Part shown: one piece after another, positions 1 through 64,000 of the stretch
Layout: every line of letters starts with the position of its first letter
How positions within the stretch are numbered: the first letter of the stretch is position 1
Assembly: GCA_002162685.1 (NCBI GenBank)
Contig: MAAQ01000020.1
Location: 310,001-374,000 of the forward strand
Length of the DNA: 64,000 nucleotides
Source: Flavobacteriales bacterium 33_180_T64
GTDB lineage: Bacteria > Bacteroidota > Bacteroidia > Flavobacteriales > Flavobacteriaceae
Reading direction: 5' to 3'
Position numbers and translations under genes: made by a program
The notes under the pieces: model-generated
The model's input: the letters and a program-made list of their open reading frames with translations, nothing else
Databases searched by the model: none
Told to the model about the DNA's origin: nothing

Positions 1-410
1 GCTATGAAGCCTAAAAAAGATCCAAAAGCAGCTTTAAGTGCTTTATTAAAATCGCTTTTATTAATAAGTTCACCAATAAGAGCGCCAAAAAAAGGACCTA
101 TAATAATACCTCCTGGTATTGGCGCTAGTAACCCAACAATTAAGCCTATAGAAGTGCCAATCATGCCAGCTTTTGTGCCGCCAAAACGTTTTGTTCCCAT
201 TGCAGGTATGATGTAATCAAGTACCCAAATACCAAGTGCAATGATAAAAGTGATGATTAAAAAAGTCCAGTTCATTGGAACTACATCTGCGAAATGAAAG
301 ATGAGCAGCCCAATCCAACTGGTAAGTGGTCCTGGCAATACAGGGAGAAAGCTACCAATGATACCTAATATCATAAAGAAGGTCGCTAAAATAACTAAAA
401 ATATATCCAT
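1..410 (-). CDS. DUF456 family membrane protein (partial, 3' end outside window)
   Basis: The first 136 residues are visible, starting at an ATG complementary to 408-410; the C-terminus lies beyond the window edge. The protein is very hydrophobic, with segments around residues 3-22, 30-45, 49-65, 80-102 and 105-120, and Gly/Pro-rich turns such as GSFLPVLPGP, GGTKAG and PGGIIIGPFFGALIGE that are typical of DUF456. DUF456 proteins are small inner-membrane proteins of about 160 residues with no established function. The gene diverges from the BlaI operon; the 146 bp between the two start codons hold a double dyad operator that could affect both directions. Confidence 0.8.
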   Translation of the reverse strand, partial: MDIFLVILATFFMILGIIGSFLPVLPGPLTSWIGLLIFHFADVVPMNWTFLIITFIIALGIWVLDYIIPAMGTKRFGGTKAGMIGTSIGLIVGLLAPIPGGIIIGPFFGALIGELINKSDFNKALKAAFGSFLGFI

Positions 411-469
411 TAATTAAGTTTATAATTCTATAGATAAGACGTGTTTCAGTTCATTATGTTACAATTTTA

Positions 470-510
470 AACTAAAAATTTAGTTCAAACTAAATTTTTA
501 GTTATATTTG
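470..510 (+). promoter_or_regulatory. Double-dyad operator and promoter of the first BlaI/M56 operon
   Basis: Two perfect dyads of form AACTAAAwwTTTAGTT lie at 470-485 and 488-503, separated by 2 bp (18 bp centre to centre). As whole units they are also reverse complements of each other. A Bacteroidota -7 box TATATTTG (503-510) begins at the last base of the second dyad, and the -33 position 19 bp further upstream reads TTAG inside the first dyad, so a bound repressor would cover the promoter. BlaI/MecI repressors are known to bind dyads as dimers and to autoregulate. Assignment of these dyads to the adjacent BlaI is inference. Confidence 0.6.
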
Positions 511-558
511 AACACTGAACACTGAACACTGAACACTGAACACTGAATACTGAATCAT
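510..558 (+). repeat. Tandem 7-bp repeat ending in the start codon of the BlaI gene
   Basis: The heptamer GAACACT is repeated five times without change (510-544), followed by GAATACT (545-551) and GAATCAT (552-558). The last degenerate copy supplies the A and T of the ATG at 557. The tract forms essentially the whole 5' untranslated leader between the -7 box and the start codon. Short perfect tandem repeats are prone to slippage; a change in copy number would alter leader length without altering the protein. Confidence 0.9.
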
Positions 559-919
559 GAAACAACTCACAAAAGCTGAAGAAGAGATTATGCACATTTT
601 ATGGCAGCTTGAAAAAGCTAATGTTAAAGATGTTATCGAGCAACTTCCAAAACCTAAGCCTGCATACAATACTGTATCTACAATTATTAGAATTCTAGAG
701 AACAAAGGATTTGTAGATTATGAAAAAGAAGGTAAAGGTCACATCTATTTTCCATTGTTAAAAAAACAAGACTACAGCAACCAGAGTATTAATAATTTGG
801 TTGACAATTATTTTCAAGGCTCTTTTAAAAGTATGGTGTCGTTTTTTGTAAAGAAAAATGATGTCGATTTAAAAGACATGGAGACCATTTTAAGAGACAT
901 TAATAAATCTAACAAATAA
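557..919 (+). CDS. BlaI/MecI/CopY family transcriptional repressor
   Basis: This 120-residue protein has the family's usual length. An N-terminal winged helix (residues 3-72) opens with LTKAEEEIMHILW and contains the recognition-helix region PAYNTVSTIIRILENKGFV; the C-terminal 45 residues form the dimerisation part. BlaI proteins repress their own operon and are removed when a partner M56 (BlaR1-like) membrane protease senses a signal. That partner starts 1 bp after this stop codon. The ATG at 557 sits in the last unit of a heptamer repeat, and a double dyad overlapping the promoter is the likely binding site. In flavobacteria such pairs are common away from beta-lactamases, so a resistance role should not be assumed. 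Confidence 0.9.
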   Translation: MKQLTKAEEEIMHILWQLEKANVKDVIEQLPKPKPAYNTVSTIIRILENKGFVDYEKEGKGHIYFPLLKKQDYSNQSINNLVDNYFQGSFKSMVSFFVKKNDVDLKDMETILRDINKSNK

Positions 920-920
920 G

Positions 921-3074
921 ATGTTACACTATATTTTACAGGTTGTTTTATTTCAACTATTGTTTTTGATTGTCTATGATGTTTTTCTTCGGAAGGAAAC
1001 GTTCTTTAACTTAAATAGAGTTTATTTATTGGGAACAGCTGTGCTTTCTATCGCTATTCCTTTTATGAAAATTGAACAGATAAAAAATGTCGTTGCGAAA
1101 GATCTTGTGATTCGTTTGCCTGAAATTATTATAGGGAATTCTACTGAAGACTTTAGTACAATTAATCCAGAAATAGCAATGCAAGCTGGTCTTAATCTAG
1201 ATCCAGATCCGATTTCTATATGGAATATTATAGTTATCTCTGGAATGTGTATAGCGACATTAATTTTAATGATTAAAATTTCAAAATTAATGAGGTTAGC
1301 TTCAAAACAACCAAAACGTTGGAGCGGTAATTTGTTAATTATAGAATTGTTGAATAGTACAAAAGCGTTTTCATTTTTTCACTATATCTTTTTAGGTCAA
1401 AAATTAAATACTCAGGAAAAGTCTGCCATTTTGGAACATGAAATGGTACACGTTCATGAAAAACATACTTTAGATTTACTGTTTTTTGAACTGCTAAGAA
1501 TTGTATTCTGGTTTAATCCATTAGTGTATATGTACCAAAAGCGAATTGCTACATTACACGAATATCTTGCAGATGCAAAAGCGGTAAAGTATCACAACAA
1601 AGCCAAGTATTACGATAATTTGTTAGCTCAGGTTTTTGAAACCCAGCAGTTTTCATTTGTCAATCCTTTTTTTAAACAGTCTTTAATCAAAAAACGTATT
1701 CTTATGTTAAGTAAATCAAAATCACGACAAATTAACCTCTCTAGATATTTATTGATCATTCCATTAATCTTAGGGATGCTTGTATACTCTTCATGTTCGG
1801 TATTTAAAAGTAAACAGAAAAACGAGATTGTTGAAATAGAAATAGAAGCAGTAGAAACACCTAATTCTAAACCGCAACATGAAGTCCCATTTTCAATTAT
1901 TGATGAAGTACCTGTTTTTAAATCATGTGAAGCACTAGAAACAAATATTGAGCGAAAAAAATGCGTCAATCAGGCCATTTCAAAATATGTTAATATGAAT
2001 TTTAATACTAGCATTGCTGATAGTTTAGGGTTCGTTGGGAAGCAACGTATCAATGTTATTTTTAAAATTGACAAAGAAGGTTATGTAATTGATGTAAAAG
2101 CAAGAGCGCCTCATCCAGTTTTAGAAGAAGAAGCTAAAAGGGTAATAAAAAATTTACCTCGGTTTAGTCCGGGGAAGCACAAAGATAAAACAGTAATTGT
2201 GCCTTATAGTTTACCTATTGTTTTTCAGATAAAAGGAAACTCTAGCACATTAGCTAATAATCAAATAAACGAATTTAAAGAGAACTTAAAAAATGCATCT
2301 GAAGTGCCATTTACTGTTGTAGATCAAGTGCCCATTTTTAAATCATGCGAAGACTTTAAGACAAATGAAGCGCGTAAAAAATGTACGAGTCAGAATATTT
2401 CTAAATATGTTAATTTAAATTTTAACACGAGCATTGCTGATAGCCTAGGGTTAGTTGGTAAACAACGAATGAATGTTATTTTTAAAATTGACAAAGAAGG
2501 TTATGTAATTGATGTAAAAGCAAGAGCGCCTCATCCAACTTTAGAAGAAGAAGCTAAAAGGGTAATAAAAAGTTTACCTCAGTTTAGTCCAGGAAAGCAC
2601 AAAGATAGAACAGTAATTGTGCCTTATAGTTTGCCTATTGTTTTTCAGATTCAAGGCACATCTAAGACTCAAGCGAAAGAAGATGCAAACGAAGTACCGT
2701 TTATGGCTTTAGATGAAGCGCCAGGAATTGGAGAATGCAGTGGTTTGAGCTCGAGTAAAGAGCAAAAAACATGTTTTAGCAAGTATGTATCTAGATATGT
2801 GACTAGAAACTATAATGTTGGATTAGCTTCAAATCTTGGTTTGGTAGGAAGACAACGTACCAATGTTATTTTCAAGATTGATAAGCAAGGTCTAATAACA
2901 GAAGCAAGAGCTAGAGCTCCTCATCCTGAATTAGAAGCTGAAGCTTTACGAGTAATTAATAGTTTACCTCAATTTACACCAGGTAAACTAAATGGTAAAC
3001 CTGTTGTAGTTACTTATTCTTTACCTATTTTATTTCAGATAGCTGCAGATTCAAAACAAGACAAAAAAAATTAA
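921..3074 (+). CDS. M56 (BlaR1-like) metallopeptidase with three tandem C-terminal extracytoplasmic domains
   Basis: A 717-residue protein. Residues 1-290 form the M56 membrane protease domain: hydrophobic segments near 2-20, 33-50 and 100-120, zinc motif HEMVH at 173-177, a second HEyLAD at 213-218, and a last membrane segment at about 276-293. The rest is three copies of a 117-residue TonB C-terminal-like domain (321-437, 461-577, 591-707), each with F/G-x-x-C-E/S near its start, a second Cys, KQR-x-NVIFKID, ARAPHP, LP-x-F-x-PGK and YSLPI-x-FQI. Copies 1 and 2 are nearly identical even at DNA level. BlaR1-type proteins sense outside the membrane and trigger repressor loss. The paired Cys in each repeat could form disulphides in the periplasm. 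The gene lies in an operon with BlaI upstream and a TPR protein downstream. Confidence 0.9.
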   Translation: MLHYILQVVLFQLLFLIVYDVFLRKETFFNLNRVYLLGTAVLSIAIPFMKIEQIKNVVAKDLVIRLPEIIIGNSTEDFSTINPEIAMQAGLNLDPDPISIWNIIVISGMCIATLILMIKISKLMRLASKQPKRWSGNLLIIELLNSTKAFSFFHYIFLGQKLNTQEKSAILEHEMVHVHEKHTLDLLFFELLRIVFWFNPLVYMYQKRIATLHEYLADAKAVKYHNKAKYYDNLLAQVFETQQFSFVNPFFKQSLIKKRILMLSKSKSRQINLSRYLLIIPLILGMLVYSSCSVFKSKQKNEIVEIEIEAVETPNSKPQHEVPFSIIDEVPVFKSCEALETNIERKKCVNQAISKYVNMNFNTSIADSLGFVGKQRINVIFKIDKEGYVIDVKARAPHPVLEEEAKRVIKNLPRFSPGKHKDKTVIVPYSLPIVFQIKGNSSTLANNQINEFKENLKNASEVPFTVVDQVPIFKSCEDFKTNEARKKCTSQNISKYVNLNFNTSIADSLGLVGKQRMNVIFKIDKEGYVIDVKARAPHPTLEEEAKRVIKSLPQFSPGKHKDRTVIVPYSLPIVFQIQGTSKTQAKEDANEVPFMALDEAPGIGECSGLSSSKEQKTCFSKYVSRYVTRNYNVGLASNLGLVGRQRTNVIFKIDKQGLITEARARAPHPELEAEALRVINSLPQFTPGKLNGKPVVVTYSLPILFQIAADSKQDKKN
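1881..3041 (+). repeat. Intragenic triplication of a 351-bp domain unit
   Basis: Units lie at 1881-2231, 2301-2651 and 2691-3041 in the M56 gene. Units 1 and 2 share long identical DNA stretches, for example from the segment coding KEGYVIDVKARAPHP through the Leu/Glu-rich helix, so that duplication is recent or is kept alike by gene conversion. Unit 3 is clearly older. Confidence 0.9.
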
Positions 3075-4211
3075 ATGCGTATATTTTTTATTCTCATAGC
3101 CTTAGTTATTATAATTAAAGTTGAAGCACAATCTTCGGTTTTAAGTCGCGCAGATAGTTTGTACATTAATGGTAATTATAGTAAAGCTATTGCTACTTAT
3201 AAAACATATAACGATCAAGCTGAAGTTTATAATAAAATAGCTAGAGCCTATGTTGCTATTGGAAATTATGACTTAGCGCTAACCAATTATGAAGCCAGTA
3301 TAAAAGCTAATTCTGATGGCGCACTTGTGAAATATGAGTATGCTAGGTTATTATCAAAAACAAAACAGTTTAAAAAAGCGGCAACTGTTTTTAATGATTT
3401 AGTCAACGTCGATTATAAAAACCCTAATTACCATTACGAATTAGGATTAGTACTTGATAAACTAAAAGATTCTACAGCAATTAATAGATACCGTTCTGCT
3501 TATGATTTAGATAAAACTCATCAAAAAGCTATTTATAAAATCGCAAAGTATTTTCTCAAAAAACGTAAACACTCTCTTGCCGAAGACTATATAGACAAAG
3601 GTCTTGAGAACTATAAAAACAATGTAGAACTTATTAGTCTAAAAGCTCAAAGTTATTATTTACAAGAATATTATACTAAAGCTCAGGTTTGGTTTAAAAA
3701 GTTGATAGATTTAGGTGAATCGTCTGAGTTTATACATGAAAAATTAAGCCTATGCTATTCACAAAATTATGAATTTGAATTAGCAATTGAACAACGTAAA
3801 TTGGCTTTGAAATTTAATCCATATAATGCTAATGCTCTTTTTGTTATTGGTACTTATTATGAGAAATTAAAAGATTATGTTAATGCTGAAAAGTATATAA
3901 AAGAGGCTTTGACTTTTAAAGATGTAGCTTTAGGTTATGAATATCAAAAACTAGGTGTTGTTTTAAATAGACAAAATAAATATAGAGCAGCTATCGAAGC
4001 TTTTGAAAAGGCTGTAAAAGAAGATCCTGAAAACATAAGTTATGTGTTTTATATTATTAGTACCAAGGATAAGTTTTATGCTGATATAGATGTCAAAATA
4101 AAACTCTACGAAGACTTTAAAGAAAAGTATCCTCAAAGTGTATACACGCAATTTGCAGTAGCTCGTTTAGCAGAACTTAAGGCGGATAAATTTTTAAAGC
4201 AAAAGGAGTAG
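3075..4211 (+). CDS. Exported tetratricopeptide-repeat protein
   Basis: The ATG directly follows the stop codon of the M56 gene, so the two are translationally linked. Residues 1-18 form a signal peptide (hydrophobic FFILIALVIIIKVEA followed by QSS). The remaining about 360 residues are alpha-helical TPR units of 34 residues; clear ones read Y-x-KIARAYVAIGNYDLALTNYEASI and YEKLKDYVNAEKYIKEAL. TPR arrays bind other proteins. Its place between an M56 sensor and a lipoprotein carrying the same domain as the sensor's repeats suggests a periplasmic scaffold for that sensory module. No catalytic motif is visible. Confidence 0.8.
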   Translation: MRIFFILIALVIIIKVEAQSSVLSRADSLYINGNYSKAIATYKTYNDQAEVYNKIARAYVAIGNYDLALTNYEASIKANSDGALVKYEYARLLSKTKQFKKAATVFNDLVNVDYKNPNYHYELGLVLDKLKDSTAINRYRSAYDLDKTHQKAIYKIAKYFLKKRKHSLAEDYIDKGLENYKNNVELISLKAQSYYLQEYYTKAQVWFKKLIDLGESSEFIHEKLSLCYSQNYEFELAIEQRKLALKFNPYNANALFVIGTYYEKLKDYVNAEKYIKEALTFKDVALGYEYQKLGVVLNRQNKYRAAIEAFEKAVKEDPENISYVFYIISTKDKFYADIDVKIKLYEDFKEKYPQSVYTQFAVARLAELKADKFLKQKE

Positions 4212-4261
4212 GTTGCTGTAATATATAAAAAAATTGTACTTTTCAGTTTCAGTTTGTATTC

Positions 4262-4738
4262 ATGAAACGCATATTCTTATTTTTGCTTGTTATCTCTTTA
4301 ATTTCTTGTGATTATTTCGACAAGAAGAAAGTCTATTCTGAGGATATTCTTGATGAAGAACTGCAGACTTTTAATTGGAAAGATGTAGACGAATATCCTT
4401 CATTTAAATCCTGTGAAACTACTCTAGGGAAAGAGAATAAGAAAATATGTTTTGAAAATACACTAAGACGTATAATTAACACCAACCTTGCAAAACATCA
4501 AATAATTGTTTCTGAGGATATTAATGATACAATTCAATTAAAAATAACGATTGATAATAAAGGTGATTTTGTAATCAATGAGATTGTTTGTGATGAAAAT
4601 ACTAGAATACAAATTCCAGAACTAGATAGTTTACTCAGACAAAGCTTAGAGGCATTGCCTAAAATTCACCCAGCAATAAAAAGAAGTCAGCAAGTTAACA
4701 CGCAATTTGTTTTACCAGTGATTATTAAAATTGACTAA
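4262..4738 (+). CDS. Lipoprotein with one copy of the TonB-C-like domain found in the M56 protein
   Basis: A 158-residue protein with lipoprotein signal MKRIFLFLLVISLISC (Cys16). The mature part resembles one repeat of the M56 protein: VDEYPSFKSCE matches DEVPVFKSCE, followed by a second Cys (KKICFEN), a beta-rich LKITIDNKGDFVI segment, a conserved LEALPKIHPA and a final LPVIIKI strand. It is the fourth gene of the BlaI-M56-TPR run, with a 50-bp gap upstream. A lipid-anchored soluble copy of the sensor domain could compete for or deliver the ligand; this is inference. Its last 4 bp overlap the convergent Bax inhibitor-like gene. Confidence 0.75.
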   Translation: MKRIFLFLLVISLISCDYFDKKKVYSEDILDEELQTFNWKDVDEYPSFKSCETTLGKENKKICFENTLRRIINTNLAKHQIIVSEDINDTIQLKITIDNKGDFVINEIVCDENTRIQIPELDSLLRQSLEALPKIHPAIKRSQQVNTQFVLPVIIKID

Positions 4739-5472
4739 AACCTAATTGCTAATTTTTGCATTAATCTTAAAGTTTCTACATACAACCAAATGAGTGTTGC
4801 TAAAAGCCCCCAAGTTGCTAGCCATTCTTTCCATTTTGGAGCTTTATTTTTAAAACGTTCTATATAATCGAAATCTAAAAGTAGAGAGAAAGAAGCGACT
4901 ATAGCAGCGATACAATTAAAGATAATGGCAAACCATGATGTTCCCCAAATGTAGGTTTTGATTCCAAAAAAGCCTAAAACCCAAGACATCATATACACGA
5001 CAAAAATACTTATAGCAGAAGTTATAATAACACTTCGTAATTTTTTAGTAACAATAATAATTCGTGTTTGATAAAGGATGAGCATTACAAAAAAAGTAAT
5101 AATTGTAACACCTATGGCTTGATAAGGCAATTCAGGAAAATTTTTATGAGCATAAGCCGAAAAACCACCTAAAAAAAGTCCTTTAGCAACCGTGTATAAT
5201 GGAACCAAAAAAGGAGCCCAATGGTGTCTTATCGAAATGATAACACTTATAATAATTGCCGAAAACATGCCTCCAAGAGTAAACCATTTTACCGACATGC
5301 CTTCTTCATTCAATTTCCAGATATAAGCCGTAATTGCTGCAATTACTAAAATACAACCAAGAGATTTAATGAAAATTCCAGTTACGGTCATCTTCTTTGT
5401 TGATGCTTTAGGAGCATCCCAAAAATAACCTGAAAACACAGGATTGTTAGTTTTGTAATTAGTTAAACGCAT
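4735..5472 (-). CDS. Bax inhibitor-1/YccA family membrane protein
   Basis: A 245-residue integral membrane protein with about seven hydrophobic segments. The C-terminal signature is clear: a helix ending in LLLDFDYIERF, then APKWKEWLATWGLLATLIWLY and a short tail LRLMQKL. The family (Bax1-I) includes bacterial YccA- and BsYetJ-like proteins, implicated in membrane proteolysis control or pH-dependent calcium leak; the specific role here is unknown. Its ATG overlaps the stop codon of the upstream outer membrane gene by one base, so both are cotranscribed leftward. Confidence 0.88.
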   Translation of the reverse strand: MRLTNYKTNNPVFSGYFWDAPKASTKKMTVTGIFIKSLGCILVIAAITAYIWKLNEEGMSVKWFTLGGMFSAIIISVIISIRHHWAPFLVPLYTVAKGLFLGGFSAYAHKNFPELPYQAIGVTIITFFVMLILYQTRIIIVTKKLRSVIITSAISIFVVYMMSWVLGFFGIKTYIWGTSWFAIIFNCIAAIVASFSLLLDFDYIERFKNKAPKWKEWLATWGLLATLIWLYVETLRLMQKLAIRF

Positions 5473-6344
5473 TATAAATTAAACTTGTAACCTATGGCAA
5501 AGTCTTGTGAAAAGTTACCTTGATTATCAAGAAGTAACGCAAATAATTCATTGTAGGCTAGTGTTACATAGCTATTTTTGGTAATTCTGATATCAGCACC
5601 TATGCCAAAAATAAACGGAACGTCAAATGCCGTTTCATTAAATTCTTCGGTAGCTATGGTTCCATTGTTTTCGGTTACAACAACTGCTTTAGAAAAATTT
5701 AAGGTTGCAAACTTCACGTTTCCGTAGAGACTAAAAGCCGCTTTATTGATAAGTCTAAAGCGATATCCTAAAGATAATTCTGTTGTAGAGTACTGTAATT
5801 CATCGTGTTCTAAAACATGTTTTAACTGCATGAAAACTGCATGTCTTGAGATTTGATTGACATCTAAAACTTCAAACTCGGCTCCAAAAAGAGGAGTGGT
5901 TAAATTATCAGAATTTGTTATAAACGGACTATTAGTTAAACCTCCAAAAATGCCTAGTCTATATTGTAGTTTATTTCTAACAGCTGTAGATTGATATGCG
6001 TCATCAACACGACCATTATAAGTATCTATAAATTCTTTTAAACTAAAAAGCGTAAGGTTTAAACGCTTGGTAGACATTGAAGCATCTGTTAATTCGTTGA
6101 GTAGGTCTATGTATTCTTTCTGAAATTTCCCGTCTTTTTTTGTGTTTTTAAGTTCAATAATAGTACTTGTTTCTGTTCTCACGAAATAGCGATATTTCCC
6201 ATCGATGATATTCCAAAGTAAATCGAGTTTTCCGTCTACTTCGTTTTTTAAGACTAATCGCTCTCCTTCAACCATGAAGATTTCTTGAGCTTCTAAAAAA
6301 GAAAAACTAAATATGAGGCTTAATAAACAGATGATTTTTTTCAT
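5472..6344 (-). CDS. Putative outer membrane protein, secreted, unknown function
   Basis: A 290-residue protein with signal peptide MKKIICLLSLIFSFSFLEA followed by Q. Residues 20-110 look like a small soluble region (basic/acidic, with KLDLLWNIIDGKYRYFVRTE). The C-terminal part (about 125-290) has alternating hydrophobic strands, such as YRFRLINKAAFSLYGNVKFATL and NSYVTLAYNELFAL, and ends in FAIGYKFNL, as in outer membrane beta-barrels. No family is recognised with confidence. It is the promoter-proximal partner of the Bax inhibitor-like gene. Confidence 0.7.
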   Translation of the reverse strand: MKKIICLLSLIFSFSFLEAQEIFMVEGERLVLKNEVDGKLDLLWNIIDGKYRYFVRTETSTIIELKNTKKDGKFQKEYIDLLNELTDASMSTKRLNLTLFSLKEFIDTYNGRVDDAYQSTAVRNKLQYRLGIFGGLTNSPFITNSDNLTTPLFGAEFEVLDVNQISRHAVFMQLKHVLEHDELQYSTTELSLGYRFRLINKAAFSLYGNVKFATLNFSKAVVVTENNGTIATEEFNETAFDVPFIFGIGADIRITKNSYVTLAYNELFALLLDNQGNFSQDFAIGYKFNL

Positions 6345-6397
6345 TGCGATATGGGTTTCGGTTTAGGTAAAACTAACAAAAATAAATGATAGTAGCA

Positions 6398-7525
6398 CTA
6401 TTTCATATAGGCTCGGTCTTTCCATTTATAACCTTTAAACATCGAAATAAAAGCGACATAAACACAGAAAAAGGGATATAACAGACTAGAAAATAAATAG
6501 GAAGGTAAATACCTCTCTTGCTCGAAAAATCGCGCACTTTTAAAGAGTAATAAAAAATCAATTAAAACCTTAATAGTATAGGTGTAAATCAAAATTTTTA
6601 GCGCTATAATTTGAACGAGATACAATAGAGGTAAACTTATTAGAAGTGCATTCATGAGTAGTACTATAAAACCAGTCAGTTTCCCAAAACTAGTATTATA
6701 TCTCGATGTTTTTGCTGCCCATCTAACACGCTGTGCTTTTAATTTTTTGAAACTTGATTCAGGTTTTGTGTGTACAATAATTTGACTATTTTTAATATAA
6801 TGCACATTCTTTTTATCTCTTTTTACAGCTTTCTCTAGCAGAAAAACATCATCACCACTTGCAATATCTAAATTGCCTTCAAAACCATTGAGCGTATTAA
6901 AAAGAGTTTTTTTATAAGCTAAATTTGCACCATTGCATAAAAATGGTTTTTTTATTCCAAAACCTCCAACAGTCGCGCCTTGTAAACTTAAAATGTCTAA
7001 GAGTTGAAATCGCTCAAAAAATGAAGTGATATTACTGTAGGTTACAGGTGCAACTAAAACATTTGGATTGTTGTTTTGGATATAATTATCAAAGGTGTCT
7101 AGCCAATATTTTGGTAATTCGCAATCGGCATCAGTTGTCACAATCCATTCGTGTTTAGCTTTTTTAATAGCCGTAGTTATGGCATCTTTTTTAGGTGAAT
7201 TAGTTTGTCTGAGATTCTCTAAAATAGAAATATTTACTGATTTTAAATTAGAGAGATTGGTGTTGATTTTTTCTATAGAATCATCTGTGGATTCATCATT
7301 AACTAAGAGGATTTCAAACAGAGAACTTGGATAGTTTAATCTTGATATAGATGCTATTAATACAGGTAAGTTTTTCGCTTCATTTCTAAATGGAATAACA
7401 ATTGAGAACTTTGTTTTTGGTGCGATATCTTCCAATTTGAAGTTGATCACGTTATCAAAACCATAGATTAAACTTCCTATTAAGAGCAGGTAAAAAAAGG
7501 TGATTATAAATATAATAATGAGCAT
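6398..7525 (-). CDS. Family 2 glycosyltransferase, membrane-anchored
   Basis: A 375-residue protein with an N-terminal membrane anchor (residues 1-22) and a GT-A fold: FSIVIPFRNEAKNLP (about 41-55), LVNDESTDDS, TTDADCELP (DxD-type metal site), SGDDVFLLE and the QRVRW acceptor motif (about 265) typical of processive-type GT2 enzymes. Three C-terminal hydrophobic segments follow (about 285-365). It would move a sugar from a nucleotide donor at the cytoplasmic membrane face; substrate unknown. Its start codon shares a base with the stop of the upstream LPG-synthase-like gene, so the two form an operon. Confidence 0.88.
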   Translation of the reverse strand: MLIIIFIITFFYLLLIGSLIYGFDNVINFKLEDIAPKTKFSIVIPFRNEAKNLPVLIASISRLNYPSSLFEILLVNDESTDDSIEKINTNLSNLKSVNISILENLRQTNSPKKDAITTAIKKAKHEWIVTTDADCELPKYWLDTFDNYIQNNNPNVLVAPVTYSNITSFFERFQLLDILSLQGATVGGFGIKKPFLCNGANLAYKKTLFNTLNGFEGNLDIASGDDVFLLEKAVKRDKKNVHYIKNSQIIVHTKPESSFKKLKAQRVRWAAKTSRYNTSFGKLTGFIVLLMNALLISLPLLYLVQIIALKILIYTYTIKVLIDFLLLFKSARFFEQERYLPSYLFSSLLYPFFCVYVAFISMFKGYKWKDRAYMK

Positions 7526-8499
7526 TATCGTTTTTCTGTTTTTGGAAGATTAAAATTAAGCACATAATAGCTGCCAAACATACTTGGGAGCACAAAATTA
7601 AGTAGCCACATCATAGTTACTATACTAAGTATTGTAAATTCATTAACACCTACGATAGAAAATAAATATACAGCAACACTGCCTTTTATAATCACATCAA
7701 AAATAAATATAGAAGGAATAATAGAAGCAAGCAAGTATAGTGTTGATATAACCATCATTGCATTGTAGTAACTTACATTAACACCAAATATCTGTAGTAA
7801 AAAGTAAAATTGAAATGAGAAAATTAAATACCGTAAAACAGAGAGTCCAAAAGTCAACCCATGTATTCTTTTAGGAAGGTTTTTAAAGAAGACTTTTAAT
7901 TTTTCTATTGAAAACCCTTTAATTTTATACTTATTTTGTCTCATCCCAAGAATCGCAAAAAGCCCTATAATTATTATAAGAGCTAAAAAGCGAAAGGCTT
8001 TAAAATAATTAATATTTAAATCGTATTTTGAATGCATTGCTAATAAGCCTACAAGTCCAAATAATACTGTAACAGTCATTTGCATCATATTACTATGTAA
8101 GTTGAGAAGCATCACTTGTTTTCGTTTTGAAGTATTATAGTATACCGCTTTCGCTCCATACTCTCCTATTCGGTTTGGTGTGAAAAGAGATGCTGTTAAG
8201 GCTCCTAAACTTTGTTCTAAAGCATTTTTAAAAGAAATGGACTTAATATAGCCAACTAAAGTTTTCCATTTTATAATTTCAAAAAACCAATTAAAAGAGG
8301 TTAAAACGAGTAGAAAACAGATGTTTTTGGTAGAAAACACATTGTTTTTGTTTAAAAAATCTAAAAACTGATAAAAGTCTAAATTTTCGTTTTCTACTAA
8401 TTTTTGATAGATAAAATAAAAAGCACCAAAGATGATACTTAATTTAATAAGTACAAAAAAGAATTGTTTAGTTTTGTAAGGAAGGCCGCCAAAATGCAT
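7525..8499 (-). CDS. Lysylphosphatidylglycerol synthase-like transmembrane protein (UPF0104/AglD2 type)
   Basis: A 324-residue protein of about eight membrane helices with the family's features: an early WKTLVGYIKSISFKNALEQSLGALTASLFTPNRIGEYG segment containing the conserved NRIGE-type loop, and a terminal hairpin near NFVLPSMFGSYYVLNF. Members include the membrane domain of MprF (a lipid flippase) and stand-alone proteins beside glycosyltransferases, where they are thought to help glycolipid transfer or flipping. The overlap with the GT2 gene supports that. I took the ATG at 8497-8499; a longer upstream frame is possible but lacks conserved sequence. Confidence 0.8.
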   Translation of the reverse strand: MHFGGLPYKTKQFFFVLIKLSIIFGAFYFIYQKLVENENLDFYQFLDFLNKNNVFSTKNICFLLVLTSFNWFFEIIKWKTLVGYIKSISFKNALEQSLGALTASLFTPNRIGEYGAKAVYYNTSKRKQVMLLNLHSNMMQMTVTVLFGLVGLLAMHSKYDLNINYFKAFRFLALIIIIGLFAILGMRQNKYKIKGFSIEKLKVFFKNLPKRIHGLTFGLSVLRYLIFSFQFYFLLQIFGVNVSYYNAMMVISTLYLLASIIPSIFIFDVIIKGSVAVYLFSIVGVNEFTILSIVTMMWLLNFVLPSMFGSYYVLNFNLPKTEKR

Positions 8500-8528
8500 A
8501 GAGCTTGTCTTAACTTTTTTGTTTTAAA

Positions 8529-8541
8529 CCGAACTGTTCGG
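8529..8541. promoter_or_regulatory. Small dyad CCGAA-ctg-TTCGG between divergent genes
   Basis: A perfect 5-bp dyad with a 3-base centre lies in the 127-bp region between the leftward LPG-synthase-like gene and the rightward outer membrane gene. It stands out by GC content. Since neither gene ends here, a terminator role is unlikely; an operator is possible but unproven. Confidence 0.3.
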
Positions 8542-8626
8542 CTTTTATTAGAATGCAAAATAGAATTTTGTAAGCAGAAGAAAAAAGGAGATAAGTTCTT
8601 TTTACAAATTAAATCATTATAATGAT

Positions 8627-9262
8627 ATGACCTCAAATTATAGATTTCAAAAAATAAGTCTTCTAGTGATAGCATTAGTTTGTTTTTTAAATACTCATGC
8701 TCAAAAAGACACTAGTAAATTCAAAGCACAAATTGCAGTAGGTGTTAATAGTCCATCGCAATCTGGTTTTGTTGATGGCTTTAAAAGCAAATCGCTTAAT
8801 TTACCAACAGTTAACCTTGGTATTCAGCATATGTTTAAACCACAGTTAGGAGCAAAATTGGATTTTGGATTTAACCGCTTTTCAAGTGGTGATAATTCGG
8901 TAGAATTTAAAGCCAACTACACAAGAATTAATGCTCAAATAGTCTATGATCCAACAGAATTGATTACATTTTTACCTCAGCAAATAGGACTTGTTGGACA
9001 TGCAGGACCAGGTTATACTTTTGTAAAGCCTTTAGGGAATTATGGAAACAATAAGACGTCATTTTTTAATGTTATGGCAGGCTTTGAAGTTCACTACGGA
9101 TTAACAGAACGTATGTCTCTATATGCTGATACCTCATATATTTTAGGTTTCGGAAAAGATTTTGATCCCGTAACAGAAGGTTATGGCTCATTTAATGGAA
9201 ACCTTTTAACCATTACTTTTGGAGTTACATTCTCTATTAGTGGATGTCAATATTGCGATTAA
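8627..9262 (+). CDS. Outer membrane beta-barrel protein
   Basis: A 211-residue protein with signal peptide (MTSNYRFQKISLLVIALVCF, then LNTHAQ) and a mature region of alternating strands, including LGIQHMFKPQLGAKLDFGFNRF, PGYTFVKPLG and a final strand LLTITFGVTFSISG. This matches small porin-like or OmpA/OmpW-type barrels of about eight strands. A short tail CQYCD follows the last strand, which is unusual for a barrel. The stop codon overlaps the ruvC start (TAATG). Confidence 0.75.
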   Translation: MTSNYRFQKISLLVIALVCFLNTHAQKDTSKFKAQIAVGVNSPSQSGFVDGFKSKSLNLPTVNLGIQHMFKPQLGAKLDFGFNRFSSGDNSVEFKANYTRINAQIVYDPTELITFLPQQIGLVGHAGPGYTFVKPLGNYGNNKTSFFNVMAGFEVHYGLTERMSLYADTSYILGFGKDFDPVTEGYGSFNGNLLTITFGVTFSISGCQYCD

Positions 9263-9816
9263 TGAGTAACGAAAAAATTATACTTGGTATTGATCCAGGA
9301 ACGACAATTATGGGGTTTGGACTCATAAAAGTGGTTGGTAAAAAGATGTCTTTTCTTCAGCTTAATGAGCTAGATTTAAAAAAATATAGTGATCATTATC
9401 TTAAGTTAAAACTTATTTTTGAGCGTACAGTTGAGTTGATAGATACACATCATCCAGATGAAATAGCTATTGAGGCACCTTTTTTTGGGAAAAATGTGCA
9501 GAGCATGCTTAAACTTGGTAGAGCGCAAGGCGTTGCTATGGCAGCAGGTTTATCTCGTGAAGTCCCTATTACAGAGTATGCACCAAAAAAAATAAAAATG
9601 GCCATTACAGGAAATGGTAATGCAAGTAAAGAGCAAGTGGCAAAAATGTTACAGGGAATGTTGGGTTTAAAAACCTTACCAAAAAATCTAGATTCTATGG
9701 ATGGATTAGCAGCAGCAGTTTGCCATTTTTATAATCAAGGTCGTGTAGAGGTTGGAAAGAATTATACAGGTTGGTCTGCTTTTGTGAAACAAAATGATGA
9801 TCGTGTAAAAAAATAG
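9262..9816 (+). CDS. ruvC: Holliday junction endonuclease RuvC
   Basis: A 184-residue protein with the RuvC nuclease fold. The four acidic catalytic positions are visible: D11 in LGIDPGTT, E71 in AIEAPFFG, and D144/D147 in the C-terminal NLDSMDGLAAAV. RuvC cuts four-way junctions at the end of recombination together with RuvAB. An in-frame start 18 bp upstream exists, but it overlaps the previous gene further and adds six non-conserved residues, so the ATG overlapping that gene's stop is preferred. The next gene starts 1 bp after the stop codon. Confidence 0.96.
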   Translation: MSNEKIILGIDPGTTIMGFGLIKVVGKKMSFLQLNELDLKKYSDHYLKLKLIFERTVELIDTHHPDEIAIEAPFFGKNVQSMLKLGRAQGVAMAAGLSREVPITEYAPKKIKMAITGNGNASKEQVAKMLQGMLGLKTLPKNLDSMDGLAAAVCHFYNQGRVEVGKNYTGWSAFVKQNDDRVKK

Positions 9817-9817
9817 G

Positions 9818-11581
9818 ATGCAGTTAAAACTTTTATGTTCGAAACTATCAATGCCTTTGATATGTATTAGTGCTTTCTTTTTTGCATTACTATTACTAGG
9901 TTGCTCAACAACTTTAAGTGACGAAGACATCAAAAAAAGATATGATAAGGCATTAGAGGCTAAAAACTGGAAAACAGTTATCGAATTACTTGATGAAATT
10001 ATAGAACGTCATCCAGATAATAAAGAAAGTTACTATTCAAGAGCCATTGCAAAATCGAATATTAATCCTAAAGACCTTAAAGGTGTTGCCGAAGATTTAA
10101 GTACGTATCTTACCTATAATCCTAAGTCATATCAATCCAGATATATTAGGTTTCAAGCATATTCGATATTAAATCAATTTGACAAAGCATTAATTGATAT
10201 CGATAAAATTATTGAGCTTAAAGGGAGAACTTCTTTTTTATTAGCATGGAAAGGTAATTGCGCATTTGCAGCCAAAAAATTTGATGTGGCAGAACAATGT
10301 TATGAAGAGCGATTACGATTAGCTGGTAGTTCTGATGATCTTAGAAACACTTATTATTATTGGGTGTTTTCTAAATATTTTGAAGGAAATAAAAAAGCTG
10401 CAGTTTGGGATGTTGCTTTTTTAGAAAATAGAGGGTTTAAAGAAAATAATGAATTGCTGAAGCTTATTGAAGAAGATAAGTTAGTATTTGAAGACATTGC
10501 AAATTTTCAATTACCGCAAATAACTTTAGAGCAACTGGATGAAATGTTAAATAATTTCTGTTCTGATTTAGATATTTTTCAAAGTGAAACCTATTTTAGG
10601 CCACAACTTTTAAGTCAATTTTATCGTGTTGAGCAAACTAAAGATCTGAAGCAATTAATAATCAATAAAGAGGATGTTTTTGCTTTAAATATAGCTGCTA
10701 CTGATATCGATGAACTCCCAAAAGAATTGTCACAATTTATCAATTTACAATTTTTGAATATTTCAGGAAACAGGTTTAAAGATAAAACGCAACTTTTTGA
10801 AGACTTAAGTAAGCTCCCTAATTTGAAGTTTTTGTTTGCTAATAGATGTAACTTTAGAGTTCTTCCAGATAATATTGGTTTATTGAAGAATCTTGAAGTT
10901 TTGAATCTTGAAGCTAATGGATTAAGAGTCCTTAATGAGCATATAGGTAAGTTAACAAAGCTGAAATATTTGAGTTTAAGGAATAATAGTTATCTGAAAG
11001 ATTTACCAGAATCAATAGGGAGCTTAAGATGTTTACAATTTTTAAATGTTTCAGGAGGAGGAATGACTAGACTTAGGAATGAATTGTCTAATTGTAGTGA
11101 ATTGGTTTCAATTTTAGCCAATGCTTCTAAAATAAAAACGTTACCTGAACAAATAGGGAATTTGATTAATTTAAAGTATTTAAATTTAGGATATAATAAA
11201 ATAGAGATTATTCCTGCTTCAATAGGTAAGTTGCCAGTCTTAGAGAATTTGAGTTTAGGCTCGAACGAAATCTCAAAATTACCTAAAGAAATAGGGCGTC
11301 TTAAAACACTTAAATTTTTAAGTTTAGAGTTTAATAGGTTTAATGAATTTCCTAGAGAAGTATTAGAACTAGACCACGTTTATAATCTTTGGTTACATAA
11401 TAGTCGTTTTAAAATAATACCACCAGAAATTGGTGAAATGGAATCGTTAACACATTTACTTATTGATCATCAAATTGTAACAGATGATAATATTGAGGCT
11501 ATTAAAAAAATAAATCCAACATTGAGAGTAATACGAGAAGATACTCGGGAATATGTAAAAGGAATTAAACGAAAACAGTAA
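9818..11581 (+). CDS. Lipoprotein with TPR and leucine-rich repeats
   Basis: A 587-residue protein with a lipoprotein signal ending LLLLGC (Cys29); a second Met at residue 12 could be the true start. Residues 37-200 are TPR-like helices (RYDKALEAKNWKTVIELLDEI, QFDKALIDIDKII). Residues about 275-560 form at least ten bacterial-type leucine-rich repeats of 23 residues with pattern LP-x-x-IG-x-L-x-x-L-x-x-L-x-L, for example LPEQIGNLINLKYLNLGYN and LPKEIGRLKTLKFLSLEFN. Both repeat classes bind proteins, so a surface or periplasmic scaffold role is likely. It follows ruvC directly but has no evident functional link to it. Confidence 0.85.
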   Translation: MQLKLLCSKLSMPLICISAFFFALLLLGCSTTLSDEDIKKRYDKALEAKNWKTVIELLDEIIERHPDNKESYYSRAIAKSNINPKDLKGVAEDLSTYLTYNPKSYQSRYIRFQAYSILNQFDKALIDIDKIIELKGRTSFLLAWKGNCAFAAKKFDVAEQCYEERLRLAGSSDDLRNTYYYWVFSKYFEGNKKAAVWDVAFLENRGFKENNELLKLIEEDKLVFEDIANFQLPQITLEQLDEMLNNFCSDLDIFQSETYFRPQLLSQFYRVEQTKDLKQLIINKEDVFALNIAATDIDELPKELSQFINLQFLNISGNRFKDKTQLFEDLSKLPNLKFLFANRCNFRVLPDNIGLLKNLEVLNLEANGLRVLNEHIGKLTKLKYLSLRNNSYLKDLPESIGSLRCLQFLNVSGGGMTRLRNELSNCSELVSILANASKIKTLPEQIGNLINLKYLNLGYNKIEIIPASIGKLPVLENLSLGSNEISKLPKEIGRLKTLKFLSLEFNRFNEFPREVLELDHVYNLWLHNSRFKIIPPEIGEMESLTHLLIDHQIVTDDNIEAIKKINPTLRVIREDTREYVKGIKRKQ

Positions 11582-11628
11582 TAAACAGGCTCTTTCTTTT
11601 TAATTTAAGGAGCGATAATAAATAACAA

Positions 11629-12756
11629 TTGAGCGGCATCTACATTCATATCCCATTTTGCAAGCAAGCTTGCCATTATTGTGATTTTCATTTTTCTACA
11701 TCCTTAAAAAAGAAAAGTGATTTGGTACATGCATTGGCTAAAGAGTTAGTGATGCGTAAATCCGAATTTCAACATAAAACGGTTGAAACTATTTATTTTG
11801 GTGGTGGTACACCAAGTTTATTAACCAATCAAGAACTCGGTTTTTTGATAGATACAGTATATACAAATTATAAGGTTTCCGAAGCTCCTGAGATCACCTT
11901 AGAAGCTAACCCAGATGATTTATCAAAAGCACAAATTATTGCATTAGCTAAGAGCCCTATTAATAGGTTAAGTATTGGTATTCAATCTTTTTTTGAAGCC
12001 GATTTAAAATTGATGAATCGCGCACATAATGCTGAAGAAGCAAAAGCCTCTTTAGAAGAAGCGACAAAGCATTTTAATAATATTTCGATCGATCTTATTT
12101 ATGGAATTCCGGGATTGAGTCATTCGCGTTGGCAAGACAATATTAATATAGCTTTAAGCTATGGGATTCCTCATATTTCTAGTTATGCACTAACCGTTGA
12201 GCCCAAAACAGCCTTAGAGAGTTTTATTAAAAAAGGAGTTATAGACAACGTGAATGATGATGTAGCACAAGAGCAATTTCATATGTTAATAGACACTTTA
12301 GATGCTCATGGTTTTATACATTATGAGTTGTCTAATTTTGGAAAACTTGATTTTTTTAGTAGAAATAATTCGGCCTATTGGCAAGGGAAGCTATATTTAG
12401 GGATAGGGCCATCTGCACATTCTTTCAACGGAAATGAGCGAAGTTGGAATATAAGTAATAATTCAAAATATATTAAAGCGATTGAACAGGATATAAGACC
12501 TGCGGAAACAGAAAAACTCACTATAACCGATAAATACAATGAGTATGTAATGACAGGCTTGAGAACCATTTGGGGTGTTTCATTAGAAAAAGTAGCTAAT
12601 GACTTTGGAGAAATCTATAAGGTGGATCTTTTACGCCAAGCAGAACCATTTATAAATCAACATTTATTGTATATTGATGATGAAAAATTAATGGTCACCA
12701 AAAAAGGTAAATTCTTAAGCGATGGTATTGCTTCAGACTTATTTAAATTAAACTAA
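11629..12756 (+). CDS. hemW: Radical SAM heme chaperone HemW
   Basis: A 375-residue HemN-like protein beginning SGIYIHIPFCKQACHYCDFHF. The radical-SAM cluster cysteines are C11, C15 and C18 (Cx3Cx2C), and the next Cys of the HemW type is replaced by Phe (CDFHF). Other family motifs are YFGGGTPSLL, LEANPDDL, RLSIGIQSF and SIDLIYGIPG. HemW proteins bind and deliver heme; they are not true coproporphyrinogen oxidases. The start must be the TTG at 11629, because an in-frame TAA lies at 11623-11625 and the cluster motif begins eleven codons in. Confidence 0.93.
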   Translation: MSGIYIHIPFCKQACHYCDFHFSTSLKKKSDLVHALAKELVMRKSEFQHKTVETIYFGGGTPSLLTNQELGFLIDTVYTNYKVSEAPEITLEANPDDLSKAQIIALAKSPINRLSIGIQSFFEADLKLMNRAHNAEEAKASLEEATKHFNNISIDLIYGIPGLSHSRWQDNINIALSYGIPHISSYALTVEPKTALESFIKKGVIDNVNDDVAQEQFHMLIDTLDAHGFIHYELSNFGKLDFFSRNNSAYWQGKLYLGIGPSAHSFNGNERSWNISNNSKYIKAIEQDIRPAETEKLTITDKYNEYVMTGLRTIWGVSLEKVANDFGEIYKVDLLRQAEPFINQHLLYIDDEKLMVTKKGKFLSDGIASDLFKLN

Positions 12757-12758
12757 TA

Positions 12759-13505
12759 ATGCTAGCTACAGTTCAGTATAACTCACGAAAATTACAAATA
12801 GATTTATCACAACCTTTAGATATTTCTATTCCTATGCGTGCTTCAAAATCAAATGTTAATGCATGGTATATTGATGCACCCAAAATAGAACCTGTTACAA
12901 TTGATAATACAGAAATAAGTGTTTCAAAAGGCGCTTCTGTAAACTTTAATACTATTGAGTTTAATCCGCATGCTCATGGCACACATACCGAATGTGTTGG
13001 TCATATAACCGAAGAGTTTCACTCTGTGAATCAAAACTTAAAACAGTTTTTCTTTTTAGCTGAAGTGATTACTGTAGCTCCTGAAGAACTAGGTGGTGAT
13101 ACTGTGATTTCAAAAGCGCAATTAAAATTTGCATTAGGAAATAAAAAACGAGATGCACTTGTGATAAGAACAATGCCTAATATGACAGATAAGTTATCTA
13201 AGCACTATTCGCATACCAATTGGACATATTTACAAGAGGACGCTGTAGCATTTCTTGTGAAAAAAGGCATTAAACATTTACTCATTGATTTACCAAGTGT
13301 AGACAGAGAAGACGATGAAGGTGAATTAAAATCTCATAAAGCATTTTGGAATTATCATGGCGAGCTACGAAAAGATTGCACCATTACAGAACTTATTTAT
13401 GTACCAAACGATGTAAGCGATGGCGAATACGTTTTGAATCTTCAAATTGCACCTTTTGAAAATGATGCAACACCTAGTAAGCCTATTTTATATAGCATTT
13501 TTTAA
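12759..13505 (+). CDS. Cyclase family protein (kynurenine formamidase-like)
   Basis: A 248-residue protein of the cyclase family (PF04199). It starts with the DLSQPLDISIPM strand and has the metal-binding signature HAHGTHTECVGHI (around residues 70-82), the local form of HxGTHxDxPxH. Members are Mn/Zn hydrolases acting on amides, such as kynurenine formamidase and isatin hydrolase. The second half of the motif (ECVGHI rather than DAPxHF) departs from classical KynB, so the substrate is uncertain. It starts 2 bp after the hemW stop, probably the same transcript. Confidence 0.8.
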   Translation: MLATVQYNSRKLQIDLSQPLDISIPMRASKSNVNAWYIDAPKIEPVTIDNTEISVSKGASVNFNTIEFNPHAHGTHTECVGHITEEFHSVNQNLKQFFFLAEVITVAPEELGGDTVISKAQLKFALGNKKRDALVIRTMPNMTDKLSKHYSHTNWTYLQEDAVAFLVKKGIKHLLIDLPSVDREDDEGELKSHKAFWNYHGELRKDCTITELIYVPNDVSDGEYVLNLQIAPFENDATPSKPILYSIF

Positions 13506-13556
13506 TACTAAACACATTGGTATTATAATTGGTAGGAGTTAATAGAAGCACAAACT

Positions 13557-14168
13557 ATGGAAACATTTTTTATAATTATATTAAGCATTTTAGTCACTTT
13601 AGGCATGGTAACGCTTATCAAACAATTCAGACTAAAAAAGCAAACCAATTCTCAATCGGTAATCTTATTAGATAAGATTAAAAAGGTATGCAAGTTTATT
13701 ACTGTTGAAGGTGATTTTGCTGAAATCTATCATTATGAAGATGTAAAAGAACGCTTTTTGAAATTAATTACAAGTAAAAAGAAAGCCTTGGTTATCATTA
13801 ACGCAAAGGCGCATGTAGGTTTTGATTTGTCTAAGATTCAAATGGATTCTGATGTCAAAACAAAAACGGTAAAGTTATTTCATTTTCCGCAACCAGAAGT
13901 GTTGAGTATTGAAACCGATTTAAATTACTACGATAAATCTGATGGTGTGTTTAATAAGTTTGAAGCTTCAGATTTAACAGAATTGCATAATGAGGCAAAG
14001 CTTCATATTATGAATAAAGTCCCAGAAAGCGGGTTGTATGAAATAGCCAAACGCGAAGCTTTAGATTCGGTGTTGCTTATTGAAAGTATTGTTGAGACTA
14101 TTGGCTGGAAGCTAGATTATTCGACTTTGAAAATTGAAGAAAAATCGTCTAAAAAGCTCAAAGAATGA
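13557..14168 (+). CDS. DUF4230 membrane-anchored protein
   Basis: A 203-residue protein with one N-terminal membrane helix (residues 3-22) and a soluble domain (40-195) of DUF4230 type: LITVEGDFAEIYHYED-like opening, KKALVIINAKAHVGFDLSKI, and an amphipathic C-terminal helix before YEIAKREALDSVLLIE. The family is common in Bacteroidota and Firmicutes and its function is unknown. The stop overlaps the next start (ATGA), giving a three-gene operon with the acetyltransferase and the YjbR protein. Confidence 0.8.
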   Translation: METFFIIILSILVTLGMVTLIKQFRLKKQTNSQSVILLDKIKKVCKFITVEGDFAEIYHYEDVKERFLKLITSKKKALVIINAKAHVGFDLSKIQMDSDVKTKTVKLFHFPQPEVLSIETDLNYYDKSDGVFNKFEASDLTELHNEAKLHIMNKVPESGLYEIAKREALDSVLLIESIVETIGWKLDYSTLKIEEKSSKKLKE

Positions 14169-14566
14169 TCGTGATCTCAACAGATAAATCACGTTTAGAT
14201 ATAACTATAATTCATGAATTTTTAACAGAAAGCTATTGGGCTAAAGGTCGAACCATAGACCAAGTTAAAACTTCTATAGAGCATTGTTTTTGTTTTGGTG
14301 TATATTTAGAAAATAAGCAAATTGGATTTGCACGTATTGTAACAGATTATGTGGTTTTTGCTTATGTGATGGATGTCTTTATTCTTCCTGAGTATAGAGG
14401 GGAAGGCTATGCTAAGCAATTAATGATAACAGTACATGAAGCATCAGAACTTCGATCATGTACGGTATGGATGCTAAAAACATCTGATGCACATAAGTTA
14501 TATCATCAATTTGGATACACAACATTGAAACAGTCAGAAAAAGTAATGGAACGTTTATTAAAATGA
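14165..14566 (+). CDS. GNAT family N-acetyltransferase
   Basis: A 133-residue single-domain GNAT. The core is visible as IGFARIVTDYVVFAYVMDVFILPEYRGEGYAKQLM, where RGEGYAKQL supplies the acetyl-CoA pyrophosphate-binding loop (Q/R-x-x-G-x-G/A), and a final LYHQFGYT strand-turn. The opening IIHEFLTESYWAKGRTIDQV is typical of a widespread bacterial subfamily of unknown substrate. It overlaps its neighbours by 4 bp on both sides (ATGA), so translation is coupled. Confidence 0.9.
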   Translation: MIVISTDKSRLDITIIHEFLTESYWAKGRTIDQVKTSIEHCFCFGVYLENKQIGFARIVTDYVVFAYVMDVFILPEYRGEGYAKQLMITVHEASELRSCTVWMLKTSDAHKLYHQFGYTTLKQSEKVMERLLK

Positions 14567-14928
14567 ATATAGAACAACTTAGGGAGTATTGTTTACAAAA
14601 AAAAGGAGTTACTGAAGATTTCCCGTTCGATGAAAATACACTTGTATTTAAAGTCTTAGGAAAAATGTTTGCGTTGTTTCCATTAAGGAAATGGGAAGGT
14701 GGTGAAGGTTCGGTTAATTTAAAATGCAATCCAGATTATGCTGAAGAACTACGAGCAGACTATGACAGCATTACTGCTGGTTGGCATATGAGTAAAAAAC
14801 ATTGGAACACAATTTACATTTACAAAGGCGAATTGCAGCCCAAATTTGTTTGCGAATTAATAGATCACTCCTATGATATGGTTGTTAAAGGGATGACCAA
14901 AAAAATGCGCCAGGAACTAGAAGTATAA
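14563..14928 (+). CDS. MmcQ/YjbR family protein
   Basis: A 121-residue protein of usual family length. Motifs include LREYCLQKKGVTEDFPFDENTLVFKVLGKMFAL, then NLKCNPDYAEELRADYDSITAGWHMSKKHWNT and the C-terminal LIDHSYDMVV. YjbR folds as a CyaY-like double-wing domain; DNA binding has been suggested but its cell role is unsettled. Last gene of the DUF4230-GNAT-YjbR operon. Confidence 0.9.
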   Translation: MNIEQLREYCLQKKGVTEDFPFDENTLVFKVLGKMFALFPLRKWEGGEGSVNLKCNPDYAEELRADYDSITAGWHMSKKHWNTIYIYKGELQPKFVCELIDHSYDMVVKGMTKKMRQELEV

Positions 14929-14984
14929 TGGTCTATCTTTAATATATAATAGTCTTACCTCTATGGCTTAAAAGTCGAATTACC

Positions 14985-15073
14985 ACTCGTCGACACTTAA
15001 ATGCAATTCACCTACACTTAATTTGCCTTAAACGAAAAGCCTTTAATCTTTTACTTGAATTGAAGTAACTTTA
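14985..15073 (+). promoter_or_regulatory. Triple 21-bp-period repeat promoter P1 (single receiver gene)
   Basis: Three 16-mers start exactly 21 bp apart: ACTCGTCGACACTTAA (14985-15000), ATTCACCTACACTTAA (15006-15021) and CTTAAACGAAAAGCCT (15027-15042). After 23 bp comes a -7 box TAACTTTA (15066-15073); the ATG is at 15100. All copies have C at position 7 and A at position 9. The same layout precedes seven other transcription units in this window. The 21-bp period places repeats on one DNA face, as for LytTR-type activators. Confidence 0.7.
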
Positions 15074-15099
15074 TTTTTAATAATTAATAATCTCTCTCA

Positions 15100-15513
15100 A
15101 TGAATAAAAAAATGAAAGTTCTTTTAATAGAAGATGATGCCATAGAAGTAATGAAATTAAATAGAACGATAACATCGTTAAAACTTAATCACCACATCAT
15201 AGAAGCAAATAATGGAGAAGAAGCTCTTAATATTTTACAAGAAAAAAAGGGGCTTCCAGATATTATTTTATTAGATTTAAACATGCCTAAAATAAATGGG
15301 ATAGAATTTTTGGGTGTTTTAAAAAATGATGTAAGACTTAAATACATTCCAACTATTGTTTTAACAACCTCTAATAATCAAAAAGATTTATTAGAGTGTT
15401 ACAAAATTGGTATTGCTGGCTATGTTTTAAAGCCTTTAAAGTATGAAGAGTATATGTCTAAAATTGAAAAATTACTAGCATATTGGAGTGTAAATGAATT
15501 AATAAAAGTGTAA
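15100..15513 (+). CDS. Single-domain response regulator (Rcp1/CheY-like)
   Basis: A 137-residue receiver without an output domain. The acidic pocket ED-D lies at residues 11-13, the phospho-acceptor is D59 in LLDLNMPKING, the switch Thr is in TIVLTTSNNQ, and the Lys is in GYVLKPL. The alpha-helical tail matches Rcp1-like receivers that partner phytochrome-type kinases. The kinase gene follows 82 bp later, then Hpt and LytTR genes, so it is well placed as the intermediate receiver of a phosphorelay. It has the triple-repeat promoter P1. Confidence 0.92.
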   Translation: MNKKMKVLLIEDDAIEVMKLNRTITSLKLNHHIIEANNGEEALNILQEKKGLPDIILLDLNMPKINGIEFLGVLKNDVRLKYIPTIVLTTSNNQKDLLECYKIGIAGYVLKPLKYEEYMSKIEKLLAYWSVNELIKV

Positions 15514-15595
15514 TAAATAAAAGGAAAATTTAATTCTATAACGCCCCTTGAATTGGAAAATTGAACCCAATAGGATTTATTACTAAAAAAAATTA

Positions 15596-17692
15596 ATGAG
15601 TCAAGACGAACTTGAGATACTAAAGCGAGCTCTAATAAGAGAAAAGCAATCTAGAAAAGCTGTAGAAAATAGTCTTGAAAAAAAATCTACCGAGCTTTCC
15701 AACGTTATACTACAACTTAAAGAGTCTAATGGAAATCTAGAAAATTTATTAGACGAGAAAAAAACGGAACTACAAGGTGTTTTTGAAAATATTAATGATG
15801 CTTATATTGTTATTGCTCTTAATGGAAATGTGCTGAGAATGAACAATGCAGCTGTTGATCTTTTTGGTTATGATATTGAAAAAGAAAAGTTCAATGTCAC
15901 AAAACTTATATATAAAGAAGACGAAGCATATACCTTAAAATCTTTTAAAAAATTAAAAGAAAAAGGAACCTTTGTAGATTATACAGCAAGAGTTTTTACG
16001 AAACAGGAAAAGGTAAGATGGGTGCATATTAACGCAAGTGTTATTTATGATAAGCATCAAACACCTGTTGCTGCTCAAGGAATAATAAAGGATATTACCG
16101 ATGCTATGCGAAAGACAGCATTAATAGAAGAACAAAAGAAAGAACTAGATGTAATTGTTCAAAATTCGTCATTAGGAATTGTGCTTACGCAATCCGGTAG
16201 AATTATTAGAACCAACCAAGCCATTCAGAGAATATTAGGCTATTCAGATGAAGAGCTATCAACATTAACCATTAAAGATGTCTCTTTTGAAGAAGATTTT
16301 CATGAATCTAAAGAGTATCTTGAAAGAATGGACTCTGGTGAGATTGAGAATTTTGTTATCAATAAAAGATACAGAAAGAAAGATGGCTCGGTTCTTTGGG
16401 CTAAAACAAATGTAAATGTAGTTCGAGATTTTATTGGAAATATTAAATACCAAGTCGCTTTAATAGAAGATGTAACATTTGAAAGAGAACGATCATTAAT
16501 CATAAATGTTATTAATGATATTGCTAAAGCTATTCTCGGAAAAATGAATATTTATGAGATAGCTTGGGAAATTACCAATAGTATCGCTCAATATTTAGGA
16601 ACACAAGATTGTGTGATCTATTTGGTTGATTATAAGAGTGATACTTTAGAGCAGATTGCTGCATTTGGAGAAAAGCTAGATAAAGAAAAACATATAGCCA
16701 ATAAGATTATATTACCAATAGGAAAAGGTATTGTTGGTCATGTGGTTTTAACAGGGAAATCGGAAATTATTGGGAATACAAGTAAAGATGAACGCTATGT
16801 TATAGATGATAAAGAAAGACTTTCAGAAATTACGGTGCCAATTATTAGTGAAGGTGTTGTGATTGGTATCATTGACTGTGAGCATGAAAGTAAAAATTAC
16901 TTCAGAAAAGAACATTTAACAACACTTGAGAGTATTGCAAACCTGGTAGCGATGCAACTTAAAAGCGCTATAAATATAAGAGAGCGAGAAAACGCTGAGG
17001 CCAAAAATATTTTGCTCTTAAATGAGTTAGGTAAAAGTAATGACGAATTACAGGAATATGCACATATTATTTCACACGATTTAAAATCGCCATTACGTAG
17101 TATAGATGCATTAGTGAGTTGGATTAAAGAGGATAATAAAGGGAAGTTAGATGAGGTAAGTCTTCAAAATTTTGCTCATATCGAAAATACACTTGAAAAA
17201 ATGGAAAGGTTAATTTCAGATGTTTTAACGTATTCAAGTACAGGTGCTAATAATTTAGAAAAAGTTGATGTAGATATAAATGAATTAGTTCATGATTTGG
17301 TAGATATCTTATATATCCCAGAGCATATAGAAGTGAAATTATTAAATACATTACCAATAATTAAAGGCGATAAAACCAAACTTCATCAATTGTTTCAAAA
17401 CCTTATTAGTAATGCTGTAAAGTTTATAGATAAAGAACACGGTAAGATAGAAATTGATGTTATTGAGGATACAGAATTTTTTAAGTTTTCTATAAAAGAT
17501 AATGGCATTGGTGTCGATAAGAAATTTCATAATAAAATTTTCAAAATTTTTCATACACTTAAGAGCAGTAAAAAATCTTCAGGAATTGGTCTTTCAATAG
17601 TTAAGAAAGTAGTTAATTTACATGGAGGAAAAGTGTGGTTAGATAGTGAAATAGGTAAAGGCACTACATTTTATTTCACTTTAAAAAAATAA
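15596..17692 (+). CDS. Sensor histidine kinase, PAS-PAS-GAF-HisKA-HATPase
   Basis: A 698-residue soluble kinase without membrane helices. Order: coiled coil (1-60), PAS 1 (about 60-170, ending IKDITDA), PAS 2 (about 185-295, with NKRYRKKDGSVLWAK and IEDVT), GAF (about 305-460), a dimerisation helix with H494 in ISHDLKSPLR, then the ATPase with N box NLISNAVKFI, DNGIGVD, SSGIGLSIVKK and GKGTTFYFTL. The HDLKSPLR box is the type found in phytochrome-like kinases. No fused receiver is present; the receiver, Hpt and LytTR proteins are encoded next door. The signal is cytosolic and unknown. Confidence 0.93.
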   Translation: MSQDELEILKRALIREKQSRKAVENSLEKKSTELSNVILQLKESNGNLENLLDEKKTELQGVFENINDAYIVIALNGNVLRMNNAAVDLFGYDIEKEKFNVTKLIYKEDEAYTLKSFKKLKEKGTFVDYTARVFTKQEKVRWVHINASVIYDKHQTPVAAQGIIKDITDAMRKTALIEEQKKELDVIVQNSSLGIVLTQSGRIIRTNQAIQRILGYSDEELSTLTIKDVSFEEDFHESKEYLERMDSGEIENFVINKRYRKKDGSVLWAKTNVNVVRDFIGNIKYQVALIEDVTFERERSLIINVINDIAKAILGKMNIYEIAWEITNSIAQYLGTQDCVIYLVDYKSDTLEQIAAFGEKLDKEKHIANKIILPIGKGIVGHVVLTGKSEIIGNTSKDERYVIDDKERLSEITVPIISEGVVIGIIDCEHESKNYFRKEHLTTLESIANLVAMQLKSAINIRERENAEAKNILLLNELGKSNDELQEYAHIISHDLKSPLRSIDALVSWIKEDNKGKLDEVSLQNFAHIENTLEKMERLISDVLTYSSTGANNLEKVDVDINELVHDLVDILYIPEHIEVKLLNTLPIIKGDKTKLHQLFQNLISNAVKFIDKEHGKIEIDVIEDTEFFKFSIKDNGIGVDKKFHNKIFKIFHTLKSSKKSSGIGLSIVKKVVNLHGGKVWLDSEIGKGTTFYFTLKK

Positions 17693-17696
17693 TTTG

Positions 17697-18014
17697 ATGG
17701 AACAACCTAATTTGTCTTACATATATAGTATGTCTGGTGGTGATAAAGCTTTTGAGCAAAAGTTAATAGTCATTATTAAAGATGAATTTCCAGAGGAGAA
17801 AAATGTTTATTTTCAAAACATTAGTGCTAAAAATTATAAACTTGCCGCAGATAATGTTCATAAACTTAAACATAAAATTAGTATTTTAGGGCTAGAGAAA
17901 AGTTATGAGATTGCTGGAGCATTCGAAAATAATCTATTGGAAGGGCATACTAAACTTCAAAAAGAATTCGAATCTATTTTAACAACCATAACTAATTATT
18001 TACAACACTTATAA
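17697..18014 (+). CDS. Histidine phosphotransfer (Hpt) protein
   Basis: A 105-residue all-helical protein. H55 in NVHKLKHKISILGL matches the Hpt motif H-x-L-K; the usual following Gly is replaced by His. It starts 4 bp after the kinase stop; a TTG one codon earlier is not needed. Hpt domains shuttle phosphate between receivers, so this protein can link the single receiver and the LytTR regulator downstream (10-bp gap). Confidence 0.85.
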   Translation: MEQPNLSYIYSMSGGDKAFEQKLIVIIKDEFPEEKNVYFQNISAKNYKLAADNVHKLKHKISILGLEKSYEIAGAFENNLLEGHTKLQKEFESILTTITNYLQHL

Positions 18015-18024
18015 TTAGAGGCCT

Positions 18025-18738
18025 ATGAATTGTATTATTATAGATGATGAAGCTACAGCAAGAGCGATTATTAGACAATTGTGCTCTAATATAGATAGTC
18101 TTAATGTTTTAGAAGAATTTCCAAATGCATTACAAGCCATTAAATATTTAAATCAAAATGAAATTGATTTAATTTTCTTAGATATTCATATGCCAGATTT
18201 TACAGGGTTTGATTTTATTGAAACCGTAAAAAATCCACCAAAAATTATTTTGACCACATCAGATGCTAATTTTGCTATTCAAGCTTTTGAGTATGATTGT
18301 ATTGTAGATTACTTAGTAAAACCTATTACTCCAGAACGTTTTCAAAAAGCTATTCAAAAAGCAAAAACTACATCAGGTAAAACAGCAACTTATAATCCAT
18401 TATCTGAGAAAATAGAAACAGCTTCAGGCAATGATTTATATGTAAACATAGACAGACGTCTAATTAAAATAGATATTCCAAGTATTTATTTGGTTGAAGC
18501 CAAAGGGGATTATATTCAAGTTAAAACCGAAGCTAAAAATTATACAGTACACTCTACATTAAAAAAGATTGAAGAGAAATTACCTGATGATTTATTTCTT
18601 AAAATACATCGTTCTTATATTATTAATGTTCACGAAATTATAGATATTGAAGACAATAGTGTCCTTATTAAAAAGAACGTTATACCTGTAAGTCGTTCCA
18701 ATAAACCAGAGTTAATGAAACGTCTTAATTTGCTCTAA
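18025..18738 (+). CDS. LytTR-type response regulator
   Basis: A 237-residue protein with a receiver (1-118; DDE at 7-9, phospho-acceptor D53 in LIFLDIHMPDFTG, Lys in DYLVKPI) and a LytTR DNA-binding domain (about 135-237; LIKIDIPSIYLVEAKGDYI, FLKIHRSYIINVHEI, VPVSRSNKPEL). LytTR domains bind direct repeats of about 9 bp one face of DNA apart, giving 21-22-bp periods. It is the last gene of the kinase-Hpt-LytTR operon, and a 21-bp triple repeat begins 6 bp after its stop codon. It is the best candidate regulator of the eight repeat-bearing promoters. Confidence 0.93.
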   Translation: MNCIIIDDEATARAIIRQLCSNIDSLNVLEEFPNALQAIKYLNQNEIDLIFLDIHMPDFTGFDFIETVKNPPKIILTTSDANFAIQAFEYDCIVDYLVKPITPERFQKAIQKAKTTSGKTATYNPLSEKIETASGNDLYVNIDRRLIKIDIPSIYLVEAKGDYIQVKTEAKNYTVHSTLKKIEEKLPDDLFLKIHRSYIINVHEIIDIEDNSVLIKKNVIPVSRSNKPELMKRLNLL

Positions 18739-18743
18739 AAACC

Positions 18744-18831
18744 TCTTATCGATACATACTTGCATTCTATCTAATCAATGAAATGATTGAACGAAAACTA
18801 ATCTATCATTTTGTGATTGACGTTATATTTG
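18744..18831 (+). promoter_or_regulatory. Triple 21-bp-period repeat promoter P2 (putative small RNA)
   Basis: Repeats TCTTATCGATACATAC (18744-18759), TTCTATCTAATCAATG (18765-18780) and ATTGAACGAAAACTAA (18786-18801), then 22 bp and a perfect -7 box TATATTTG (18824-18831). No gene starts within the next 190 bp, but an intrinsic terminator lies about 45 bp downstream of the expected transcription start. Confidence 0.65.
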
Positions 18832-18836
18832 TAATA

Positions 18837-18907
18837 GAAATCATGACATAACAATTTATGGTTAATAGCACTCAAAAAAGGCAAAAAGTAATTTTTTTGC
18901 CTTTTTT
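18837..18907 (+). ncRNA. Putative small RNA of about 70 nt
   Basis: Predicted from signals only. A consensus -7 box ends at 18831, so transcription should begin near 18836-18838. A hairpin with arms AAAAAAGGCAAAAA and its complement, ending in a run of T, lies at about 18875-18907. The intervening 40 bases hold no convincing reading frame. The promoter has the same three 21-bp repeats as the neighbouring surface genes. It may instead be a short leader of the 19032 gene if the terminator is leaky. Confidence 0.45.
18875..18907 (+). terminator. Intrinsic terminator of the putative small RNA
   Basis: AAAAAAGGCAAAAA pairs with a T-rich GCC-containing arm a few bases later, and the second arm itself ends in T. 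It separates P2 from the next promoter P3 (repeats from 18926). Confidence 0.6.
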
Positions 18908-18925
18908 AATACCCTATAGAATACG

Positions 18926-19013
18926 CCTTAACTAAGCCTAATCTCCACTGGTCTACACTTCTTTTTAATCTATCGAAAATTAAGTTTTCATCGATAGTCT
19001 AGATTTACTTTTA
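18926..19013 (+). promoter_or_regulatory. Triple 21-bp-period repeat promoter P3 (DUF4114 secreted protein)
   Basis: Repeats CCTTAACTAAGCCTAA (18926-18941), ACTGGTCTACACTTCT (18947-18962) and ATCTATCGAAAATTAA (18968-18983), then 22 bp and the -7 box TACTTTTA (19006-19013). The ATG at 19032 leaves a very short leader. An inverted pair CTATCG (18970-18975) / CGATAG (18992-18997) also lies here. Confidence 0.68.
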
Positions 19014-19031
19014 TAGTCTAAACCCTACGTT

Positions 19032-21482
19032 ATGAAAAAGATCCTACTATTAGTATTCGCGACGACGACACTACTTAATGCTCAGAATTATCAATTTCTT
19101 GGAGACTATACAGCTAATGGAACACCATTGTATTTAGAAAATCCAGGAGATAATGTATCAGGAGTAACATTGCAAATGATTGATGACGCTTTGCCAGAAA
19201 GTTATCCAGTTCCTGATTACAATCCACATTATATATCATCTGGCTATGAAACCGATTTAATTATTAATCAAACGGCCGAGGTCTGGGTCACGTTTATTAG
19301 TGAAGGCGCAGGTTACCGAAATGTACTAGGGTTTTACACCTATGATGTTAATAACCCTTCTCCTACGGCACCTCTAACAGAAGAGATAACGATTATATTT
19401 CCTAATGCTTCAGCACTTTATAGTGGAGGAGGGTTACAAGTAGGCGATAAGGTTAAATTAGGAACCTTTGAAGCTGGAACTGGAATTGGTTGGGTATTAC
19501 TGGCTAATGCTTGGAACTCAAGTACCAGTACTGTTGGCAATGGACTTTGGAAACTGTATTCTAATCCAGACTATAATCCAGAAGCACAAGCAGATTTAAG
19601 ATATCATAATGTCCTTTTAAATGATCCAGATTACGAACGTGTTATTCTTGGGTTTGAAGATATAAGACGAGATTATAACTCTTGTGATAATGATTTTAAT
19701 GATGCTATTTTTTATGTAACAGCTAATCCCTATGATGCTATAATAACTACAAATTTTGCTGATGTCTCTAGCGCAAGTAATGTGACCTCTGGAAATGATG
19801 GAGGTTTAGAAAGTAATGGAAATTTGGCAAGTTTAATTGCAAAAAGAAATTTTAAACGGAAGCAAACAGGTAATGCCTTTAACAAAAAAGGATTGCAAAC
19901 CATCTACAGCAGGCAAACATATACGGCCCAAAATGATACAACTACAACAGGTTTAGAAAACTATATCCCAGATACAGGAATGTATGGTACAGAAACAGCT
20001 TATGTGTCTAGTCCAACCGATTTATTAGACATCACTAATGCTACTGAAATATTCTCTGTCGATTTTTATCAAGACGAGACAAGAGTGTCTGCTGTATTAG
20101 CAACAACAACGGAAGGTTCAGTTTACGATCATTCTAAAATGATTTGTGATCGATTAAATAATTCAGTTCTCGAAGATATAAGAACTGTTACGGTTAGAGG
20201 ACATCAAATTATAAGTTCTAAAATAATACGTGCTACTGGAGAAACTGAACATACATTAAGTTTTTCTGTGAAGCTTGGAGAATTAACCAATGAATTATAT
20301 AGCCTCTGGACTATTGAACAATATCCTGAAGGAGATTTTTATAATTTTCAAATTTGGGGAAATTATCCTTCACAAGTATTTACAATTGCGAATCATATAA
20401 TAGATACGCTCACTTTAGAGAAACCATTAAATAGTGAAATACTAAGCGATGTCATTCCTCCTGTATTTGTGAGTTCAGGTTATTATGCTAATGGAAATAT
20501 TCATTTAAACATTATAAATAAAGTAAGTGTAAATGCAATCACTTTTAATGCAAGTACTGCTGCTACTGAGGTTGCTGAAAGAGTTGAAACATCTCAAATA
20601 ATAGCCTTAAATGGCGAATGGAATGATACAGTAACCATCACAACAGGGCAATTGTTTGATATAGGATTTTCATTAAGCACTAACGTTTCTATGCAACAAG
20701 ATGCGTTATATCTAGCTGATGGCCCTTGGGGAATTGATTACTTAGAAGATGATGTGACTGTTGAATTGTTTCATGTTGAAAATAATACGTTAAACTTTAA
20801 CCCAGAAGTATATCAAATTGAAAGACAACCAAGTGTTAACGGACAAGTGAAAGGCACAATTAATCTTTTTAGACATGTGTTACCAGGAGAACAAACGCTT
20901 GATGTGTCTAATTATAGCGCATTTCAATTCCGTATCAAAAATACTCAACCTATTGAGGTGATATTAATGCAAGATGGTTTAATGGATTGGAATAATCGTT
21001 TCCGATTTACAATTTCAGAAAATGCAGAGGATACTTTTTATAATATCACTTTCAATGATTTTGTTGATGGAGCCGGAAACTCAGCTACACTTACAGATGT
21101 GAAAACTATTGTATTCTCATTACAAGGTGATTATAATAATTATGTGCCTTTTGAAATACAAGTTGATGAGGTCGCTTTTGGTTCTGCCGAAACATTGCAG
21201 GTTAATACATTTGAAGATAGAGATACTACAAATAGATTATCTGCTATTCCTAATCCAATGACATCAAGTACAACAATACATTTTAATGCTAAGAAAACTG
21301 AAATGGTACAATTTGTAGTCTATAATCAATTAGGAAAACTTGTATATCAAGAAAATTATAGAACTGCATTTGGTGAAAATGAAATCTTAATTCATAGAAA
21401 TAATCTAAGTACAGGTATTTATTTCTGTAAAATACTAAGTCAACAAGCCTTATATACTCCCCTAAAATTAATTACTAGATAG
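19032..21482 (+). CDS. Large secreted protein with DUF4114 domain and type IX secretion sorting tail
   Basis: An 816-residue protein with signal peptide MKKILLLVFATTTLLNA. A DUF4114 domain ends near residue 235 with the acidic, probably calcium-binding motif FEDIRRDYNSCDNDFNDAIFY. A hinge DGGLESNGNL (about 256-266) leads to a 460-residue beta-rich module shared with the next gene (DLLDITNATEIF, PPVFVSSGYYANG, DGPWGIDYLEDD). The C-terminus (about 735-816) is a type A sorting domain: LSAIPNPMTSSTTIHF, VVYNQLGKLVY, LSTGIYFCKIL, KLITR. It should be exported through the outer membrane and anchored or released. Expression from P3 ties it to the adjacent LytTR phosphorelay; an adhesin role is inference. 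Confidence 0.88.
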   Translation: MKKILLLVFATTTLLNAQNYQFLGDYTANGTPLYLENPGDNVSGVTLQMIDDALPESYPVPDYNPHYISSGYETDLIINQTAEVWVTFISEGAGYRNVLGFYTYDVNNPSPTAPLTEEITIIFPNASALYSGGGLQVGDKVKLGTFEAGTGIGWVLLANAWNSSTSTVGNGLWKLYSNPDYNPEAQADLRYHNVLLNDPDYERVILGFEDIRRDYNSCDNDFNDAIFYVTANPYDAIITTNFADVSSASNVTSGNDGGLESNGNLASLIAKRNFKRKQTGNAFNKKGLQTIYSRQTYTAQNDTTTTGLENYIPDTGMYGTETAYVSSPTDLLDITNATEIFSVDFYQDETRVSAVLATTTEGSVYDHSKMICDRLNNSVLEDIRTVTVRGHQIISSKIIRATGETEHTLSFSVKLGELTNELYSLWTIEQYPEGDFYNFQIWGNYPSQVFTIANHIIDTLTLEKPLNSEILSDVIPPVFVSSGYYANGNIHLNIINKVSVNAITFNASTAATEVAERVETSQIIALNGEWNDTVTITTGQLFDIGFSLSTNVSMQQDALYLADGPWGIDYLEDDVTVELFHVENNTLNFNPEVYQIERQPSVNGQVKGTINLFRHVLPGEQTLDVSNYSAFQFRIKNTQPIEVILMQDGLMDWNNRFRFTISENAEDTFYNITFNDFVDGAGNSATLTDVKTIVFSLQGDYNNYVPFEIQVDEVAFGSAETLQVNTFEDRDTTNRLSAIPNPMTSSTTIHFNAKKTEMVQFVVYNQLGKLVYQENYRTAFGENEILIHRNNLSTGIYFCKILSQQALYTPLKLITR

Positions 21483-21489
21483 TCTCTTA

Positions 21490-21567
21490 AAGCACCTTGG
21501 TTTAGTGTAGAGATTTGTAATTAAGGTGTCTTTAAGGTAAAGGCAAAAGCATATGCTTTTGCCTTTT
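21490..21567 (+). terminator. 3' hairpin pair and intrinsic terminator of the DUF4114 gene
   Basis: A first stem pairs CACCTT (21492-21497) with AAGGTG (21523-21528). Then comes a perfect 28-bp palindrome AAAGGCAAAAGCAT / ATGCTTTTGCCTTT (21539-21566) followed by T-rich sequence. The same two-part structure, with compensating changes, follows the paralogous gene at 24332-24409. Confidence 0.8.
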
Positions 21568-21599
21568 GTTTGTTTATTAAGCAATAGCTTCAAATAACT

Positions 21600-21687
21600 A
21601 TTCATCTACAGTAAATAGCATACTAACGAACCAATAAATACTTCAATCGAAATTTGTTAAAAAAAGGGTTCTAAGCTAATACATTTG
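21600..21687 (+). promoter_or_regulatory. Triple 21-bp-period repeat promoter P4 (second secreted protein)
   Basis: Repeats ATTCATCTACAGTAAA (21600-21615), TACTAACGAACCAATA (21621-21636) and TTCAATCGAAATTTGT (21642-21657), then 22 bp and the consensus -7 box TACATTTG (21680-21687). The ATG is at 21714. Confidence 0.72.
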
Positions 21688-21713
21688 TTTTAGAACCTCA
21701 ATAGAAAAAGATT

Positions 21714-24311
21714 ATGAATAGACTTTACGTTTTAAGACATCAGTTAATGATATACAGCTTTGTACTGCTTGGTTTTACTATTCAGGCACAAGATATTCCA
21801 TTTAATTGCGATTATAACGCTTACTTATTTCAGTTTAATGATATCTATGCGATAGATTTAGCTTCAGGGAGTTCGTATGAAGTGGCTACCGATATTACAT
21901 CTGGAAGTATTAATGCGGCAGCTTACAATCCTGCTGATGGTTTTATTTGGGGATCCTTAAGTACTCCAGCTAAAACAATTGTTCGTATTGGAAAAAATTT
22001 TACAACAACTACTTTTTATGTTGATGAGTTACCAACCAATAATCGTTATGTTGGCGATGTAAGCGCTCAAGGTATTTATTATCTTAAAGGCGGAGGAACC
22101 ACCTATTATAAAATAGATCTCGATCCTAGTTCGGCTACTTATACACAACATCAAGCAACAGAAACTTTATCGCAAAGTGTAACTATTCATGATTGGGCTT
22201 TTAATGCTGTCGATGGACAATTGTATACAGTAGAGAAAAATTCAAATATTTTATATCGTATTGACCCTTCAAATGGAGCTGTGCAATCTTTAGGAGAAAT
22301 CCCAATTCTATCAGGTTTAAATTACACATATGGTGCTGTCTATTTTGATGTGTCTGGTCGTTTCTATGTGTCTGCAAATCAAACAGGAACTATTTATGTA
22401 ATTCAAAATGTGCAAACATTGGATGGAATAATAACAATGGATTCCAACCTTTTTGCTTTTGGTCCATCGAGTTCTAGTAACGATGGTGCGCGTTGCCCTA
22501 CAGCACCTGTGCCACAAGAAATATGTGATAATGGTATTGACGATGATGGTGACGGACTTGTAGATTGCGAGGATCCTTCGTGTTCAGGTTATGGTGAATG
22601 TGCTGTGATTGACCCACCAACTTCTGGAGGTGATGATGGTGGTTTAGAAAGTAATAATAGATTGTCTGAAAAAATCAATAAACGAAACTTTAATCGTACA
22701 AGAACAGGTTACAAATTTAATAAGAATACAGCAAGACGCGTTGTAAGATCATCAAGCTATTTACAACGAAATGCAAATTCTGAATTTACTTTACAAGATT
22801 TTATTCCTCTTGAAATAATTAATGAAGATGAGGTTATCGAGTCGACACCTTTAGATTTATTAAACATCACGAATGCAACTGATATTTATGCAGTTGATTA
22901 TCTAAAAAATACAACTACTATAGCATCTATAATTGCTCTAAAAACAGAAGATGGTGTTTATGAACATACCAAATACATTTGCGATAGACTCTTAGGAGCA
23001 GAGCTGATTTCAGTATCAACAATTGATATTAACGGACAAGCATTTATAAAATCAATAATCAAAAACGTTGATGGTGCGTATGAGTTTGTATTAAGTCTTT
23101 CAGCGAAAGTTGTAAATAATGAAGAGAATTTTGCGATAGAAAGCCATTGGAATCTTGATCGATATGAACAAGATGTTACGTTTTATAATTTCCAAATTTG
23201 GTCAAACACTTTAGACGATTTATATCTATTAGGAGAAGAAGTATTGAATTTACTCGATATTGAAAAGACAATTTCAGACTATGACAATTCATCACCTCCA
23301 CCAGTTTTTGTTAGAAAAGGAAAGTATGTTGATGGCGCCTTAGATTTGCAAATTATAAATACAAATGTAACGGAGAGTATCACTTTTGATGCAGGTTTTA
23401 GAATAACAGAAACAAGTGAGTTTGATACTCTAAACTCTACTATAGTTCTTAACGAAGATTATATAACCAATCTACAACTAGAAACAGGAAGTCTTTTTGG
23501 TATTGGATTTAGAATAGGTGATGGTATTGCAACACCAGATGATTTATTTATGTCTGATGGTCCTTGGGGAATTGACGATTCACAACCAGATACAACTATT
23601 GATACGTATGCTATTTTGCCTAACGATTTTACATTTGATAGCAATGATTTTAGAATAGAACGTAATGTTGTCTTAAAAGCTACGACAAGTAGTTATGTAG
23701 CTGTGTATAGAGCTTTGACGCCAAGATTTAAACCTATTGATCTTAGTGACTATAATAATATAAAATTTAGTGTAAAAGGTACAGGAATATTAGATATTAC
23801 GTTGATAAAACAAGGTATTTCTAATTGGAATGAACATTACAAAACGAGTATCACATTAACCAATACATTTCAGGACTTTGTATTACCTATTACAAGTTTT
23901 GAATCGATTAATGAGGGAAATCTTGTGCTGGATGATGTGATAAGCGTTGTGTTTACAATGGTAAGTGAAGATGGTACAACAACCATCAAAGAAATGACTT
24001 TAGAAAATTTACGTTTTTCTCAAAATACTTTATCTGTAAACCAATTAGAAAAGGAAATGACAAAATTGTCTGCGATACCAAATCCAATGACATCAAGTAC
24101 AACGATTCGTTTTAATGCGAAGCAAACTGAAATGGTGGAATTTGTAATCTATGACCAAATAGGGAAAGTAGTATACCAAAAAAAGTATAGAGTCACTTTT
24201 GGTGAAAATGAAATTTCACTTGATAGAAATAACATAAGTGCGGGTATTTATTTTTGTAAAATTATAAGCGAAAACACCTTATATAGCCCTTTAAAATTAA
24301 TTGCTAGATAA
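21714..24311 (+). CDS. Large secreted protein, DUF6923-like N-terminus, type IX secretion sorting tail
   Basis: An 865-residue protein with signal peptide ending FTIQA (about residue 25). Residues 30-255 look like a DUF6923-type propeller (AAYNPADGFIWGS, DWAFNAVDGQLYTV, YGAVYFDVSGRFYVSANQTG). A calcium-binding-like motif CDNGIDDDGDGLVDCEDPSC follows at about 270. From GGDDGGLESNNRL onward it parallels the preceding protein to the end (DLLNITNATDIY, SDGPWGIDD, LSAIPNPMTSSTTIRF, ISAGIYFCKII, KLIAR). The two genes are thus paralogues with exchanged N-terminal domains. It has its own repeat promoter P4. Confidence 0.87.
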   Translation: MNRLYVLRHQLMIYSFVLLGFTIQAQDIPFNCDYNAYLFQFNDIYAIDLASGSSYEVATDITSGSINAAAYNPADGFIWGSLSTPAKTIVRIGKNFTTTTFYVDELPTNNRYVGDVSAQGIYYLKGGGTTYYKIDLDPSSATYTQHQATETLSQSVTIHDWAFNAVDGQLYTVEKNSNILYRIDPSNGAVQSLGEIPILSGLNYTYGAVYFDVSGRFYVSANQTGTIYVIQNVQTLDGIITMDSNLFAFGPSSSSNDGARCPTAPVPQEICDNGIDDDGDGLVDCEDPSCSGYGECAVIDPPTSGGDDGGLESNNRLSEKINKRNFNRTRTGYKFNKNTARRVVRSSSYLQRNANSEFTLQDFIPLEIINEDEVIESTPLDLLNITNATDIYAVDYLKNTTTIASIIALKTEDGVYEHTKYICDRLLGAELISVSTIDINGQAFIKSIIKNVDGAYEFVLSLSAKVVNNEENFAIESHWNLDRYEQDVTFYNFQIWSNTLDDLYLLGEEVLNLLDIEKTISDYDNSSPPPVFVRKGKYVDGALDLQIINTNVTESITFDAGFRITETSEFDTLNSTIVLNEDYITNLQLETGSLFGIGFRIGDGIATPDDLFMSDGPWGIDDSQPDTTIDTYAILPNDFTFDSNDFRIERNVVLKATTSSYVAVYRALTPRFKPIDLSDYNNIKFSVKGTGILDITLIKQGISNWNEHYKTSITLTNTFQDFVLPITSFESINEGNLVLDDVISVVFTMVSEDGTTTIKEMTLENLRFSQNTLSVNQLEKEMTKLSAIPNPMTSSTTIRFNAKQTEMVEFVIYDQIGKVVYQKKYRVTFGENEISLDRNNISAGIYFCKIISENTLYSPLKLIAR

Positions 24312-24639
24312 CCGCTTTTAGTAGTGCTTAAAACATCTTGGTTTAGTGTAGAAATTTGTAATCAAGGTGCTTTTAAGTAAAAGGCAAAAGCATATGCTTT
24401 TGCCTTTTTATTATTATGGTAATTTGTAAATGTTTATCGTAAAATAGGAGTCAATAATCAATGATCATTTTAAAAGCGGATGCAAATAGTCTTGAATGAT
24501 AATAACTCAAAGCATCAATGAATAAAGACTAAAATAGAGCGAATTTATTTTTTTGTAACTTTGTTGAGACAAAAACAATTGTATTAAAACACCGCTATAT
24601 ATACTCAATCCCTTAGTAGTATATTAAAAATCCCTAGTT
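24312..24639. other. Intergenic region between the second secreted protein and the HNH gene
   Basis: It holds the duplicated 3' hairpins (24332-24409), then AT-rich sequence without a plausible reading frame. A -7-like box TAACTTTG at 24556-24563 is the best promoter candidate for the HNH gene; a matching -33 box at 19 bp is not evident. No 21-bp repeat set is present. Confidence 0.6.
24332..24409 (+). terminator. 3' hairpin pair and intrinsic terminator of the second secreted protein gene
   Basis: A first stem pairs CATCTTG (24332-24338) with CAAGGTG (24363-24369). The terminator palindrome AAAAGGCAAAAGCAT / ATGCTTTTGCCTTTT spans 24379-24408. Relative to 21490-21567, one C-G pair has become T-G and one G-T pair has become G-C, so pairing is kept while sequence changes. 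Confidence 0.8.
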
Positions 24640-25188
24640 ATGATACAAAATTATAGAAAAGAAATCTGGAAAGAGATTCAATTTGATGATAAGATTTGTA
24701 CTGATAAAAAATACAAAATCTCAAACTTCGGACGAATTAAGAATTGTACTTCAGACAAAGAATTATTGGTAAAAGAATCATTTATAAATGGATATCAAAA
24801 TTTACCATTAAAACAAAAACGTAACGGTAAATCAACAAGCCGATATGTTCATAAACTTGTTGCTGAACATTTCCTTGATAAGAATGATGGCGTTTGTGTT
24901 ATTCATCTCAATTATGAGAAAACGGATAATAAGGTCGCTAACTTAAAATGGGCGACGAAAAGAGAAAAGGAAATACATCAGTTTAGCAATCCAGAGTTTA
25001 AAAATATAGTAAGAAAAATACCTTCCCATGCGAAACTAACGGAAACGAAAGTGATACTCATAAAGAGGAAGATAAATGATCCAAATAGACGAACAAGAAT
25101 GAAAATGATTGCTAAGCAATTTGGAATCTCTGAAATGCAACTTTACCGAATTAAAACAGGTGAAAATTGGAGTTGGGTAACCGAATGA
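24640..25188 (+). CDS. NUMOD4/HNH homing-type endonuclease
   Basis: A 182-residue protein with three visible parts: a NUMOD4 motif (about 8-50; EIWKEIQF, YKISNFGRIKN), an HNH_3-like nuclease core (about 62-115; HKLVAEHFL, VIHLNYEKTDNKVANLKWATKREKE) and a C-terminal helix-turn-helix (about 148-178; RMKMIAKQFGISEMQLYRIKTG). Such free-standing proteins resemble homing endonucleases and phage or mobile HNH enzymes. No intron, intein or phage gene adjoins it. In the first His position the usual VDH is VIH, otherwise the core looks intact. Confidence 0.82.
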   Translation: MIQNYRKEIWKEIQFDDKICTDKKYKISNFGRIKNCTSDKELLVKESFINGYQNLPLKQKRNGKSTSRYVHKLVAEHFLDKNDGVCVIHLNYEKTDNKVANLKWATKREKEIHQFSNPEFKNIVRKIPSHAKLTETKVILIKRKINDPNRRTRMKMIAKQFGISEMQLYRIKTGENWSWVTE

Positions 25189-25236
25189 AACATACTTTAT
25201 TTGATGTAAATTTGTGGGCAACATTAATAAGAGAAT

Positions 25237-25959
25237 ATGAAATATGGTATCGTCCTACTAGCGCTGGTTTTATTCATGTCATGTAAAAATGAAAAGAATA
25301 ACGTTCATGAATTTAACGTAGAATATAAAGGCGCATTAAAACTGATTATGCGTAAAGGTGATGTTTCTGCGAAGACAGAATTAATAAATTTCGAAAATAA
25401 AGAGCACTTTTATGCCATTGGAGCCCTTGAAAATCTTAAAGGAGAAATCCAAATATTTGATAGTAAACCATTCAATACAATAGTTGTTGATAGTGCTTTA
25501 TCTTTTGATAATTCATTTAATAAAAAAGCAGCACTCCTTGTTTACGCAACTGTAAATAAATGGAAGTCATTTGATATACCTGGTCATGTCTTGACGTACT
25601 CCCAATTAGAAATTTATGTAAATCAAGTCGCTCAAGAAAACCAAATAAAAATAGATAAACCATTTCCTTTTTTAATTGAAGGTGTTGCGAAATCATTTAA
25701 TTGGCATGTCATCAACTGGAAAGATGGAGACCTAATTCATTCTCATGAAAAACACGTGAACTCTGGACTTAATGGAGTTGCTAATTTCAAAGAAGTTGAA
25801 ATGTTAGGATTTTATTCCGATGCTCATCACACAATTTTTACGCATCACACTACAAATATGCATATACATTTAAAAACAGTTGACGGCAAAATTGCTGGAC
25901 ATGTTGATGATTTAATATTGGGAAAAGGGATGATTTTGAAGTTGCCAGAAGTGAACTAA
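25237..25959 (+). CDS. Lipoprotein of the alpha-acetolactate decarboxylase family
   Basis: A 240-residue protein with lipoprotein signal MKYGIVLLALVLFMSC (Cys16). The mature part follows the AAL decarboxylase fold: GALENLKGEIQIFDSKPF near 62-79 (family GTFDxLDGExxVLDG), a central PFPFLIEGV strand and a C-terminal zinc site with H209 and H211 (MHIHLK) and H222 (AGHVDD); E70 fits the conserved acidic position. Classical enzymes convert acetolactate to acetoin in the cytoplasm, so a lipid-anchored extracytoplasmic version probably has another substrate. No acetolactate synthase is nearby. Family assignment is from motif memory and should be confirmed by profile search. Confidence 0.72.
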   Translation: MKYGIVLLALVLFMSCKNEKNNVHEFNVEYKGALKLIMRKGDVSAKTELINFENKEHFYAIGALENLKGEIQIFDSKPFNTIVVDSALSFDNSFNKKAALLVYATVNKWKSFDIPGHVLTYSQLEIYVNQVAQENQIKIDKPFPFLIEGVAKSFNWHVINWKDGDLIHSHEKHVNSGLNGVANFKEVEMLGFYSDAHHTIFTHHTTNMHIHLKTVDGKIAGHVDDLILGKGMILKLPEVN

Positions 25960-26132
25960 ATCACAATTACCAACAAGGTGTATAATGCATTATATACAAA
26001 TAAACACTGTTTTTATTCCAGTTATTTTTATTATAATAGTTCGTTTTAATGTGACGTTTCTTTAAAGTATGTGTCTTAAAAACATGTACACTACTAATTT
26101 TTAAGCGGTTAATTATTATGTAGATACTATAG

Positions 26133-26165
26133 GCTCTCTGTAATTTGGAGAGCTTATTTTTTTGC
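26133..26165 (+). terminator. Intrinsic terminator in the 26-kb intergenic region
   Basis: GCTCTC (26133-26138) pairs with GAGAGC (26148-26153), followed by TTATTTTTTT. It lies 170 bp past the decarboxylase-like gene, so it may end that transcript or a separate short RNA. Confidence 0.65.
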
Positions 26166-26341
26166 TATTGTTTGAATAAATTTTGTTCTATCAATTCCAT
26201 TATGGCGAACTAGATTGCAACAGCTATTTTGATTTTTTTTGTATTTATATAATTCATATAGTATAAAATCAGAATGGGAACAATATATATTCATTTAGGA
26301 ATAATTTACAGTCAACGTTTTGATTCAAATAAATACGTTTG

Positions 26342-26450
26342 CACTACGTAAAAGCGTATTTATTTTGATGCCTTATATAACTACAATCGATTAGTGAATT
26401 TGTTGTAGTAACCCTAGGAATATGCTCTCTTTAATTAGAGGGCTTATTTT
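26342..26450 (+). ncRNA. Candidate structured RNA
   Basis: A -7-like box TACGTTTG (26334-26341) is followed by a hairpin at 26381-26408 and a terminator hairpin with T-tract at 26424-26450, which together could define an RNA of about 100 nt. The -7-like box itself lies inside a 13-bp inverted repeat (26325-26368), and no -33 box at the usual distance is seen, so this is a weak call. Confidence 0.25.
26424..26450 (+). terminator. Second intrinsic terminator in the 26-kb intergenic region
   Basis: GCTCTCT (from 26424) pairs with AGAGGGC (one G-T pair), then TTATTTTATT. It faces the convergent TPR/barrel gene that ends at 26490 and could partly serve as a stop for rightward transcription. Confidence 0.6.
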
Positions 26451-26489
26451 ATTAAAAGTTTTCCGCCATCATGTTTAGGTTTAAGTTAA

Positions 26490-28547
26490 TTACTTAAACA
26501 CAGGCGTTTCAAATAGCAACCATTTAAAACGTACTCCAATTTCAGAATAGGTAAATCCAGCAGCAGTAGCAGAGGCAATATTACTACGTGTCCCAAACAC
26601 ATTTAATAAGCAACGCTCTGAAAATTTATAACCTAATTTTCCTTGAAAACGATAGGTGCTTTGGCTGTCGCCACCTTCAATATATTGCAATCCTGTTGCA
26701 GCAGTAAGTTCGTAGAACCATGCTTTTGGTCTCGTGGTAACTTCTTCTTTTATTATGTTAAAAAATACTTCACCAGCATTAAATTTCTCTGGGCTAAAAT
26801 AAATGCTTGGTACTTGGTTTTTGAAAGTGATATATTGGTAGTTTAATCCCACTTTTAAAGAAGGGTTTCTTAATAGATTATAGTATAAAGAGGTAAATAA
26901 TAGGTTTCTAGTATTGTCGTCGTTTTGTGTAGTATGGATATATTGCGTATACCAACCTAAATTAAAATTAGTACTCACATTATAGTTTGCATACATGTTA
27001 TTTTGTACAATCTCTCTATCTAGTAAATCGGCATTAAAACTTTGGATTTCACGTTTGTAACCGAGATCTAAAGTTTGTAATTTAAAAGGTTTAACCTTAA
27101 ATAAGAGATCGAGTAATAGTTGTGTATAAGTATCACTTTCCGTTTTTACAGAAGTTAACCCTGTCGTCCCTTTAAAGGTAATATTTGGACGTAGTTGGTA
27201 TGATGCACCTAATGAAAAATCATTAGATGTTGCTTTGTTGTTGGTTGTTGAATTATTTGTTCTTCGGAAATTGTAATCACCCAAAATCTTAAGCTTAGTC
27301 GATAATGGAAATACTATGTTATTCTTAAAAGAAAACGCATTATTATCGCCATTGTCAAATGAGTAAGAGGCTTTGGTTGTTAATGAAGGTGTAAAATTCG
27401 AATTTAATTGAGTAATAAATGTTGTAGCATCTTTCTGATTGTTGTAAAATTTCAACGTGTTTTCAGCAGATAGATACGCTTCGTCGTATTGACTTAATGC
27501 TTTTAAAGTGTTCGCTTTTCCTAGGTTACCATCAAAAGAAGTACTATCATTTTCTAATATTCTATTGTAATCACTTAAACTCTGTTTAAAGTTACTTTTG
27601 TAAATATTTAAAGTTGCACGCAGTGTTAATACCCAATTTCCATTTGGTTGCTCATTAATTAAATCTGTTATTAGCTGTTCTGCTTGCTTATACTTGTTGT
27701 TCCATATTAAAGCTTGAATATAACGCTCGATAGTTTGTTGTGATAGTGTTTCGGTAGTTGTTGTTTCTATACGTTTATAGGCATCTTGACTTAATTGCAA
27801 GGCTTTGTTTTCTTTTCTGTTTAAATGAGATACTAAAGCCAAACCGTTTAAAGCTTCTATTTGATACTCTGTGTTTTTAGCTAACCTCTCATAAGTAGCT
27901 TTAGCTAAATTAAGGGTGTTTGTAATTAAATAAAGGTTAGCAAGATTTTGTAATGTTTCTTTATCCTCACCTAATAATTCAAGATTTTCTTTTAGGAGTA
28001 TTTCGGCTTCAGTATAATTTTGTGCTTGTTGCTTTTGGTATGCATAACCTAAATAGATATATTTTTTTGAGATCAGGGCATTTGGGTTTTCTGGCGAAAC
28101 GTTTAAAGCTTTATTGACATAAATCAAAGCGTCTTTGTATTGTTTTAAATTAGATAGCGTATTTGCAAAACCTAAAAGCGCAGGAAAACTATCAGGAACT
28201 TCAGCAATTAATTTTTTATAAAACGTTTTTGCTTCAGTGAAATTTCGATTCCATAATAAGGATTCACCATAGTTTAGTTTAATTTCAAAATCGTTAGGAT
28301 ATTTTTCTAATAGATTAGTAAATATTGTATTCGCTTTTTCTGTGTTACCATTGAGTCCAATAGCTCTTCCGTAACATAATTGTGCTGTTTTGTTTTCAGG
28401 ATAATCCTTTAGTATTACTTTAAAAAAACCTTCAGCTTTGCTATATTTCCCAGACTCTAAGTAGTTAAATCCTTCTTGCATATCTTGGGAAAATCCAAAA
28501 AATCCAAACCCAATACAAAATAGTAATAAACGAAATTTAAGTGCCAT
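26490..28547 (-). CDS. TPR protein with C-terminal outer membrane beta-barrel (YaiO/polysaccharide-porin-like)
   Basis: A 685-residue protein with signal peptide MALKFRLLLFCIGFGFFGFS. Residues 25-375 are consecutive TPRs (EGFNYLESGKYSKAEGFFKVIL; NALISKKYIYLGYAYQKQQAQNYTEAEILL). Residues about 385-685 are alternating beta strands of an outer membrane barrel (LGASYQLRPNITFKGTTGL, RFQGKLGYKFSERCLLNVFG, YSEIGVRFKWLLF). A TPR superhelix joined to a barrel is the layout of polysaccharide export porins such as BcsC and PgaA; YaiO-like barrels look similar. It diverges from the STAS-flippase operon across 152 bp carrying the P5 repeats. A role in polysaccharide exit is inferred from layout and neighbours. 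Confidence 0.75.
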   Translation of the reverse strand: MALKFRLLLFCIGFGFFGFSQDMQEGFNYLESGKYSKAEGFFKVILKDYPENKTAQLCYGRAIGLNGNTEKANTIFTNLLEKYPNDFEIKLNYGESLLWNRNFTEAKTFYKKLIAEVPDSFPALLGFANTLSNLKQYKDALIYVNKALNVSPENPNALISKKYIYLGYAYQKQQAQNYTEAEILLKENLELLGEDKETLQNLANLYLITNTLNLAKATYERLAKNTEYQIEALNGLALVSHLNRKENKALQLSQDAYKRIETTTTETLSQQTIERYIQALIWNNKYKQAEQLITDLINEQPNGNWVLTLRATLNIYKSNFKQSLSDYNRILENDSTSFDGNLGKANTLKALSQYDEAYLSAENTLKFYNNQKDATTFITQLNSNFTPSLTTKASYSFDNGDNNAFSFKNNIVFPLSTKLKILGDYNFRRTNNSTTNNKATSNDFSLGASYQLRPNITFKGTTGLTSVKTESDTYTQLLLDLLFKVKPFKLQTLDLGYKREIQSFNADLLDREIVQNNMYANYNVSTNFNLGWYTQYIHTTQNDDNTRNLLFTSLYYNLLRNPSLKVGLNYQYITFKNQVPSIYFSPEKFNAGEVFFNIIKEEVTTRPKAWFYELTAATGLQYIEGGDSQSTYRFQGKLGYKFSERCLLNVFGTRSNIASATAAGFTYSEIGVRFKWLLFETPVFK

Positions 28548-28570
28548 TAATAACTTTTAGTTAATTGCAA

Positions 28571-28659
28571 GTTAAGCATTCAAGTTTAATCATTCACCTA
28601 TAGCAATTGTCTACTCGTCGAAATTCATCAGAAACCAAAAAGTTTCTAAGTGATATTTG
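28571..28659 (+). promoter_or_regulatory. 21-bp-period repeat promoter P5 (STAS-STAS-flippase operon)
   Basis: Two strong repeats, ATTCACCTATAGCAAT (28592-28607) and ACTCGTCGAAATTCAT (28613-28628), and one weak one at 28571-28586 (GTTAAGCATTCAAGTT). After 23 bp comes GATATTTG (28652-28659), one base from the -7 consensus. The second repeat is identical to the first P1 repeat in its first nine bases. The region is shared with the divergent TPR/barrel gene. Confidence 0.62.
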
Positions 28660-28699
28660 TAGCAGAAGTTTACATATTAATCATTTAAAACTAACAATC

Positions 28700-28978
28700 A
28701 TGGCTTTACAAATCTTAGAAAACAACGGAACATTTAATTTACAAGGAAGTTTAAACGCAACAACAACGCGATTTTTTATCATCCATTTCGAGTATCTCAT
28801 TAATTCAGTTAAAGATGTTACTGTAGATATAGGGGAACTTAAAAATATTGATTCAAATGGTGTTGAAGCTTTAAAAACATTAATGGCAATTGCATTAAGA
28901 AACAATAATGTTTTTTCTGTAATTGGTGATGGATGTAAAGATATTTATGATGACTATAGAAGCTCATTCGCTGCCTAA
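28700..28978 (+). CDS. STAS-domain protein (anti-sigma factor antagonist-like), Asn at the phospho position
   Basis: A 92-residue single STAS domain starting MALQILENNGTFNLQGSL. The conserved loop reads NIDSNGVEALKTL. In SpoIIAA the phosphorylated Ser directly precedes the Gly of DSSG; here that residue is Asn, so serine-kinase control is probably absent. In-frame sequence upstream to 28607 overlaps the promoter and is not conserved with the two sibling proteins, hence the ATG at 28700. STAS proteins act as switchable binding partners of anti-sigma factors or enzymes. It heads an operon with a second STAS gene and a flippase. Confidence 0.85.
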   Translation: MALQILENNGTFNLQGSLNATTTRFFIIHFEYLINSVKDVTVDIGELKNIDSNGVEALKTLMAIALRNNNVFSVIGDGCKDIYDDYRSSFAA

Positions 28979-28995
28979 TATTAAAATTAGAAATC

Positions 28996-29301
28996 ATGAA
29001 CTTACAAATATTAAACAACCAAGGAACTTTTGAAATACATGGTGATTTCATTGAAGGAAATACAGATAAAGTAAGACAGTATTTTGATAATTTATTAGAT
29101 AGGTATTATGAAATCGTGATTTGCTTAAAGCAAGTAAAACGAATAGACAATTCTGGACTTAGTGTTATGAAGTTCATAACTCAAAAAGCAACCAAACGAA
29201 GTAAAACATTGTTTGTATTAGGAGACCAGAATAAGAGAATTATAAAAAAGTTTAAAAATGCTAATTTGAGTACTATTTTCAAAAATGATTATACAAGCTA
29301 A
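28996..29301 (+). CDS. STAS-domain protein (anti-sigma factor antagonist-like), Ser at the phospho position
   Basis: A 101-residue paralogue of the preceding protein (MNLQILNNQGTFEIHGDF). The loop reads RIDNSGLSVMKFI, so Ser stands directly before Gly as in phosphorylatable SpoIIAA-type proteins. No serine kinase or phosphatase of the RsbW/SpoIIE kind is encoded in the window. Its last 17 bp overlap the start of the flippase gene, so the two are translated together, which suggests a STAS protein working with polysaccharide assembly. Confidence 0.87.
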   Translation: MNLQILNNQGTFEIHGDFIEGNTDKVRQYFDNLLDRYYEIVICLKQVKRIDNSGLSVMKFITQKATKRSKTLFVLGDQNKRIIKKFKNANLSTIFKNDYTS

Positions 29302-30538
29302 CATATTGAAGACAAAAATAACTCCAGAGCAGTTTTTTATGCTTAGTGTTCTAGCTGTTAATGGAGGGAACTATCTGTATAACCTTATTCTTGGTCGTGT
29401 ATTAGGACCAGAGCAATTTGCAGATGCTGCAGTATTAATTACCTTTTTATTGGTATTATCTTTTGTAGCGATGACATTTCAATTAGTGACCGCTAAATTT
29501 TTAGTCATTTTTGAAAACAAGATACTTGCTAGTTTTATTTCCAAAATTTATAAAAAAGCAATATTTGCTGGAATTAGTTTAGGGATTTTGATTATTATAT
29601 TTTCTAACCAATTGCAACAGGTGTTTAACACATCATCATCAAGCATGTTTGTGATTTTTGGAATAGGTGTACCAATCTACTTTTTAATGAGTGTGAATCG
29701 AGGTGTTTTTCAAGGGAAAAAAGCATTTAAACCGTTATCAATAACGTACCAAGCTGAAATGCTAAGTAGATTATTAATCACACTAGGTTTAATCTTTTTG
29801 TTGAATATACAATCTTCTATAGTAATTGCTATTGGGATTTTAATCTCATTTGTTTTTGGGTTATTACCATTTAAATTAAAAAACATAAAGCTTAAAACAA
29901 CTGTACAAATTGATACAGGTCAATTTAAACAAGTACGTCAATTTTTTATCATTACAGCGTTTTATGAACTCACTCAAATTATCATAAATAATAGTGATAT
30001 ACTTTTAGTAAAGCACTATTTTGAGTCTTATGATGCAGGATTATATGCCTCATTGGCTTTAATTGGACGTATTGTATATTTTATTGCCTGGATGTTTGTA
30101 ATGTTATTATTACCTACAGTTGTTCAGCTTAAAAAAGAAGGTAAGCCTACAGTACCAATTTTATTTAAATATGTTGGTTATATCGCAATAATTGCATCAC
30201 TAATTATTTTTATGTGTGTGTTATTTCCTGAAACTGCTATAACGCTTTTATTTGGAAACAGTTATTTAGCAATGGCACCTTTACTTTGGAAATATGCTTT
30301 AGCTACAGGTTTATTCGCCATCTCAAATATATTTGTATACTACTACTTGTCATTAGATCAATATATTCCTGTTATTTTTTCGGGTGTTTTTGGGTTATTT
30401 CAAATGGGACTCGTTGTTTTTTTTCATAATAGTTTGGAGCAAATTGTTCATGTGCAAATTGTTGCGATGGTATTGATGCTTGTTTTTCAGGTTGTTTACT
30501 TCATATATAATTCTAAATCGAAATTAATTCAAGACTAA
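29285..30538 (+). CDS. Oligosaccharide flippase (Wzx/MATE-like)
   Basis: A 417-residue protein with about twelve hydrophobic helices. The N-terminus shows the polysaccharide-biosynthesis signature LYNLILGRVLGPEQFADAAVL, with later conserved YFESYDAGLYASLALIGR and FGNSYLAMAPLLWKYALATG. Family members flip lipid-linked oligosaccharides across the inner membrane. It is cotranscribed with two STAS genes and followed by a GT4 gene with its own promoter. Confidence 0.88.
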   Translation: MIIQANILKTKITPEQFFMLSVLAVNGGNYLYNLILGRVLGPEQFADAAVLITFLLVLSFVAMTFQLVTAKFLVIFENKILASFISKIYKKAIFAGISLGILIIIFSNQLQQVFNTSSSSMFVIFGIGVPIYFLMSVNRGVFQGKKAFKPLSITYQAEMLSRLLITLGLIFLLNIQSSIVIAIGILISFVFGLLPFKLKNIKLKTTVQIDTGQFKQVRQFFIITAFYELTQIIINNSDILLVKHYFESYDAGLYASLALIGRIVYFIAWMFVMLLLPTVVQLKKEGKPTVPILFKYVGYIAIIASLIIFMCVLFPETAITLLFGNSYLAMAPLLWKYALATGLFAISNIFVYYYLSLDQYIPVIFSGVFGLFQMGLVVFFHNSLEQIVHVQIVAMVLMLVFQVVYFIYNSKSKLIQD

Positions 30539-30622
30539 ATCGAAAGCTTTATTCCATTCATCTACAGTAAGAGGTATCCTGTCTAAAGTTAAAAGATTTA
30601 GTTGGTTTTTAATGCAAATTTG
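30535..30622 (+). promoter_or_regulatory. Triple 21-bp-period repeat promoter P6 (GT4 gene)
   Basis: Repeats CTAAATCGAAAGCTTT (30535-30550, starting inside the flippase stop region), ATTCATCTACAGTAAG (30556-30571) and TCCTGTCTAAAGTTAA (30577-30592), then 22 bp and CAAATTTG (30615-30622), one base from the -7 consensus. The ATG is at 30699. Confidence 0.68.
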
Positions 30623-30698
30623 TAATGTGTTTAACTTATTTATAATTAAAGACTTTAAGTAAAATACAGCATATAATTATTAACATAAAACGGAAGAT

Positions 30699-31910
30699 AT
30701 GAAACTAGCAATTGTAACCGCGTATCCACCAAGTAAAGTAACCTTAAATGAATACGCATATCATTTAGTAAAACACTTTAGACAAAAAGAAAATATCACA
30801 GAATTGGTTTTATTAACGGATAAAACTGAAGGAAAGAAAGACCTCTCGTTTACCGAAAATAGCTGTAAGATTACAGTGAAAGAATGTTGGAAGTTTAATA
30901 GCTATTTAAACATTGTAAATGTCACTAAAGCAATTAATGTAACACAACCAGATGCTGTATTATTTAACCTTCAGTTTATGAAGTTTGGTGATAAAAAAGT
31001 GGCAGCTGCTTTAGGATTGATGTTGCCTTTAGTATGCAAATTAAAAGGCATTCCAAATATTGTTTTATTACACAATATTTTAGAAGAAATAGATTTAGGA
31101 TCTGCTGGTATTACCACAAATAGAGTCATGCAAAAACTATATAATTTTATAGGAATAACTTTAACTAAATTAATACTAAAATCAGACACAGTAGCTCTAA
31201 CAATGCAAAAGTATGTCACAATTTTAAAAACGAAATATCATGCTAAAAATGTGATTTTTATTCCGCACGGTACTTTTGAAATAAGCAAGGAAGAACCAGA
31301 TTATTCAATCCCTAATGGCACTTTAAAAGTGATGGCTTTTGGGAAATTTGGAACCTATAAAAAGGTGGAACCAATGATTGAAGCTGTTGTAAAAGTTAGA
31401 CAATCTACTGGGTTAGATTTAGAAGTGGTTATTGCAGGAACAGATAATCCAAATGTTTCTGGGTATTTAGCAAGAGTACAAGATGTATATAAACATGTAC
31501 CTCAAGTAAGATTCACAGGCTATGTAGAAGAACATGAAGTGCCAGCTTTATTTAATGAAAGTGCAGTAGTAGTATTTCCTTATACAGCAACAACGGGAAG
31601 TTCTGGAGTCTTACATCAAGCAGGTAGTTATGGGAAAGCAGTTGTGATGCCAGATTTAGGTGATTTAGCTTTATTAGTTAAAGATGAAGGATATCAAGGG
31701 GAGTTTTTTGAACCAGCATCTGTAGATAGTTTAGCAAAAGCAATAGAAGCTATTGTGACTAATACGACCTATAGAGTTGCATTAGGAAAAGCAAATTATA
31801 AAGCGGCTACAGCATTTCCTATGGAAAAAATAACAGATCTCTATTTGAGTGCATTTGAAAAACTTATTGAAAAAAAAGACTTAGTTAAACCTCAAGAAAT
31901 TATTCTCTAG
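30699..31910 (+). CDS. Family 4 glycosyltransferase (GT-B)
   Basis: A 403-residue GT-B enzyme. N-terminal KLAIVTAYPPSKVTLNEYAYHLVKHF is the acceptor domain start; IFIPHGTFE marks the hinge; the donor domain has VMAFGKFGTYKKVEPMIEAV, VRFTGYVEEHEVPALFNESAVVVFPYTATTGSSGVLHQAGSYGKAVV. In the E-x7-E region the first Glu is replaced (TTGSSGV), as in several GT4 branches. It transfers a sugar with retention; donor unknown. Its 3' end overlaps the convergent GH5-like gene by 11 bp. Confidence 0.9.
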   Translation: MKLAIVTAYPPSKVTLNEYAYHLVKHFRQKENITELVLLTDKTEGKKDLSFTENSCKITVKECWKFNSYLNIVNVTKAINVTQPDAVLFNLQFMKFGDKKVAAALGLMLPLVCKLKGIPNIVLLHNILEEIDLGSAGITTNRVMQKLYNFIGITLTKLILKSDTVALTMQKYVTILKTKYHAKNVIFIPHGTFEISKEEPDYSIPNGTLKVMAFGKFGTYKKVEPMIEAVVKVRQSTGLDLEVVIAGTDNPNVSGYLARVQDVYKHVPQVRFTGYVEEHEVPALFNESAVVVFPYTATTGSSGVLHQAGSYGKAVVMPDLGDLALLVKDEGYQGEFFEPASVDSLAKAIEAIVTNTTYRVALGKANYKAATAFPMEKITDLYLSAFEKLIEKKDLVKPQEIIL

Positions 31911-33417
31911 ATATGTATTTAAACGATTCCTTTTTTGCACCATTTTTATTAATAAATCCAAATTCTTTTTGAGCATTTTTACGCCAAGGAAGTCTACCTA
32001 CAACGTCCTTTGGGATATCCGTAAAATCATATAAAGTCCAAGAGATATATTGCAAATTCGTATCAGCAATAATGTCTTGGGCTTTTTTGTGATAATCTGC
32101 TTGATCTTTATCAGAGTTACCGAATGGTCTCCAAAACCCACTATAGGATGATATTCCAAATTCACCCATAACTAAAGTTTTATGAGCTGTCTTTTTTGAT
32201 AATGTAGTAATCGAAGTTTTTAAATCTTTCAAATCTTCATAATAATGGAATGTTACAAAATCAACCCTGTCTTTCAATATGGTAGCACTTTGTGTATTAG
32301 ACCAACCAATGGTAACAGGATGATTTTTATCTGTAGATTTTACTAAGTTAATCATATGATCTAACCAAGAAATCACCTTGTCTTTTCCTCGAGATTTAAA
32401 ATCTAAATCGGGTTCGTTTTTTATATCCCAAGCTAATAGTGCATTATGGTCTTTTAATGCAGACACAATGGTTTCGGCATGGTGCATGTTTAAAGTCCAG
32501 TCTAGTACCGAATAATCACCGTAAAAATCAAAAAGTGTTATAATTACTTTGAGATTATTTGCTTCAGCAACATCTAAAGTTTGTTCTAGTTTATCAAGTT
32601 TGTCGTTACTTATATCTGCTTTTCCAAAGTCTTCATAAGGCACAAAAATACGCACTGTATTTAAGCCAGCACTTTTTATTATTTTGAAGTCTTTGCCAAT
32701 TGTATCTTTTGAGAATGCATTTCCATACATATCCCAAGGAGAATCTTGTGGATAATAATTAATCCCTTTTACATTTAGATGATTTGTAGCTATTTCAGAG
32801 TTTTCAATTTGATAAGCATCAGAAGTTTCTTTTACTAAATGCCTAATACGCCAAAATCCATCTTCTAATAGCATTATAACTTTATAAGTTGATTTTTCAG
32901 TAGTCTCTAAAATGAGTTTTTTCTTTTTAAAGAGACGTTTGTATTCTATAACATCGTTATCAGTAATAACAACCATTTGTCCATCTTCACTAAAAAACTC
33001 TAAGGTAGGATGATGCTCTAAAGTGGTAGATTCGACAGTAATATCTTCAGCACTATTTAATTCGACAAAACGATATAGATTGAGACGTGCATTATCGGTG
33101 TAATAATCTTCAATCCCTGTTGTTAAGTTACTTTGATAGGCAATATGTTTCACATACCAAGCATCTAAATAATCATTTTCTATAGTTTTAAGATTCACAG
33201 AATCCATAGGTCTCCCTTCATTTAGTATTGGTGTCCATGTTATTTTTGGGAGGTATTGGTCAATTTTTCTAATTTCTGTATGCAACATGGCACTTCTATC
33301 TGCTCCAGTATTGAGATAAGCAAATAATGCACTAACACCAGAAACAATTAACGCTATGATTACAATATATGAGGCTATCAAGAAGGAGCGTAGTATGTTT
33401 TTATTAAGATTTACCAT
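31900..33417 (-). CDS. Membrane-anchored GH5-like glycoside hydrolase with N-terminal NTF2-like domain
   Basis: A 505-residue protein. One membrane helix (about 10-34) places the rest in the periplasm. Residues about 83-197 look NTF2-like (DYLDAWYVKHI, YKVIMLLEDGFWRIRHLV). The catalytic TIM barrel (about 216-490) has the GH-A pair: acid/base E335 in WDIKNEPD and nucleophile E419 in LVMGEFGIS, plus SAGLNTVRIFVPYEDF and FVTFHYYEDL. Synthase-type polysaccharide loci often carry a periplasmic hydrolase that trims the polymer, and this gene sits in a three-gene leftward operon with the Ig-like and GT-C-like genes. Confidence 0.85.
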   Translation of the reverse strand: MVNLNKNILRSFLIASYIVIIALIVSGVSALFAYLNTGADRSAMLHTEIRKIDQYLPKITWTPILNEGRPMDSVNLKTIENDYLDAWYVKHIAYQSNLTTGIEDYYTDNARLNLYRFVELNSAEDITVESTTLEHHPTLEFFSEDGQMVVITDNDVIEYKRLFKKKKLILETTEKSTYKVIMLLEDGFWRIRHLVKETSDAYQIENSEIATNHLNVKGINYYPQDSPWDMYGNAFSKDTIGKDFKIIKSAGLNTVRIFVPYEDFGKADISNDKLDKLEQTLDVAEANNLKVIITLFDFYGDYSVLDWTLNMHHAETIVSALKDHNALLAWDIKNEPDLDFKSRGKDKVISWLDHMINLVKSTDKNHPVTIGWSNTQSATILKDRVDFVTFHYYEDLKDLKTSITTLSKKTAHKTLVMGEFGISSYSGFWRPFGNSDKDQADYHKKAQDIIADTNLQYISWTLYDFTDIPKDVVGRLPWRKNAQKEFGFINKNGAKKESFKYISRE

Positions 33418-34628
33418 AGCGTAATAGACTTAAATGTTTTTTCTAATCCAGCCGTTTTAATACTTAAATCATAGTTGTCATTTTTTAATATATCTGGTTT
33501 TAAATTAAAATGAACATAACCGTCAACAGTCGTTTTAACTTTTGTGTCTACTACTATATTGTTTTTGTAAACTAAGAGCTTTACATGTAATCCATTAGGA
33601 ATCATTTGCTTCATAAAACTTTGTAAAGGACCAATAGTAATAGTTCTATTGCTTTTTGAAAATGTAACAATAAAATCGTCAATAACTTGTTTGTAATTTA
33701 AGGTAATCGTATCGCTTTCAGAAATGCCATTTACATAAGCTTTTATAGACCATTTTGTTTTATAATCTGGGTGAATCATTTTAGAAATTGCGACACCATT
33801 AATAGTCGTTCCAGATGTTCTTAATACATTGCCTTTCTCATTAGTGATAAAAAAGTCAACATAAGTACCATCAACTACAATATTATCTTGCTTGTCTTTA
33901 ATAACTGAAGTTTTAAAAATTGTAATTTGATTTCCATCGGCATAATCATGAGGTTGTTTTGCCGAAATTGAAAAGTTTGTTGGTATAGCTGGATAAACAA
34001 TAATGGTAAATTCTTTTGAATTTGTATGTAAGTTTTCTGAAGATACAAGCATGCGTCCACTTTCTTTATGCGAATAGATATTCTGATAAGCAATTAGATT
34101 TTTTGTGCGAATCACGTTTTCAGTTTCTGTCTTTAAAAACTGATATTTTGCATTAACAACCGTATTTTCTGGTAAGGGATTATCTAAAGAATCTGTAGGA
34201 ATTACAACCAGCATTGTATAGTCGCTTCCGCCAGCTTCAATACTTGGCGGACCAATATATGTTTCCATAATTTCAGCCTCAAGTTTAGGTGTAATGATAA
34301 GTTGACCAGAAATGGAGGTGTCATTATGTTGTAACTTCCAACTGACAGTACCTGATTTTGAGCTTATGTTTTGTGGTATTTTATAATTGAGAATATTGTT
34401 TTCAAAAGAAGGAGATATTAGTGTAGATCCATAACTATTTGTACAATATAATAGAGGTTTGGCGTCTTCTGAAATTGAAAATTCTAAGCTAATAGTATGG
34501 CCAACCTCAAAATAGGTTTGAGTGCTTAGTAATTTAATATCAATCGCTATTTCATTTTGTTGTACAACCGAAAATGATGATAATAATATCAAGCTTAAAA
34601 GACTTATATATGTATGTTTAAAGTGCAT
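33411..34628 (-). CDS. Exported protein with Ig-like beta domains, unknown function
   Basis: A 405-residue protein with signal peptide (MHFKHTYISLLSLILLSSFS). The rest is beta-rich, with repeated invasin/Ig-like traits: GHTISLEFSISEDAKPLLY, AGGSDYTMLVVIPTDSLDNPLPENTVVNAKY, and DNIVVDGTYVDFFITNEKGNVLRTSGTTINGVA, the last typical of bacterial Ig-like modules. It overlaps the GH5-like gene by 7 bp and abuts the GT-C-like gene (shared base), so the three products are probably made together. It may assist polymer binding or assembly in the periplasm. Confidence 0.72.
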   Translation of the reverse strand: MHFKHTYISLLSLILLSSFSVVQQNEIAIDIKLLSTQTYFEVGHTISLEFSISEDAKPLLYCTNSYGSTLISPSFENNILNYKIPQNISSKSGTVSWKLQHNDTSISGQLIITPKLEAEIMETYIGPPSIEAGGSDYTMLVVIPTDSLDNPLPENTVVNAKYQFLKTETENVIRTKNLIAYQNIYSHKESGRMLVSSENLHTNSKEFTIIVYPAIPTNFSISAKQPHDYADGNQITIFKTSVIKDKQDNIVVDGTYVDFFITNEKGNVLRTSGTTINGVAISKMIHPDYKTKWSIKAYVNGISESDTITLNYKQVIDDFIVTFSKSNRTITIGPLQSFMKQMIPNGLHVKLLVYKNNIVVDTKVKTTVDGYVHFNLKPDILKNDNYDLSIKTAGLEKTFKSITLW

Positions 34629-37600
34629 TAATTTGGGTTTCCAATATAAGAATTCGTTTCAATTTTAATATAGCTAAAATTTGGATGATTTATTTTTTGT
34701 AATTCATTATTAATATGGTTCTCAATTCTGTTTGGGACTATTTTATTTGAAATAGGATCATTTGGTAATCCATTAACAAAAATGTTTTCCATACTATCTG
34801 TTATAATTTTTACGGATCCATTTTTAAGAATGGTATATTCAAAATTTTGTTTACGTTGTTGTCTAATGCCTTCTTTTATAAATAGGTGATCAACCCAAAG
34901 TATTGTTTTATTTTCATTATAGTAGGTTACTAAAAGCTGAGGCACAGTAATTTCTTGTAAACCACTATTAAATAAATTTCCATGAATTGTCGTGTCATTA
35001 ATTTCAAGATCACTCAAAACAATATTTTTATATAAATCAGAACTAGAGACATTGCCTGCTGTTTGTAAGTTGAATTTAGTAGGCTGTTCACTAAATTCGA
35101 TAGGTGTAAATTCATCGGGATTAAATGTTTTCGGTATAGAATCTTTAGTTTTAGACCAGGCAATGCCTTCAAAATTAATTTTAAAAACACTAGTTTCTTT
35201 TGGCATTAATTTATGTTTAACGTGATATTTTGCGTTGTAAGTTGCTAGTTTTTTATTATCATCGTTGTATAGTGTCCCTTTTAAAACAACATCTGCTGGT
35301 ACATTGTCAATATTTTGAATCTCACCAATAATAGCATAATGGTTATTGTAATGAACTAGTTTAGCAGAAATAACGTCTAAAACAGGTTGTTTTAAAACAT
35401 CTTCATGATGTGTTTGTTCTGTTGTTATACGTCTTCTACCTTGGTTAAAATAACCAGTAGTAGTATTAGAATAAAGTTGGTCTGGAGGTAAATCTGCATC
35501 TAGATCATCAGGCTCTAAAAACCATTGTCCTTTGTGTTTTGTCAATGACTTATACTCAATTTTATGTATTCTTTCAAGAGGTGTAATCCAATTGGTAATC
35601 ACTTTTACAGTAGCATTATTGTCTGTTTGATTTGTAACAACAGTTTTTATAGCATCTAATTTTGCATAACTGCTTAGAAGTCCGTCTGTCACAGAAATTT
35701 CGAGCATGTATTGCGCAATTGTCATATTACTCTCAGGGTTAACTAAGCTAAAAGCAGTTTCAAATTCTTTAAAGTCTAAAGCATCGTAATAAGCAATTAT
35801 CGCATTCTTTGGACTACGTTGAGAATCATTTTTTATATAGAAATTATAGATACTGTAACATACGATTAGCACTAAAATTACCGACCAAAAATGCATGATT
35901 TTTAGAAGGCTATTTGGGAAATTAGAGTAATTGCTTTTAAAATTAAAGAATACAGGTGTTTTTTTGATTTTTGTTTTAAGAGCATTAATCCATATCGGTT
36001 GTATATTTAATATGAATGCTATTATAATTGTTAGAATAGGTATAATTCCCCAAAGTGTTTTTTGCCATTTAGAAACATCTTCTTTTGGTAATATAGATGA
36101 AATTGGAGGTACATTTAAACGCTCCCAAACCATAATGCCATTTTCTAACTGTCGTAGACGTTGCCATCCAGAGAAATATAAAATCGGATCATAAAATTTA
36201 TCATTCGAAAAAATATATTTAAGATTGTACTTTTCTGGAGTTGTTAAAAATTGTTGTAGTGATCCAATACCTGCAACGCCTTTAAATTTAGAATTTTCCA
36301 AACGCTCAATTGGTCGCGTGGTGAGTTCTGGTAATCGCCTAGCAGAATGGTAATTGCCGTCAACTGTCATGGCATTTGTTCGTGCACTAAGTAAAGCCAT
36401 CTGATCTCCAAATCCCAAAGTTAAAAAACGCCATTTATCATGATCGTCTTGATTTAAGAAATTCACTATAGGCAACATTTTTATTTTTTGAGGCTGCGAT
36501 GGTCTAAAATAACCAAGACTCATTGTGAAAATGGTCATGAATATAAAGAGTGTTGCAAGAATACCTCCAATAATACGATGATATACAGCTCCAAATTTTG
36601 TTTGAATACGAGTTTTTAAATCACCTTGAGCAAAACGATATATAAATTCACCAAACATGGGTAGCGACATAATAGTAGCCCAAAACGTAAAACGATCTAA
36701 GGTTAAAATGTTGAACGCCGTTTCACCAAGTATTTTTCTCGGAATAGGTGTTGTTTGTCCAGTTCCTAGTATGAATAATAAAGAGATTGATAAACCAAAA
36801 AATAGATAGCGCTTACTATAGTATCTATAAAATATGTAAGGTAATAGGATAAGTAAAACACCCCAGGGAATTAAGAAGAAAACCAATCCTGATGACGTGA
36901 TTTCAAGAAAATTATCTCTAGACCCATGAGGTATAGGAACCTGAGTGATCGGGTTGTTTTTTGAATTTATCCAATACGGGAGAATACAACCAATAATAAC
37001 AATAAGAGAAAGCATTCCAAAACCAAAAATACGTTTGAAAAGTTTCATAAAACTGTTTAAAAAAAGTCTAAAAGTGACTTCCTTCATTGTCTTAACTTGC
37101 TCTCTAGAAGTATCCATGATTACCATTCCTATTAAAGGAAAAATAAAGAATATCATTCCAAAAATAGGAGTGACATGATGAGACGTCACAGTAACTGAAA
37201 TAAGAGATAATGATGTTATTAAATACCAGTATTTCCCAGTTTTTAACCATAAGTATATCTCTGGTAAGGCATGCAATAAAATAGCGATGCCTATAATACT
37301 TGGTAATTGCCCAAATAGATGTAGTGTTTCTACAAAAGATGAAGAGAAAACGGCTAATATAGAGGCATAACCAGCTGCTGTTTTGCTTCCTGTGATTAAT
37401 ACAGAAAATCGATAAATACCTGTTATGAATAGAACGATACTGATAAGAGCGACAGTAAAAAGACCAAATTTTAAACCACCAATCATTGAGAATAAAGCTA
37501 TAGATTGATGAACTAAAGGAGGATAACTCATTACAGTAAATCCAGTATACCATTTAAGATTCCATGGTTCAAACCAATTGTTAGCGTAATGATCTGCGAA

Positions 37601-37717
37601 AAACAAATGTATTAATGCATCATAAGTAGTTTCTAATGTGAAAAAAATGGAAGTCCCATGAAATGCTAACCCTAAAAAGAGAGCAAGAATTACATGTTTA
37701 TTAGAGACTTCTTTCAT
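34628..37717 (-). CDS. GT-C-like multispanning membrane protein (PTPS-related family) with NTF2-like and FxLYD-like domains
   Basis: A 1029-residue protein. Residues 1-410 have about ten membrane helices; the first periplasmic loop (LETTYDALIHLFFADHYANNW) holds an acidic residue as in GT-C enzymes, and HHVTPIFGMIFF resembles the family annotated as 6-pyruvoyl-tetrahydropterin-synthase-related membrane proteins. A periplasmic segment (about 415-545), two more helices (about 555-620), an NTF2-like domain (about 640-760; IAYYDALDFKEFETAFSLV, KGQWFLEPDD) and a beta domain (about 795-880; IIGEIQNIDNVPADVVLKGTLYN) follow. GT-C enzymes use polyprenyl-phosphate sugars; the receiver-GT2 protein divergent from it could make that donor. 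It lies 180 bp from that gene across the P7 repeats. Confidence 0.75.
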   Translation of the reverse strand: MKEVSNKHVILALFLGLAFHGTSIFFTLETTYDALIHLFFADHYANNWFEPWNLKWYTGFTVMSYPPLVHQSIALFSMIGGLKFGLFTVALISIVLFITGIYRFSVLITGSKTAAGYASILAVFSSSFVETLHLFGQLPSIIGIAILLHALPEIYLWLKTGKYWYLITSLSLISVTVTSHHVTPIFGMIFFIFPLIGMVIMDTSREQVKTMKEVTFRLFLNSFMKLFKRIFGFGMLSLIVIIGCILPYWINSKNNPITQVPIPHGSRDNFLEITSSGLVFFLIPWGVLLILLPYIFYRYYSKRYLFFGLSISLLFILGTGQTTPIPRKILGETAFNILTLDRFTFWATIMSLPMFGEFIYRFAQGDLKTRIQTKFGAVYHRIIGGILATLFIFMTIFTMSLGYFRPSQPQKIKMLPIVNFLNQDDHDKWRFLTLGFGDQMALLSARTNAMTVDGNYHSARRLPELTTRPIERLENSKFKGVAGIGSLQQFLTTPEKYNLKYIFSNDKFYDPILYFSGWQRLRQLENGIMVWERLNVPPISSILPKEDVSKWQKTLWGIIPILTIIIAFILNIQPIWINALKTKIKKTPVFFNFKSNYSNFPNSLLKIMHFWSVILVLIVCYSIYNFYIKNDSQRSPKNAIIAYYDALDFKEFETAFSLVNPESNMTIAQYMLEISVTDGLLSSYAKLDAIKTVVTNQTDNNATVKVITNWITPLERIHKIEYKSLTKHKGQWFLEPDDLDADLPPDQLYSNTTTGYFNQGRRRITTEQTHHEDVLKQPVLDVISAKLVHYNNHYAIIGEIQNIDNVPADVVLKGTLYNDDNKKLATYNAKYHVKHKLMPKETSVFKINFEGIAWSKTKDSIPKTFNPDEFTPIEFSEQPTKFNLQTAGNVSSSDLYKNIVLSDLEINDTTIHGNLFNSGLQEITVPQLLVTYYNENKTILWVDHLFIKEGIRQQRKQNFEYTILKNGSVKIITDSMENIFVNGLPNDPISNKIVPNRIENHINNELQKINHPNFSYIKIETNSYIGNPN

Positions 37718-37779
37718 AAATAACTTTGAATTAGATCGATAATGTAAAGGTATGTAATTTTAACACGGACTCATTTATC

Positions 37780-37867
37780 AATCATCTACAGTAATAGACC
37801 ATTCATCTACATGAAGTGTTTGATTAACTAAATACCCTTTTTTTAAGCATCATCTCAATTACTTTTG
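37780..37867 (+). promoter_or_regulatory. Triple 21-bp-period repeat promoter P7 (receiver-GT2 fusion)
   Basis: Repeats AATCATCTACAGTAAT (37780-37795), ATTCATCTACATGAAG (37801-37816) and GATTAACTAAATACCC (37822-37837), then 22 bp and the consensus -7 box TACTTTTG (37860-37867). The first two copies are the best matches between neighbours in the window. The region is shared with the divergent GT-C-like gene. Confidence 0.74.
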
Positions 37868-37897
37868 AAGTATTCAGTAATAGTAAAATTATTCATT

Positions 37898-39070
37898 ATG
37901 AGAGTATTAGTGATAGATGACCAGCAATTAGTATTACTACCTATACAGAAGCATTTAGTAAAGTTAGGATACGATGTAAAAACAGAAACAGATTCTACTA
38001 AAGGATTAAAGTTATATGATTCATTCAATCCTGATTTGGTAATTGTAGATATTAATATGCCTAGAATTTCGGGTTTAGATATCGTTAAATATATTAGAGA
38101 AACTAAAAGATCTCAAACACCTATAATGATTTTGTCTGGGAATACTCAAGATGTAACCATTACAAAAGGTTTTGAATTAGGAATTAATGACTATATGAAA
38201 AAACCTTTAAGTTTAAATGAGATTTGTGCTCGTGTAAAACGATTAATTGGAGCGCCTAAAATGCAAAGTGAAGTTAAAACAAGTAATGTCTTGATACAAG
38301 AACTGTGCGTTGGAGTTGTGATTCCTTGTTATAATGAAGAAGAACGATTATTGAGTAAAGCATTCACAGATTTTATTGATAGAAACTCTGGATATCACCT
38401 GTGCTTTGTTAACGATGGAAGTAAAGATAAAACTCTAGAAGTATTATACGATTTACAAAAAGGAAGAGAAGATCTTATTACAGTTTATAATTGTGAAAAG
38501 AATGGAGGAAAAGCAGAAGCCGTACGTTTAGGAATGCTACACATGGCAAAAAAAGAAGGACTTGACTATATTGGTTTTTTAGATGCCGATCTATCTACTG
38601 ATTTAGCTAATTTTGATGATCTTGTTAAAACGATAGAACATTCAGATTTTAAAATTGTAAGCGGTTCTAGAATCTCAAGAATGGGAGCAAACATTACTAA
38701 AGAATCGGCAAGAAAAATAATTAGTTTGACGATCAATTTCATTATTAGAAAAGTGTTGTCATTAGATTTTAAAGATACACAGTGTGGTGCTAAAATATTT
38801 AGTAAAGATATTATCGAAATCGTTTTTAGTGAAAAATTTGTTACACGATGGATTTTTGATGTTGAAATATTTAAAAGAATCACACAGTATTTCGGATTGG
38901 AAAAAGCTAAAACAATGCTTTGTGAAAAACCATTGAGAAGATGGGTTCATGTAGATGGATCTAAGTTATCCATGAAAGATTCCATAAAAATAGTAGGACA
39001 ATTAGTACAAATAGCATGGGTCTATAGAACTAAAAAAACTACAGATTCAACGAAGCTTAGAGTGGTTTAA
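37898..39070 (+). CDS. Receiver domain fused to a family 2 (DPM1/ALG5-like) glycosyltransferase
   Basis: A 390-residue protein. Residues 1-118 are a complete receiver: DDQ at 7-9, phospho-acceptor D51 in LVIVDINMPRISG, switch Ser in IMILSGNTQ, Lys in MKKPL (101-102). Residues about 138-375 are a GT2 domain of the dolichyl-phosphate-sugar synthase type: VVIPCYNEEERLL, FVNDGSKDKT, NGGKAEAVRLGM, FLDADLST, IVSGSR, DTQCGAKIF and WIFDVEI. Such enzymes load hexose onto polyprenyl phosphate. No membrane helix is seen. The fusion implies that phosphorylation directly controls sugar-lipid synthesis. Start chosen at the ATG at 37898; the upstream in-frame TTG overlaps the -7 box. Confidence 0.9.
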   Translation: MRVLVIDDQQLVLLPIQKHLVKLGYDVKTETDSTKGLKLYDSFNPDLVIVDINMPRISGLDIVKYIRETKRSQTPIMILSGNTQDVTITKGFELGINDYMKKPLSLNEICARVKRLIGAPKMQSEVKTSNVLIQELCVGVVIPCYNEEERLLSKAFTDFIDRNSGYHLCFVNDGSKDKTLEVLYDLQKGREDLITVYNCEKNGGKAEAVRLGMLHMAKKEGLDYIGFLDADLSTDLANFDDLVKTIEHSDFKIVSGSRISRMGANITKESARKIISLTINFIIRKVLSLDFKDTQCGAKIFSKDIIEIVFSEKFVTRWIFDVEIFKRITQYFGLEKAKTMLCEKPLRRWVHVDGSKLSMKDSIKIVGQLVQIAWVYRTKKTTDSTKLRVV

Positions 39071-39380
39071 CAAATGAAAATGAATGAGCGTTTAAAATGG
39101 TTTGTGAATTAATTAACCTCATGTATAAATAGAGTTGTTAAAGATATGACTAAAAGGAAAAAACATTAGGATGAAAGTAACCGCTCAAGTTATATGTTTT
39201 GATAATCTAAAATTCTCAAAAACAATGATTTAAAAATATTTTCGTAAATTTATAACCCGTCTGACATTCTCCCCAGTTATTAAAAGTTAGATAAAATATA
39301 CTTTTACCCCTAAGTTGGCTTGTCCCAAATTAAGAATAGTAAATAATAATCAATTTATACTAACCTTAATTTTTTCAGTT
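39071..39380. other. 310-bp intergenic region
   Basis: AT-rich with scattered stop codons. I see no convincing gene, terminator hairpin or 21-bp repeat set. A 22-codon in-frame extension upstream of the next gene is not protein-like. Confidence 0.5.
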
Positions 39381-40208
39381 ATGAAAACAACTCGCAAACT
39401 TTTAATTGTAATAACAATAGCACTATTGTTATTTAGTACCAAAACCTTCGCTCAAGAAGACGCTCCCAAAGGACCAGAATATATTACAGTAACTACAATG
39501 CACTGGAATATGGAGTATAAAGATTTTGATAAAGATACTTGGATCGCTGTCGAAAAAGAATTTTTAGACAAAGTGACCAAAAAGAATGAGTATATCGTAG
39601 GAGCCGGATTTTATTGGCATCGTTATACACCAGATAATAGAGAAGTTGTATATGTGCAATCTTTTGCTTCTTGGGAAGATATTAATAAAGCCGGTGAACG
39701 AAATAATGAGCTAATTGAACAAGCATGGCCTGATGAAGACGCTAGAGATCTGTTTTTTAAAAAGCAAAGCGCCTACTATTCTAATTTTCATTCAGATGAA
39801 ATTTATGCCACTATACCTGGAGCAAAACTCCCAACAGCACCAATGGATAAGGAAATGATTACTTATGTTAGAGTGAGTCATTTCGCTTTTCCAGAAGATG
39901 GAACTCAAAAAGAATTTAAAGAATTACGCATGGAAGGCACCAAAAAAATCATTCATCAAAACGAACATATCAAAGCATATTTTCCAAGTGTACATGCCTG
40001 GGGAGCAGATAGAACAGAATTTGTTGAAGTGTTTTATCTAGACTCAGAAGCCGACTTAGATAAAATGTTTAATAGAAGCGCTGAACTTGTCAAAGCAGCA
40101 TGGCCAGATGATGATGCTCGAAAAGAGAGAGGTAAGAAAATGGGGAAATATTTCACAGGAGTTCATGGTGATTATATTTATACTTTTATACCAGAACTTT
40201 CAAAATAA
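39381..40208 (+). CDS. Exported protein with duplicated dimeric alpha/beta-barrel-like domain
   Basis: A 275-residue protein with signal peptide MKTTRKLLIVITIALLLFS (then TKTFAQ). Two halves repeat: YITVTTMHWN... NELIEQAWPDEDARDLFFKKQSAYY...DEIYATIPG and ITYVRVSHFAF... AELVKAAWPDDDARKERGKKMGKYF...DYIYTFIPE. Each half reads as a beta-alpha-beta-beta-alpha-beta unit, like a ferredoxin-fold monooxygenase or stress-response barrel, though no catalytic residue is evident. The conserved AWPDxDAR motif is distinctive. Function unknown. Confidence 0.75.
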   Translation: MKTTRKLLIVITIALLLFSTKTFAQEDAPKGPEYITVTTMHWNMEYKDFDKDTWIAVEKEFLDKVTKKNEYIVGAGFYWHRYTPDNREVVYVQSFASWEDINKAGERNNELIEQAWPDEDARDLFFKKQSAYYSNFHSDEIYATIPGAKLPTAPMDKEMITYVRVSHFAFPEDGTQKEFKELRMEGTKKIIHQNEHIKAYFPSVHAWGADRTEFVEVFYLDSEADLDKMFNRSAELVKAAWPDDDARKERGKKMGKYFTGVHGDYIYTFIPELSK

Positions 40209-40231
40209 CTAAGCTTTTAAATGAAAATTCA

Positions 40232-40263
40232 AAAGGATGTCATTTGGCATCCTTTGCCTTTTA
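40232..40263 (+). terminator. Intrinsic terminator after the duplicated-domain gene
   Basis: AAAGGATG (40232-40239) pairs with CATCCTTT (40248-40255) and is followed by a broken T-run (GCCTTTT). Confidence 0.55.
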
Positions 40264-40338
40264 AAATGGAGATTCAATTTTATCATAGACATTTGTAAAA
40301 GCTCTTATTTAGATGTATTATTGCAAAAAAACAAACCA

Positions 40339-40917
40339 ATGAGCGTACTACAAACTCTACAAGAACGAAGTAATAGCACTTGCGAATTATGCACATCTAC
40401 TCAAGATTTAAAGCAGTATATGATTCCACCATCATTAAATGAAAATGTAGCTAATGATGTTTTGGTTTGCAGTACCTGTTTAGATCAAATTGAAGGTAAA
40501 ACCGATATGGATGCTAATCATTGGAGATGTTTAAATGATAGTATGTGGAGTGAACATGTGGCAGTTCAAATTATGGCCTGGAGGATGTTACAACGTCTAC
40601 GTAACGAAGGCTGGCCACAAGATTTATTAGACATGATGTATCTAGATGAAGAAGCAATAGCTTTAGCTAGAGCAACAGGTGAACATGAAGATGAAGCTAA
40701 TAAAATTATTCATCGTGATGCTAATGGCGTTGTTTTAGAATCTGGTGACTCGGTTGTTTTAATCAAAGATTTAAAAGTAAAAGGTTCTAGTATGATCGCA
40801 AAACAAGGAACAGCTGTTAGAAATATTAGACTAGATCGCGAAAATGCTGAGTATATTGAAGGTAAAGTTGGCCCTCAACAAATTGTTATTATTACTCAGT
40901 ATGTTAAAAAGACTTAG
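40339..40917 (+). CDS. PhnA family zinc-ribbon protein
   Basis: A 192-residue protein. The N-terminal half has a zinc ribbon CELCTSTQDL...VCSTCLDQ; the C-terminal half (about 125-190) is the PhnA SH3-like domain: DANGVVLESGDSVVLIKDLKVKGSSMIAKQGTAVRNIRL, ending in a short strand QIVIITQYVKK. Despite its name the family has no proven role in phosphonate breakdown. I chose the ATG at 40339, because upstream in-frame sequence runs into the terminator of the previous gene. Confidence 0.88.
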   Translation: MSVLQTLQERSNSTCELCTSTQDLKQYMIPPSLNENVANDVLVCSTCLDQIEGKTDMDANHWRCLNDSMWSEHVAVQIMAWRMLQRLRNEGWPQDLLDMMYLDEEAIALARATGEHEDEANKIIHRDANGVVLESGDSVVLIKDLKVKGSSMIAKQGTAVRNIRLDRENAEYIEGKVGPQQIVIITQYVKKT

Positions 40918-40921
40918 AACG

Positions 40922-41767
40922 TTATCGTTTTAATGTTTTAAACGTAGATGGGCTCATCTTTTTTATAGCTTTAAATTGCCTGTTGAAATTTGAAATATTA
41001 TGGAAGCCTGTTAGTTCAGCAATTTCTAATATAGATAAATCTTTATTTGTTAATAATAACTTACAGGAATGCTCAATTCGTAATTCATTTAAAAATGTAA
41101 TATATGTTTTGTTCGTCCGTTTTTTAAAATATTTACAGAACGCATTTTTTGTCATATTAGCCACACCTGAAATTAGGGTTAATGTAATATCTTTATTAAA
41201 GTTATTCATAGTATATTCAAAAACATCACGCATACGCTTTCCTTCTATAGCTGTATATTTCTTATCATATATGAAAGATGATAGACTTGTATAACTTGAT
41301 TTTGATGCTAATTGAAGAATCTCAAGTAATATCATAAATCGTTGCAATTTTGAAGCTTCATGTAAGTGTTCAAATAAAGATGAAACCATTTTTTTGTGTG
41401 AAGTGATTTTGAATCCCTGTTTTGAACGTTTAAAAAATGGATTTAATTCTTTTAATTCTTCAAGATTAAAGAAATGTGACCCAAAAGCGGTTTTAGTGAA
41501 AAAGAGGGTCAACATATGTGAATTTTGAGTTGTATTTAAATCGCTTTTAAATACATGAGGAATATGACTTCCAATGATTAATACATCTCCCTTTTTATAA
41601 TAGTTTATAGTATCTCCAACAATTAGTGTGCCTTCACCTTCAACAATTAAACTTAATTGTATTTCTTTATGCTGATGCAGTTTGTCAAAAAACAGAATGT
41701 CTTTATCTACTTGAAAAACAAGCGCATCAAAATCAGGTTTAGGGATTTTAAAGGGTAATACTTTCAC
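40922..41767 (-). CDS. AraC family regulator, probably of the hydroxyproline operon
   Basis: A 281-residue protein with a cupin-type sensing domain (about 25-110; HQHKEIQLSLIVEGEGTLIVGD, GDVLIIGSHIPHVF) and two C-terminal helix-turn-helices (about 185-281; ITLTLISGVANMTKNAFCKYFKKR, LSILEIAELTGFHNISNFNRQFK, MSPSTFK). It is divergent from the catabolic operon across 155 bp, the usual place for its regulator. The ligand is presumably a hydroxyproline pathway compound. Confidence 0.9.
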   Translation of the reverse strand: MKVLPFKIPKPDFDALVFQVDKDILFFDKLHQHKEIQLSLIVEGEGTLIVGDTINYYKKGDVLIIGSHIPHVFKSDLNTTQNSHMLTLFFTKTAFGSHFFNLEELKELNPFFKRSKQGFKITSHKKMVSSLFEHLHEASKLQRFMILLEILQLASKSSYTSLSSFIYDKKYTAIEGKRMRDVFEYTMNNFNKDITLTLISGVANMTKNAFCKYFKKRTNKTYITFLNELRIEHSCKLLLTNKDLSILEIAELTGFHNISNFNRQFKAIKKMSPSTFKTLKR

Positions 41768-41922
41768 TTAATTAAAATTTTCAATGTCTAAAATAAGCAA
41801 ATACTACTTAATAATATAATTTTTGTAATTTTTATGGATAATATAGTATTAGTATTGGATAAATCGCCATCATAAAATTTAAAAGGAGTGCGCTAGTTTT
41901 ACAGTATTAAAAAAAACAAATT

Positions 41923-42837
41923 ATGAGTATAGAATGGAAAGGTGTTATGCCTGCAGTTACAACAAAATTTACCAACTCAGATACATTAGATTTGCATATG
42001 TTTGAACACAATATTGAAACCCAGTTAGAAGCAGGTGTTCATGGGATTGTGCTTGGAGGTACTTTAGGAGAAGCGAGCACCTTAAATGATGTTGAAAAAA
42101 GTATTTTGACTAAGGCTACTGTTCGTCTTGTAAATGGTAAAGTTCCAGTGTTGGTTAATATAGCAGAGCAAACGACTAAAGATGCTATTAAAGCAGCGCA
42201 AACAGCAGAACGTGATGGCGCTAAAGGTTTAATGATGTTACCTCCTATGCGCTATAAATCTGGTGATAGAGAAACTGTAGAATATTTTAAGGCTGTCGCT
42301 AATAATACAGCATTGCCAATTATGGTGTACAACAACCCTGTCGATTATAAAGTTGAGGTTAGCTTAGATATGTTCGAAGAGCTGTTAAAATGCGATAACA
42401 TTGAGGCAGTTAAAGAGTCTACAAGAGATATCTCTAATGTGACAAGAATTAAAAACCGTTTTGGTGACCGACTTAAAATTATGACTGGAGTTGATACATT
42501 AGCTTTAGAAAGTTTGCTCATGGGAGCCGATGGTTGGATTGCTGGTTTGGTTTGTGCATTTCCTGCTGAGACTGTTGCTATTTATGAACTTCAAAAAGCT
42601 GGACGAATTAAAGAGGCTATTGATATCTATCGTTGGTTTTTACCATTGCTAGAGTTGGATATAAACCCTAAATTAGTTCAGAATATAAAATTAGCTGAAG
42701 TAGCTACTGGAATAGGAACCGAAAATGTTCGCGCTCCTCGTTTACCACTTTTTGGAGATGAACGTGAGCACGTATTAAAAGTGATTGATGAAGGTTTAAA
42801 AAATCGCCCATCATTACCAGATTATAAAAATCTATAA
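41923..42837 (+). CDS. DapA-superfamily lyase, likely 1-pyrroline-4-hydroxy-2-carboxylate deaminase
   Basis: A 304-residue class I aldolase-like TIM barrel. The Schiff-base Lys is K164 in EAVKEST, the conserved Tyr is Y136 in VYNNP, and the substrate loop reads GGTLGEAST (DapA: GTTGE). In the trans-4-hydroxyproline pathway a DapA homologue deaminates pyrroline-hydroxy-carboxylate to alpha-ketoglutarate semialdehyde. The companion epimerase, flavin oxidase and semialdehyde dehydrogenase in the same operon support that over a lysine-pathway role. Another keto-acid aldolase function remains possible. Confidence 0.85.
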   Translation: MSIEWKGVMPAVTTKFTNSDTLDLHMFEHNIETQLEAGVHGIVLGGTLGEASTLNDVEKSILTKATVRLVNGKVPVLVNIAEQTTKDAIKAAQTAERDGAKGLMMLPPMRYKSGDRETVEYFKAVANNTALPIMVYNNPVDYKVEVSLDMFEELLKCDNIEAVKESTRDISNVTRIKNRFGDRLKIMTGVDTLALESLLMGADGWIAGLVCAFPAETVAIYELQKAGRIKEAIDIYRWFLPLLELDINPKLVQNIKLAEVATGIGTENVRAPRLPLFGDEREHVLKVIDEGLKNRPSLPDYKNL

Positions 42838-42838
42838 A

Positions 42839-43105
42839 ATGTTAGAGATTAGACCAACATGTGAACATTGTAATAAAAATTTACCATTTGATTCAGAAGA
42901 AGCAATGGTGTGTACTTTTGAATGCACATTTTGTAAAGATTGTGTTGATCATGTATTACATCAAGTTTGTCCTAACTGTGGAGGTGGGTTTGAGAAGCGA
43001 CCAATTCGTCCAAAGAATTTATTAGAAAAATATCCAGTATCAACTAAAATAATTCATAAACCAGTTGATGTTAATGCACATTTAAAAAGAATCAATTCTA
43101 AATGA
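42839..43105 (+). CDS. DUF1272 zinc-ribbon protein
   Basis: An 88-residue protein. The DUF1272 core is complete: LEIRPTCEHCNKNLPFDSEEAMVCTFECTFCKDCVDHVLHQVCPNCGGGF, with eight Cys arranged for two zinc sites. It starts 1 bp after the lyase stop and overlaps the dehydrogenase start by 4 bp (ATGA), so it is translated within the hydroxyproline operon. Its function is unknown; a metal-binding accessory role is a guess. Confidence 0.88.
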   Translation: MLEIRPTCEHCNKNLPFDSEEAMVCTFECTFCKDCVDHVLHQVCPNCGGGFEKRPIRPKNLLEKYPVSTKIIHKPVDVNAHLKRINSK

Positions 43106-44685
43106 TAACAGGAAAAAATTATATAGGAAGTCAATTGTCGGCAAAAGGTGCAACCGTATACAAAACCTTTAATGCCCAGCTCAATATTGAAAATGAGCAA
43201 GTGTTTATAGAGGCGACAACAGATGAAATAAATGAAGCTGTAAATTTAGCTTCAGAAGCGTTTAAACTATTTAGAAGTATTTCTGGGAAAAAGAAAGCAC
43301 TATTTTTAAATGCTATTGCAGATGAAATAATAGCACTCGATGATAAACTCATTCATATGTATTGTTCTGAAACAGGCTTACCTGAAGGTCGTGCTAAAGG
43401 TGAACGAGGAAGAACTGTAGGCCAATTACGAAGTTTTGCCGAACTAGTTGCTAACGGGTCATGGGTTGAAGCAACTATAGATACAGCGGAACCTGAACGT
43501 CAACCAATGCCAAAATCAGACATTCGTAAAATGATGATTCCATTAGGACCAGTAGTCGTATTTGGTGCAAGCAATTTTCCATTAGCATATTCAACAGCTG
43601 GAGGAGATACAGCTGCAGCATTAGCCTCTGGTTGTCCAGTTATTGTGAAGTCTCATCCAATGCATGCTGGAACTGGTGAATTGGTAGCTTCTGCTATTGT
43701 AAAAGCAGCTCAAAAAACAGGAATGCCTAATGGTGTTTTTTCAAATTTAAATTCAAGTGGAATTGAGGTTGGAGCACAATTAGTAAAACATTCAGGTGTA
43801 AAAGCTGTTGGATTTACAGGAAGTATTAATGGCGGAAGGGCATTATATAATTTAGCAGCTCAACGGGAAGAACCAATTCCTGTTTTTGCCGAGATGGGAA
43901 GTGTCAACCCAGTTATTATTTTACCAAATGCATTGCGAAATAGAACTGAAAGTCTAGCTAAAACGTATGCCAGTTCTATTACTTTAGGTGCAGGTCAATT
44001 TTGTACAAATCCTGGGCTGTTATTAGGAATTAAGAGTGATGAACTTTCAAGTTTCATTCAAGACCTGTCAAAAGAAATTATAGAGATTTCACCTTCATGT
44101 ATGTTGCATCCAAATATTATTGAAGCTTATGAAAGCAATAAAGAGAAGATCTTGTCACAGCCAGAGTTAAATGTTGTTGCGAATTATGACTTAGATGTGC
44201 AAGTTAATTATGCTAGGCAAACGATTACTACAGTAAAAGGAAATACTTTTTTACAAAACCCAACATTACATCAAGAAGTGTTTGGACCATTTTCTATGGT
44301 AGTAGAGTGTGATGATGCTGTTCAATTGGAAGCTGTTATCTCTCAGTTAGAAGGTCAATTAACAGGAACTATTATCGCAGATGAAGGCGAAACGTCAAAT
44401 TATTTGGGAAGTGTTTTTGCTTTGCAAAATCGCGTAGGTCGAATCATTTATAATGGCGTGCCAACTGGAGTTGAAGTGTGTCCGTCTATGGTTCATGGAG
44501 GTCCATATCCTTCTTCAACAGATAGTCGCTTTACAGCAGTAGGAATTCATTCTATAAAACGTTGGGTGAGACCATTTAGTTACCAAGATTGGCCAAATGA
44601 ATTGCTTCCAGACGAGTTGAAAAATCAAAACCCTTTAGGGATTTTAAGACTTGTAAATAATAAGCAAACTAAACATGTAATATGA
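43102..44685 (+). CDS. Aldehyde dehydrogenase, likely alpha-ketoglutarate semialdehyde dehydrogenase
   Basis: A 527-residue enzyme of the NADP-type aldehyde dehydrogenase branch. Catalytic C301 in LGAGQFCTNPG and base E264 in VFAEMGSVNP are present, with FTGS and the long N-terminal ITGKNYIGSQ start common to ketoglutarate semialdehyde dehydrogenases. It would oxidise the product of the DapA-like enzyme to 2-oxoglutarate, the last step of hydroxyproline breakdown. It overlaps both neighbours by 4 bp. Confidence 0.9.
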   Translation: MITGKNYIGSQLSAKGATVYKTFNAQLNIENEQVFIEATTDEINEAVNLASEAFKLFRSISGKKKALFLNAIADEIIALDDKLIHMYCSETGLPEGRAKGERGRTVGQLRSFAELVANGSWVEATIDTAEPERQPMPKSDIRKMMIPLGPVVVFGASNFPLAYSTAGGDTAAALASGCPVIVKSHPMHAGTGELVASAIVKAAQKTGMPNGVFSNLNSSGIEVGAQLVKHSGVKAVGFTGSINGGRALYNLAAQREEPIPVFAEMGSVNPVIILPNALRNRTESLAKTYASSITLGAGQFCTNPGLLLGIKSDELSSFIQDLSKEIIEISPSCMLHPNIIEAYESNKEKILSQPELNVVANYDLDVQVNYARQTITTVKGNTFLQNPTLHQEVFGPFSMVVECDDAVQLEAVISQLEGQLTGTIIADEGETSNYLGSVFALQNRVGRIIYNGVPTGVEVCPSMVHGGPYPSSTDSRFTAVGIHSIKRWVRPFSYQDWPNELLPDELKNQNPLGILRLVNNKQTKHVI

Positions 44686-46412
44686 AGTGTTTTAAAATAA
44701 TTTTAGTAACGATTTCGCTATTAATTTTTGGATGTGAAAAAGAAAAATCTAATACTGCATCAAAAGAATTAGACCAAATAATTAATAGTTATCAAGACTA
44801 CGAAGGATATGACAAAAAAACATATCCTTTAGGTCTTTTTACAAAAGCGTATTATCAATCTGAAGCAGAATTTGCTAAAGACAAATTAGAAGAATTATCT
44901 AATATAACAATAGACAATTTAAGTGAAACAGAACAAATTTCGGCTGAGCTATTAAAGTTTATTCTGCAAGATCAAATTAATTATTATGAGTTTGAACAAT
45001 ATTTAAACCCTTTACTTTCAGATGCTGGATTTCATAATAGTTTGACATATCTAGTAAGACCTTTAAATAACTATGCACAAGTTAAAGAGTATCTTAATAA
45101 ATTAAATGTATTACCATCTTTTGTAGATCAGCACTTTGTAAACCTTCGCGAAGGACTAGAAAAAGGAATGTCTCAACCCCTTATTATTTTTAAAGGTTAT
45201 GAATCTACTTATGATGACCATATTGTTGACGATTTTAAAGATAGTTTTTATTATTCGCCTTTTAAAAACTTACCCTCAGATTTGAGTCAATCACAAAAAG
45301 ATTCAATATTAACTGCTGCAAAAGAGATCATAGAAGCTAAAGTAACACCAGAATTTAAACGAATCAAGCAGTTTTTTGAAACAGAGTATTTTCCAAATAC
45401 AAGAACTACTTTAGGTATTTCAGAAACACCAAATGGGAATAAATACTATCAAGATCGTATTAATTTTTATACAACAAGTACAAAATATACTGCTGACGAC
45501 ATTCATCAAATAGGATTAAAAGAAGTTACTCGTATTAAAGCCGAAATGACGCAAATTATTAGAGATTTAAATTTTAAAGGGAGTTTTGCTGATTTTCTTG
45601 AATTTTTAAGAACAGATGAACAATTTTATGCTAAGACCTCAGAAGAATTATTAATGATTGCTCGTGATATGGCGAAACGAGCAGATGAGCAATTACCACG
45701 TTTTTTTAAAACATTACCTCGCAAACCTTATGGTGTTGCACCTGTTCCTGATGCAATTGCTCCCAAGTATACAGGAGGAAGATACATAGGGACTACAAAA
45801 GAAAGTACAGATCCGGGTTATTACTGGGTTAATACATTTGATTTGCCTAGCAGAACATTATACACTTTGGCTTCATTAACAGCTCATGAAGCAGTTCCTG
45901 GACACCATTTACAAGGGAGTTTAAATAATGAATTAGGAGATAGTATTCCGCAGTTTAGAAAAAACCTGTACTTGTCTGCTTATGGTGAAGGTTGGGGATT
46001 GTATTCTGAGTTTTTAGCAGATGAAATGGGAATGTATACAACGCCATATGAACAATTTGGTAAATTAACTTATGAAATGTGGAGAGCTTGTCGTTTGGTA
46101 GTCGATACTGGAATTCATGCTAAGGGATGGACACGTCAACAAGTCATTGATTTTATGTCATCTAATACTGCATTATCATTACATGAAGTTAATACAGAAA
46201 CAGATCGCTATATTTCTTGGCCTGGACAAGCTTTGTCTTACAAAATAGGAGAGTTGAAGATTAGAGAATTACGAAAAAAAGCTAAAGCAGAGTTAGGTTC
46301 TAAATTTGATATTCGGGAATATCATGAAATCATTTTAGAACAGGGAACCGTTACACTTGCTATATTAGAAAACAGAGTTAATAACTATATAGAAAGAACA
46401 AAAAATGAGTAA
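44682..46412 (+). CDS. DUF885 family lipoprotein (metallopeptidase-like)
   Basis: A 576-residue lipoprotein (LLIFGC, Cys18). The DUF885 signature is complete: H402-E403 and H408-H409 in LTAHEAVPGHHLQGSL, then LSAYGEGWGLYSEFLADEMGMY with acidic ligands, and a C-terminal SWPGQALSYKIGELKI. DUF885 resembles the gluzincin M32/M3-like peptidases and is found often in peptide-using bacteria. Being inside the hydroxyproline operon (4-bp and 8-bp overlaps), it may release hydroxyproline from peptides in the periplasm; this is inference. Confidence 0.87.
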   Translation: MKCFKIILVTISLLIFGCEKEKSNTASKELDQIINSYQDYEGYDKKTYPLGLFTKAYYQSEAEFAKDKLEELSNITIDNLSETEQISAELLKFILQDQINYYEFEQYLNPLLSDAGFHNSLTYLVRPLNNYAQVKEYLNKLNVLPSFVDQHFVNLREGLEKGMSQPLIIFKGYESTYDDHIVDDFKDSFYYSPFKNLPSDLSQSQKDSILTAAKEIIEAKVTPEFKRIKQFFETEYFPNTRTTLGISETPNGNKYYQDRINFYTTSTKYTADDIHQIGLKEVTRIKAEMTQIIRDLNFKGSFADFLEFLRTDEQFYAKTSEELLMIARDMAKRADEQLPRFFKTLPRKPYGVAPVPDAIAPKYTGGRYIGTTKESTDPGYYWVNTFDLPSRTLYTLASLTAHEAVPGHHLQGSLNNELGDSIPQFRKNLYLSAYGEGWGLYSEFLADEMGMYTTPYEQFGKLTYEMWRACRLVVDTGIHAKGWTRQQVIDFMSSNTALSLHEVNTETDRYISWPGQALSYKIGELKIRELRKKAKAELGSKFDIREYHEIILEQGTVTLAILENRVNNYIERTKNE

Positions 46413-47415
46413 ATCAACTTTTGTTTGTATTGATGCACATACTTGTGGTAATCCTGTTCGAGTTATAAAAGAAGGTGGCCCTAACCTTATTGGAAAAACA
46501 ATGAGTGAAAAGCGTCAACACTTTTTAACTGAGTACGATTGGATTCGAAAAGGTTTAATGTTTGAACCTAGAGGACATGATATGATGAGTGGAAGTATCT
46601 TATATCCGCCTCACAATCCAGAAAACGATTTTGCTATTCTGTTTATTGAAACCTCAGGTTGTTTACCTATGTGCGGGCATGGAACGATTGGAACCATAAC
46701 TATTGCAATTGAAGAAGGTTTGGTGACACCCAAAATTCCAGGAAAAATTAATATGGAAACTCCTGCAGGCTTGGTTGAGATTGATTACCAACAGACAGGA
46801 AATAAAGTGGATTGGGTAAAATTAATTAATGTTAAAAGTTATTTAGCTGCTGAAAACCTAACTATTGAATGTCCAGAATTAGGAGAGATTACGTTTGATG
46901 TCTCTTATGGGGGGAATTATTATGCTATTGTAGATCCTCAAGAAAATTTCTCTGGGGTTCACGATTTTACTGCGAGTAAGATCGTTCAATACTCACAAAT
47001 TGTAAGAGATCGTATTAATGAAAAATATCCTAATCATTTTGTTCATCCAGAAGATGAAACAATTAGAGATGTGTCACATATGTTATGGACTGGAGATCCA
47101 ATAGATTCAAATTCTTCTGGGAGAAATGCTGTTTTTTATGGAGATAAAGCTATAGATAGGAGTCCTTGTGGAACAGGGACATCAGCTCGATTAGCACAGT
47201 TATATGCTAAAGGAAAATTAAATATTGGTGAGGCATTTATTCATGAAAGTTTTATTGGCTCAAAGTTTATTGGTAGAGTAGAGAAAGAAACACTATTAGA
47301 AGGGGAAAAGGCGATTATACCAAGTATTCAAGGTTGGGCAAAAATTTATGGACATAATACGATTACTATAGATCCAGAGAATGATCCTTATGCTTATGGT
47401 TTTCAGGTGATTTAA
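46405..47415 (+). CDS. 4-hydroxyproline 2-epimerase (proline racemase family)
   Basis: A 336-residue protein of the proline racemase family. Both catalytic cysteines are present: C90 in LPMCGHGTIG and C255 in DRSPCGTGTSA, so it is a racemase/epimerase rather than a 3-hydroxyproline dehydratase, where the first Cys becomes Ser and the second Thr. The start KSTFVCIDAHTCGNPVRV is typical. It would convert trans-4-hydroxy-L-proline to cis-4-hydroxy-D-proline. Operon context with oxidase, deaminase and dehydrogenase is the classic one. Confidence 0.92.
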   Translation: MSKSTFVCIDAHTCGNPVRVIKEGGPNLIGKTMSEKRQHFLTEYDWIRKGLMFEPRGHDMMSGSILYPPHNPENDFAILFIETSGCLPMCGHGTIGTITIAIEEGLVTPKIPGKINMETPAGLVEIDYQQTGNKVDWVKLINVKSYLAAENLTIECPELGEITFDVSYGGNYYAIVDPQENFSGVHDFTASKIVQYSQIVRDRINEKYPNHFVHPEDETIRDVSHMLWTGDPIDSNSSGRNAVFYGDKAIDRSPCGTGTSARLAQLYAKGKLNIGEAFIHESFIGSKFIGRVEKETLLEGEKAIIPSIQGWAKIYGHNTITIDPENDPYAYGFQVI

Positions 47416-47445
47416 CATAATAAAATTCAAACTTAAGATAACAAA

Positions 47446-48693
47446 ATGAAAAAGGAAGTCATTATTGTTGGTGGTGGAATAATTGGATTGTGCTCAGCAT
47501 ATTACCTTCAAAAAGAGGGACATCAAGTAACAGTAATTGATAAGTCAAACTTTACTACAGGCGCTTCATTTGTAAATGCAGGTTATATAACACCAAGTCA
47601 TTTTATGCCATTAGCCGCTCCAGGAATGATAACAAAAGGGCTTAAATGGATGTTTAATTCAAGTAGTCCTTTTTATGTAAAACCTCGATTAGATCTCGAT
47701 TTTTTTAAATGGTCATTAGCTTTTAAAAGATCAGCAACAAAAGAAAAGGTGGAGCGTGCTATTCCAGTTATTAAAGATATTAATTTATTAAGTAGAGATT
47801 TATATGAAGATATAAAGAATTCAACAGATTTTAAGTTTCATTATGAGCGTAAAGGATTATTGATGTGTTATCAGTCAGATAAAGTTGGAGAAGAAGAATG
47901 GCAAATTGGTAAACGTGGAATTAAAGAAGGTTTAGTTGTGAAAAACTTATCTAAAGAAGACGTTGATAAGTTAGAGCCTCGAGCTAATTTGAATATTAAA
48001 GGCGCTGTATATTTTGATTCAGACGCTCATATGACTCCATCAGATTTTATGCCTGAAATGATTAAATTTCTAAAGTCTAAAGGAGTAGTAATATATAGTA
48101 GGGAAGAAGTTTTAGATGTTATTGTTTCTGATAAAAGCGTATCAAAAGTAATTACAAATAAAAGAGAAATTAAAGCAAATGAAGTCGTTTTGGCTGCAGG
48201 AAGTTGGAGTCCGTTAATCACAAAAAAACTAGGTATTAAAATCCCAATTCAGGCAGGAAAAGGGTATCGAATAGATGTTTCTAGAGACACAGGAATTACA
48301 ATTCCAACTATTTTGTGTGAAGCAAAAGTTGCAGTAACTCCAATGCATGGTTTTACACGTTTTGCAGGAACTATGGAAGTTGGTGGAATTAATCACGCTA
48401 TTAATCCTGCTCGTGTGAATGCTATTGCCAATGCTGCAAAGCATTTTTATAATGGATTAGACATTTCTTTAGAAGAAAAAGCGAATGCAGATTGTGGTTT
48501 GCGACCATGTTCACCAGATGGCTTGCCCTATATAGGCAGGTCTTCAAAATGCGAAAACCTAACTATAGCAACGGGACATGCTATGATGGGATGGAGTTTA
48601 GGTCCAGCAACCGGAAAATTAGTTTCAGAAATTATTTCAGATAAAAAAACGACAATACCATTAGATGCATTTCGTGTAGATAGACGGTTTTAA
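47446..48693 (+). CDS. FAD-dependent D-amino acid oxidase/dehydrogenase, likely D-hydroxyproline-specific
   Basis: A 415-residue DAO-family flavoprotein with N-terminal dinucleotide fold IIVGGGIIGLCSAYYLQKEG and an E/D-type second strand (VTVIDKSNFTTGASFVNAG). The C-terminus has CGLRPCSPDGLPYIGRS and TGHAMMGWSLGPATGKLVSEII, as in DadA-like dehydrogenases. It should oxidise cis-4-hydroxy-D-proline to the pyrroline carboxylate. Last gene of the operon, 30 bp after the epimerase. Confidence 0.9.
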   Translation: MKKEVIIVGGGIIGLCSAYYLQKEGHQVTVIDKSNFTTGASFVNAGYITPSHFMPLAAPGMITKGLKWMFNSSSPFYVKPRLDLDFFKWSLAFKRSATKEKVERAIPVIKDINLLSRDLYEDIKNSTDFKFHYERKGLLMCYQSDKVGEEEWQIGKRGIKEGLVVKNLSKEDVDKLEPRANLNIKGAVYFDSDAHMTPSDFMPEMIKFLKSKGVVIYSREEVLDVIVSDKSVSKVITNKREIKANEVVLAAGSWSPLITKKLGIKIPIQAGKGYRIDVSRDTGITIPTILCEAKVAVTPMHGFTRFAGTMEVGGINHAINPARVNAIANAAKHFYNGLDISLEEKANADCGLRPCSPDGLPYIGRSSKCENLTIATGHAMMGWSLGPATGKLVSEIISDKKTTIPLDAFRVDRRF

Positions 48694-48763
48694 CTCTTTG
48701 TAAATTATATATGTAATAGATTAATACTGTTTTTTGAGAATCACCTCATATCAAGCTATTAAT

Positions 48764-50083
48764 TTAGTTTTGTATCCATTTATCAATAATATCATAAATA
48801 GACTTTTGGTTAGTTGTTGTAAAGCTTTTAATTCTAGTTTTATGATCACCTTTCGGCTTAACAAATTTATAGAGTTCTCTTTTTTGAGCAGTATTACTCA
48901 ACTCTACAGCTGTTGCACTCCATGCATCATATTCACCATAAATAAATAACATTTTTTCAGCAGAATTGTCTAAAAAGGATTTAATCTCTTGCATTGGTTT
49001 TAATTCGAAAGATTTAGAGATACCTTCAGGGAAGGCCCAATCAAATTTATAAATCACTTCAGTATTTAAATAATTTTTAAAAGGCGCAGTTTCATAACCG
49101 TAAATACCTTGTTGAGTTAAAGCAGCCCAGAAATATGGTTGAAGATTATTCACCGCTTTCTCTTCAAAAAAACCATAACCAACAACATCAATTAAATGCG
49201 TGTATATTGTTTCTAAAGAGACCTCTTGGTTAGGAATATTTTCAAGAGAGATTCCCCATTGCCAAAACGCAAATGAATATTCAAGAATGGTATAATCTAT
49301 AGCTTTCTCTACACCAAACTCCCAAGACATATTTTTATTTAAAGCTTCATCTTTCATTATTTGTAAAAGTGCGGCTCTATTTTTAAAACAAAGTTCTTGA
49401 AAAGCAATAACCTTGTCTCGATCTTTTTGATTTGCAACTGTTTTTAAAAATTGATAAACTCTTGGATCTTCACGTTTATAGTTAAGAGGTCCAACGTAAC
49501 ACACACTAGCATCTACATTATTTGGAAAAAACCGACGATGTGCCATCGTTGTTTGGCAACCTTTAGAAATACCAGTTGTAATAAATTTTGCTTCAGGATA
49601 TAAAACATTTCTAATACTATTAATTATAGCGGTTTGATCTTTAGCTGCATTTTCAATTGTTAATGTATTCCAGTCAATTGTGTTTGGACGTGAATTATTA
49701 AAATAGCGATGTTCAATGGTGAGTTGATTAGCACTATAGTGAGCGGCTAATTCACCAGCTCTTTCAGTTCCAATTCCATAACCTCTTAATTCAACAATTA
49801 CAGGTAGAGAAGGACTTTCAAAACCTAAAAAAACACGTTGGTTAAATGCCCCTTTTGAAGCATCATTATGATCTATTGGTTGTTCAAACCAAATTTCATA
49901 ATTCTCATTAAAATGACTTGTTTGCTTTCTTTTTTCGATGCTTACAACATTTTCTATTGCTGCTAATTTTTCAAAATTTGATATTTCTTTTGGAGCTTTA
50001 GGAGTAGCTACATTTTGAGTAGCTTTACAACTAACAAGACTTAATACGAGAAGTAGTGTATAAAAAACACGAATAGATTTCAT
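48764..50083 (-). CDS. S37 family peptidase lipoprotein (PS-10 prolyl aminopeptidase-like)
   Basis: A 439-residue lipoprotein (LSLVSC, Cys19). S37/S28-type serine peptidase motifs: IEHRYFNNSRP, nucleophile Ser in TTGISKGCQTTMAHRRFFP (G-x-S-x-G), acidic region IYGEYDAWSATAVEL and a C-terminal His in PKGDHKTRI. The family prototype removes proline-containing tripeptides. Next to a hydroxyproline operon this suggests use of collagen-like peptides. It follows the GH63-like gene by 6 bp on the same strand. Confidence 0.87.
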   Translation of the reverse strand: MKSIRVFYTLLLVLSLVSCKATQNVATPKAPKEISNFEKLAAIENVVSIEKRKQTSHFNENYEIWFEQPIDHNDASKGAFNQRVFLGFESPSLPVIVELRGYGIGTERAGELAAHYSANQLTIEHRYFNNSRPNTIDWNTLTIENAAKDQTAIINSIRNVLYPEAKFITTGISKGCQTTMAHRRFFPNNVDASVCYVGPLNYKREDPRVYQFLKTVANQKDRDKVIAFQELCFKNRAALLQIMKDEALNKNMSWEFGVEKAIDYTILEYSFAFWQWGISLENIPNQEVSLETIYTHLIDVVGYGFFEEKAVNNLQPYFWAALTQQGIYGYETAPFKNYLNTEVIYKFDWAFPEGISKSFELKPMQEIKSFLDNSAEKMLFIYGEYDAWSATAVELSNTAQKRELYKFVKPKGDHKTRIKSFTTTNQKSIYDIIDKWIQN

Positions 50084-50089
50084 AGGATT

Positions 50090-52144
50090 TTAATTTTTAA
50101 GTAATAACATTATAATATGTGCAGCACTCCAACTGAAATTTTGAGCATGCAACCCTTCACCTGTTAACGGATGATAATTTTCTCTTATAGATTGCCCTTT
50201 TTCTAAAAGACCCTCTGCGCCTTCTAAGATTTGTATAGTCGCTTTATTTGCATCATCATTAAAGCCATAGTTTCGTAAGCCTTTCACACCAAAATAAGCT
50301 TGATCTAACCAATTTGGGCCTCTCCAATAGCCTTTTAAGGGTGCGAATTTTTCATGATCTGCACTCATTGTTTGAAAAGGAACCTTAGTAAAGAATTTTT
50401 CGGGATTCATCATTTTATTCTTAACGGCTTCTGCTTGTTTTTGCGTTGCTGCATTAGCCCAAAGTGCAGTCCAGCCTTCACTTCCTTCACCCTTTATGAA
50501 TAGTGTTCCTTCTATATTAGTATCATAAAACCAACCGTCTTTTTCATCGTAAAATTGGGTTTGAATTTTAACTTTTAATTGCTTGGCTTCATTTACTAAT
50601 GTTATTGAGTCATCTGGTTTTTGTAAAGCACTAGCCAATTCAGCTAAATAAAGTTTTTCGGCATAGAGGTAAGCATTTAAATCTACGCTTTCTTGATTAA
50701 TAGAATATGCGTTTTGCGAGTTTTTTAAAATTTTGGAATTGTCAAACCGAATAGCGTTATCCATTCCACTTTCCCATTTAGCTGCAATTAAACTCCCGTC
50801 TGTTGAGCCATATTCACATAAGCCATCATTATCATGATCTCGTTTTTTATACCACCAATAATGATACTTTTTTAGTTTAGGGTACATTTCTTTAATAAAT
50901 GAAATGTCATGATCTTTTTTATAAATTTTTGAAACAGCCCAGACCGAAAGAGGAGGTTTTGTATCGCGATAATTATGCTTTTCGATTAGGGTATCTCTGT
51001 AAACACAATCGGCAACAAATCCGTCATCATTTTGAAACTCAAACATAAGTTTCATTTGTTTTTTTGCTAAAGCAGTGTTATAATATGATAAGCCAACAGC
51101 ATGTTTCCAAGAATCCCAAGACCAAAAGCCATTAAACCATTTGTAATGATAACTAGGAAACAGACCTTCATGTTTTATTTCTCCAGCTGGTAAACGCCAA
51201 TTATTTTGAAGTGTTAAGTGTGCTTTTGCTAAAACTTGAGCATACTTATCATCTTGAAATGGTGTTTTTCTATTATTTATTAGAGATTCAAGTTGTATCT
51301 TCTTTTCCGTTTTTTTTAAATTTAAAACGGAATCAAAATCTACATTAGCAATTAGTTTTTTCTCACTTTCCCATGAATATTCTGGAAATATAAAAGTTTG
51401 AGAAATAGTGATTTCTTTAGATTCGTTTGGTTGAAGGTTTAATGTTTTTAAGTGAATAGTATAAAACCTGTTTTCAACTAGATTATGATCAATTAATTCA
51501 ATGTCATTTTTTGTTCTGATATAACCAACAGCAGATGATTTTTCAGAATGTAATTTAATACCGTTATTCTCTTTTGATATTGTTATTCCAATATTAGAAA
51601 TGGTCCCTTGAATACTAGTGTTTAATTGAATAGAACGTTTTGAAATATTAGTAATAGTTGTTCGTTGCAAAGCAGTATGACCTGACATAAAAACAAGTTC
51701 TTGTTTTAATTGTATGCTCTCACTTTTAAATGTTTGTTCTAAATGACTTGTATAACTGTATTGTTCTTTAAGATCACTTTTGATATCTAACAGCGGTTTT
51801 TTATTCTGTCCAGTAGTAAAATACAATTTTGACAATGAACGACTACTCCAAATACCATTTTGTTGCGTCATTAAAAAAGGACCAGAAAAACCAATTATGG
51901 GATCTTCTGTTTTAGGCAAACTATATGCAAACCATGCGCCTTGATCTGAGAACATCAAACCTGATTTGTCTAAAGAATCTTTTGGAGTAATATGATAATC
52001 AAGTACATTTTTGCTATAGGTTAAATATTTTTTTTTAATAGGATTCTTTTGTTTGCAACTATAAACAATGACACTCATTAATAAGCATAATATTAGTGCG
52101 CTTTCTTTTGTGATAAGTAGAGATGAAAAAAACCTTCGAATCAT
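50090..52144 (-). CDS. GH63/GH37-like glycoside hydrolase lipoprotein
   Basis: A 684-residue protein with a lipoprotein signal ending SVIVYSC. An N-terminal beta domain (about 45-290) precedes an (alpha/alpha)6 barrel (about 295-684) with GH63-type motifs: FNGFWSWDSWKHAVGL, KWESGMDNAIRF (containing the general acid Asp of this clan), YWRGPNWLDQAYFGVKGL and ENYHPLTGEGLHAQNFSWSAAH (containing the base Glu). Relatives cleave alpha-glucosides or mannosylglycerate. Anchored outside the cytoplasm, it likely attacks imported or surface oligosaccharides. Confidence 0.85.
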   Translation of the reverse strand: MIRRFFSSLLITKESALILCLLMSVIVYSCKQKNPIKKKYLTYSKNVLDYHITPKDSLDKSGLMFSDQGAWFAYSLPKTEDPIIGFSGPFLMTQQNGIWSSRSLSKLYFTTGQNKKPLLDIKSDLKEQYSYTSHLEQTFKSESIQLKQELVFMSGHTALQRTTITNISKRSIQLNTSIQGTISNIGITISKENNGIKLHSEKSSAVGYIRTKNDIELIDHNLVENRFYTIHLKTLNLQPNESKEITISQTFIFPEYSWESEKKLIANVDFDSVLNLKKTEKKIQLESLINNRKTPFQDDKYAQVLAKAHLTLQNNWRLPAGEIKHEGLFPSYHYKWFNGFWSWDSWKHAVGLSYYNTALAKKQMKLMFEFQNDDGFVADCVYRDTLIEKHNYRDTKPPLSVWAVSKIYKKDHDISFIKEMYPKLKKYHYWWYKKRDHDNDGLCEYGSTDGSLIAAKWESGMDNAIRFDNSKILKNSQNAYSINQESVDLNAYLYAEKLYLAELASALQKPDDSITLVNEAKQLKVKIQTQFYDEKDGWFYDTNIEGTLFIKGEGSEGWTALWANAATQKQAEAVKNKMMNPEKFFTKVPFQTMSADHEKFAPLKGYWRGPNWLDQAYFGVKGLRNYGFNDDANKATIQILEGAEGLLEKGQSIRENYHPLTGEGLHAQNFSWSAAHIIMLLLKN

Positions 52145-52312
52145 TTAATTTTTACTATATGAAAAGTAAAAGTAACCAATATTAAAGACTATTTTATATA
52201 AAAGTGATTTCTATACTTGTAAATAGATAAGAATGCTTTAAGGCTATTAAAGCTGTGTTTTGTAATGTGTTTATAACGTGTTGTTTATCGGGTAAAAAAG
52301 ACCATTTATAAT

Positions 52313-52379
52313 CTAAAACCAACCAATGATACATTTAATCGAAAATATAATAGAATTGCTGTTTTATTTTAGATATTTA
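52313..52379 (+). promoter_or_regulatory. 21-bp-period repeat promoter P8 (third STAS gene)
   Basis: Two repeats, CTAAAACCAACCAATG (52313-52328) and TTTAATCGAAAATATA (52334-52349), then 22 bp and GATATTTA (52372-52379), a weak -7 box. A third copy 21 bp upstream (52292) is not convincing. The first copy resembles the middle P4 copy, sharing AAC, AACCAAT. It is the only member of the set outside the 15-38 kb area. Confidence 0.5.
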
Positions 52380-52443
52380 TAATAACATAATATTGATTAA
52401 TAGCAACAAAGTGGTATTACTATTATAACCTAAATCATATATT

Positions 52444-52722
52444 ATGACCCTAGAAATCACACACGCAAATAATTTTTTTAAAATTAAAGGAGCACTAGAT
52501 AGATATAATATTCATGTGTTTAAAAAACGATTTAGAAATGTCTTCGATAAGACTAATTTGATCACAGTTAACATTGAAAATTTAACAAGTATTGATCGTT
52601 ATGGTGTATGTGCTATTGCGCAATTACACAATGAAGCATTAGTTAGAAACAAGCGCTTATCTATTATAGGAATGGAGCAAAGCAGCCTGTCAAATAATTT
52701 TAATTCTGATGAAGCAGCTTAA
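52444..52722 (+). CDS. STAS-domain protein, Tyr at the phospho position
   Basis: A 92-residue single STAS domain (MTLEITHANNFFKIKGALDRYNIHVFKKRF), paralogous to the two at 28.7-29.3 kb. The loop is SIDRYGVCAIAQL, so the residue before Gly is Tyr. It shares the P8 repeat-type promoter, linking it to the polysaccharide locus 15 kb away. Its stop codon directly abuts that of the convergent SnoaL-like gene. Confidence 0.85.
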   Translation: MTLEITHANNFFKIKGALDRYNIHVFKKRFRNVFDKTNLITVNIENLTSIDRYGVCAIAQLHNEALVRNKRLSIIGMEQSSLSNNFNSDEAA

Positions 52723-53184
52723 TTAACAGGACATATCGGCAACAATTTTCCATTCGCCTTCAATCTTTTTAAAAATAATCATAAACACACCACTAGCATC
52801 CCCAATTGGTCGTGATAAATGATATTCGCCCATAACCCAATAATTATCATTTTCAATTTTAGAAATGTCATTAATAACAAAACGTAATGTACCACTTTCT
52901 GCAGGTGTTGGATATCCTTTTTTATAATTTGCTAAGGTGTTATTCCAACCTTGAGTAAGCCCGTTACTACCATAAAATTTTAAAGAATTACTATTCCAAT
53001 ATCCAGCCATAAACCCTTCAAGGTCATGATTGTTCCATGCTGTTTCTTGAGCAGACATAACTTCTTTTATCTTTGCAATAGCGACTTCAGTATTATCTTC
53101 TGAAATCATTGTATTAGTGACGTCTTTTGTTTCTTTTTGGCAGGAAATTAAAAGGATGACCAAAAAATAATAAGCATATTTCAT
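52723..53184 (-). CDS. SnoaL/DUF4440-like (NTF2 fold) lipoprotein
   Basis: A 153-residue lipoprotein (VILLISC). The NTF2-like fold is visible: IKEVMSAQETAWNNHDLEGFMAGYWNS, a central WNNTLANYKKGYP, and ending FMIIFKKIEGEWKIVADMS. Such domains bind small ligands or pair with enzymes; no catalytic residues can be assigned. Confidence 0.85.
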   Translation of the reverse strand: MKYAYYFLVILLISCQKETKDVTNTMISEDNTEVAIAKIKEVMSAQETAWNNHDLEGFMAGYWNSNSLKFYGSNGLTQGWNNTLANYKKGYPTPAESGTLRFVINDISKIENDNYWVMGEYHLSRPIGDASGVFMIIFKKIEGEWKIVADMSC

Positions 53185-53217
53185 AGGAGTATATTTAGAA
53201 TCTAAATATACTCAAAA

Positions 53218-54318
53218 TTATAAAGCATTTTTTTGATGTTTGAAGAACGCATCTGCCTGAAGCTGCATCAACTCACGAGCTTTTTTTCGTTTATATGCAT
53301 ACAATTCATCTTCTTCTGCAATATCATTATAAATTCTATTATTAAGTGCTTGGTCTGTTTGAAATAAGATTTTACGCTCGTTCACTTTTTGTTCTACCCA
53401 TGTTTTAACTGCTGATTCTGCATCTTCTAATTTGTAATCGTATTCTCCTTTTGGAGATAATAATTTAGCAAAAATAGGAGAGGTTTCAACTGCTAAAAAT
53501 AAAAGCAGAATAAACAAAGATGGAAGCCAAGGTAATTCGCCAAGAGCATTTACTCGAGCCATTAATCCATCAAATCCATCGATAATTGGTTGTGTTGAAG
53601 TTACCTGCGTGTCATAATCGGTTTTTAACTGTGCTATTTGAGCTTCAGTAGCTTTAATTTTAGCTTTATTATCTGTTTTTAATTGCTGTAGTTCGGCAAG
53701 AGCGGCATCATGTTTTTCGCGCTTTTCTTTATATACAGGACCTTTTCCTAATAATTGTGTTCCTGCTGTACCTTCTGCTTCAGAAATATATACACTATAT
53801 AACGCATTAACTTCAGTTTCTTTGGTTGTTATTTGGGATTGAAGTGTACTAATATCAGCTTCAAGAGCTTCAACGTTAGGTGTAAATTGTTGCGCAATTT
53901 GAGTTTGATTGGCTAAGGTTAAATCGTTTTTTTGTTCTAGAAGTACTTGATTAATTTCTTTTTCAAAGATTTTGAGTTCTAAAGGTTTTGAAATAACTAT
54001 AGCAATAATCACTGCTAGAATTAACCGTGGAGCTGCTTGGATAATTTCGTCTATAATATTGTTCCTTTTTTTAATTGTTGATACAATAAAACGATCGAGA
54101 TTAAAAATCAATAATCCCCAAACAAGACCAAAGCCTATCGCTGTATACGCATTATCAAAAACAGTATAAAGTGCATAACTACATGCAATGAATGCCATTA
54201 CGGCGGTAAAGAATACAGTGGCTCCAATACCTGCAAATTTATTTTGTTCGCCTATAGAGCAATTATCGAGAATATCTGTATCTGATCCAGAACAGATGAT
54301 GAAGAATTTTTTTAACAT
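53218..54318 (-). CDS. DUF4407 membrane protein
   Basis: A 366-residue protein. Near the start lies the family motif CSGSDTDILDNCSIGEQNKFAGIGATVFFTAVMAF, with further helices (about 30-52, 62-78, 92-110), a long coiled-coil periplasmic or cytoplasmic region (about 125-250; ANQTQIAQQFTPNVEALEADISTLQ), a last helix (about 265-282, LPSLFILLLFLAVETSP) and a charged helical tail. The family is widespread in Bacteroidota and Actinobacteria; function unknown. Confidence 0.88.
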   Translation of the reverse strand: MLKKFFIICSGSDTDILDNCSIGEQNKFAGIGATVFFTAVMAFIACSYALYTVFDNAYTAIGFGLVWGLLIFNLDRFIVSTIKKRNNIIDEIIQAAPRLILAVIIAIVISKPLELKIFEKEINQVLLEQKNDLTLANQTQIAQQFTPNVEALEADISTLQSQITTKETEVNALYSVYISEAEGTAGTQLLGKGPVYKEKREKHDAALAELQQLKTDNKAKIKATEAQIAQLKTDYDTQVTSTQPIIDGFDGLMARVNALGELPWLPSLFILLLFLAVETSPIFAKLLSPKGEYDYKLEDAESAVKTWVEQKVNERKILFQTDQALNNRIYNDIAEEDELYAYKRKKARELMQLQADAFFKHQKNAL

Positions 54319-54377
54319 GATGATTTGATTTTGATTGATTGTCTATTAGAACGCAAAAACCATCAATTTGTTACATG

Positions 54378-54403
54378 AAAAGCCTCGAAAATTTCGAGGC
54401 TTT
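54378..54403 (-). terminator. Intrinsic terminator of the second BlaI/M56 operon
   Basis: AAAGCCTCGAAA (54379-54390) pairs with TTTCGAGGCTTT (54392-54403) around one base. Read leftward it is followed by TTTTC, just after the stop of the M56 gene. Confidence 0.7.
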
Positions 54404-54412
54404 AATTAAATT

Positions 54413-56659
54413 TTAAATTCTAATCGGTTCTTTGGAAAGTTTAACAATTGGTTTTTTAGATTCTATATTAATAATCTGAATATTTAATTCTGTATTATTA
54501 TCTGTTAGCTCAATAGCCTTTTTGCCAGAGATTTCTTTTCCTTGATAATAAAATACAGCGCCTTTATTTGCTAATTGTAGTGTTGTAGGAATGTCTTTTG
54601 GATTGGAGTCATCATTTTTAAATTCACTGACCACTTTGTCATTATGGTAAACTTTAGTTATATGACTTTCAGGAATTACATTAGATGCATTGGTTTGTTC
54701 TCCGGGTCTAAGTTCATTTCCTTTTTTGTCTGTTACAACACCATATCTATTATAATATGTTGTTTTATCATCTATAACAGTATAATACAATTTTTTGTTG
54801 TTTGCAGTTATAAAACCTGTTTTAAGTTTGCCCTGTTTTTTATCGTAATTACCAATGGTTTTTTGATGTTTCGTTTTCTTTTTTGGATTAGATTCTTTGA
54901 TCCTAATGGGCTCTTTGGAAATTATCACCTGTGGATTCTTTGAATTATAGTGCCTCGCATCAATGTTAAGGTCTTTATTGTTCTTTACTAATAAAATGGC
55001 TTTGTCTGATGATATTTCTTTCCCTTTATAAATAAATTTTGCCTTTTTTTTTGCCATATCAATTACAACATCTAATGTTGATTTAGGAGGCAAAACTTCT
55101 TTAACTTCTCTGATTTTTACAGAAACAGCTTTTGTTTTAGAGACGCTTTTAGCATGTTTTTTCTTATAATCATCTATTGTTTTTTGATACTTTTTTCTTT
55201 GTTCTGGAGTCGCATTTTTAGGAATTGGAGGCGGTGGTGGAGGCATTTTTTTTGTGACTTCTCCGTTTTTTATTTTATAACGTTTATAATACTCATCTAT
55301 AATCTTCTTATACTGTTTTTTTTGCTCTATAGTTGCATTAGTAGGTATTGGAGGCGGTGGAGGTGGTGGCATAACCTTTTCTACTTCTATCACTTTTGGC
55401 GCAGGAGGAGGCATTACTTTTACTACTTCTATTACTTTAGGTGTAGGAGGAGGAGGAGGAGGAGGAGGAGGAAATTTAGGAAAAGGCTCCGCATTTTTTT
55501 TCTGTTCAGTACTCATAAGGTTGTATAAATACTTAAGGCGCTTTAAATCTTTAAGTTTTATAATACGTTGTTTTTCTGGTTGCTTGTTAAACCGTCTAAC
55601 AAAATTATTGTATTCTGCTAATTGCTCAGGAGTTGCTTTTTGTTGAGCGTTTGTAGTTTCAAGTTCTTTTTCATTTTCGAGCGGTTCAGGTAGATCTTGA
55701 TTTGAATTTTTAATTTCTGTTTTTGTTAAACCAATTTCAGAAGGTTCTGGAGAAGGTTCCATCGCTGTTTCTTGTTTAGGTTCAGCATGTTCTATGACAA
55801 CTTGTTTTCGATCGGTAAAACTATATAGCATTATAGCTAATACTGGTAGAAGCAAGATGCTACGTAACCAAATTGATGTTTTTGATGTTTTTGTTTTCAT
55901 AACTGTAAATCGTTTTTTGATAGATGAATAATTAATGGCATTTGCCAAATGTTGATGAGAAGCTTTTGATGAGAAAGCCAATAATAAGGTTTGGTATGTC
56001 GCAGGTTGGATTCCACTATTTAAAACAGCACGATCTGCTAAGAATTCATGGTTGAGTCTGACTTCTTTTTTTATTAAGTATAAAAGTGGATTAAACCAGA
56101 ATACAATATGAAAAAGTTCTAAAAGAATGACATCTATGCTGTGCTTTTGTTTGGCATGTGTTTGTTCATGAAGTAGGATCTCTTTTGGGATTTCTTCATT
56201 TTCAAATTTGTATTTATTTAAAAAGATGTAACTGAAAAATGTGTGAGGAATTGCTAAATTATTAACCAAGACATTAATAAAACGTTCAGATTTATGTTTT
56301 GGGTTGTTCTTAATTCTATAAACGATTTGGTATAGATTTCGGCAAAATTTAAGGATACAAATTAAAACACCTAATCCATAAATGCACCATAAAGCTAATG
56401 GTAAGTAATCTATTGCTCTTATTTGTGGAGCTGCTTCTGTAGTATTAGTAGTTGTAACTGATTCAAAAGGGTTAAAATTTGTGACTACAGGCTCCATATA
56501 CTCTACAAAAGTTATTGAGGGTATTATTAAGGCTATTGCTAGAGCACTTAAAAGATAAAATCGTTTAAAGTTATGGATGCTTGATTTTTCTAAAAACAGT
56601 TTGTAAAACACCATAAATACGGCGAGACATGCACTAAATTTTATGAGATAAATTAACAT
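54413..56659 (-). CDS. M56 (BlaR1-like) metallopeptidase with proline-rich modular extension
   Basis: A 748-residue protein. M56 membrane domain at 1-282: helices near 3-20, 35-52 and 85-104, zinc motif HEQTH at 164-168, HEFLAD at 204-209 and a last helix about 263-280. The extension has Pro tracts (397-405, 431-437, 473-478), repeats of form ATPEQ-x5-Y-x3-I-x-x-Y (about 343, 441 and 483) and two copies of a 50-residue domain, (K/G)AxFxYxGKEISxxKAI...LSKEPIRI, at about 539-587 and 699-748. The extension is unrelated to that of the M56 protein at 921, so the two sensors likely read different signals. It follows BlaI by 2 bp. Confidence 0.88.
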   Translation of the reverse strand: MLIYLIKFSACLAVFMVFYKLFLEKSSIHNFKRFYLLSALAIALIIPSITFVEYMEPVVTNFNPFESVTTTNTTEAAPQIRAIDYLPLALWCIYGLGVLICILKFCRNLYQIVYRIKNNPKHKSERFINVLVNNLAIPHTFFSYIFLNKYKFENEEIPKEILLHEQTHAKQKHSIDVILLELFHIVFWFNPLLYLIKKEVRLNHEFLADRAVLNSGIQPATYQTLLLAFSSKASHQHLANAINYSSIKKRFTVMKTKTSKTSIWLRSILLLPVLAIMLYSFTDRKQVVIEHAEPKQETAMEPSPEPSEIGLTKTEIKNSNQDLPEPLENEKELETTNAQQKATPEQLAEYNNFVRRFNKQPEKQRIIKLKDLKRLKYLYNLMSTEQKKNAEPFPKFPPPPPPPPPTPKVIEVVKVMPPPAPKVIEVEKVMPPPPPPPIPTNATIEQKKQYKKIIDEYYKRYKIKNGEVTKKMPPPPPPIPKNATPEQRKKYQKTIDDYKKKHAKSVSKTKAVSVKIREVKEVLPPKSTLDVVIDMAKKKAKFIYKGKEISSDKAILLVKNNKDLNIDARHYNSKNPQVIISKEPIRIKESNPKKKTKHQKTIGNYDKKQGKLKTGFITANNKKLYYTVIDDKTTYYNRYGVVTDKKGNELRPGEQTNASNVIPESHITKVYHNDKVVSEFKNDDSNPKDIPTTLQLANKGAVFYYQGKEISGKKAIELTDNNTELNIQIINIESKKPIVKLSKEPIRI

Positions 56660-56661
56660 AC

Positions 56662-57027
56662 TTATTTGTTTTTAATTTCGTTGTCTATCAACGCTTTTAA
56701 ATCTTCTAATTCTTCTTTTGACAAATCAGTTTCTTTAGTAAAAAAAGAAGCAAATTGAGATGCACTATCATTAAAAAAGGTTTTGATAAGCGTATTTACA
56801 TGTTTTGAGAAATAGTCTTTCTTTTTAACTAAGGGATAATATTCTCGTGATTTACCATAGAGCTTATATGCAACAAAACCTTTGTTTATCATACGCTTTA
56901 AAAGTGTTGCAACTGTGGTTGTTGCGGGTTTTGGTTCTGGATAAGATTCTAATAAATCTTTCATGAAAGCTGTATCCAATTTCCAAAGATATTGCATGAG
57001 TTGCTCTTCTGTTTTTGATAATTGCAT
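56662..57027 (-). CDS. BlaI/MecI/CopY family transcriptional repressor (second copy)
   Basis: A 121-residue winged-helix protein (LSKTEEQLMQYLWKLD, PATTTVATLLKRMINKGFVAYK) paralogous to the one at 557. The C-terminal half differs enough for separate dimerisation. It begins the BlaI-M56 operon. Just upstream, a classic MecI/BlaI-type dyad CTACAAATGTAG overlaps the -7 box, which indicates autorepression. Confidence 0.92.
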   Translation of the reverse strand: MQLSKTEEQLMQYLWKLDTAFMKDLLESYPEPKPATTTVATLLKRMINKGFVAYKLYGKSREYYPLVKKKDYFSKHVNTLIKTFFNDSASQFASFFTKETDLSKEELEDLKALIDNEIKNK

Positions 57028-57051
57028 TGCTCTACGTTTTTAGAATTAACT

Positions 57052-57085
57052 CTACAAATGTAGAATAAAAAAGTTAATATACAAA
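57052..57085 (-). promoter_or_regulatory. Promoter with embedded BlaI/MecI-type operator
   Basis: Read leftward: TTTG (complement of 57082-57085), 19 bp, then the -7 box TACATTTG (complement of 57055-57062). The -7 box lies inside the perfect dyad CTACAAATGTAG (57052-57063), which matches the TACA/TGTA operators known for staphylococcal BlaI and MecI. A bound dimer would block the promoter. The dyad differs from the AACTAAAwwTTTAGTT type at 470-503. Confidence 0.78.
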
Positions 57086-57116
57086 TAACAGCAGTATATA
57101 TTTTGTCAAAATGAGC

Positions 57117-57124
57117 TATATTTG
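57117..57124 (+). promoter_or_regulatory. -7 box of the M28 peptidase gene
   Basis: TATATTTG matches the Bacteroidota consensus 28 bp upstream of the ATG at 57152. A -33 box at the ideal spacing is not clear. Confidence 0.5.
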
Positions 57125-57151
57125 ATGAAAATTACTTGAAAAAAGCCCGCA

Positions 57152-58543
57152 ATGAAAAGAATTAATACGACTTTAATCTGTATTCTGTTTTGTTCCATAT
57201 TTTCTTATGGACAAGATGTTCAGGATATTATAAATCAGGTTAATATGTCTCGACTATCTCAAACTATTAATGAATTTACTGGAGAAATATCTACAACAGT
57301 TGATGGTAATACAGTAACTATTTTAAATAGGCAACAAGCTAATAATGATTTGGCTGGTGATTATCTTGTTGAACAATTTGAGGCTTTAAATAATATTACT
57401 ATTACAGACCAGTCATTTAATACCAATGGACGAAATATTATTGCTACACAGCTGGGTAAGACAACTCCAAATAATATCTATATTGTTTGTGCTCATTATG
57501 ATACAGTTGCTGATTATTGTGCTGATGATAATGCTACTGGTACTGTAGCTGTATTGGAAGTTGCAAGAATATTATCTAAACAATGCTTAGATAATACAAT
57601 TATATATGCGCTTTGGGATGAAGAAGAAATTGGCCTGAGAGGTTCTCAGTATTATGCAGATTTAGCTGCCGTAAATGGAGATAATATCTTAGGCGTTTTA
57701 AATATGGATATGATAGGTTATGACGGAGATAGTCCTGGTCAAGCTGGGGATAATGAATTTGATATTGATTATAGAGACATTGCTGGTTCTGCAGCTATGA
57801 AAAATGACATCGTTTCTGTTCTAAACACATATACGTTTGATTTAAGTGTTATTGAAGTTAATCCAGGAACAACAGCCAGTGATCATGCAAGTTTTTGGTT
57901 TGCAGGAAATGGTTCAAGTGATGCTATTTCGGCTGTTTTAGTTGGAGAATCATGGGAGACTAATGATCAAACACCGTACTACCATTCTTCTGCAGATCGT
58001 GCAGCAACTTTAGATTTGCAGTATTACAATGAAATGGTAAAATTAGTTACAGGCTATATGGCTACTGCTGGAAGTCTTGTAGCGGTTGATAATACGATTA
58101 CACAAAATGTTACCGTATTAACATCTAATCAATCTTCGGGGTTATACCAATGGTATAATTGCGATACAGATATGCTTATTTCAGGAGCTATAAATCAAAG
58201 TTATGCGCCTCCATCTAATGGAAATTATGCAGTAGAAGTAACTGTTGGTGGTTGTACAGAACGTAGTGACTGTAAGTTTTTTGGATCTTTAAATGTAGAA
58301 TCATTTTTAGAAAATGAAATCAATGTATTTCCTAATCCTGTTCGTACCGATTTAAATATTGAAGCAATAGGATTTCAAGGTTTAGAGATAAAGCTTTATG
58401 ATTTGTCTGGAAAACTAATATTAGCGACCAATTCTTCGGAAGCGTTAACCACATTAAATGTGAAAAATATACCTCAGGGGATTTACTTTTTGAATGTGAT
58501 GTCTTCTGAAAAGGCAGGAACGTATAAAATCGTAAAAGAGTAG
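57152..58543 (+). CDS. Secreted M28 family aminopeptidase with type IX sorting tail
   Basis: A 463-residue protein with signal peptide MKRINTTLICILFCSIFSYG. The M28 two-zinc site is complete: H115-Y-D117 in CAHYDT, DDNATG (125-130), E157-E159 in WDEEEIG, D185 in NMDMIG and H245 in SDHASFW. A small beta domain (about 305-380) and a type A sorting domain follow (about 383-463; EINVFPNPVRTDLNIE, IKLYDLSGKLI, IPQGIYFLNVM, YKIVKE). It should act outside the cell on oligopeptides. Confidence 0.92.
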   Translation: MKRINTTLICILFCSIFSYGQDVQDIINQVNMSRLSQTINEFTGEISTTVDGNTVTILNRQQANNDLAGDYLVEQFEALNNITITDQSFNTNGRNIIATQLGKTTPNNIYIVCAHYDTVADYCADDNATGTVAVLEVARILSKQCLDNTIIYALWDEEEIGLRGSQYYADLAAVNGDNILGVLNMDMIGYDGDSPGQAGDNEFDIDYRDIAGSAAMKNDIVSVLNTYTFDLSVIEVNPGTTASDHASFWFAGNGSSDAISAVLVGESWETNDQTPYYHSSADRAATLDLQYYNEMVKLVTGYMATAGSLVAVDNTITQNVTVLTSNQSSGLYQWYNCDTDMLISGAINQSYAPPSNGNYAVEVTVGGCTERSDCKFFGSLNVESFLENEINVFPNPVRTDLNIEAIGFQGLEIKLYDLSGKLILATNSSEALTTLNVKNIPQGIYFLNVMSSEKAGTYKIVKE

Positions 58544-58560
58544 CATAATAGTTTAATTGT

Positions 58561-58601
58561 AAAAGCCTCTAATTCGGTTATCTGAATTAGAGGCTTTTTT
58601 A
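58561..58601. terminator. Bidirectional terminator between M28 and M20 genes
   Basis: AAAAGCCTCTAATTC (58561-58575) pairs with GAATTAGAGGCTTTT (58584-58598); A-run on the left and T-run on the right serve both convergent genes. Confidence 0.85.
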
Positions 58602-58615
58602 TCTTTTTTACTGAA

Positions 58616-60013
58616 TTATTTATTGCTTAACTCTGTGAAATATTTATAAAATAGTGGGATTGTTTCAATACCTTTAAAGTAGTTCCAAACGCCAAAGTGT
58701 TCATTAGGTGAGTGAATAGCATCACTGTTTAGGCCAAAGCCCATTAAAATAGTTTTGCTTTTTAGTTCTTGTTCAAATAAAGCAACAATAGGAATACTTC
58801 CACCACTTCTTTGCGGAATAGGGTTTTTACCAAATGTATCATTATAGGCCTTTGAAGCAGCTTGATAACCAACGCTATCAGTTGGAGTTACATAACCTTG
58901 ACCACCATGGTGAGGTGTAACTTTAACTTTAACACCAGCAGGAGCAATACTTTCAAAATGTGTTTTAAATAAATTTGTAATGTCTTCCCAATCTTGATGA
59001 GGCACCAATCGCATTGATATTTTTGCAAACGCCTGACTTGCAATTACTGTTTTTGCACCTTCACCTATATAGCCTCCCCAAATTCCATTAACATCCAGAG
59101 CAGGTCTTATAGAATTTCGCTCGTTTGTAGAATAGCCTTTTTCACCATATACAGCATCAATATCTAAAGCCTTTTGATAGTCGTCTAATGAAAAAGGAGC
59201 TTTCGCCATTTCGGCTCTTTCTTCTTCGGAAAGTTCTTCAACCTTATCATAAAACCCAGGAATTGTAATATGATTGTTTTCATCATGTAAAGACGCAATC
59301 ATTTTGGTAAGAATAGTTATTGGATTAGCAACTGCACCACCATATAAGCCTGAATGCAAATCTCTATTTGGTCCGGTAACTTCAACTTCTACGTAACTCA
59401 AACCACGTAATCCAGTTGTAATTGATGGTACATCTTGAGCTATCATACCAGTATCTGAAATTAAGATCACATCATTCTTGAGTTTTTCTTGATGTGTTTG
59501 TACAAATTTAGAGAGATTAACACTGCCAACTTCTTCTTCACCTTCAATCATAAATTTTACATTACAAGGCAATTGGTTTGTTGATGTCATAAACTCCATT
59601 GCTTTTACATGCATATACATTTGGCCTTTATCATCACAAGCACCACGAGCAAAAATCGCACCTTCTGGATGAATGTCTGTTTTTTTAATTACAGGTTCGT
59701 ATGGAGGCGAATGCCATAATTCAACAGGATCTGCAGGCTGCACATCATAATGTCCATAGACTAAAACTGTTGGTAAATCGGGATCTATCATTTTTTCACC
59801 ATATACAATCGGGAAACCTTCAGTTTCACAAATTTCTACATGATCACATCCTGCTTTTTCAAGACTTGTCTTAATCACTTCTGCAGTCTTGATAACATCA
59901 TCTTTATATGCCGAATCTGCACTTACAGATGGTATTTTAAGTAAATCAATAAGTTCGTTTAAAAAACGGTCTTTATGTTGTTCAATATAGGATTGAATAT
60001 TTTGCATTTGCAT
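58616..60013 (-). CDS. M20 family dipeptidase
   Basis: A 465-residue enzyme. Metal-site motifs: LVYGHYDVQPA, ARGACDDKGQMYMH, MIEGEEEVGSVNL, DTGMI and a C-terminal HSPNEHFGV; the dimerisation-domain motif LHSGLYGGAVANP is also present. This corresponds to the cytosolic nonspecific dipeptidase/carnosinase-like branch. No signal peptide is seen, so it finishes digestion of imported peptides. The start may be the second ATG (residue 3). Confidence 0.92.
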   Translation of the reverse strand: MQMQNIQSYIEQHKDRFLNELIDLLKIPSVSADSAYKDDVIKTAEVIKTSLEKAGCDHVEICETEGFPIVYGEKMIDPDLPTVLVYGHYDVQPADPVELWHSPPYEPVIKKTDIHPEGAIFARGACDDKGQMYMHVKAMEFMTSTNQLPCNVKFMIEGEEEVGSVNLSKFVQTHQEKLKNDVILISDTGMIAQDVPSITTGLRGLSYVEVEVTGPNRDLHSGLYGGAVANPITILTKMIASLHDENNHITIPGFYDKVEELSEEERAEMAKAPFSLDDYQKALDIDAVYGEKGYSTNERNSIRPALDVNGIWGGYIGEGAKTVIASQAFAKISMRLVPHQDWEDITNLFKTHFESIAPAGVKVKVTPHHGGQGYVTPTDSVGYQAASKAYNDTFGKNPIPQRSGGSIPIVALFEQELKSKTILMGFGLNSDAIHSPNEHFGVWNYFKGIETIPLFYKYFTELSNK

Positions 60014-60074
60014 CTTTTTTTATGATTCTTTCAAAAGTACAAAAACAAGTGCTATTTTTTCCTAATTAAAGTTA

Positions 60075-60104
60075 TTTGAATATTCAAACTATTGTTTATA
60101 TTTG
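60075..60104 (+). promoter_or_regulatory. Promoter of the tRNA-Leu region
   Basis: TTTG (60075-60078), 18 bp, TATATTTG (60097-60104): a strong Bacteroidota promoter. The transcript would include the half tRNA at 60142 and the full tRNA at 60215. Confidence 0.75.
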
Positions 60105-60141
60105 CATCCCGTTTAATCCAATATTTATTTGGAGGGAAATT

Positions 60142-60180
60142 GCAGGCGTGGTGGAATTGGTAGACACGCTAGACTTAGGA
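60142..60180 (+). pseudogene. 5' half of a tRNA-Leu, cut at the 3' edge of the anticodon loop
   Basis: Bases 60142-60180 match the first half of the complete tRNA-Leu at 60215 with a handful of substitutions: acceptor strand GCAGGCG, D-arm GTGGAATTGGTAGACAC, and anticodon arm ending CTTAGGA. After the anticodon loop homology stops and unrelated AT-rich sequence follows. The 3' half (variable arm, T-arm, acceptor complement) is missing, so it cannot form a normal tRNA. The breakpoint resembles tyrosine recombinase crossover sites within anticodon loops. Confidence 0.75.
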
Positions 60181-60214
60181 CATAGCGAAATAAAAAACGT
60201 TAAAATATTGAAAT

Positions 60215-60296
60215 GCGGGTGTGGTGGAATTGGTAGACACGTTAGATTTAGGATCTAATGCCTTACGGTGTGGGAGTTCGAGTCTCCCCACCCGTA
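60215..60296 (+). tRNA. tRNA-Leu, anticodon TAG
   Basis: Complete cloverleaf: acceptor GCGGGTG / CACCCGT (first pair G-T), D-arm with GGTAGAC, anticodon stem TTAGA / TCTAA with loop TTTAGGA (anticodon TAG, reading CTA), long class II variable arm TGCCTTACGGTGT, T-arm GGGAG-TTCGAGT-CTCCC and discriminator A. CCA is not encoded. A terminator follows at once. Confidence 0.95.
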
Positions 60297-60297
60297 C

Positions 60298-60327
60298 AAA
60301 AGCCGAAGATTTCTCTTCGGCTTTTTT
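60298..60327 (+). terminator. Terminator of tRNA-Leu
   Basis: AAAAGCCGAAGA (60298-60309), loop TTTC, TCTTCGGCTTTT (60314-60325) and further T. Confidence 0.88.
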
Positions 60328-60355
60328 CATTTAAAATTCAGTTGAAAATAAACTC

Positions 60356-60377
60356 AGGTACAACATAGGTACAACAT
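60356..60377. repeat. Tandem 11-bp direct repeat next to tRNA-Leu
   Basis: AGGTACAACAT occurs twice back to back (60356-60366, 60367-60377). Short direct repeats beside a tRNA are typical of integrase arm-binding sites at element ends; this is inference. Confidence 0.6.
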
Positions 60378-60531
60378 TTTAGTATTTTGAAGACAACATT
60401 TGTATTAATATCAAATGTTTCTACTTGGTTTTAATCCTTATGAATTTACTATCAAAATAATAAATTTTGGGTAAATCACAACCTTACTTCTTTGTAAGGG
60501 GAGTTTATTATCATACAATATAACCGCAATA

Positions 60532-60681
60532 TAAACTCGTAAAATACTTCCATCAAAAGACTACGGCATAAAGCCATCGCTCTTTCCCTTGCTTATTTAT
60601 TCCGTTTCCTTTTGAGCCAAGATTTTATCTTCCGTTTGGGTTCTGCTTAAATATTGTTTAATCTAAAATTTAAGTATTATG
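60532..60681 (+). repeat. Duplicated 150-bp leader, copy 1 (before the ParB-like gene)
   Basis: Nearly identical to 62595-62743, both ending in an ATG. Shared blocks include TAAACTCGTAAAATAC, ATCAAAAGACTACGGCATAA and TATTCCGTTTCCTTTTGAG. A stem TTTGAGC / GCTTAAA encloses a CCGTTTGGG block; in copy 2 the partner is GCTCAAA, so a G-T pair becomes G-C. Probably a promoter plus RNA or protein-binding leader. Confidence 0.8.
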
Positions 60682-62475
60682 ACAACAAAAGCAAGTAGTA
60701 CCAGAAAAGGTGGTAAAACAACCACTACAGTTAAGAAAGAAGTCAAAGAGAAATTGGCTAAACAAGCAATCGGTCTGGAAATTCTGAATCTCAGTATTGG
60801 GAAGATAGTTACAGATCCATCGCAACCCAGAAAGACCTATAATGAAATACTTCTGAAAGGGCTTTCGGAGAGTATCAAAAAGCACGGTGTACTTCAACCC
60901 ATCACAGTTCGAAAATCTGGAAATGATTATATAATTGTAATGGGAGAACGAAGATATCGTGCCAGTAAATTGGCAGGTAAGAAAACCATACCGTGTATTG
61001 TTAGGGAATATGAGAATAATGATGTTCTCGAAGTCCAAATAATCGAAAATCTTCAAAGACAAGATGTAGAGCCTACTGAGGAAGCCGATGCAATTGCTTA
61101 TTTGAGTGAAAAATACTCAGCTTCTGAAATTGCAAAGCGATTAGGACGAGGCGATAATTTTATTCGTCAACGTTTAAAATTAGCAGGGCTCATTGAAGGC
61201 TTTAAGACTTATGTGCGTAAAGGAGAAATGACAATTTCGTTAGGTGTAGGCGTTGCTTTATTTGAACCTGAAGAGCAACAAATGATGCTGGAAACAATGG
61301 GCGAAGATTTCAACGCTCATCAAATTAACAGGATGATTAAAGACCAGACCTATGATTTAGAGAAAGCACCTTTTGATATATCAGACAAAAAATTGGTAGC
61401 CAAAGCTGGAACTTGTAGTGAGTGTCCATTCAATGCGGCAAATCAAGGTAACCTATTTGGCGATGGTAAAATGGTCTGTACAAAATCAGCTTGCTACGAA
61501 ACCAAGAAAAACAAGTCGTTCTTGAACTTGATTGAAAAATCACAGAAAGAAAAGATTCTTTTAATTCCGGAAATACAAAAGTATTGGGAAGAGGAAGAAA
61601 GTAATCAGCTGGTCATTTCTCAATTGGAGAAGAATAAAATGAAAGTATTTCTTCTAGATGATGTTGAAATCATTAAAAAACCAATTGAACCTACTTTAGA
61701 AGCAATCAAGGAAGAATATCGTAATTATGATTATACCCTAGATGAATTGAAAGAAGAACTGGATGAAGCCATCGAGACCTACAAAGAAGAATTTGAAAAG
61801 TACGACTCAGCTGAAGAAAATGGATTCGTAAAGGGTATCGTATTCCATCCAGAATCTTACTTACACAAAGAAGTATTTGTAAAGATTAACGAGGAATCGG
61901 ACAATGATTCAGAAGTACGTTCTGTACCGTTGGCCAATAGAAAAATGGCCGATTGTTTACCTGATGAACAAATCGAGAAAATAAAGGAACGTGAAATTCG
62001 TAAAAAACAGATTGAGAACAACAAGCAATTCGAGCTAGTTGTTCAGATGATTCGAGAAACAAAATACATCGATACCAAGAAATCACTTTCAGTAGATGAA
62101 ATGGTAGCATTCTCATTATCGCTCTATGAAAACAATGTGGACTATATGAGTCAACAAAAATACTTTTCAGGATTGTTTGGAGATACTTCCAAAATGACTC
62201 GAATTGAAATTGTCGAGAATTTTAAGAAGAAGTTCAAAAAGGAAACCTTTCATAAGCTGATACGGTTTATGCTCACAAAACAAGTGTATTTTGGAGAACA
62301 AAATCACACGAACAATTTGGTAAACATATCATTCTATAATGCAATGCAAGGGTACTATAAAACCAAAATTGCCAGTATTGAATCTGAATATGCAGAGAAA
62401 AGAAATAAGCGTGAGAAACGTTTAAAGGAGCGTGTTGCAAGTCTTGAAAAAGAAGTGCAAGTATTGAGCGCTTAG
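60679..62475 (+). CDS. ParB/RepB/Spo0J family protein of a mobile element
   Basis: A 598-residue protein. ParB N-terminal domain (about 28-120): LSIGKIVTDPSQPRKTY, HGVLQPITVR, MGERRYRASKLAGKKTIPCIV, IIENLQRQDVEPTEEADAI; helix-turn-helix (about 155-185): SASEIAKRLGRGDNFIRQRLKLAGL. Then a Cys cluster CSECPFN...CTKSACYETKK (about 250-275), probably zinc-binding, and a long charged helical C-terminus. It is twice the length of chromosomal ParB and matches the kind found on Bacteroidota plasmids and conjugative elements. No ParA is encoded beside it in the window. Preceded by leader copy 1 and followed by a strong terminator. Confidence 0.88.
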   Translation: MTTKASSTRKGGKTTTTVKKEVKEKLAKQAIGLEILNLSIGKIVTDPSQPRKTYNEILLKGLSESIKKHGVLQPITVRKSGNDYIIVMGERRYRASKLAGKKTIPCIVREYENNDVLEVQIIENLQRQDVEPTEEADAIAYLSEKYSASEIAKRLGRGDNFIRQRLKLAGLIEGFKTYVRKGEMTISLGVGVALFEPEEQQMMLETMGEDFNAHQINRMIKDQTYDLEKAPFDISDKKLVAKAGTCSECPFNAANQGNLFGDGKMVCTKSACYETKKNKSFLNLIEKSQKEKILLIPEIQKYWEEEESNQLVISQLEKNKMKVFLLDDVEIIKKPIEPTLEAIKEEYRNYDYTLDELKEELDEAIETYKEEFEKYDSAEENGFVKGIVFHPESYLHKEVFVKINEESDNDSEVRSVPLANRKMADCLPDEQIEKIKEREIRKKQIENNKQFELVVQMIRETKYIDTKKSLSVDEMVAFSLSLYENNVDYMSQQKYFSGLFGDTSKMTRIEIVENFKKKFKKETFHKLIRFMLTKQVYFGEQNHTNNLVNISFYNAMQGYYKTKIASIESEYAEKRNKREKRLKERVASLEKEVQVLSA

Positions 62476-62486
62476 CTTTTGTTGTG

Positions 62487-62523
62487 AAAGGGGAGTCAAC
62501 ATCGTGTTGGCTTCCCTTTTTTT
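62487..62523 (+). terminator. Terminator of the ParB-like gene
   Basis: A 15-bp stem AAAGGGGAGTCAACA (62487-62501) / TGTTGGCTTCCCTTT (62505-62519) with two G-T pairs and a 3-base loop, then a T-run. Confidence 0.88.
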
Positions 62524-62594
62524 ATTCAAACTACTTTTTTAAGAAATGGTGGTGCTATCAAAAAGAGAGTATTCAATCAATATTACCACAAAGG

Positions 62595-62743
62595 TAAACT
62601 CGTAAAATACACCCATCAAAAGACTACGGCATAAAGCCATCGCACCATCCCACGCTTATTTATTCCGTTTCCTTTTGAGCTGAGATTTTAGCTTCCGTTT
62701 GGGTACTGCTCAAATATTGTTTAACTAAAATTTTAGCATTATG
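62595..62743 (+). repeat. Duplicated 150-bp leader, copy 2 (before a 55-codon gene)
   Basis: Second copy of the leader at 60532-60681, again ending in the start codon of a gene. The conserved stem TTTGAGC / GCTCAAA is perfect here. Differences cluster in the AT-rich end and in the CAAG/TGAG and ATC/AGC positions of the inner segment. Confidence 0.8.
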
Positions 62744-62908
62744 AAACAAGTATCTGAAAACCCCAACATTGCCATTCAAGAAGCAGGAGAACATTATCGG
62801 TTAAGTAGTGAAAACTACACTATTGAAAGTGCAGAAAGTCACTTAGCCTACTACAGAGATAAGCATCCGCTGAACTATCGAACATTATTAGAATATTATT
62901 CAAACTAA
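62741..62908 (+). CDS. Small protein of 55 residues, unknown function
   Basis: The frame begins MKQVSENPNIAIQEAG and ends RTLLEYYSN. It is hydrophilic with a helical second half (SAESHLAYYRDKHPLNYRTL). The ATG coincides with the end of leader copy 2 just as the ParB-like ATG does with copy 1, which strongly supports it as a real gene. It lies 11 bp upstream of the next gene, likely in one operon. Confidence 0.7.
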   Translation: MKQVSENPNIAIQEAGEHYRLSSENYTIESAESHLAYYRDKHPLNYRTLLEYYSN

Positions 62909-62919
62909 AATCTCATATT

Positions 62920-63471
62920 ATGGAAAATTTCAATTTAGTACAACTTGATTTTGGGTTCGAGTGCGAACCTTTACCAACACAGAAGAAAACATCAAAATCA
63001 ATTAAAAAACGAACTAACGATTTCGTTTTCAATTTTATGGATTGTCTTACCAGTCCTATCATTGTTTTTAAATCCGCTTGGCAAGATACAATACCAAAAG
63101 ACATACTTAAAAACATAAAATTATCACGATTATTATGTTCAATGCAACAAGAAGAAATGGCATCGCTAACAGAAACATTAGCATATATTATGCCCAGAAC
63201 TTATGAAGCACCTATGCCTACCGAATGGGTAAACATTTATATCTGGTTGGGTCTTCAGTATGCAAGTCAGTTTAAAAATAAGGAACAGTTGAATGCAATG
63301 ACTGACATCTCACCAAGCAAACTTTCAGAATATGAAATGGGACTTTTGAATAATTTGAGAAGATGGATTTATGATAAAAGAAGAAAGGCATTAAAAGATA
63401 AATTGAAGAGTACTGAAAAATCAGAGATAAAGATTTTATCTGAAAATCAGAAAGAGCTTTTTGAAGAGTGA
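62920..63471 (+). CDS. Mobile-element protein, unknown function
   Basis: A 183-residue soluble protein, not recognised. Visible traits: a basic stretch (TQKKTSKSIKKRTNDFVF), an amphipathic region LSRLLCSMQQEEMASLTETLAYIM, an aromatic WVNIYIWLGLQYASQF and a charged C-terminal helix (MGLLNNLRRWIYDKRRKALKDKLK). No membrane segment or catalytic motif. It forms an operon with the 55-residue gene under leader copy 2. Confidence 0.75.
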   Translation: MENFNLVQLDFGFECEPLPTQKKTSKSIKKRTNDFVFNFMDCLTSPIIVFKSAWQDTIPKDILKNIKLSRLLCSMQQEEMASLTETLAYIMPRTYEAPMPTEWVNIYIWLGLQYASQFKNKEQLNAMTDISPSKLSEYEMGLLNNLRRWIYDKRRKALKDKLKSTEKSEIKILSENQKELFEE

Positions 63472-63545
63472 GCTAACCACCCACAAAAGTAATATTAGCA
63501 TTTCATTGAATACGAGTTTCATAACCCATTCAGCACATTCCCCTG

Positions 63546-63576
63546 CATTTCGCGAAAAGCTACATTTCGGGAAAAG
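63546..63576. repeat. Direct repeat of a 14-mer at 17-bp period
   Basis: CATTTCGCGAAAAG (63546-63559) and CATTTCGGGAAAAG (63563-63576) differ at one base; the first contains the palindrome TTTCGCGAAA. Possible protein-binding or origin element. Confidence 0.55.
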
Positions 63577-63716
63577 AGCTTCTCTACACAAGTCTTGAAC
63601 ACAATTCCCAATTTCAGCTTTCCATTCTGTTAACCCTTTCCGATGCTCTGGGAAGGAACACTACATTCCCGAGCTAAAATTGTGAATTAAGTCCGCTTGA
63701 TAGGAATTCCATTTAA

Positions 63717-63842
63717 TTATTTGGTACCACTTCCTATGTTTTTATACTTCACAAAAGCTTTTAGAAGTACATCCGCATCCTCGCTGTTATACCCTTTTTT
63801 TGACAGCAAAATACCAATATTTTGAACTTGAACAGACTGCAT
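63717..63842 (-). CDS. Possible small protein of 41 residues
   Basis: The frame starts MQSVQVQNIGILLSKKGY and ends KYKNIGSGTK. The composition is protein-like (ILLSKKG, EDADVLLKAFVKY), but there is no family, no clear promoter and no conserved neighbour. It could be a remnant of a longer gene. Confidence 0.3.
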   Translation of the reverse strand: MQSVQVQNIGILLSKKGYNSEDADVLLKAFVKYKNIGSGTK

Positions 63843-63938
63843 AAATCAGGCTCGTACCTCGCTCTTTTTTATAAGTCCTTATCAATTCAAAATCTTGAAA
63901 ACGTATCAGCAACAAAAAAAGGTAACAGCGAGGGCGCT

Positions 63939-64000
63939 ATGGGAAGTAAATCTAAAATGAAACTTATGAAATCTTACAAAAACATAAAAAAGGAAGCGGC
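63939..64000 (+). CDS. Possible gene start running off the window
   Basis: An ATG at 63939 opens a frame MGSKSKMKLMKSYKNIKKEA that stays open to the window end. It is too short to identify. Confidence 0.2.
   Translation, partial: MGSKSKMKLMKSYKNIKKEA

What the first reader, a model, noticed from the sequence alone, without database searches (positions are those of the whole stretch)
14985..52379. Eight promoters share a 21-bp-period direct-repeat architecture: a candidate LytTR regulon for surface polysaccharide and adhesion
Seen directly: degenerate 16-mers start exactly 21 bp apart before eight transcription units (14985/15006/15027; 18744/18765/18786; 18926/18947/18968; 21600/21621/21642; weak 28571, then 28592/28613; 30535/30556/30577; 37780/37801/37822; 52313/52334). 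C at position 7 is constant and A at position 9 nearly so (the weak 28571 copy has T); the approximate consensus is wTTCATCKAMAnTWAA. In all eight the last repeat is followed after 22 bp (six cases) or 23 bp (15.1 and 28.6 kb) by a TAnnTTTR-like -7 box. Known: LytTR regulators bind direct repeats at about this period; on the minus strand the best copies contain ACTGTAGAT, which agrees with most of the published LytTR consensus. Inference: the LytTR regulator at 18025-18738 controls all eight units, tying receiver, secreted proteins, STAS, flippase, GT4, receiver-GT2 and a small RNA into one programme.
Basis: partly seen in the sequence, partly recalled or inferred. Interest (0 to 1): 0.92.

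Follow-up and report, generated by a model that had tools for sequence, protein, structure and literature searches.

The report
LytTR regulon for surface sugars
A cluster of promoters in a marine bacterium shares a repeated DNA landing site that is very probably used by one neighbouring switch protein to turn on sugar-coat genes, secreted surface proteins and a small RNA together, and the same arrangement is found in many related bacteria.

Summary
A matrix trained only on the window finds 273 sites of the same architecture on the coding strand of 72 other LytTR-ortholog loci (72 of 72), 3 on the other strand, 0.5 in shuffles; the 21-bp period is specific. Seven promoters (A-G) hold up; E has two repeats, H is open. 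In 149 family genomes all 24 with the promoter also carry this LytTR regulator; 0 of 88 without it do, though 37 of 61 with it gave no match at the strict cut. Twenty-five other LytTR loci give no convincing match. The regulon inference is well supported; binding is untested. Corrections: the better LytTR likeness is + strand CCATTCRTC, close to the AlgR box; no -33 element is seen, so activation next to -35 is likely. Additions: phosphotransfer residues of REC-HK-Hpt-LytTR are invariant; in five other loci the repeats precede an unrelated Wzx/Wzy-type cluster; a putative small RNA follows lytTR. The kind is known (LytTR repeats; RcoM/CoxC triplets); three searches found no such flavobacterial regulon described.

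The parts
14985..15073 (+). Promoter A: repeats 14985/15006/15027, -7 box 15066-15073; before the receiver gene 15100-15513
   Evidence: found by R1 at E 7e-11 though not in its training set; receiver-type promoters in 69 of 72 outside loci
15100..15513 (+). Single-domain receiver protein (REC)
   Evidence: Pfam Response_reg E 3e-22; phospho-Asp D59 in the best HSP of 72 of 72 loci
15596..17692 (+). Histidine kinase PAS-PAS-GAF-HisKA-HATPase, no transmembrane helix by hydropathy
   Evidence: Pfam; hydropathy; H494 in 67 of 67 alignments that cover it, 72 loci; in 7 of 9 relatives with the whole locus the best alignment covers only the kinase core
17694..18014 (+). Hpt-like phosphotransfer protein
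   Evidence: weak Pfam Hpt, E 0.0016, 19.1 bits against a cut-off of 24.6; H56 in 72 of 72
18025..18738 (+). REC-LytTR response regulator, the proposed activator
   Evidence: Pfam LytTR E 7e-21, REC E 2e-19; D53 in 72 of 72
18744..18831 (+). Promoter B: repeats 18744/18765/18786, -7 box 18824-18831; starts 6 bp after the lytTR stop codon
18836..18907 (+). Putative small RNA of about 72 nt from the lytTR 3' UTR, with a TTAATAGCA element and an intrinsic terminator; ends approximate
   Evidence: sequence and alignment A2; in 18 of 31 outside loci with a site near the lytTR end no ORF follows directly, 15 of these 18 with a detected terminator; no Rfam match
18926..19013 (+). Promoter C: repeats 18926/18947/18968, -7 box 19006-19013
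19032..21482 (+). Secreted protein, DUF4114 and T9SS sorting tail
   Evidence: Pfam
21600..21687 (+). Promoter D: repeats 21600/21621/21642, -7 box 21680-21687
21714..24311 (+). Secreted protein, DUF6923 and T9SS sorting tail
   Evidence: Pfam; homolog is the first ORF behind sites in 55 of 72 outside loci
28592..28659 (+). Promoter E: two repeats 28592/28613 and -7 box 28652-28659 (28571 copy not conserved)
   Evidence: only a partial R1 match, E 0.049; STAS-type promoters in 27 of 72 outside loci
28700..30538 (+). Presumed operon: STAS (start about 28700), STAS 28996-29301, flippase 29285-30538
   Evidence: Pfam (the first STAS is below its cut-off); the listed TTG start at 28607 lies upstream of the -7 box, so the ATG at 28700 is used
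30535..30622 (+). Promoter F: repeats 30535/30556/30577, -7 box 30615-30622
   Evidence: GT4-type promoters in 30 of 72 outside loci
30699..31910 (+). GT4 glycosyltransferase
   Evidence: Pfam
37780..37867 (+). Promoter G: repeats 37780/37801/37822, -7 box 37860-37867
   Evidence: best R1 match in the genome, E 2.9e-13, in the training set; outside loci mostly end before it
37898..39070 (+). Receiver fused to a polyprenyl-phosphate-sugar-synthase-like GT2
   Evidence: Pfam; GT part nearest in PDB to GtrB sll0501, ArnC, DPM synthase; phospho-Asp in 6 of 6 aligned, of 9 orthologs found
52313..52379 (+). Promoter H: one convincing repeat (52334) and -7 box 52372-52379; membership open
   Evidence: not found by R1
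52444..52722 (+). STAS protein behind H
   Evidence: Pfam

Best explanation
A phosphorelay (cytosolic PAS-GAF kinase, single receiver, Hpt, LytTR response regulator) made from one locus activates a local regulon. Phosphorylated LytTR protein binds two or three head-to-tail boxes (CCATTCRTCTACASTWAA; the promoter-proximal one is C[GT]AAAA) spaced two helical turns apart, the last next to -35, and helps the housekeeping sigma factor use a TAnnTTTG box that has no -33 element. Targets are the receiver gene of its own locus, a small RNA from the lytTR 3' UTR, secreted T9SS surface proteins, and a surface-polysaccharide set (STAS-STAS-flippase, GT4, receiver-GT2). Shown by sequence: site, period, spacing, strand, conservation and co-inheritance. 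Inferred: binding, activation, phosphotransfer, the RNA and the polysaccharide product.
For: Architecture beyond chance and strand-specific. Profile R1 finds six window promoters at E <= 2e-8 (five of them in its training set, A not) and one other place in the 3.75-Mb genome at E 5e-6; the next, promoter E in part, is at 0.049. Same genus: 11 of 11 genomes with the ortholog have it at E <= 3e-13, 0 of 11 without it below 6e-4 (R1 was trained on the 11). Family: 24 of 61 LytTR-positive and 0 of 88 negative genomes, Fisher 1.8e-11; without the training genomes G000 and G004, 22 of 59 and 0 of 88. Other LytTR loci: one match, 10 bits, in 25. The motif stays with LytTR where the sugar genes differ: G016 (P. 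burtonensis) has no receiver-GT2 match yet has the motif; five outside loci carry a Wzx/Wzy-type cluster with the motif before it. Between last repeat and -7 box columns carry at most 0.53 bits, the repeats up to 2.66. Phosphotransfer residues invariant where aligned.
Against: No binding or expression data. 37 of 61 LytTR-positive genomes gave no R1 match at the strict threshold (stricter filters). 27 LytTR matches in the genome, and similar CATCTAAA repeats elsewhere (G020, which lacks the ortholog; G023; own C1:118033). Weak R1 matches in genomes without a close ortholog: G001, G010, G020, G028, G036 (E 7e-4 to 0.006) and G023 (2e-5, LytTR 54% identical). H does not fit well. Hpt is below its Pfam cut-off. 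The minus-strand genes 26490-28547 and 31900-37717 show no site of their own at the threshold used.
Confidence: 0.87

Rival explanations
1. The repeats are bound by a different LytTR paralog, or by several sharing one specificity, and the adjacent regulator controls only part of the regulon.
For: 27 LytTR matches in the genome; related CATCTAAA repeats before a gene in G020, which lacks the ortholog; the ninth site C1:118033 has the same variant; 37 of 61 ortholog-bearing genomes without a strict match.
Against: All 24 promoter-bearing family genomes have this ortholog, no convincing match in 25 other LytTR loci, and sites start within a few bp of its stop codon in many species.
Confidence: 0.1
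2. The repeats are operators for repression: the protein sits next to -35 and blocks the promoters, as CoxC does at PcoxB.
For: Last repeat lies next to the -35 region; the CoxC triplet overlaps -35 and represses (PMC11347149, passages).
Against: No -33 element (TTG in 5 of 30, 4.7 expected) suggests promoters that need help; in the window the last repeat is always 22-23 bp from the -7 box; most LytTR regulators are said to bind upstream of -35 and activate (PMC11347149 passage).
Confidence: 0.12
3. The pattern is shared only by descent or chance in AT-rich intergenic DNA, without function.
For: The loci are homologous and intergenic DNA is AT-rich.
Against: 0.5 hits in shuffles and 3 on the other strand against 273; the stretch between last repeat and box is not conserved while repeats are; non-homologous genes carry it.
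Confidence: 0.01

Closest known systems
RcoM-1 / CoxC (LytTR regulators of cox genes)
   Same: three direct repeats about two helical turns apart near -35 (PMC11347149, passages seen)
   Different: CO-responsive regulators with TTCNNGCA-type repeats; CoxC has an MHYT membrane domain and represses; here a response regulator with CCATTCRTC repeats and a TAnnTTTG box
AlgR (Pseudomonas aeruginosa)
   Same: LytTR response regulator tied to exopolysaccharide; box CCGTTCGTC (PMC4064291, passages) differs by one base from CCATTCGTC
AgrA, YpdB, streptococcal LRS regulators
   Same: direct repeats of about 9-11 bp with 11-13 bp between (PMC4847170, PMC6193735, PMC4227749, passages)
   Different: two repeats, other promoter type, different repeat sequence
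Flavobacterial sigma-A promoters
   Same: -7 box TAnnTTTG (PMC9723704, passages)
   Different: no -33 element detected here; activator repeats lie just upstream of that place

Membership tests
LytTR response regulator | REC plus LytTR DNA-binding domain | tested here: met
   Pfam LytTR 74.7 bits (cut-off 22.6), REC 70.3 bits (cut-off 30.2)
LytTR response regulator | phospho-acceptor Asp in REC | tested here: met
   D53 in 72 of 72
LytTR direct-repeat operator | head-to-tail repeats about 21 bp apart upstream of the promoter | tested here: met
   period 21: 273 hits; 22: 25; others from 16 to 27 at most 8
LytTR direct-repeat operator | repeat sequence resembling a LytTR box | tested here: met
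   CCRTTCRTC (a degenerate form of the AlgR box, drawn up after seeing the motif) within 1 mismatch in 30 of 51 R2 and 19 of 51 R1 copies, background about 0.03%; R3 fits poorly (6 of 51)
LytTR direct-repeat operator | bound by the LytTR protein | not testable with these tools
   needs EMSA or DAP-seq
RcoM/CoxC-type triplet operator | three repeats | tested here: met
   A-D, F and G have three, the third weak in G; E has two
RcoM/CoxC regulators | CO-sensing N-terminal domain | tested here: not met
   N-terminal domain is a receiver
Bacteroidota sigma-A promoter | -7 box TAnnTTTG | tested here: met
   alignment A1 columns 85-92
Bacteroidota sigma-A promoter | -33 element TTTG or TTG (recalled) | tested here: not met
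   TTG in 5 of 30, 4.7 expected
HK-REC-Hpt-RR phosphorelay | conserved His and Asp at each step | tested here: met
   best HSP per locus: REC 72, HK 67, Hpt 72, LytTR 72, all conserved; Hpt itself under its Pfam cut-off
HK-REC-Hpt-RR phosphorelay | phosphotransfer in that order | not testable with these tools
   needs biochemistry
3'-UTR-derived small RNA | own promoter in the 3' UTR and terminator, no ORF | tested here: inconclusive
   promoter and terminator conserved in part of the loci; no RNA data

The most novel reading that the evidence does not exclude
One phosphorelay with two outputs: through LytTR it switches on a sugar-coat gene set, and through receiver domains fused to enzymes acting on polyprenyl-phosphate sugars it sets the activity of the enzyme directly. 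The idea recurs in two unrelated polysaccharide clusters under the same promoters: receiver-GT2 (GtrB/ArnC/DPMS-like) here, and a stand-alone receiver next to a pseudo-receiver fused to an initiating sugar transferase (Bac_transf) in Winogradskyella and Algibacter. A lytTR 3'-UTR small RNA carrying a genus-wide TTGATTAATAGCA element tunes the programme, perhaps as a decoy.
Probability: 0.25. Interest if true: 0.78.

Novelty: new variant of a known kind. Interest (0 to 1): 0.6.

Why it matters
This one genome has 27 LytTR matches. In three searches (listings only) no paper appeared that describes a LytTR binding site or regulon in Flavobacteriaceae. This case offers a site, a promoter rule (21-bp repeats, 22-23 bp to TAnnTTTG, no -33), a target list and a conserved set of phosphorelay proteins in many genera, and predicts how an activator replaces the -33 contact. 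It makes control of surface polysaccharide and T9SS proteins in marine flavobacteria directly testable.

Tried and rejected
Considered and rejected: chance AT-rich pattern. Minus-strand LytTR match: against a 9-bp LytTR consensus recalled from memory, the best register on + scores 6.2 of 9 and on - 5.8, background 4.5, so neither is decisive; the AlgR box was the better guide. Structure prediction of the 1029-aa membrane protein (34628-37717, minus) failed (mean pLDDT 38), so its GT-C-like look is recall only and no fold search was run. Rfam (gathering threshold, whole window) gave only a tRNA. Phage records gave no match to window 18740-19031. A paper search for the 12-mer TTGATTAATAGC listed two unrelated papers. 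The idea that TTGATTAATAGCA belongs to the LytTR regulon was dropped: it is enriched in 21 of 22 genomes of the genus, with or without this LytTR.
Full report
WHAT WAS CHECKED. The window is G000:C16:310001-374000 of a 3.75-Mb genome. Same-genus relatives match Psychroserpens contigs in length (G004, G007, G008, G016), so it is a Psychroserpens-like member of the Flavobacteriaceae. The counts of C at position 7 (23 of 23), A at position 9 (22 of 23) and the 22/23-bp distances to the -7 box are right.

CHANCE. Leave-one-promoter-out triple scores rank six of eight promoters at 2-6 of 127,886 positions; E ranks 74 and H 609. The stronger test used a window-only matrix on 72 loci around LytTR orthologs whose titles name other genera or none (80 fetched; dropped: L178, L179, L180, L188, L230, L250 from training genomes, L194 titled Psychroserpens, L218 a second place in the record of L216): 273 hits on the + strand in 72 of 72, 3 on the - strand, 0.5 in Markov shuffles; period 21 gives 273, period 22 gives 25, every other period from 16 to 27 at most 8. 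Distances 22 and 23 to the -7 box give the most hits (213 and 200), but other distances from 17 to 28 still give 97-155, so the repeats alone often pass the threshold. With profile R1, 342 matches at E <= 0.05 were found in the 80 loci; the 300 listed are all on the + strand, 42 were not shown.

WHICH GENES. For the 273 hits, the first ORF of 80 aa or more within 600 nt (else 50 aa) resembles: receiver 74 (69 loci), DUF6923 secreted protein 69 (55 loci; some lie beyond the small-RNA stretch), GT4 30, STAS 27, flippase 16, DUF4114 protein 5, the H STAS 2, receiver-GT2 1, and no window homolog 49. Flanks of 10 kb do not reach the places of G and H in most loci. Thus A, D, E and F recur in other genera. 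B recurs in two roles: of 31 loci with a site within 140 bp of the lytTR end, 13 run into an ORF within 30 nt of the predicted start and 18 do not; in 15 of the 18 a strict terminator is found within 130 nt.

WHICH REGULATOR. LytTR orthologs (81-89% identical) are in 10 of 21 same-genus relatives (G018 truncated at a contig end); the best match in the other 11 is about 40% or less. R1 finds all 11 positives including G000 (best E <= 3e-13) and no negative below 6e-4; three negatives have weak matches (G001, G010, G020), as do G023, G028 and G036 of other families. R1 was trained on promoters of all 11 positives, so this is partly circular; but receiver-type sites upstream of the first-fetched regions in G002, G004, G005, G007, G008, G013 and G019, and window promoter A, were not in the training set. 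In 149 genomes of the family (148 genera), 61 have the ortholog at E <= 1e-60 and 24 have R1 at E <= 1e-7; all 24 are among the 61 (Fisher 1.8e-11). The other 37 positives show none at that cut; this run used stricter filters and many of these orthologs are more divergent, so absence there is not proven. R1 on 25 loci of other LytTR genes gives one 10-bit match.

SAME SWITCH, DIFFERENT SUGAR GENES. P. burtonensis (G016) has no receiver-GT2 match at E <= 1e-40 and no syntenic cluster in the 40 kb read but keeps sites at the LytTR locus, plus two elsewhere before Ice_binding (PF11999) proteins. G018 also has no receiver-GT2 match, but its assembly is fragmented and an F-type promoter before the GT4 homolog is there. 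In 17 of 72 outside loci the window's flippase, GT4, TPR-porin and 1029-aa homologs are not found at E <= 1e-20; several of these loci are short. In five of the 17 (L185, L187, L208, L248, L249) a Wzx/Wzy-type set follows, in varying order and not all in each: UDP-glucose dehydrogenase, epimerase, receiver, receiver-like Bac_transf, outer-membrane protein, Wzc-like protein (Pfam GNVR under its cut-off), flippase, Wzy_C. Pfam was run on parts of L185, L208 and L249 only; L187 and L248 are read from their sequences. The fused receiver-like domain lacks the phospho-Asp in L185 and L249 (E and N in its place, by eye), so it is a pseudo-receiver.

PROMOTER ANATOMY. In 30 aligned promoters R1 and R2 read roughly CCATTCRTCTACASTWAA, R3 C[GT]AAAA; the -7 box is TAnnTTTG; the 22 bp between carry at most 0.53 bits a column and TTG at the -33 place is at chance (5 of 30, 4.7 expected). 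The + strand CCATTCGTC differs from the AlgR box CCGTTCGTC (PMC4064291, passages) by one base. Triplets about two turns apart are known for RcoM-1 and CoxC (PMC11347149, passages). R3 next to -35 with no -33 element suggests activation by contact with RNA polymerase; inference.

SIGNALLING. REC, HK, Hpt and LytTR lie in one locus; the phosphotransfer residues are invariant in the best HSP of each locus (REC 72, HK 67, Hpt 72, LytTR 72). In 7 of 9 Psychroserpens relatives with the whole locus the best alignment to the window HK covers only the kinase core, so the input seems to be swapped while the output is kept. The receiver-GT2 keeps its phospho-Asp in 6 of 6 aligned, of 9 orthologs found, and its GT part is nearest to GtrB, ArnC and DPM synthase in the PDB: polyprenyl-phosphate sugar synthases.

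SMALL RNA. Behind B lies a ~72-nt stretch with a [T/G]GATTAATAGCA-like element and a GGCAAAAG...CTTTTGCC-like terminator; by eye it is in 8 of 10 Psychroserpens loci (window, G004-G008, G016, G019), not in G002 and G013. Since B starts 6 bp after the lytTR stop codon, the RNA would be the lytTR 3' UTR made from its own promoter. The leader of the H STAS gene carries TTGATTAATAGCAA exactly in 5 of 10 loci, with one mismatch in 2, and altered in 3. That element is genus-wide: 58 copies with up to one mismatch in G000 against 12 for the reversed control, and an excess in 20 of the 21 other genus members. Of 29 copies of the 14-mer form (up to one mismatch), 21 are not inside an ORF of 100 aa or more and 7 have a terminator downstream (7 of 580 random positions).

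ONE OTHER SITE IN THE GENOME. C1:118033-118124 (minus), E 5e-6, before a 61-71-aa ORF and a 267-aa ORF, has a CATCTAAA variant; its regulator is uncertain.

LITERATURE. Searches for LytTR with Bacteroidetes, direct repeat and promoter; with Flavobacteri, polysaccharide and regulon; and with Flavobacteriaceae and exopolysaccharide listed one, none and two papers, none by its title on such a regulon; none of the three was opened. The papers cited above were seen as passages, none in full.

Noticed in passing
window 52393-52406 and 18860-18870; 58 places in the genome with up to one mismatch: TTGATTAATAGCA is a genus-wide element, 21 of 29 examined copies outside larger ORFs and 7 of 29 before a terminator, about 4- to 10-fold over its reversed control in 21 of 22 genomes of the genus; function unknown.
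   Followed up: partly
L185, L187, L208, L248, L249, downstream of lytTR: Receiver-like domain fused to an initiating sugar transferase (Bac_transf; Pfam-tested in L185 and L249), beside a stand-alone receiver, in a Wzx/Wzy-type cluster under the same repeats.
   Followed up: partly
L154:758-2077 (-), L155:1877-5500 (+) (G016, P. burtonensis): Ice-binding-like (PF11999) proteins, one of 1208 aa with repeats, sit behind the same promoter type.
   Followed up: partly
G006 and G018 regions (L043, L058), L173:4151-4441 and others: A small protein gene (about 94-132 aa; no Pfam match for the one tested, L173) with its own repeat promoter lies about 400-530 bp upstream of the receiver promoter in G006, G018 and 14 of 72 outside loci; not seen at that place in this window.
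   Followed up: partly
window 34628-37717 (-): 1029-aa membrane protein without a Pfam or NCBIfam match, 72-82% identical in seven relatives; looks GT-C-like by recall; structure model unusable.
   Followed up: partly
window 26490-28547 (-): TPR protein with a weak PgaA-like porin part, under that model's cut-off, divergent from promoter E; perhaps a polysaccharide exporter.
   Followed up: no
G000:C1:118033-118124 (-), locus L160: The only other strong promoter match in the genome, with CATCTAAA repeats, before a small ORF and a 267-aa ORF.
   Followed up: partly
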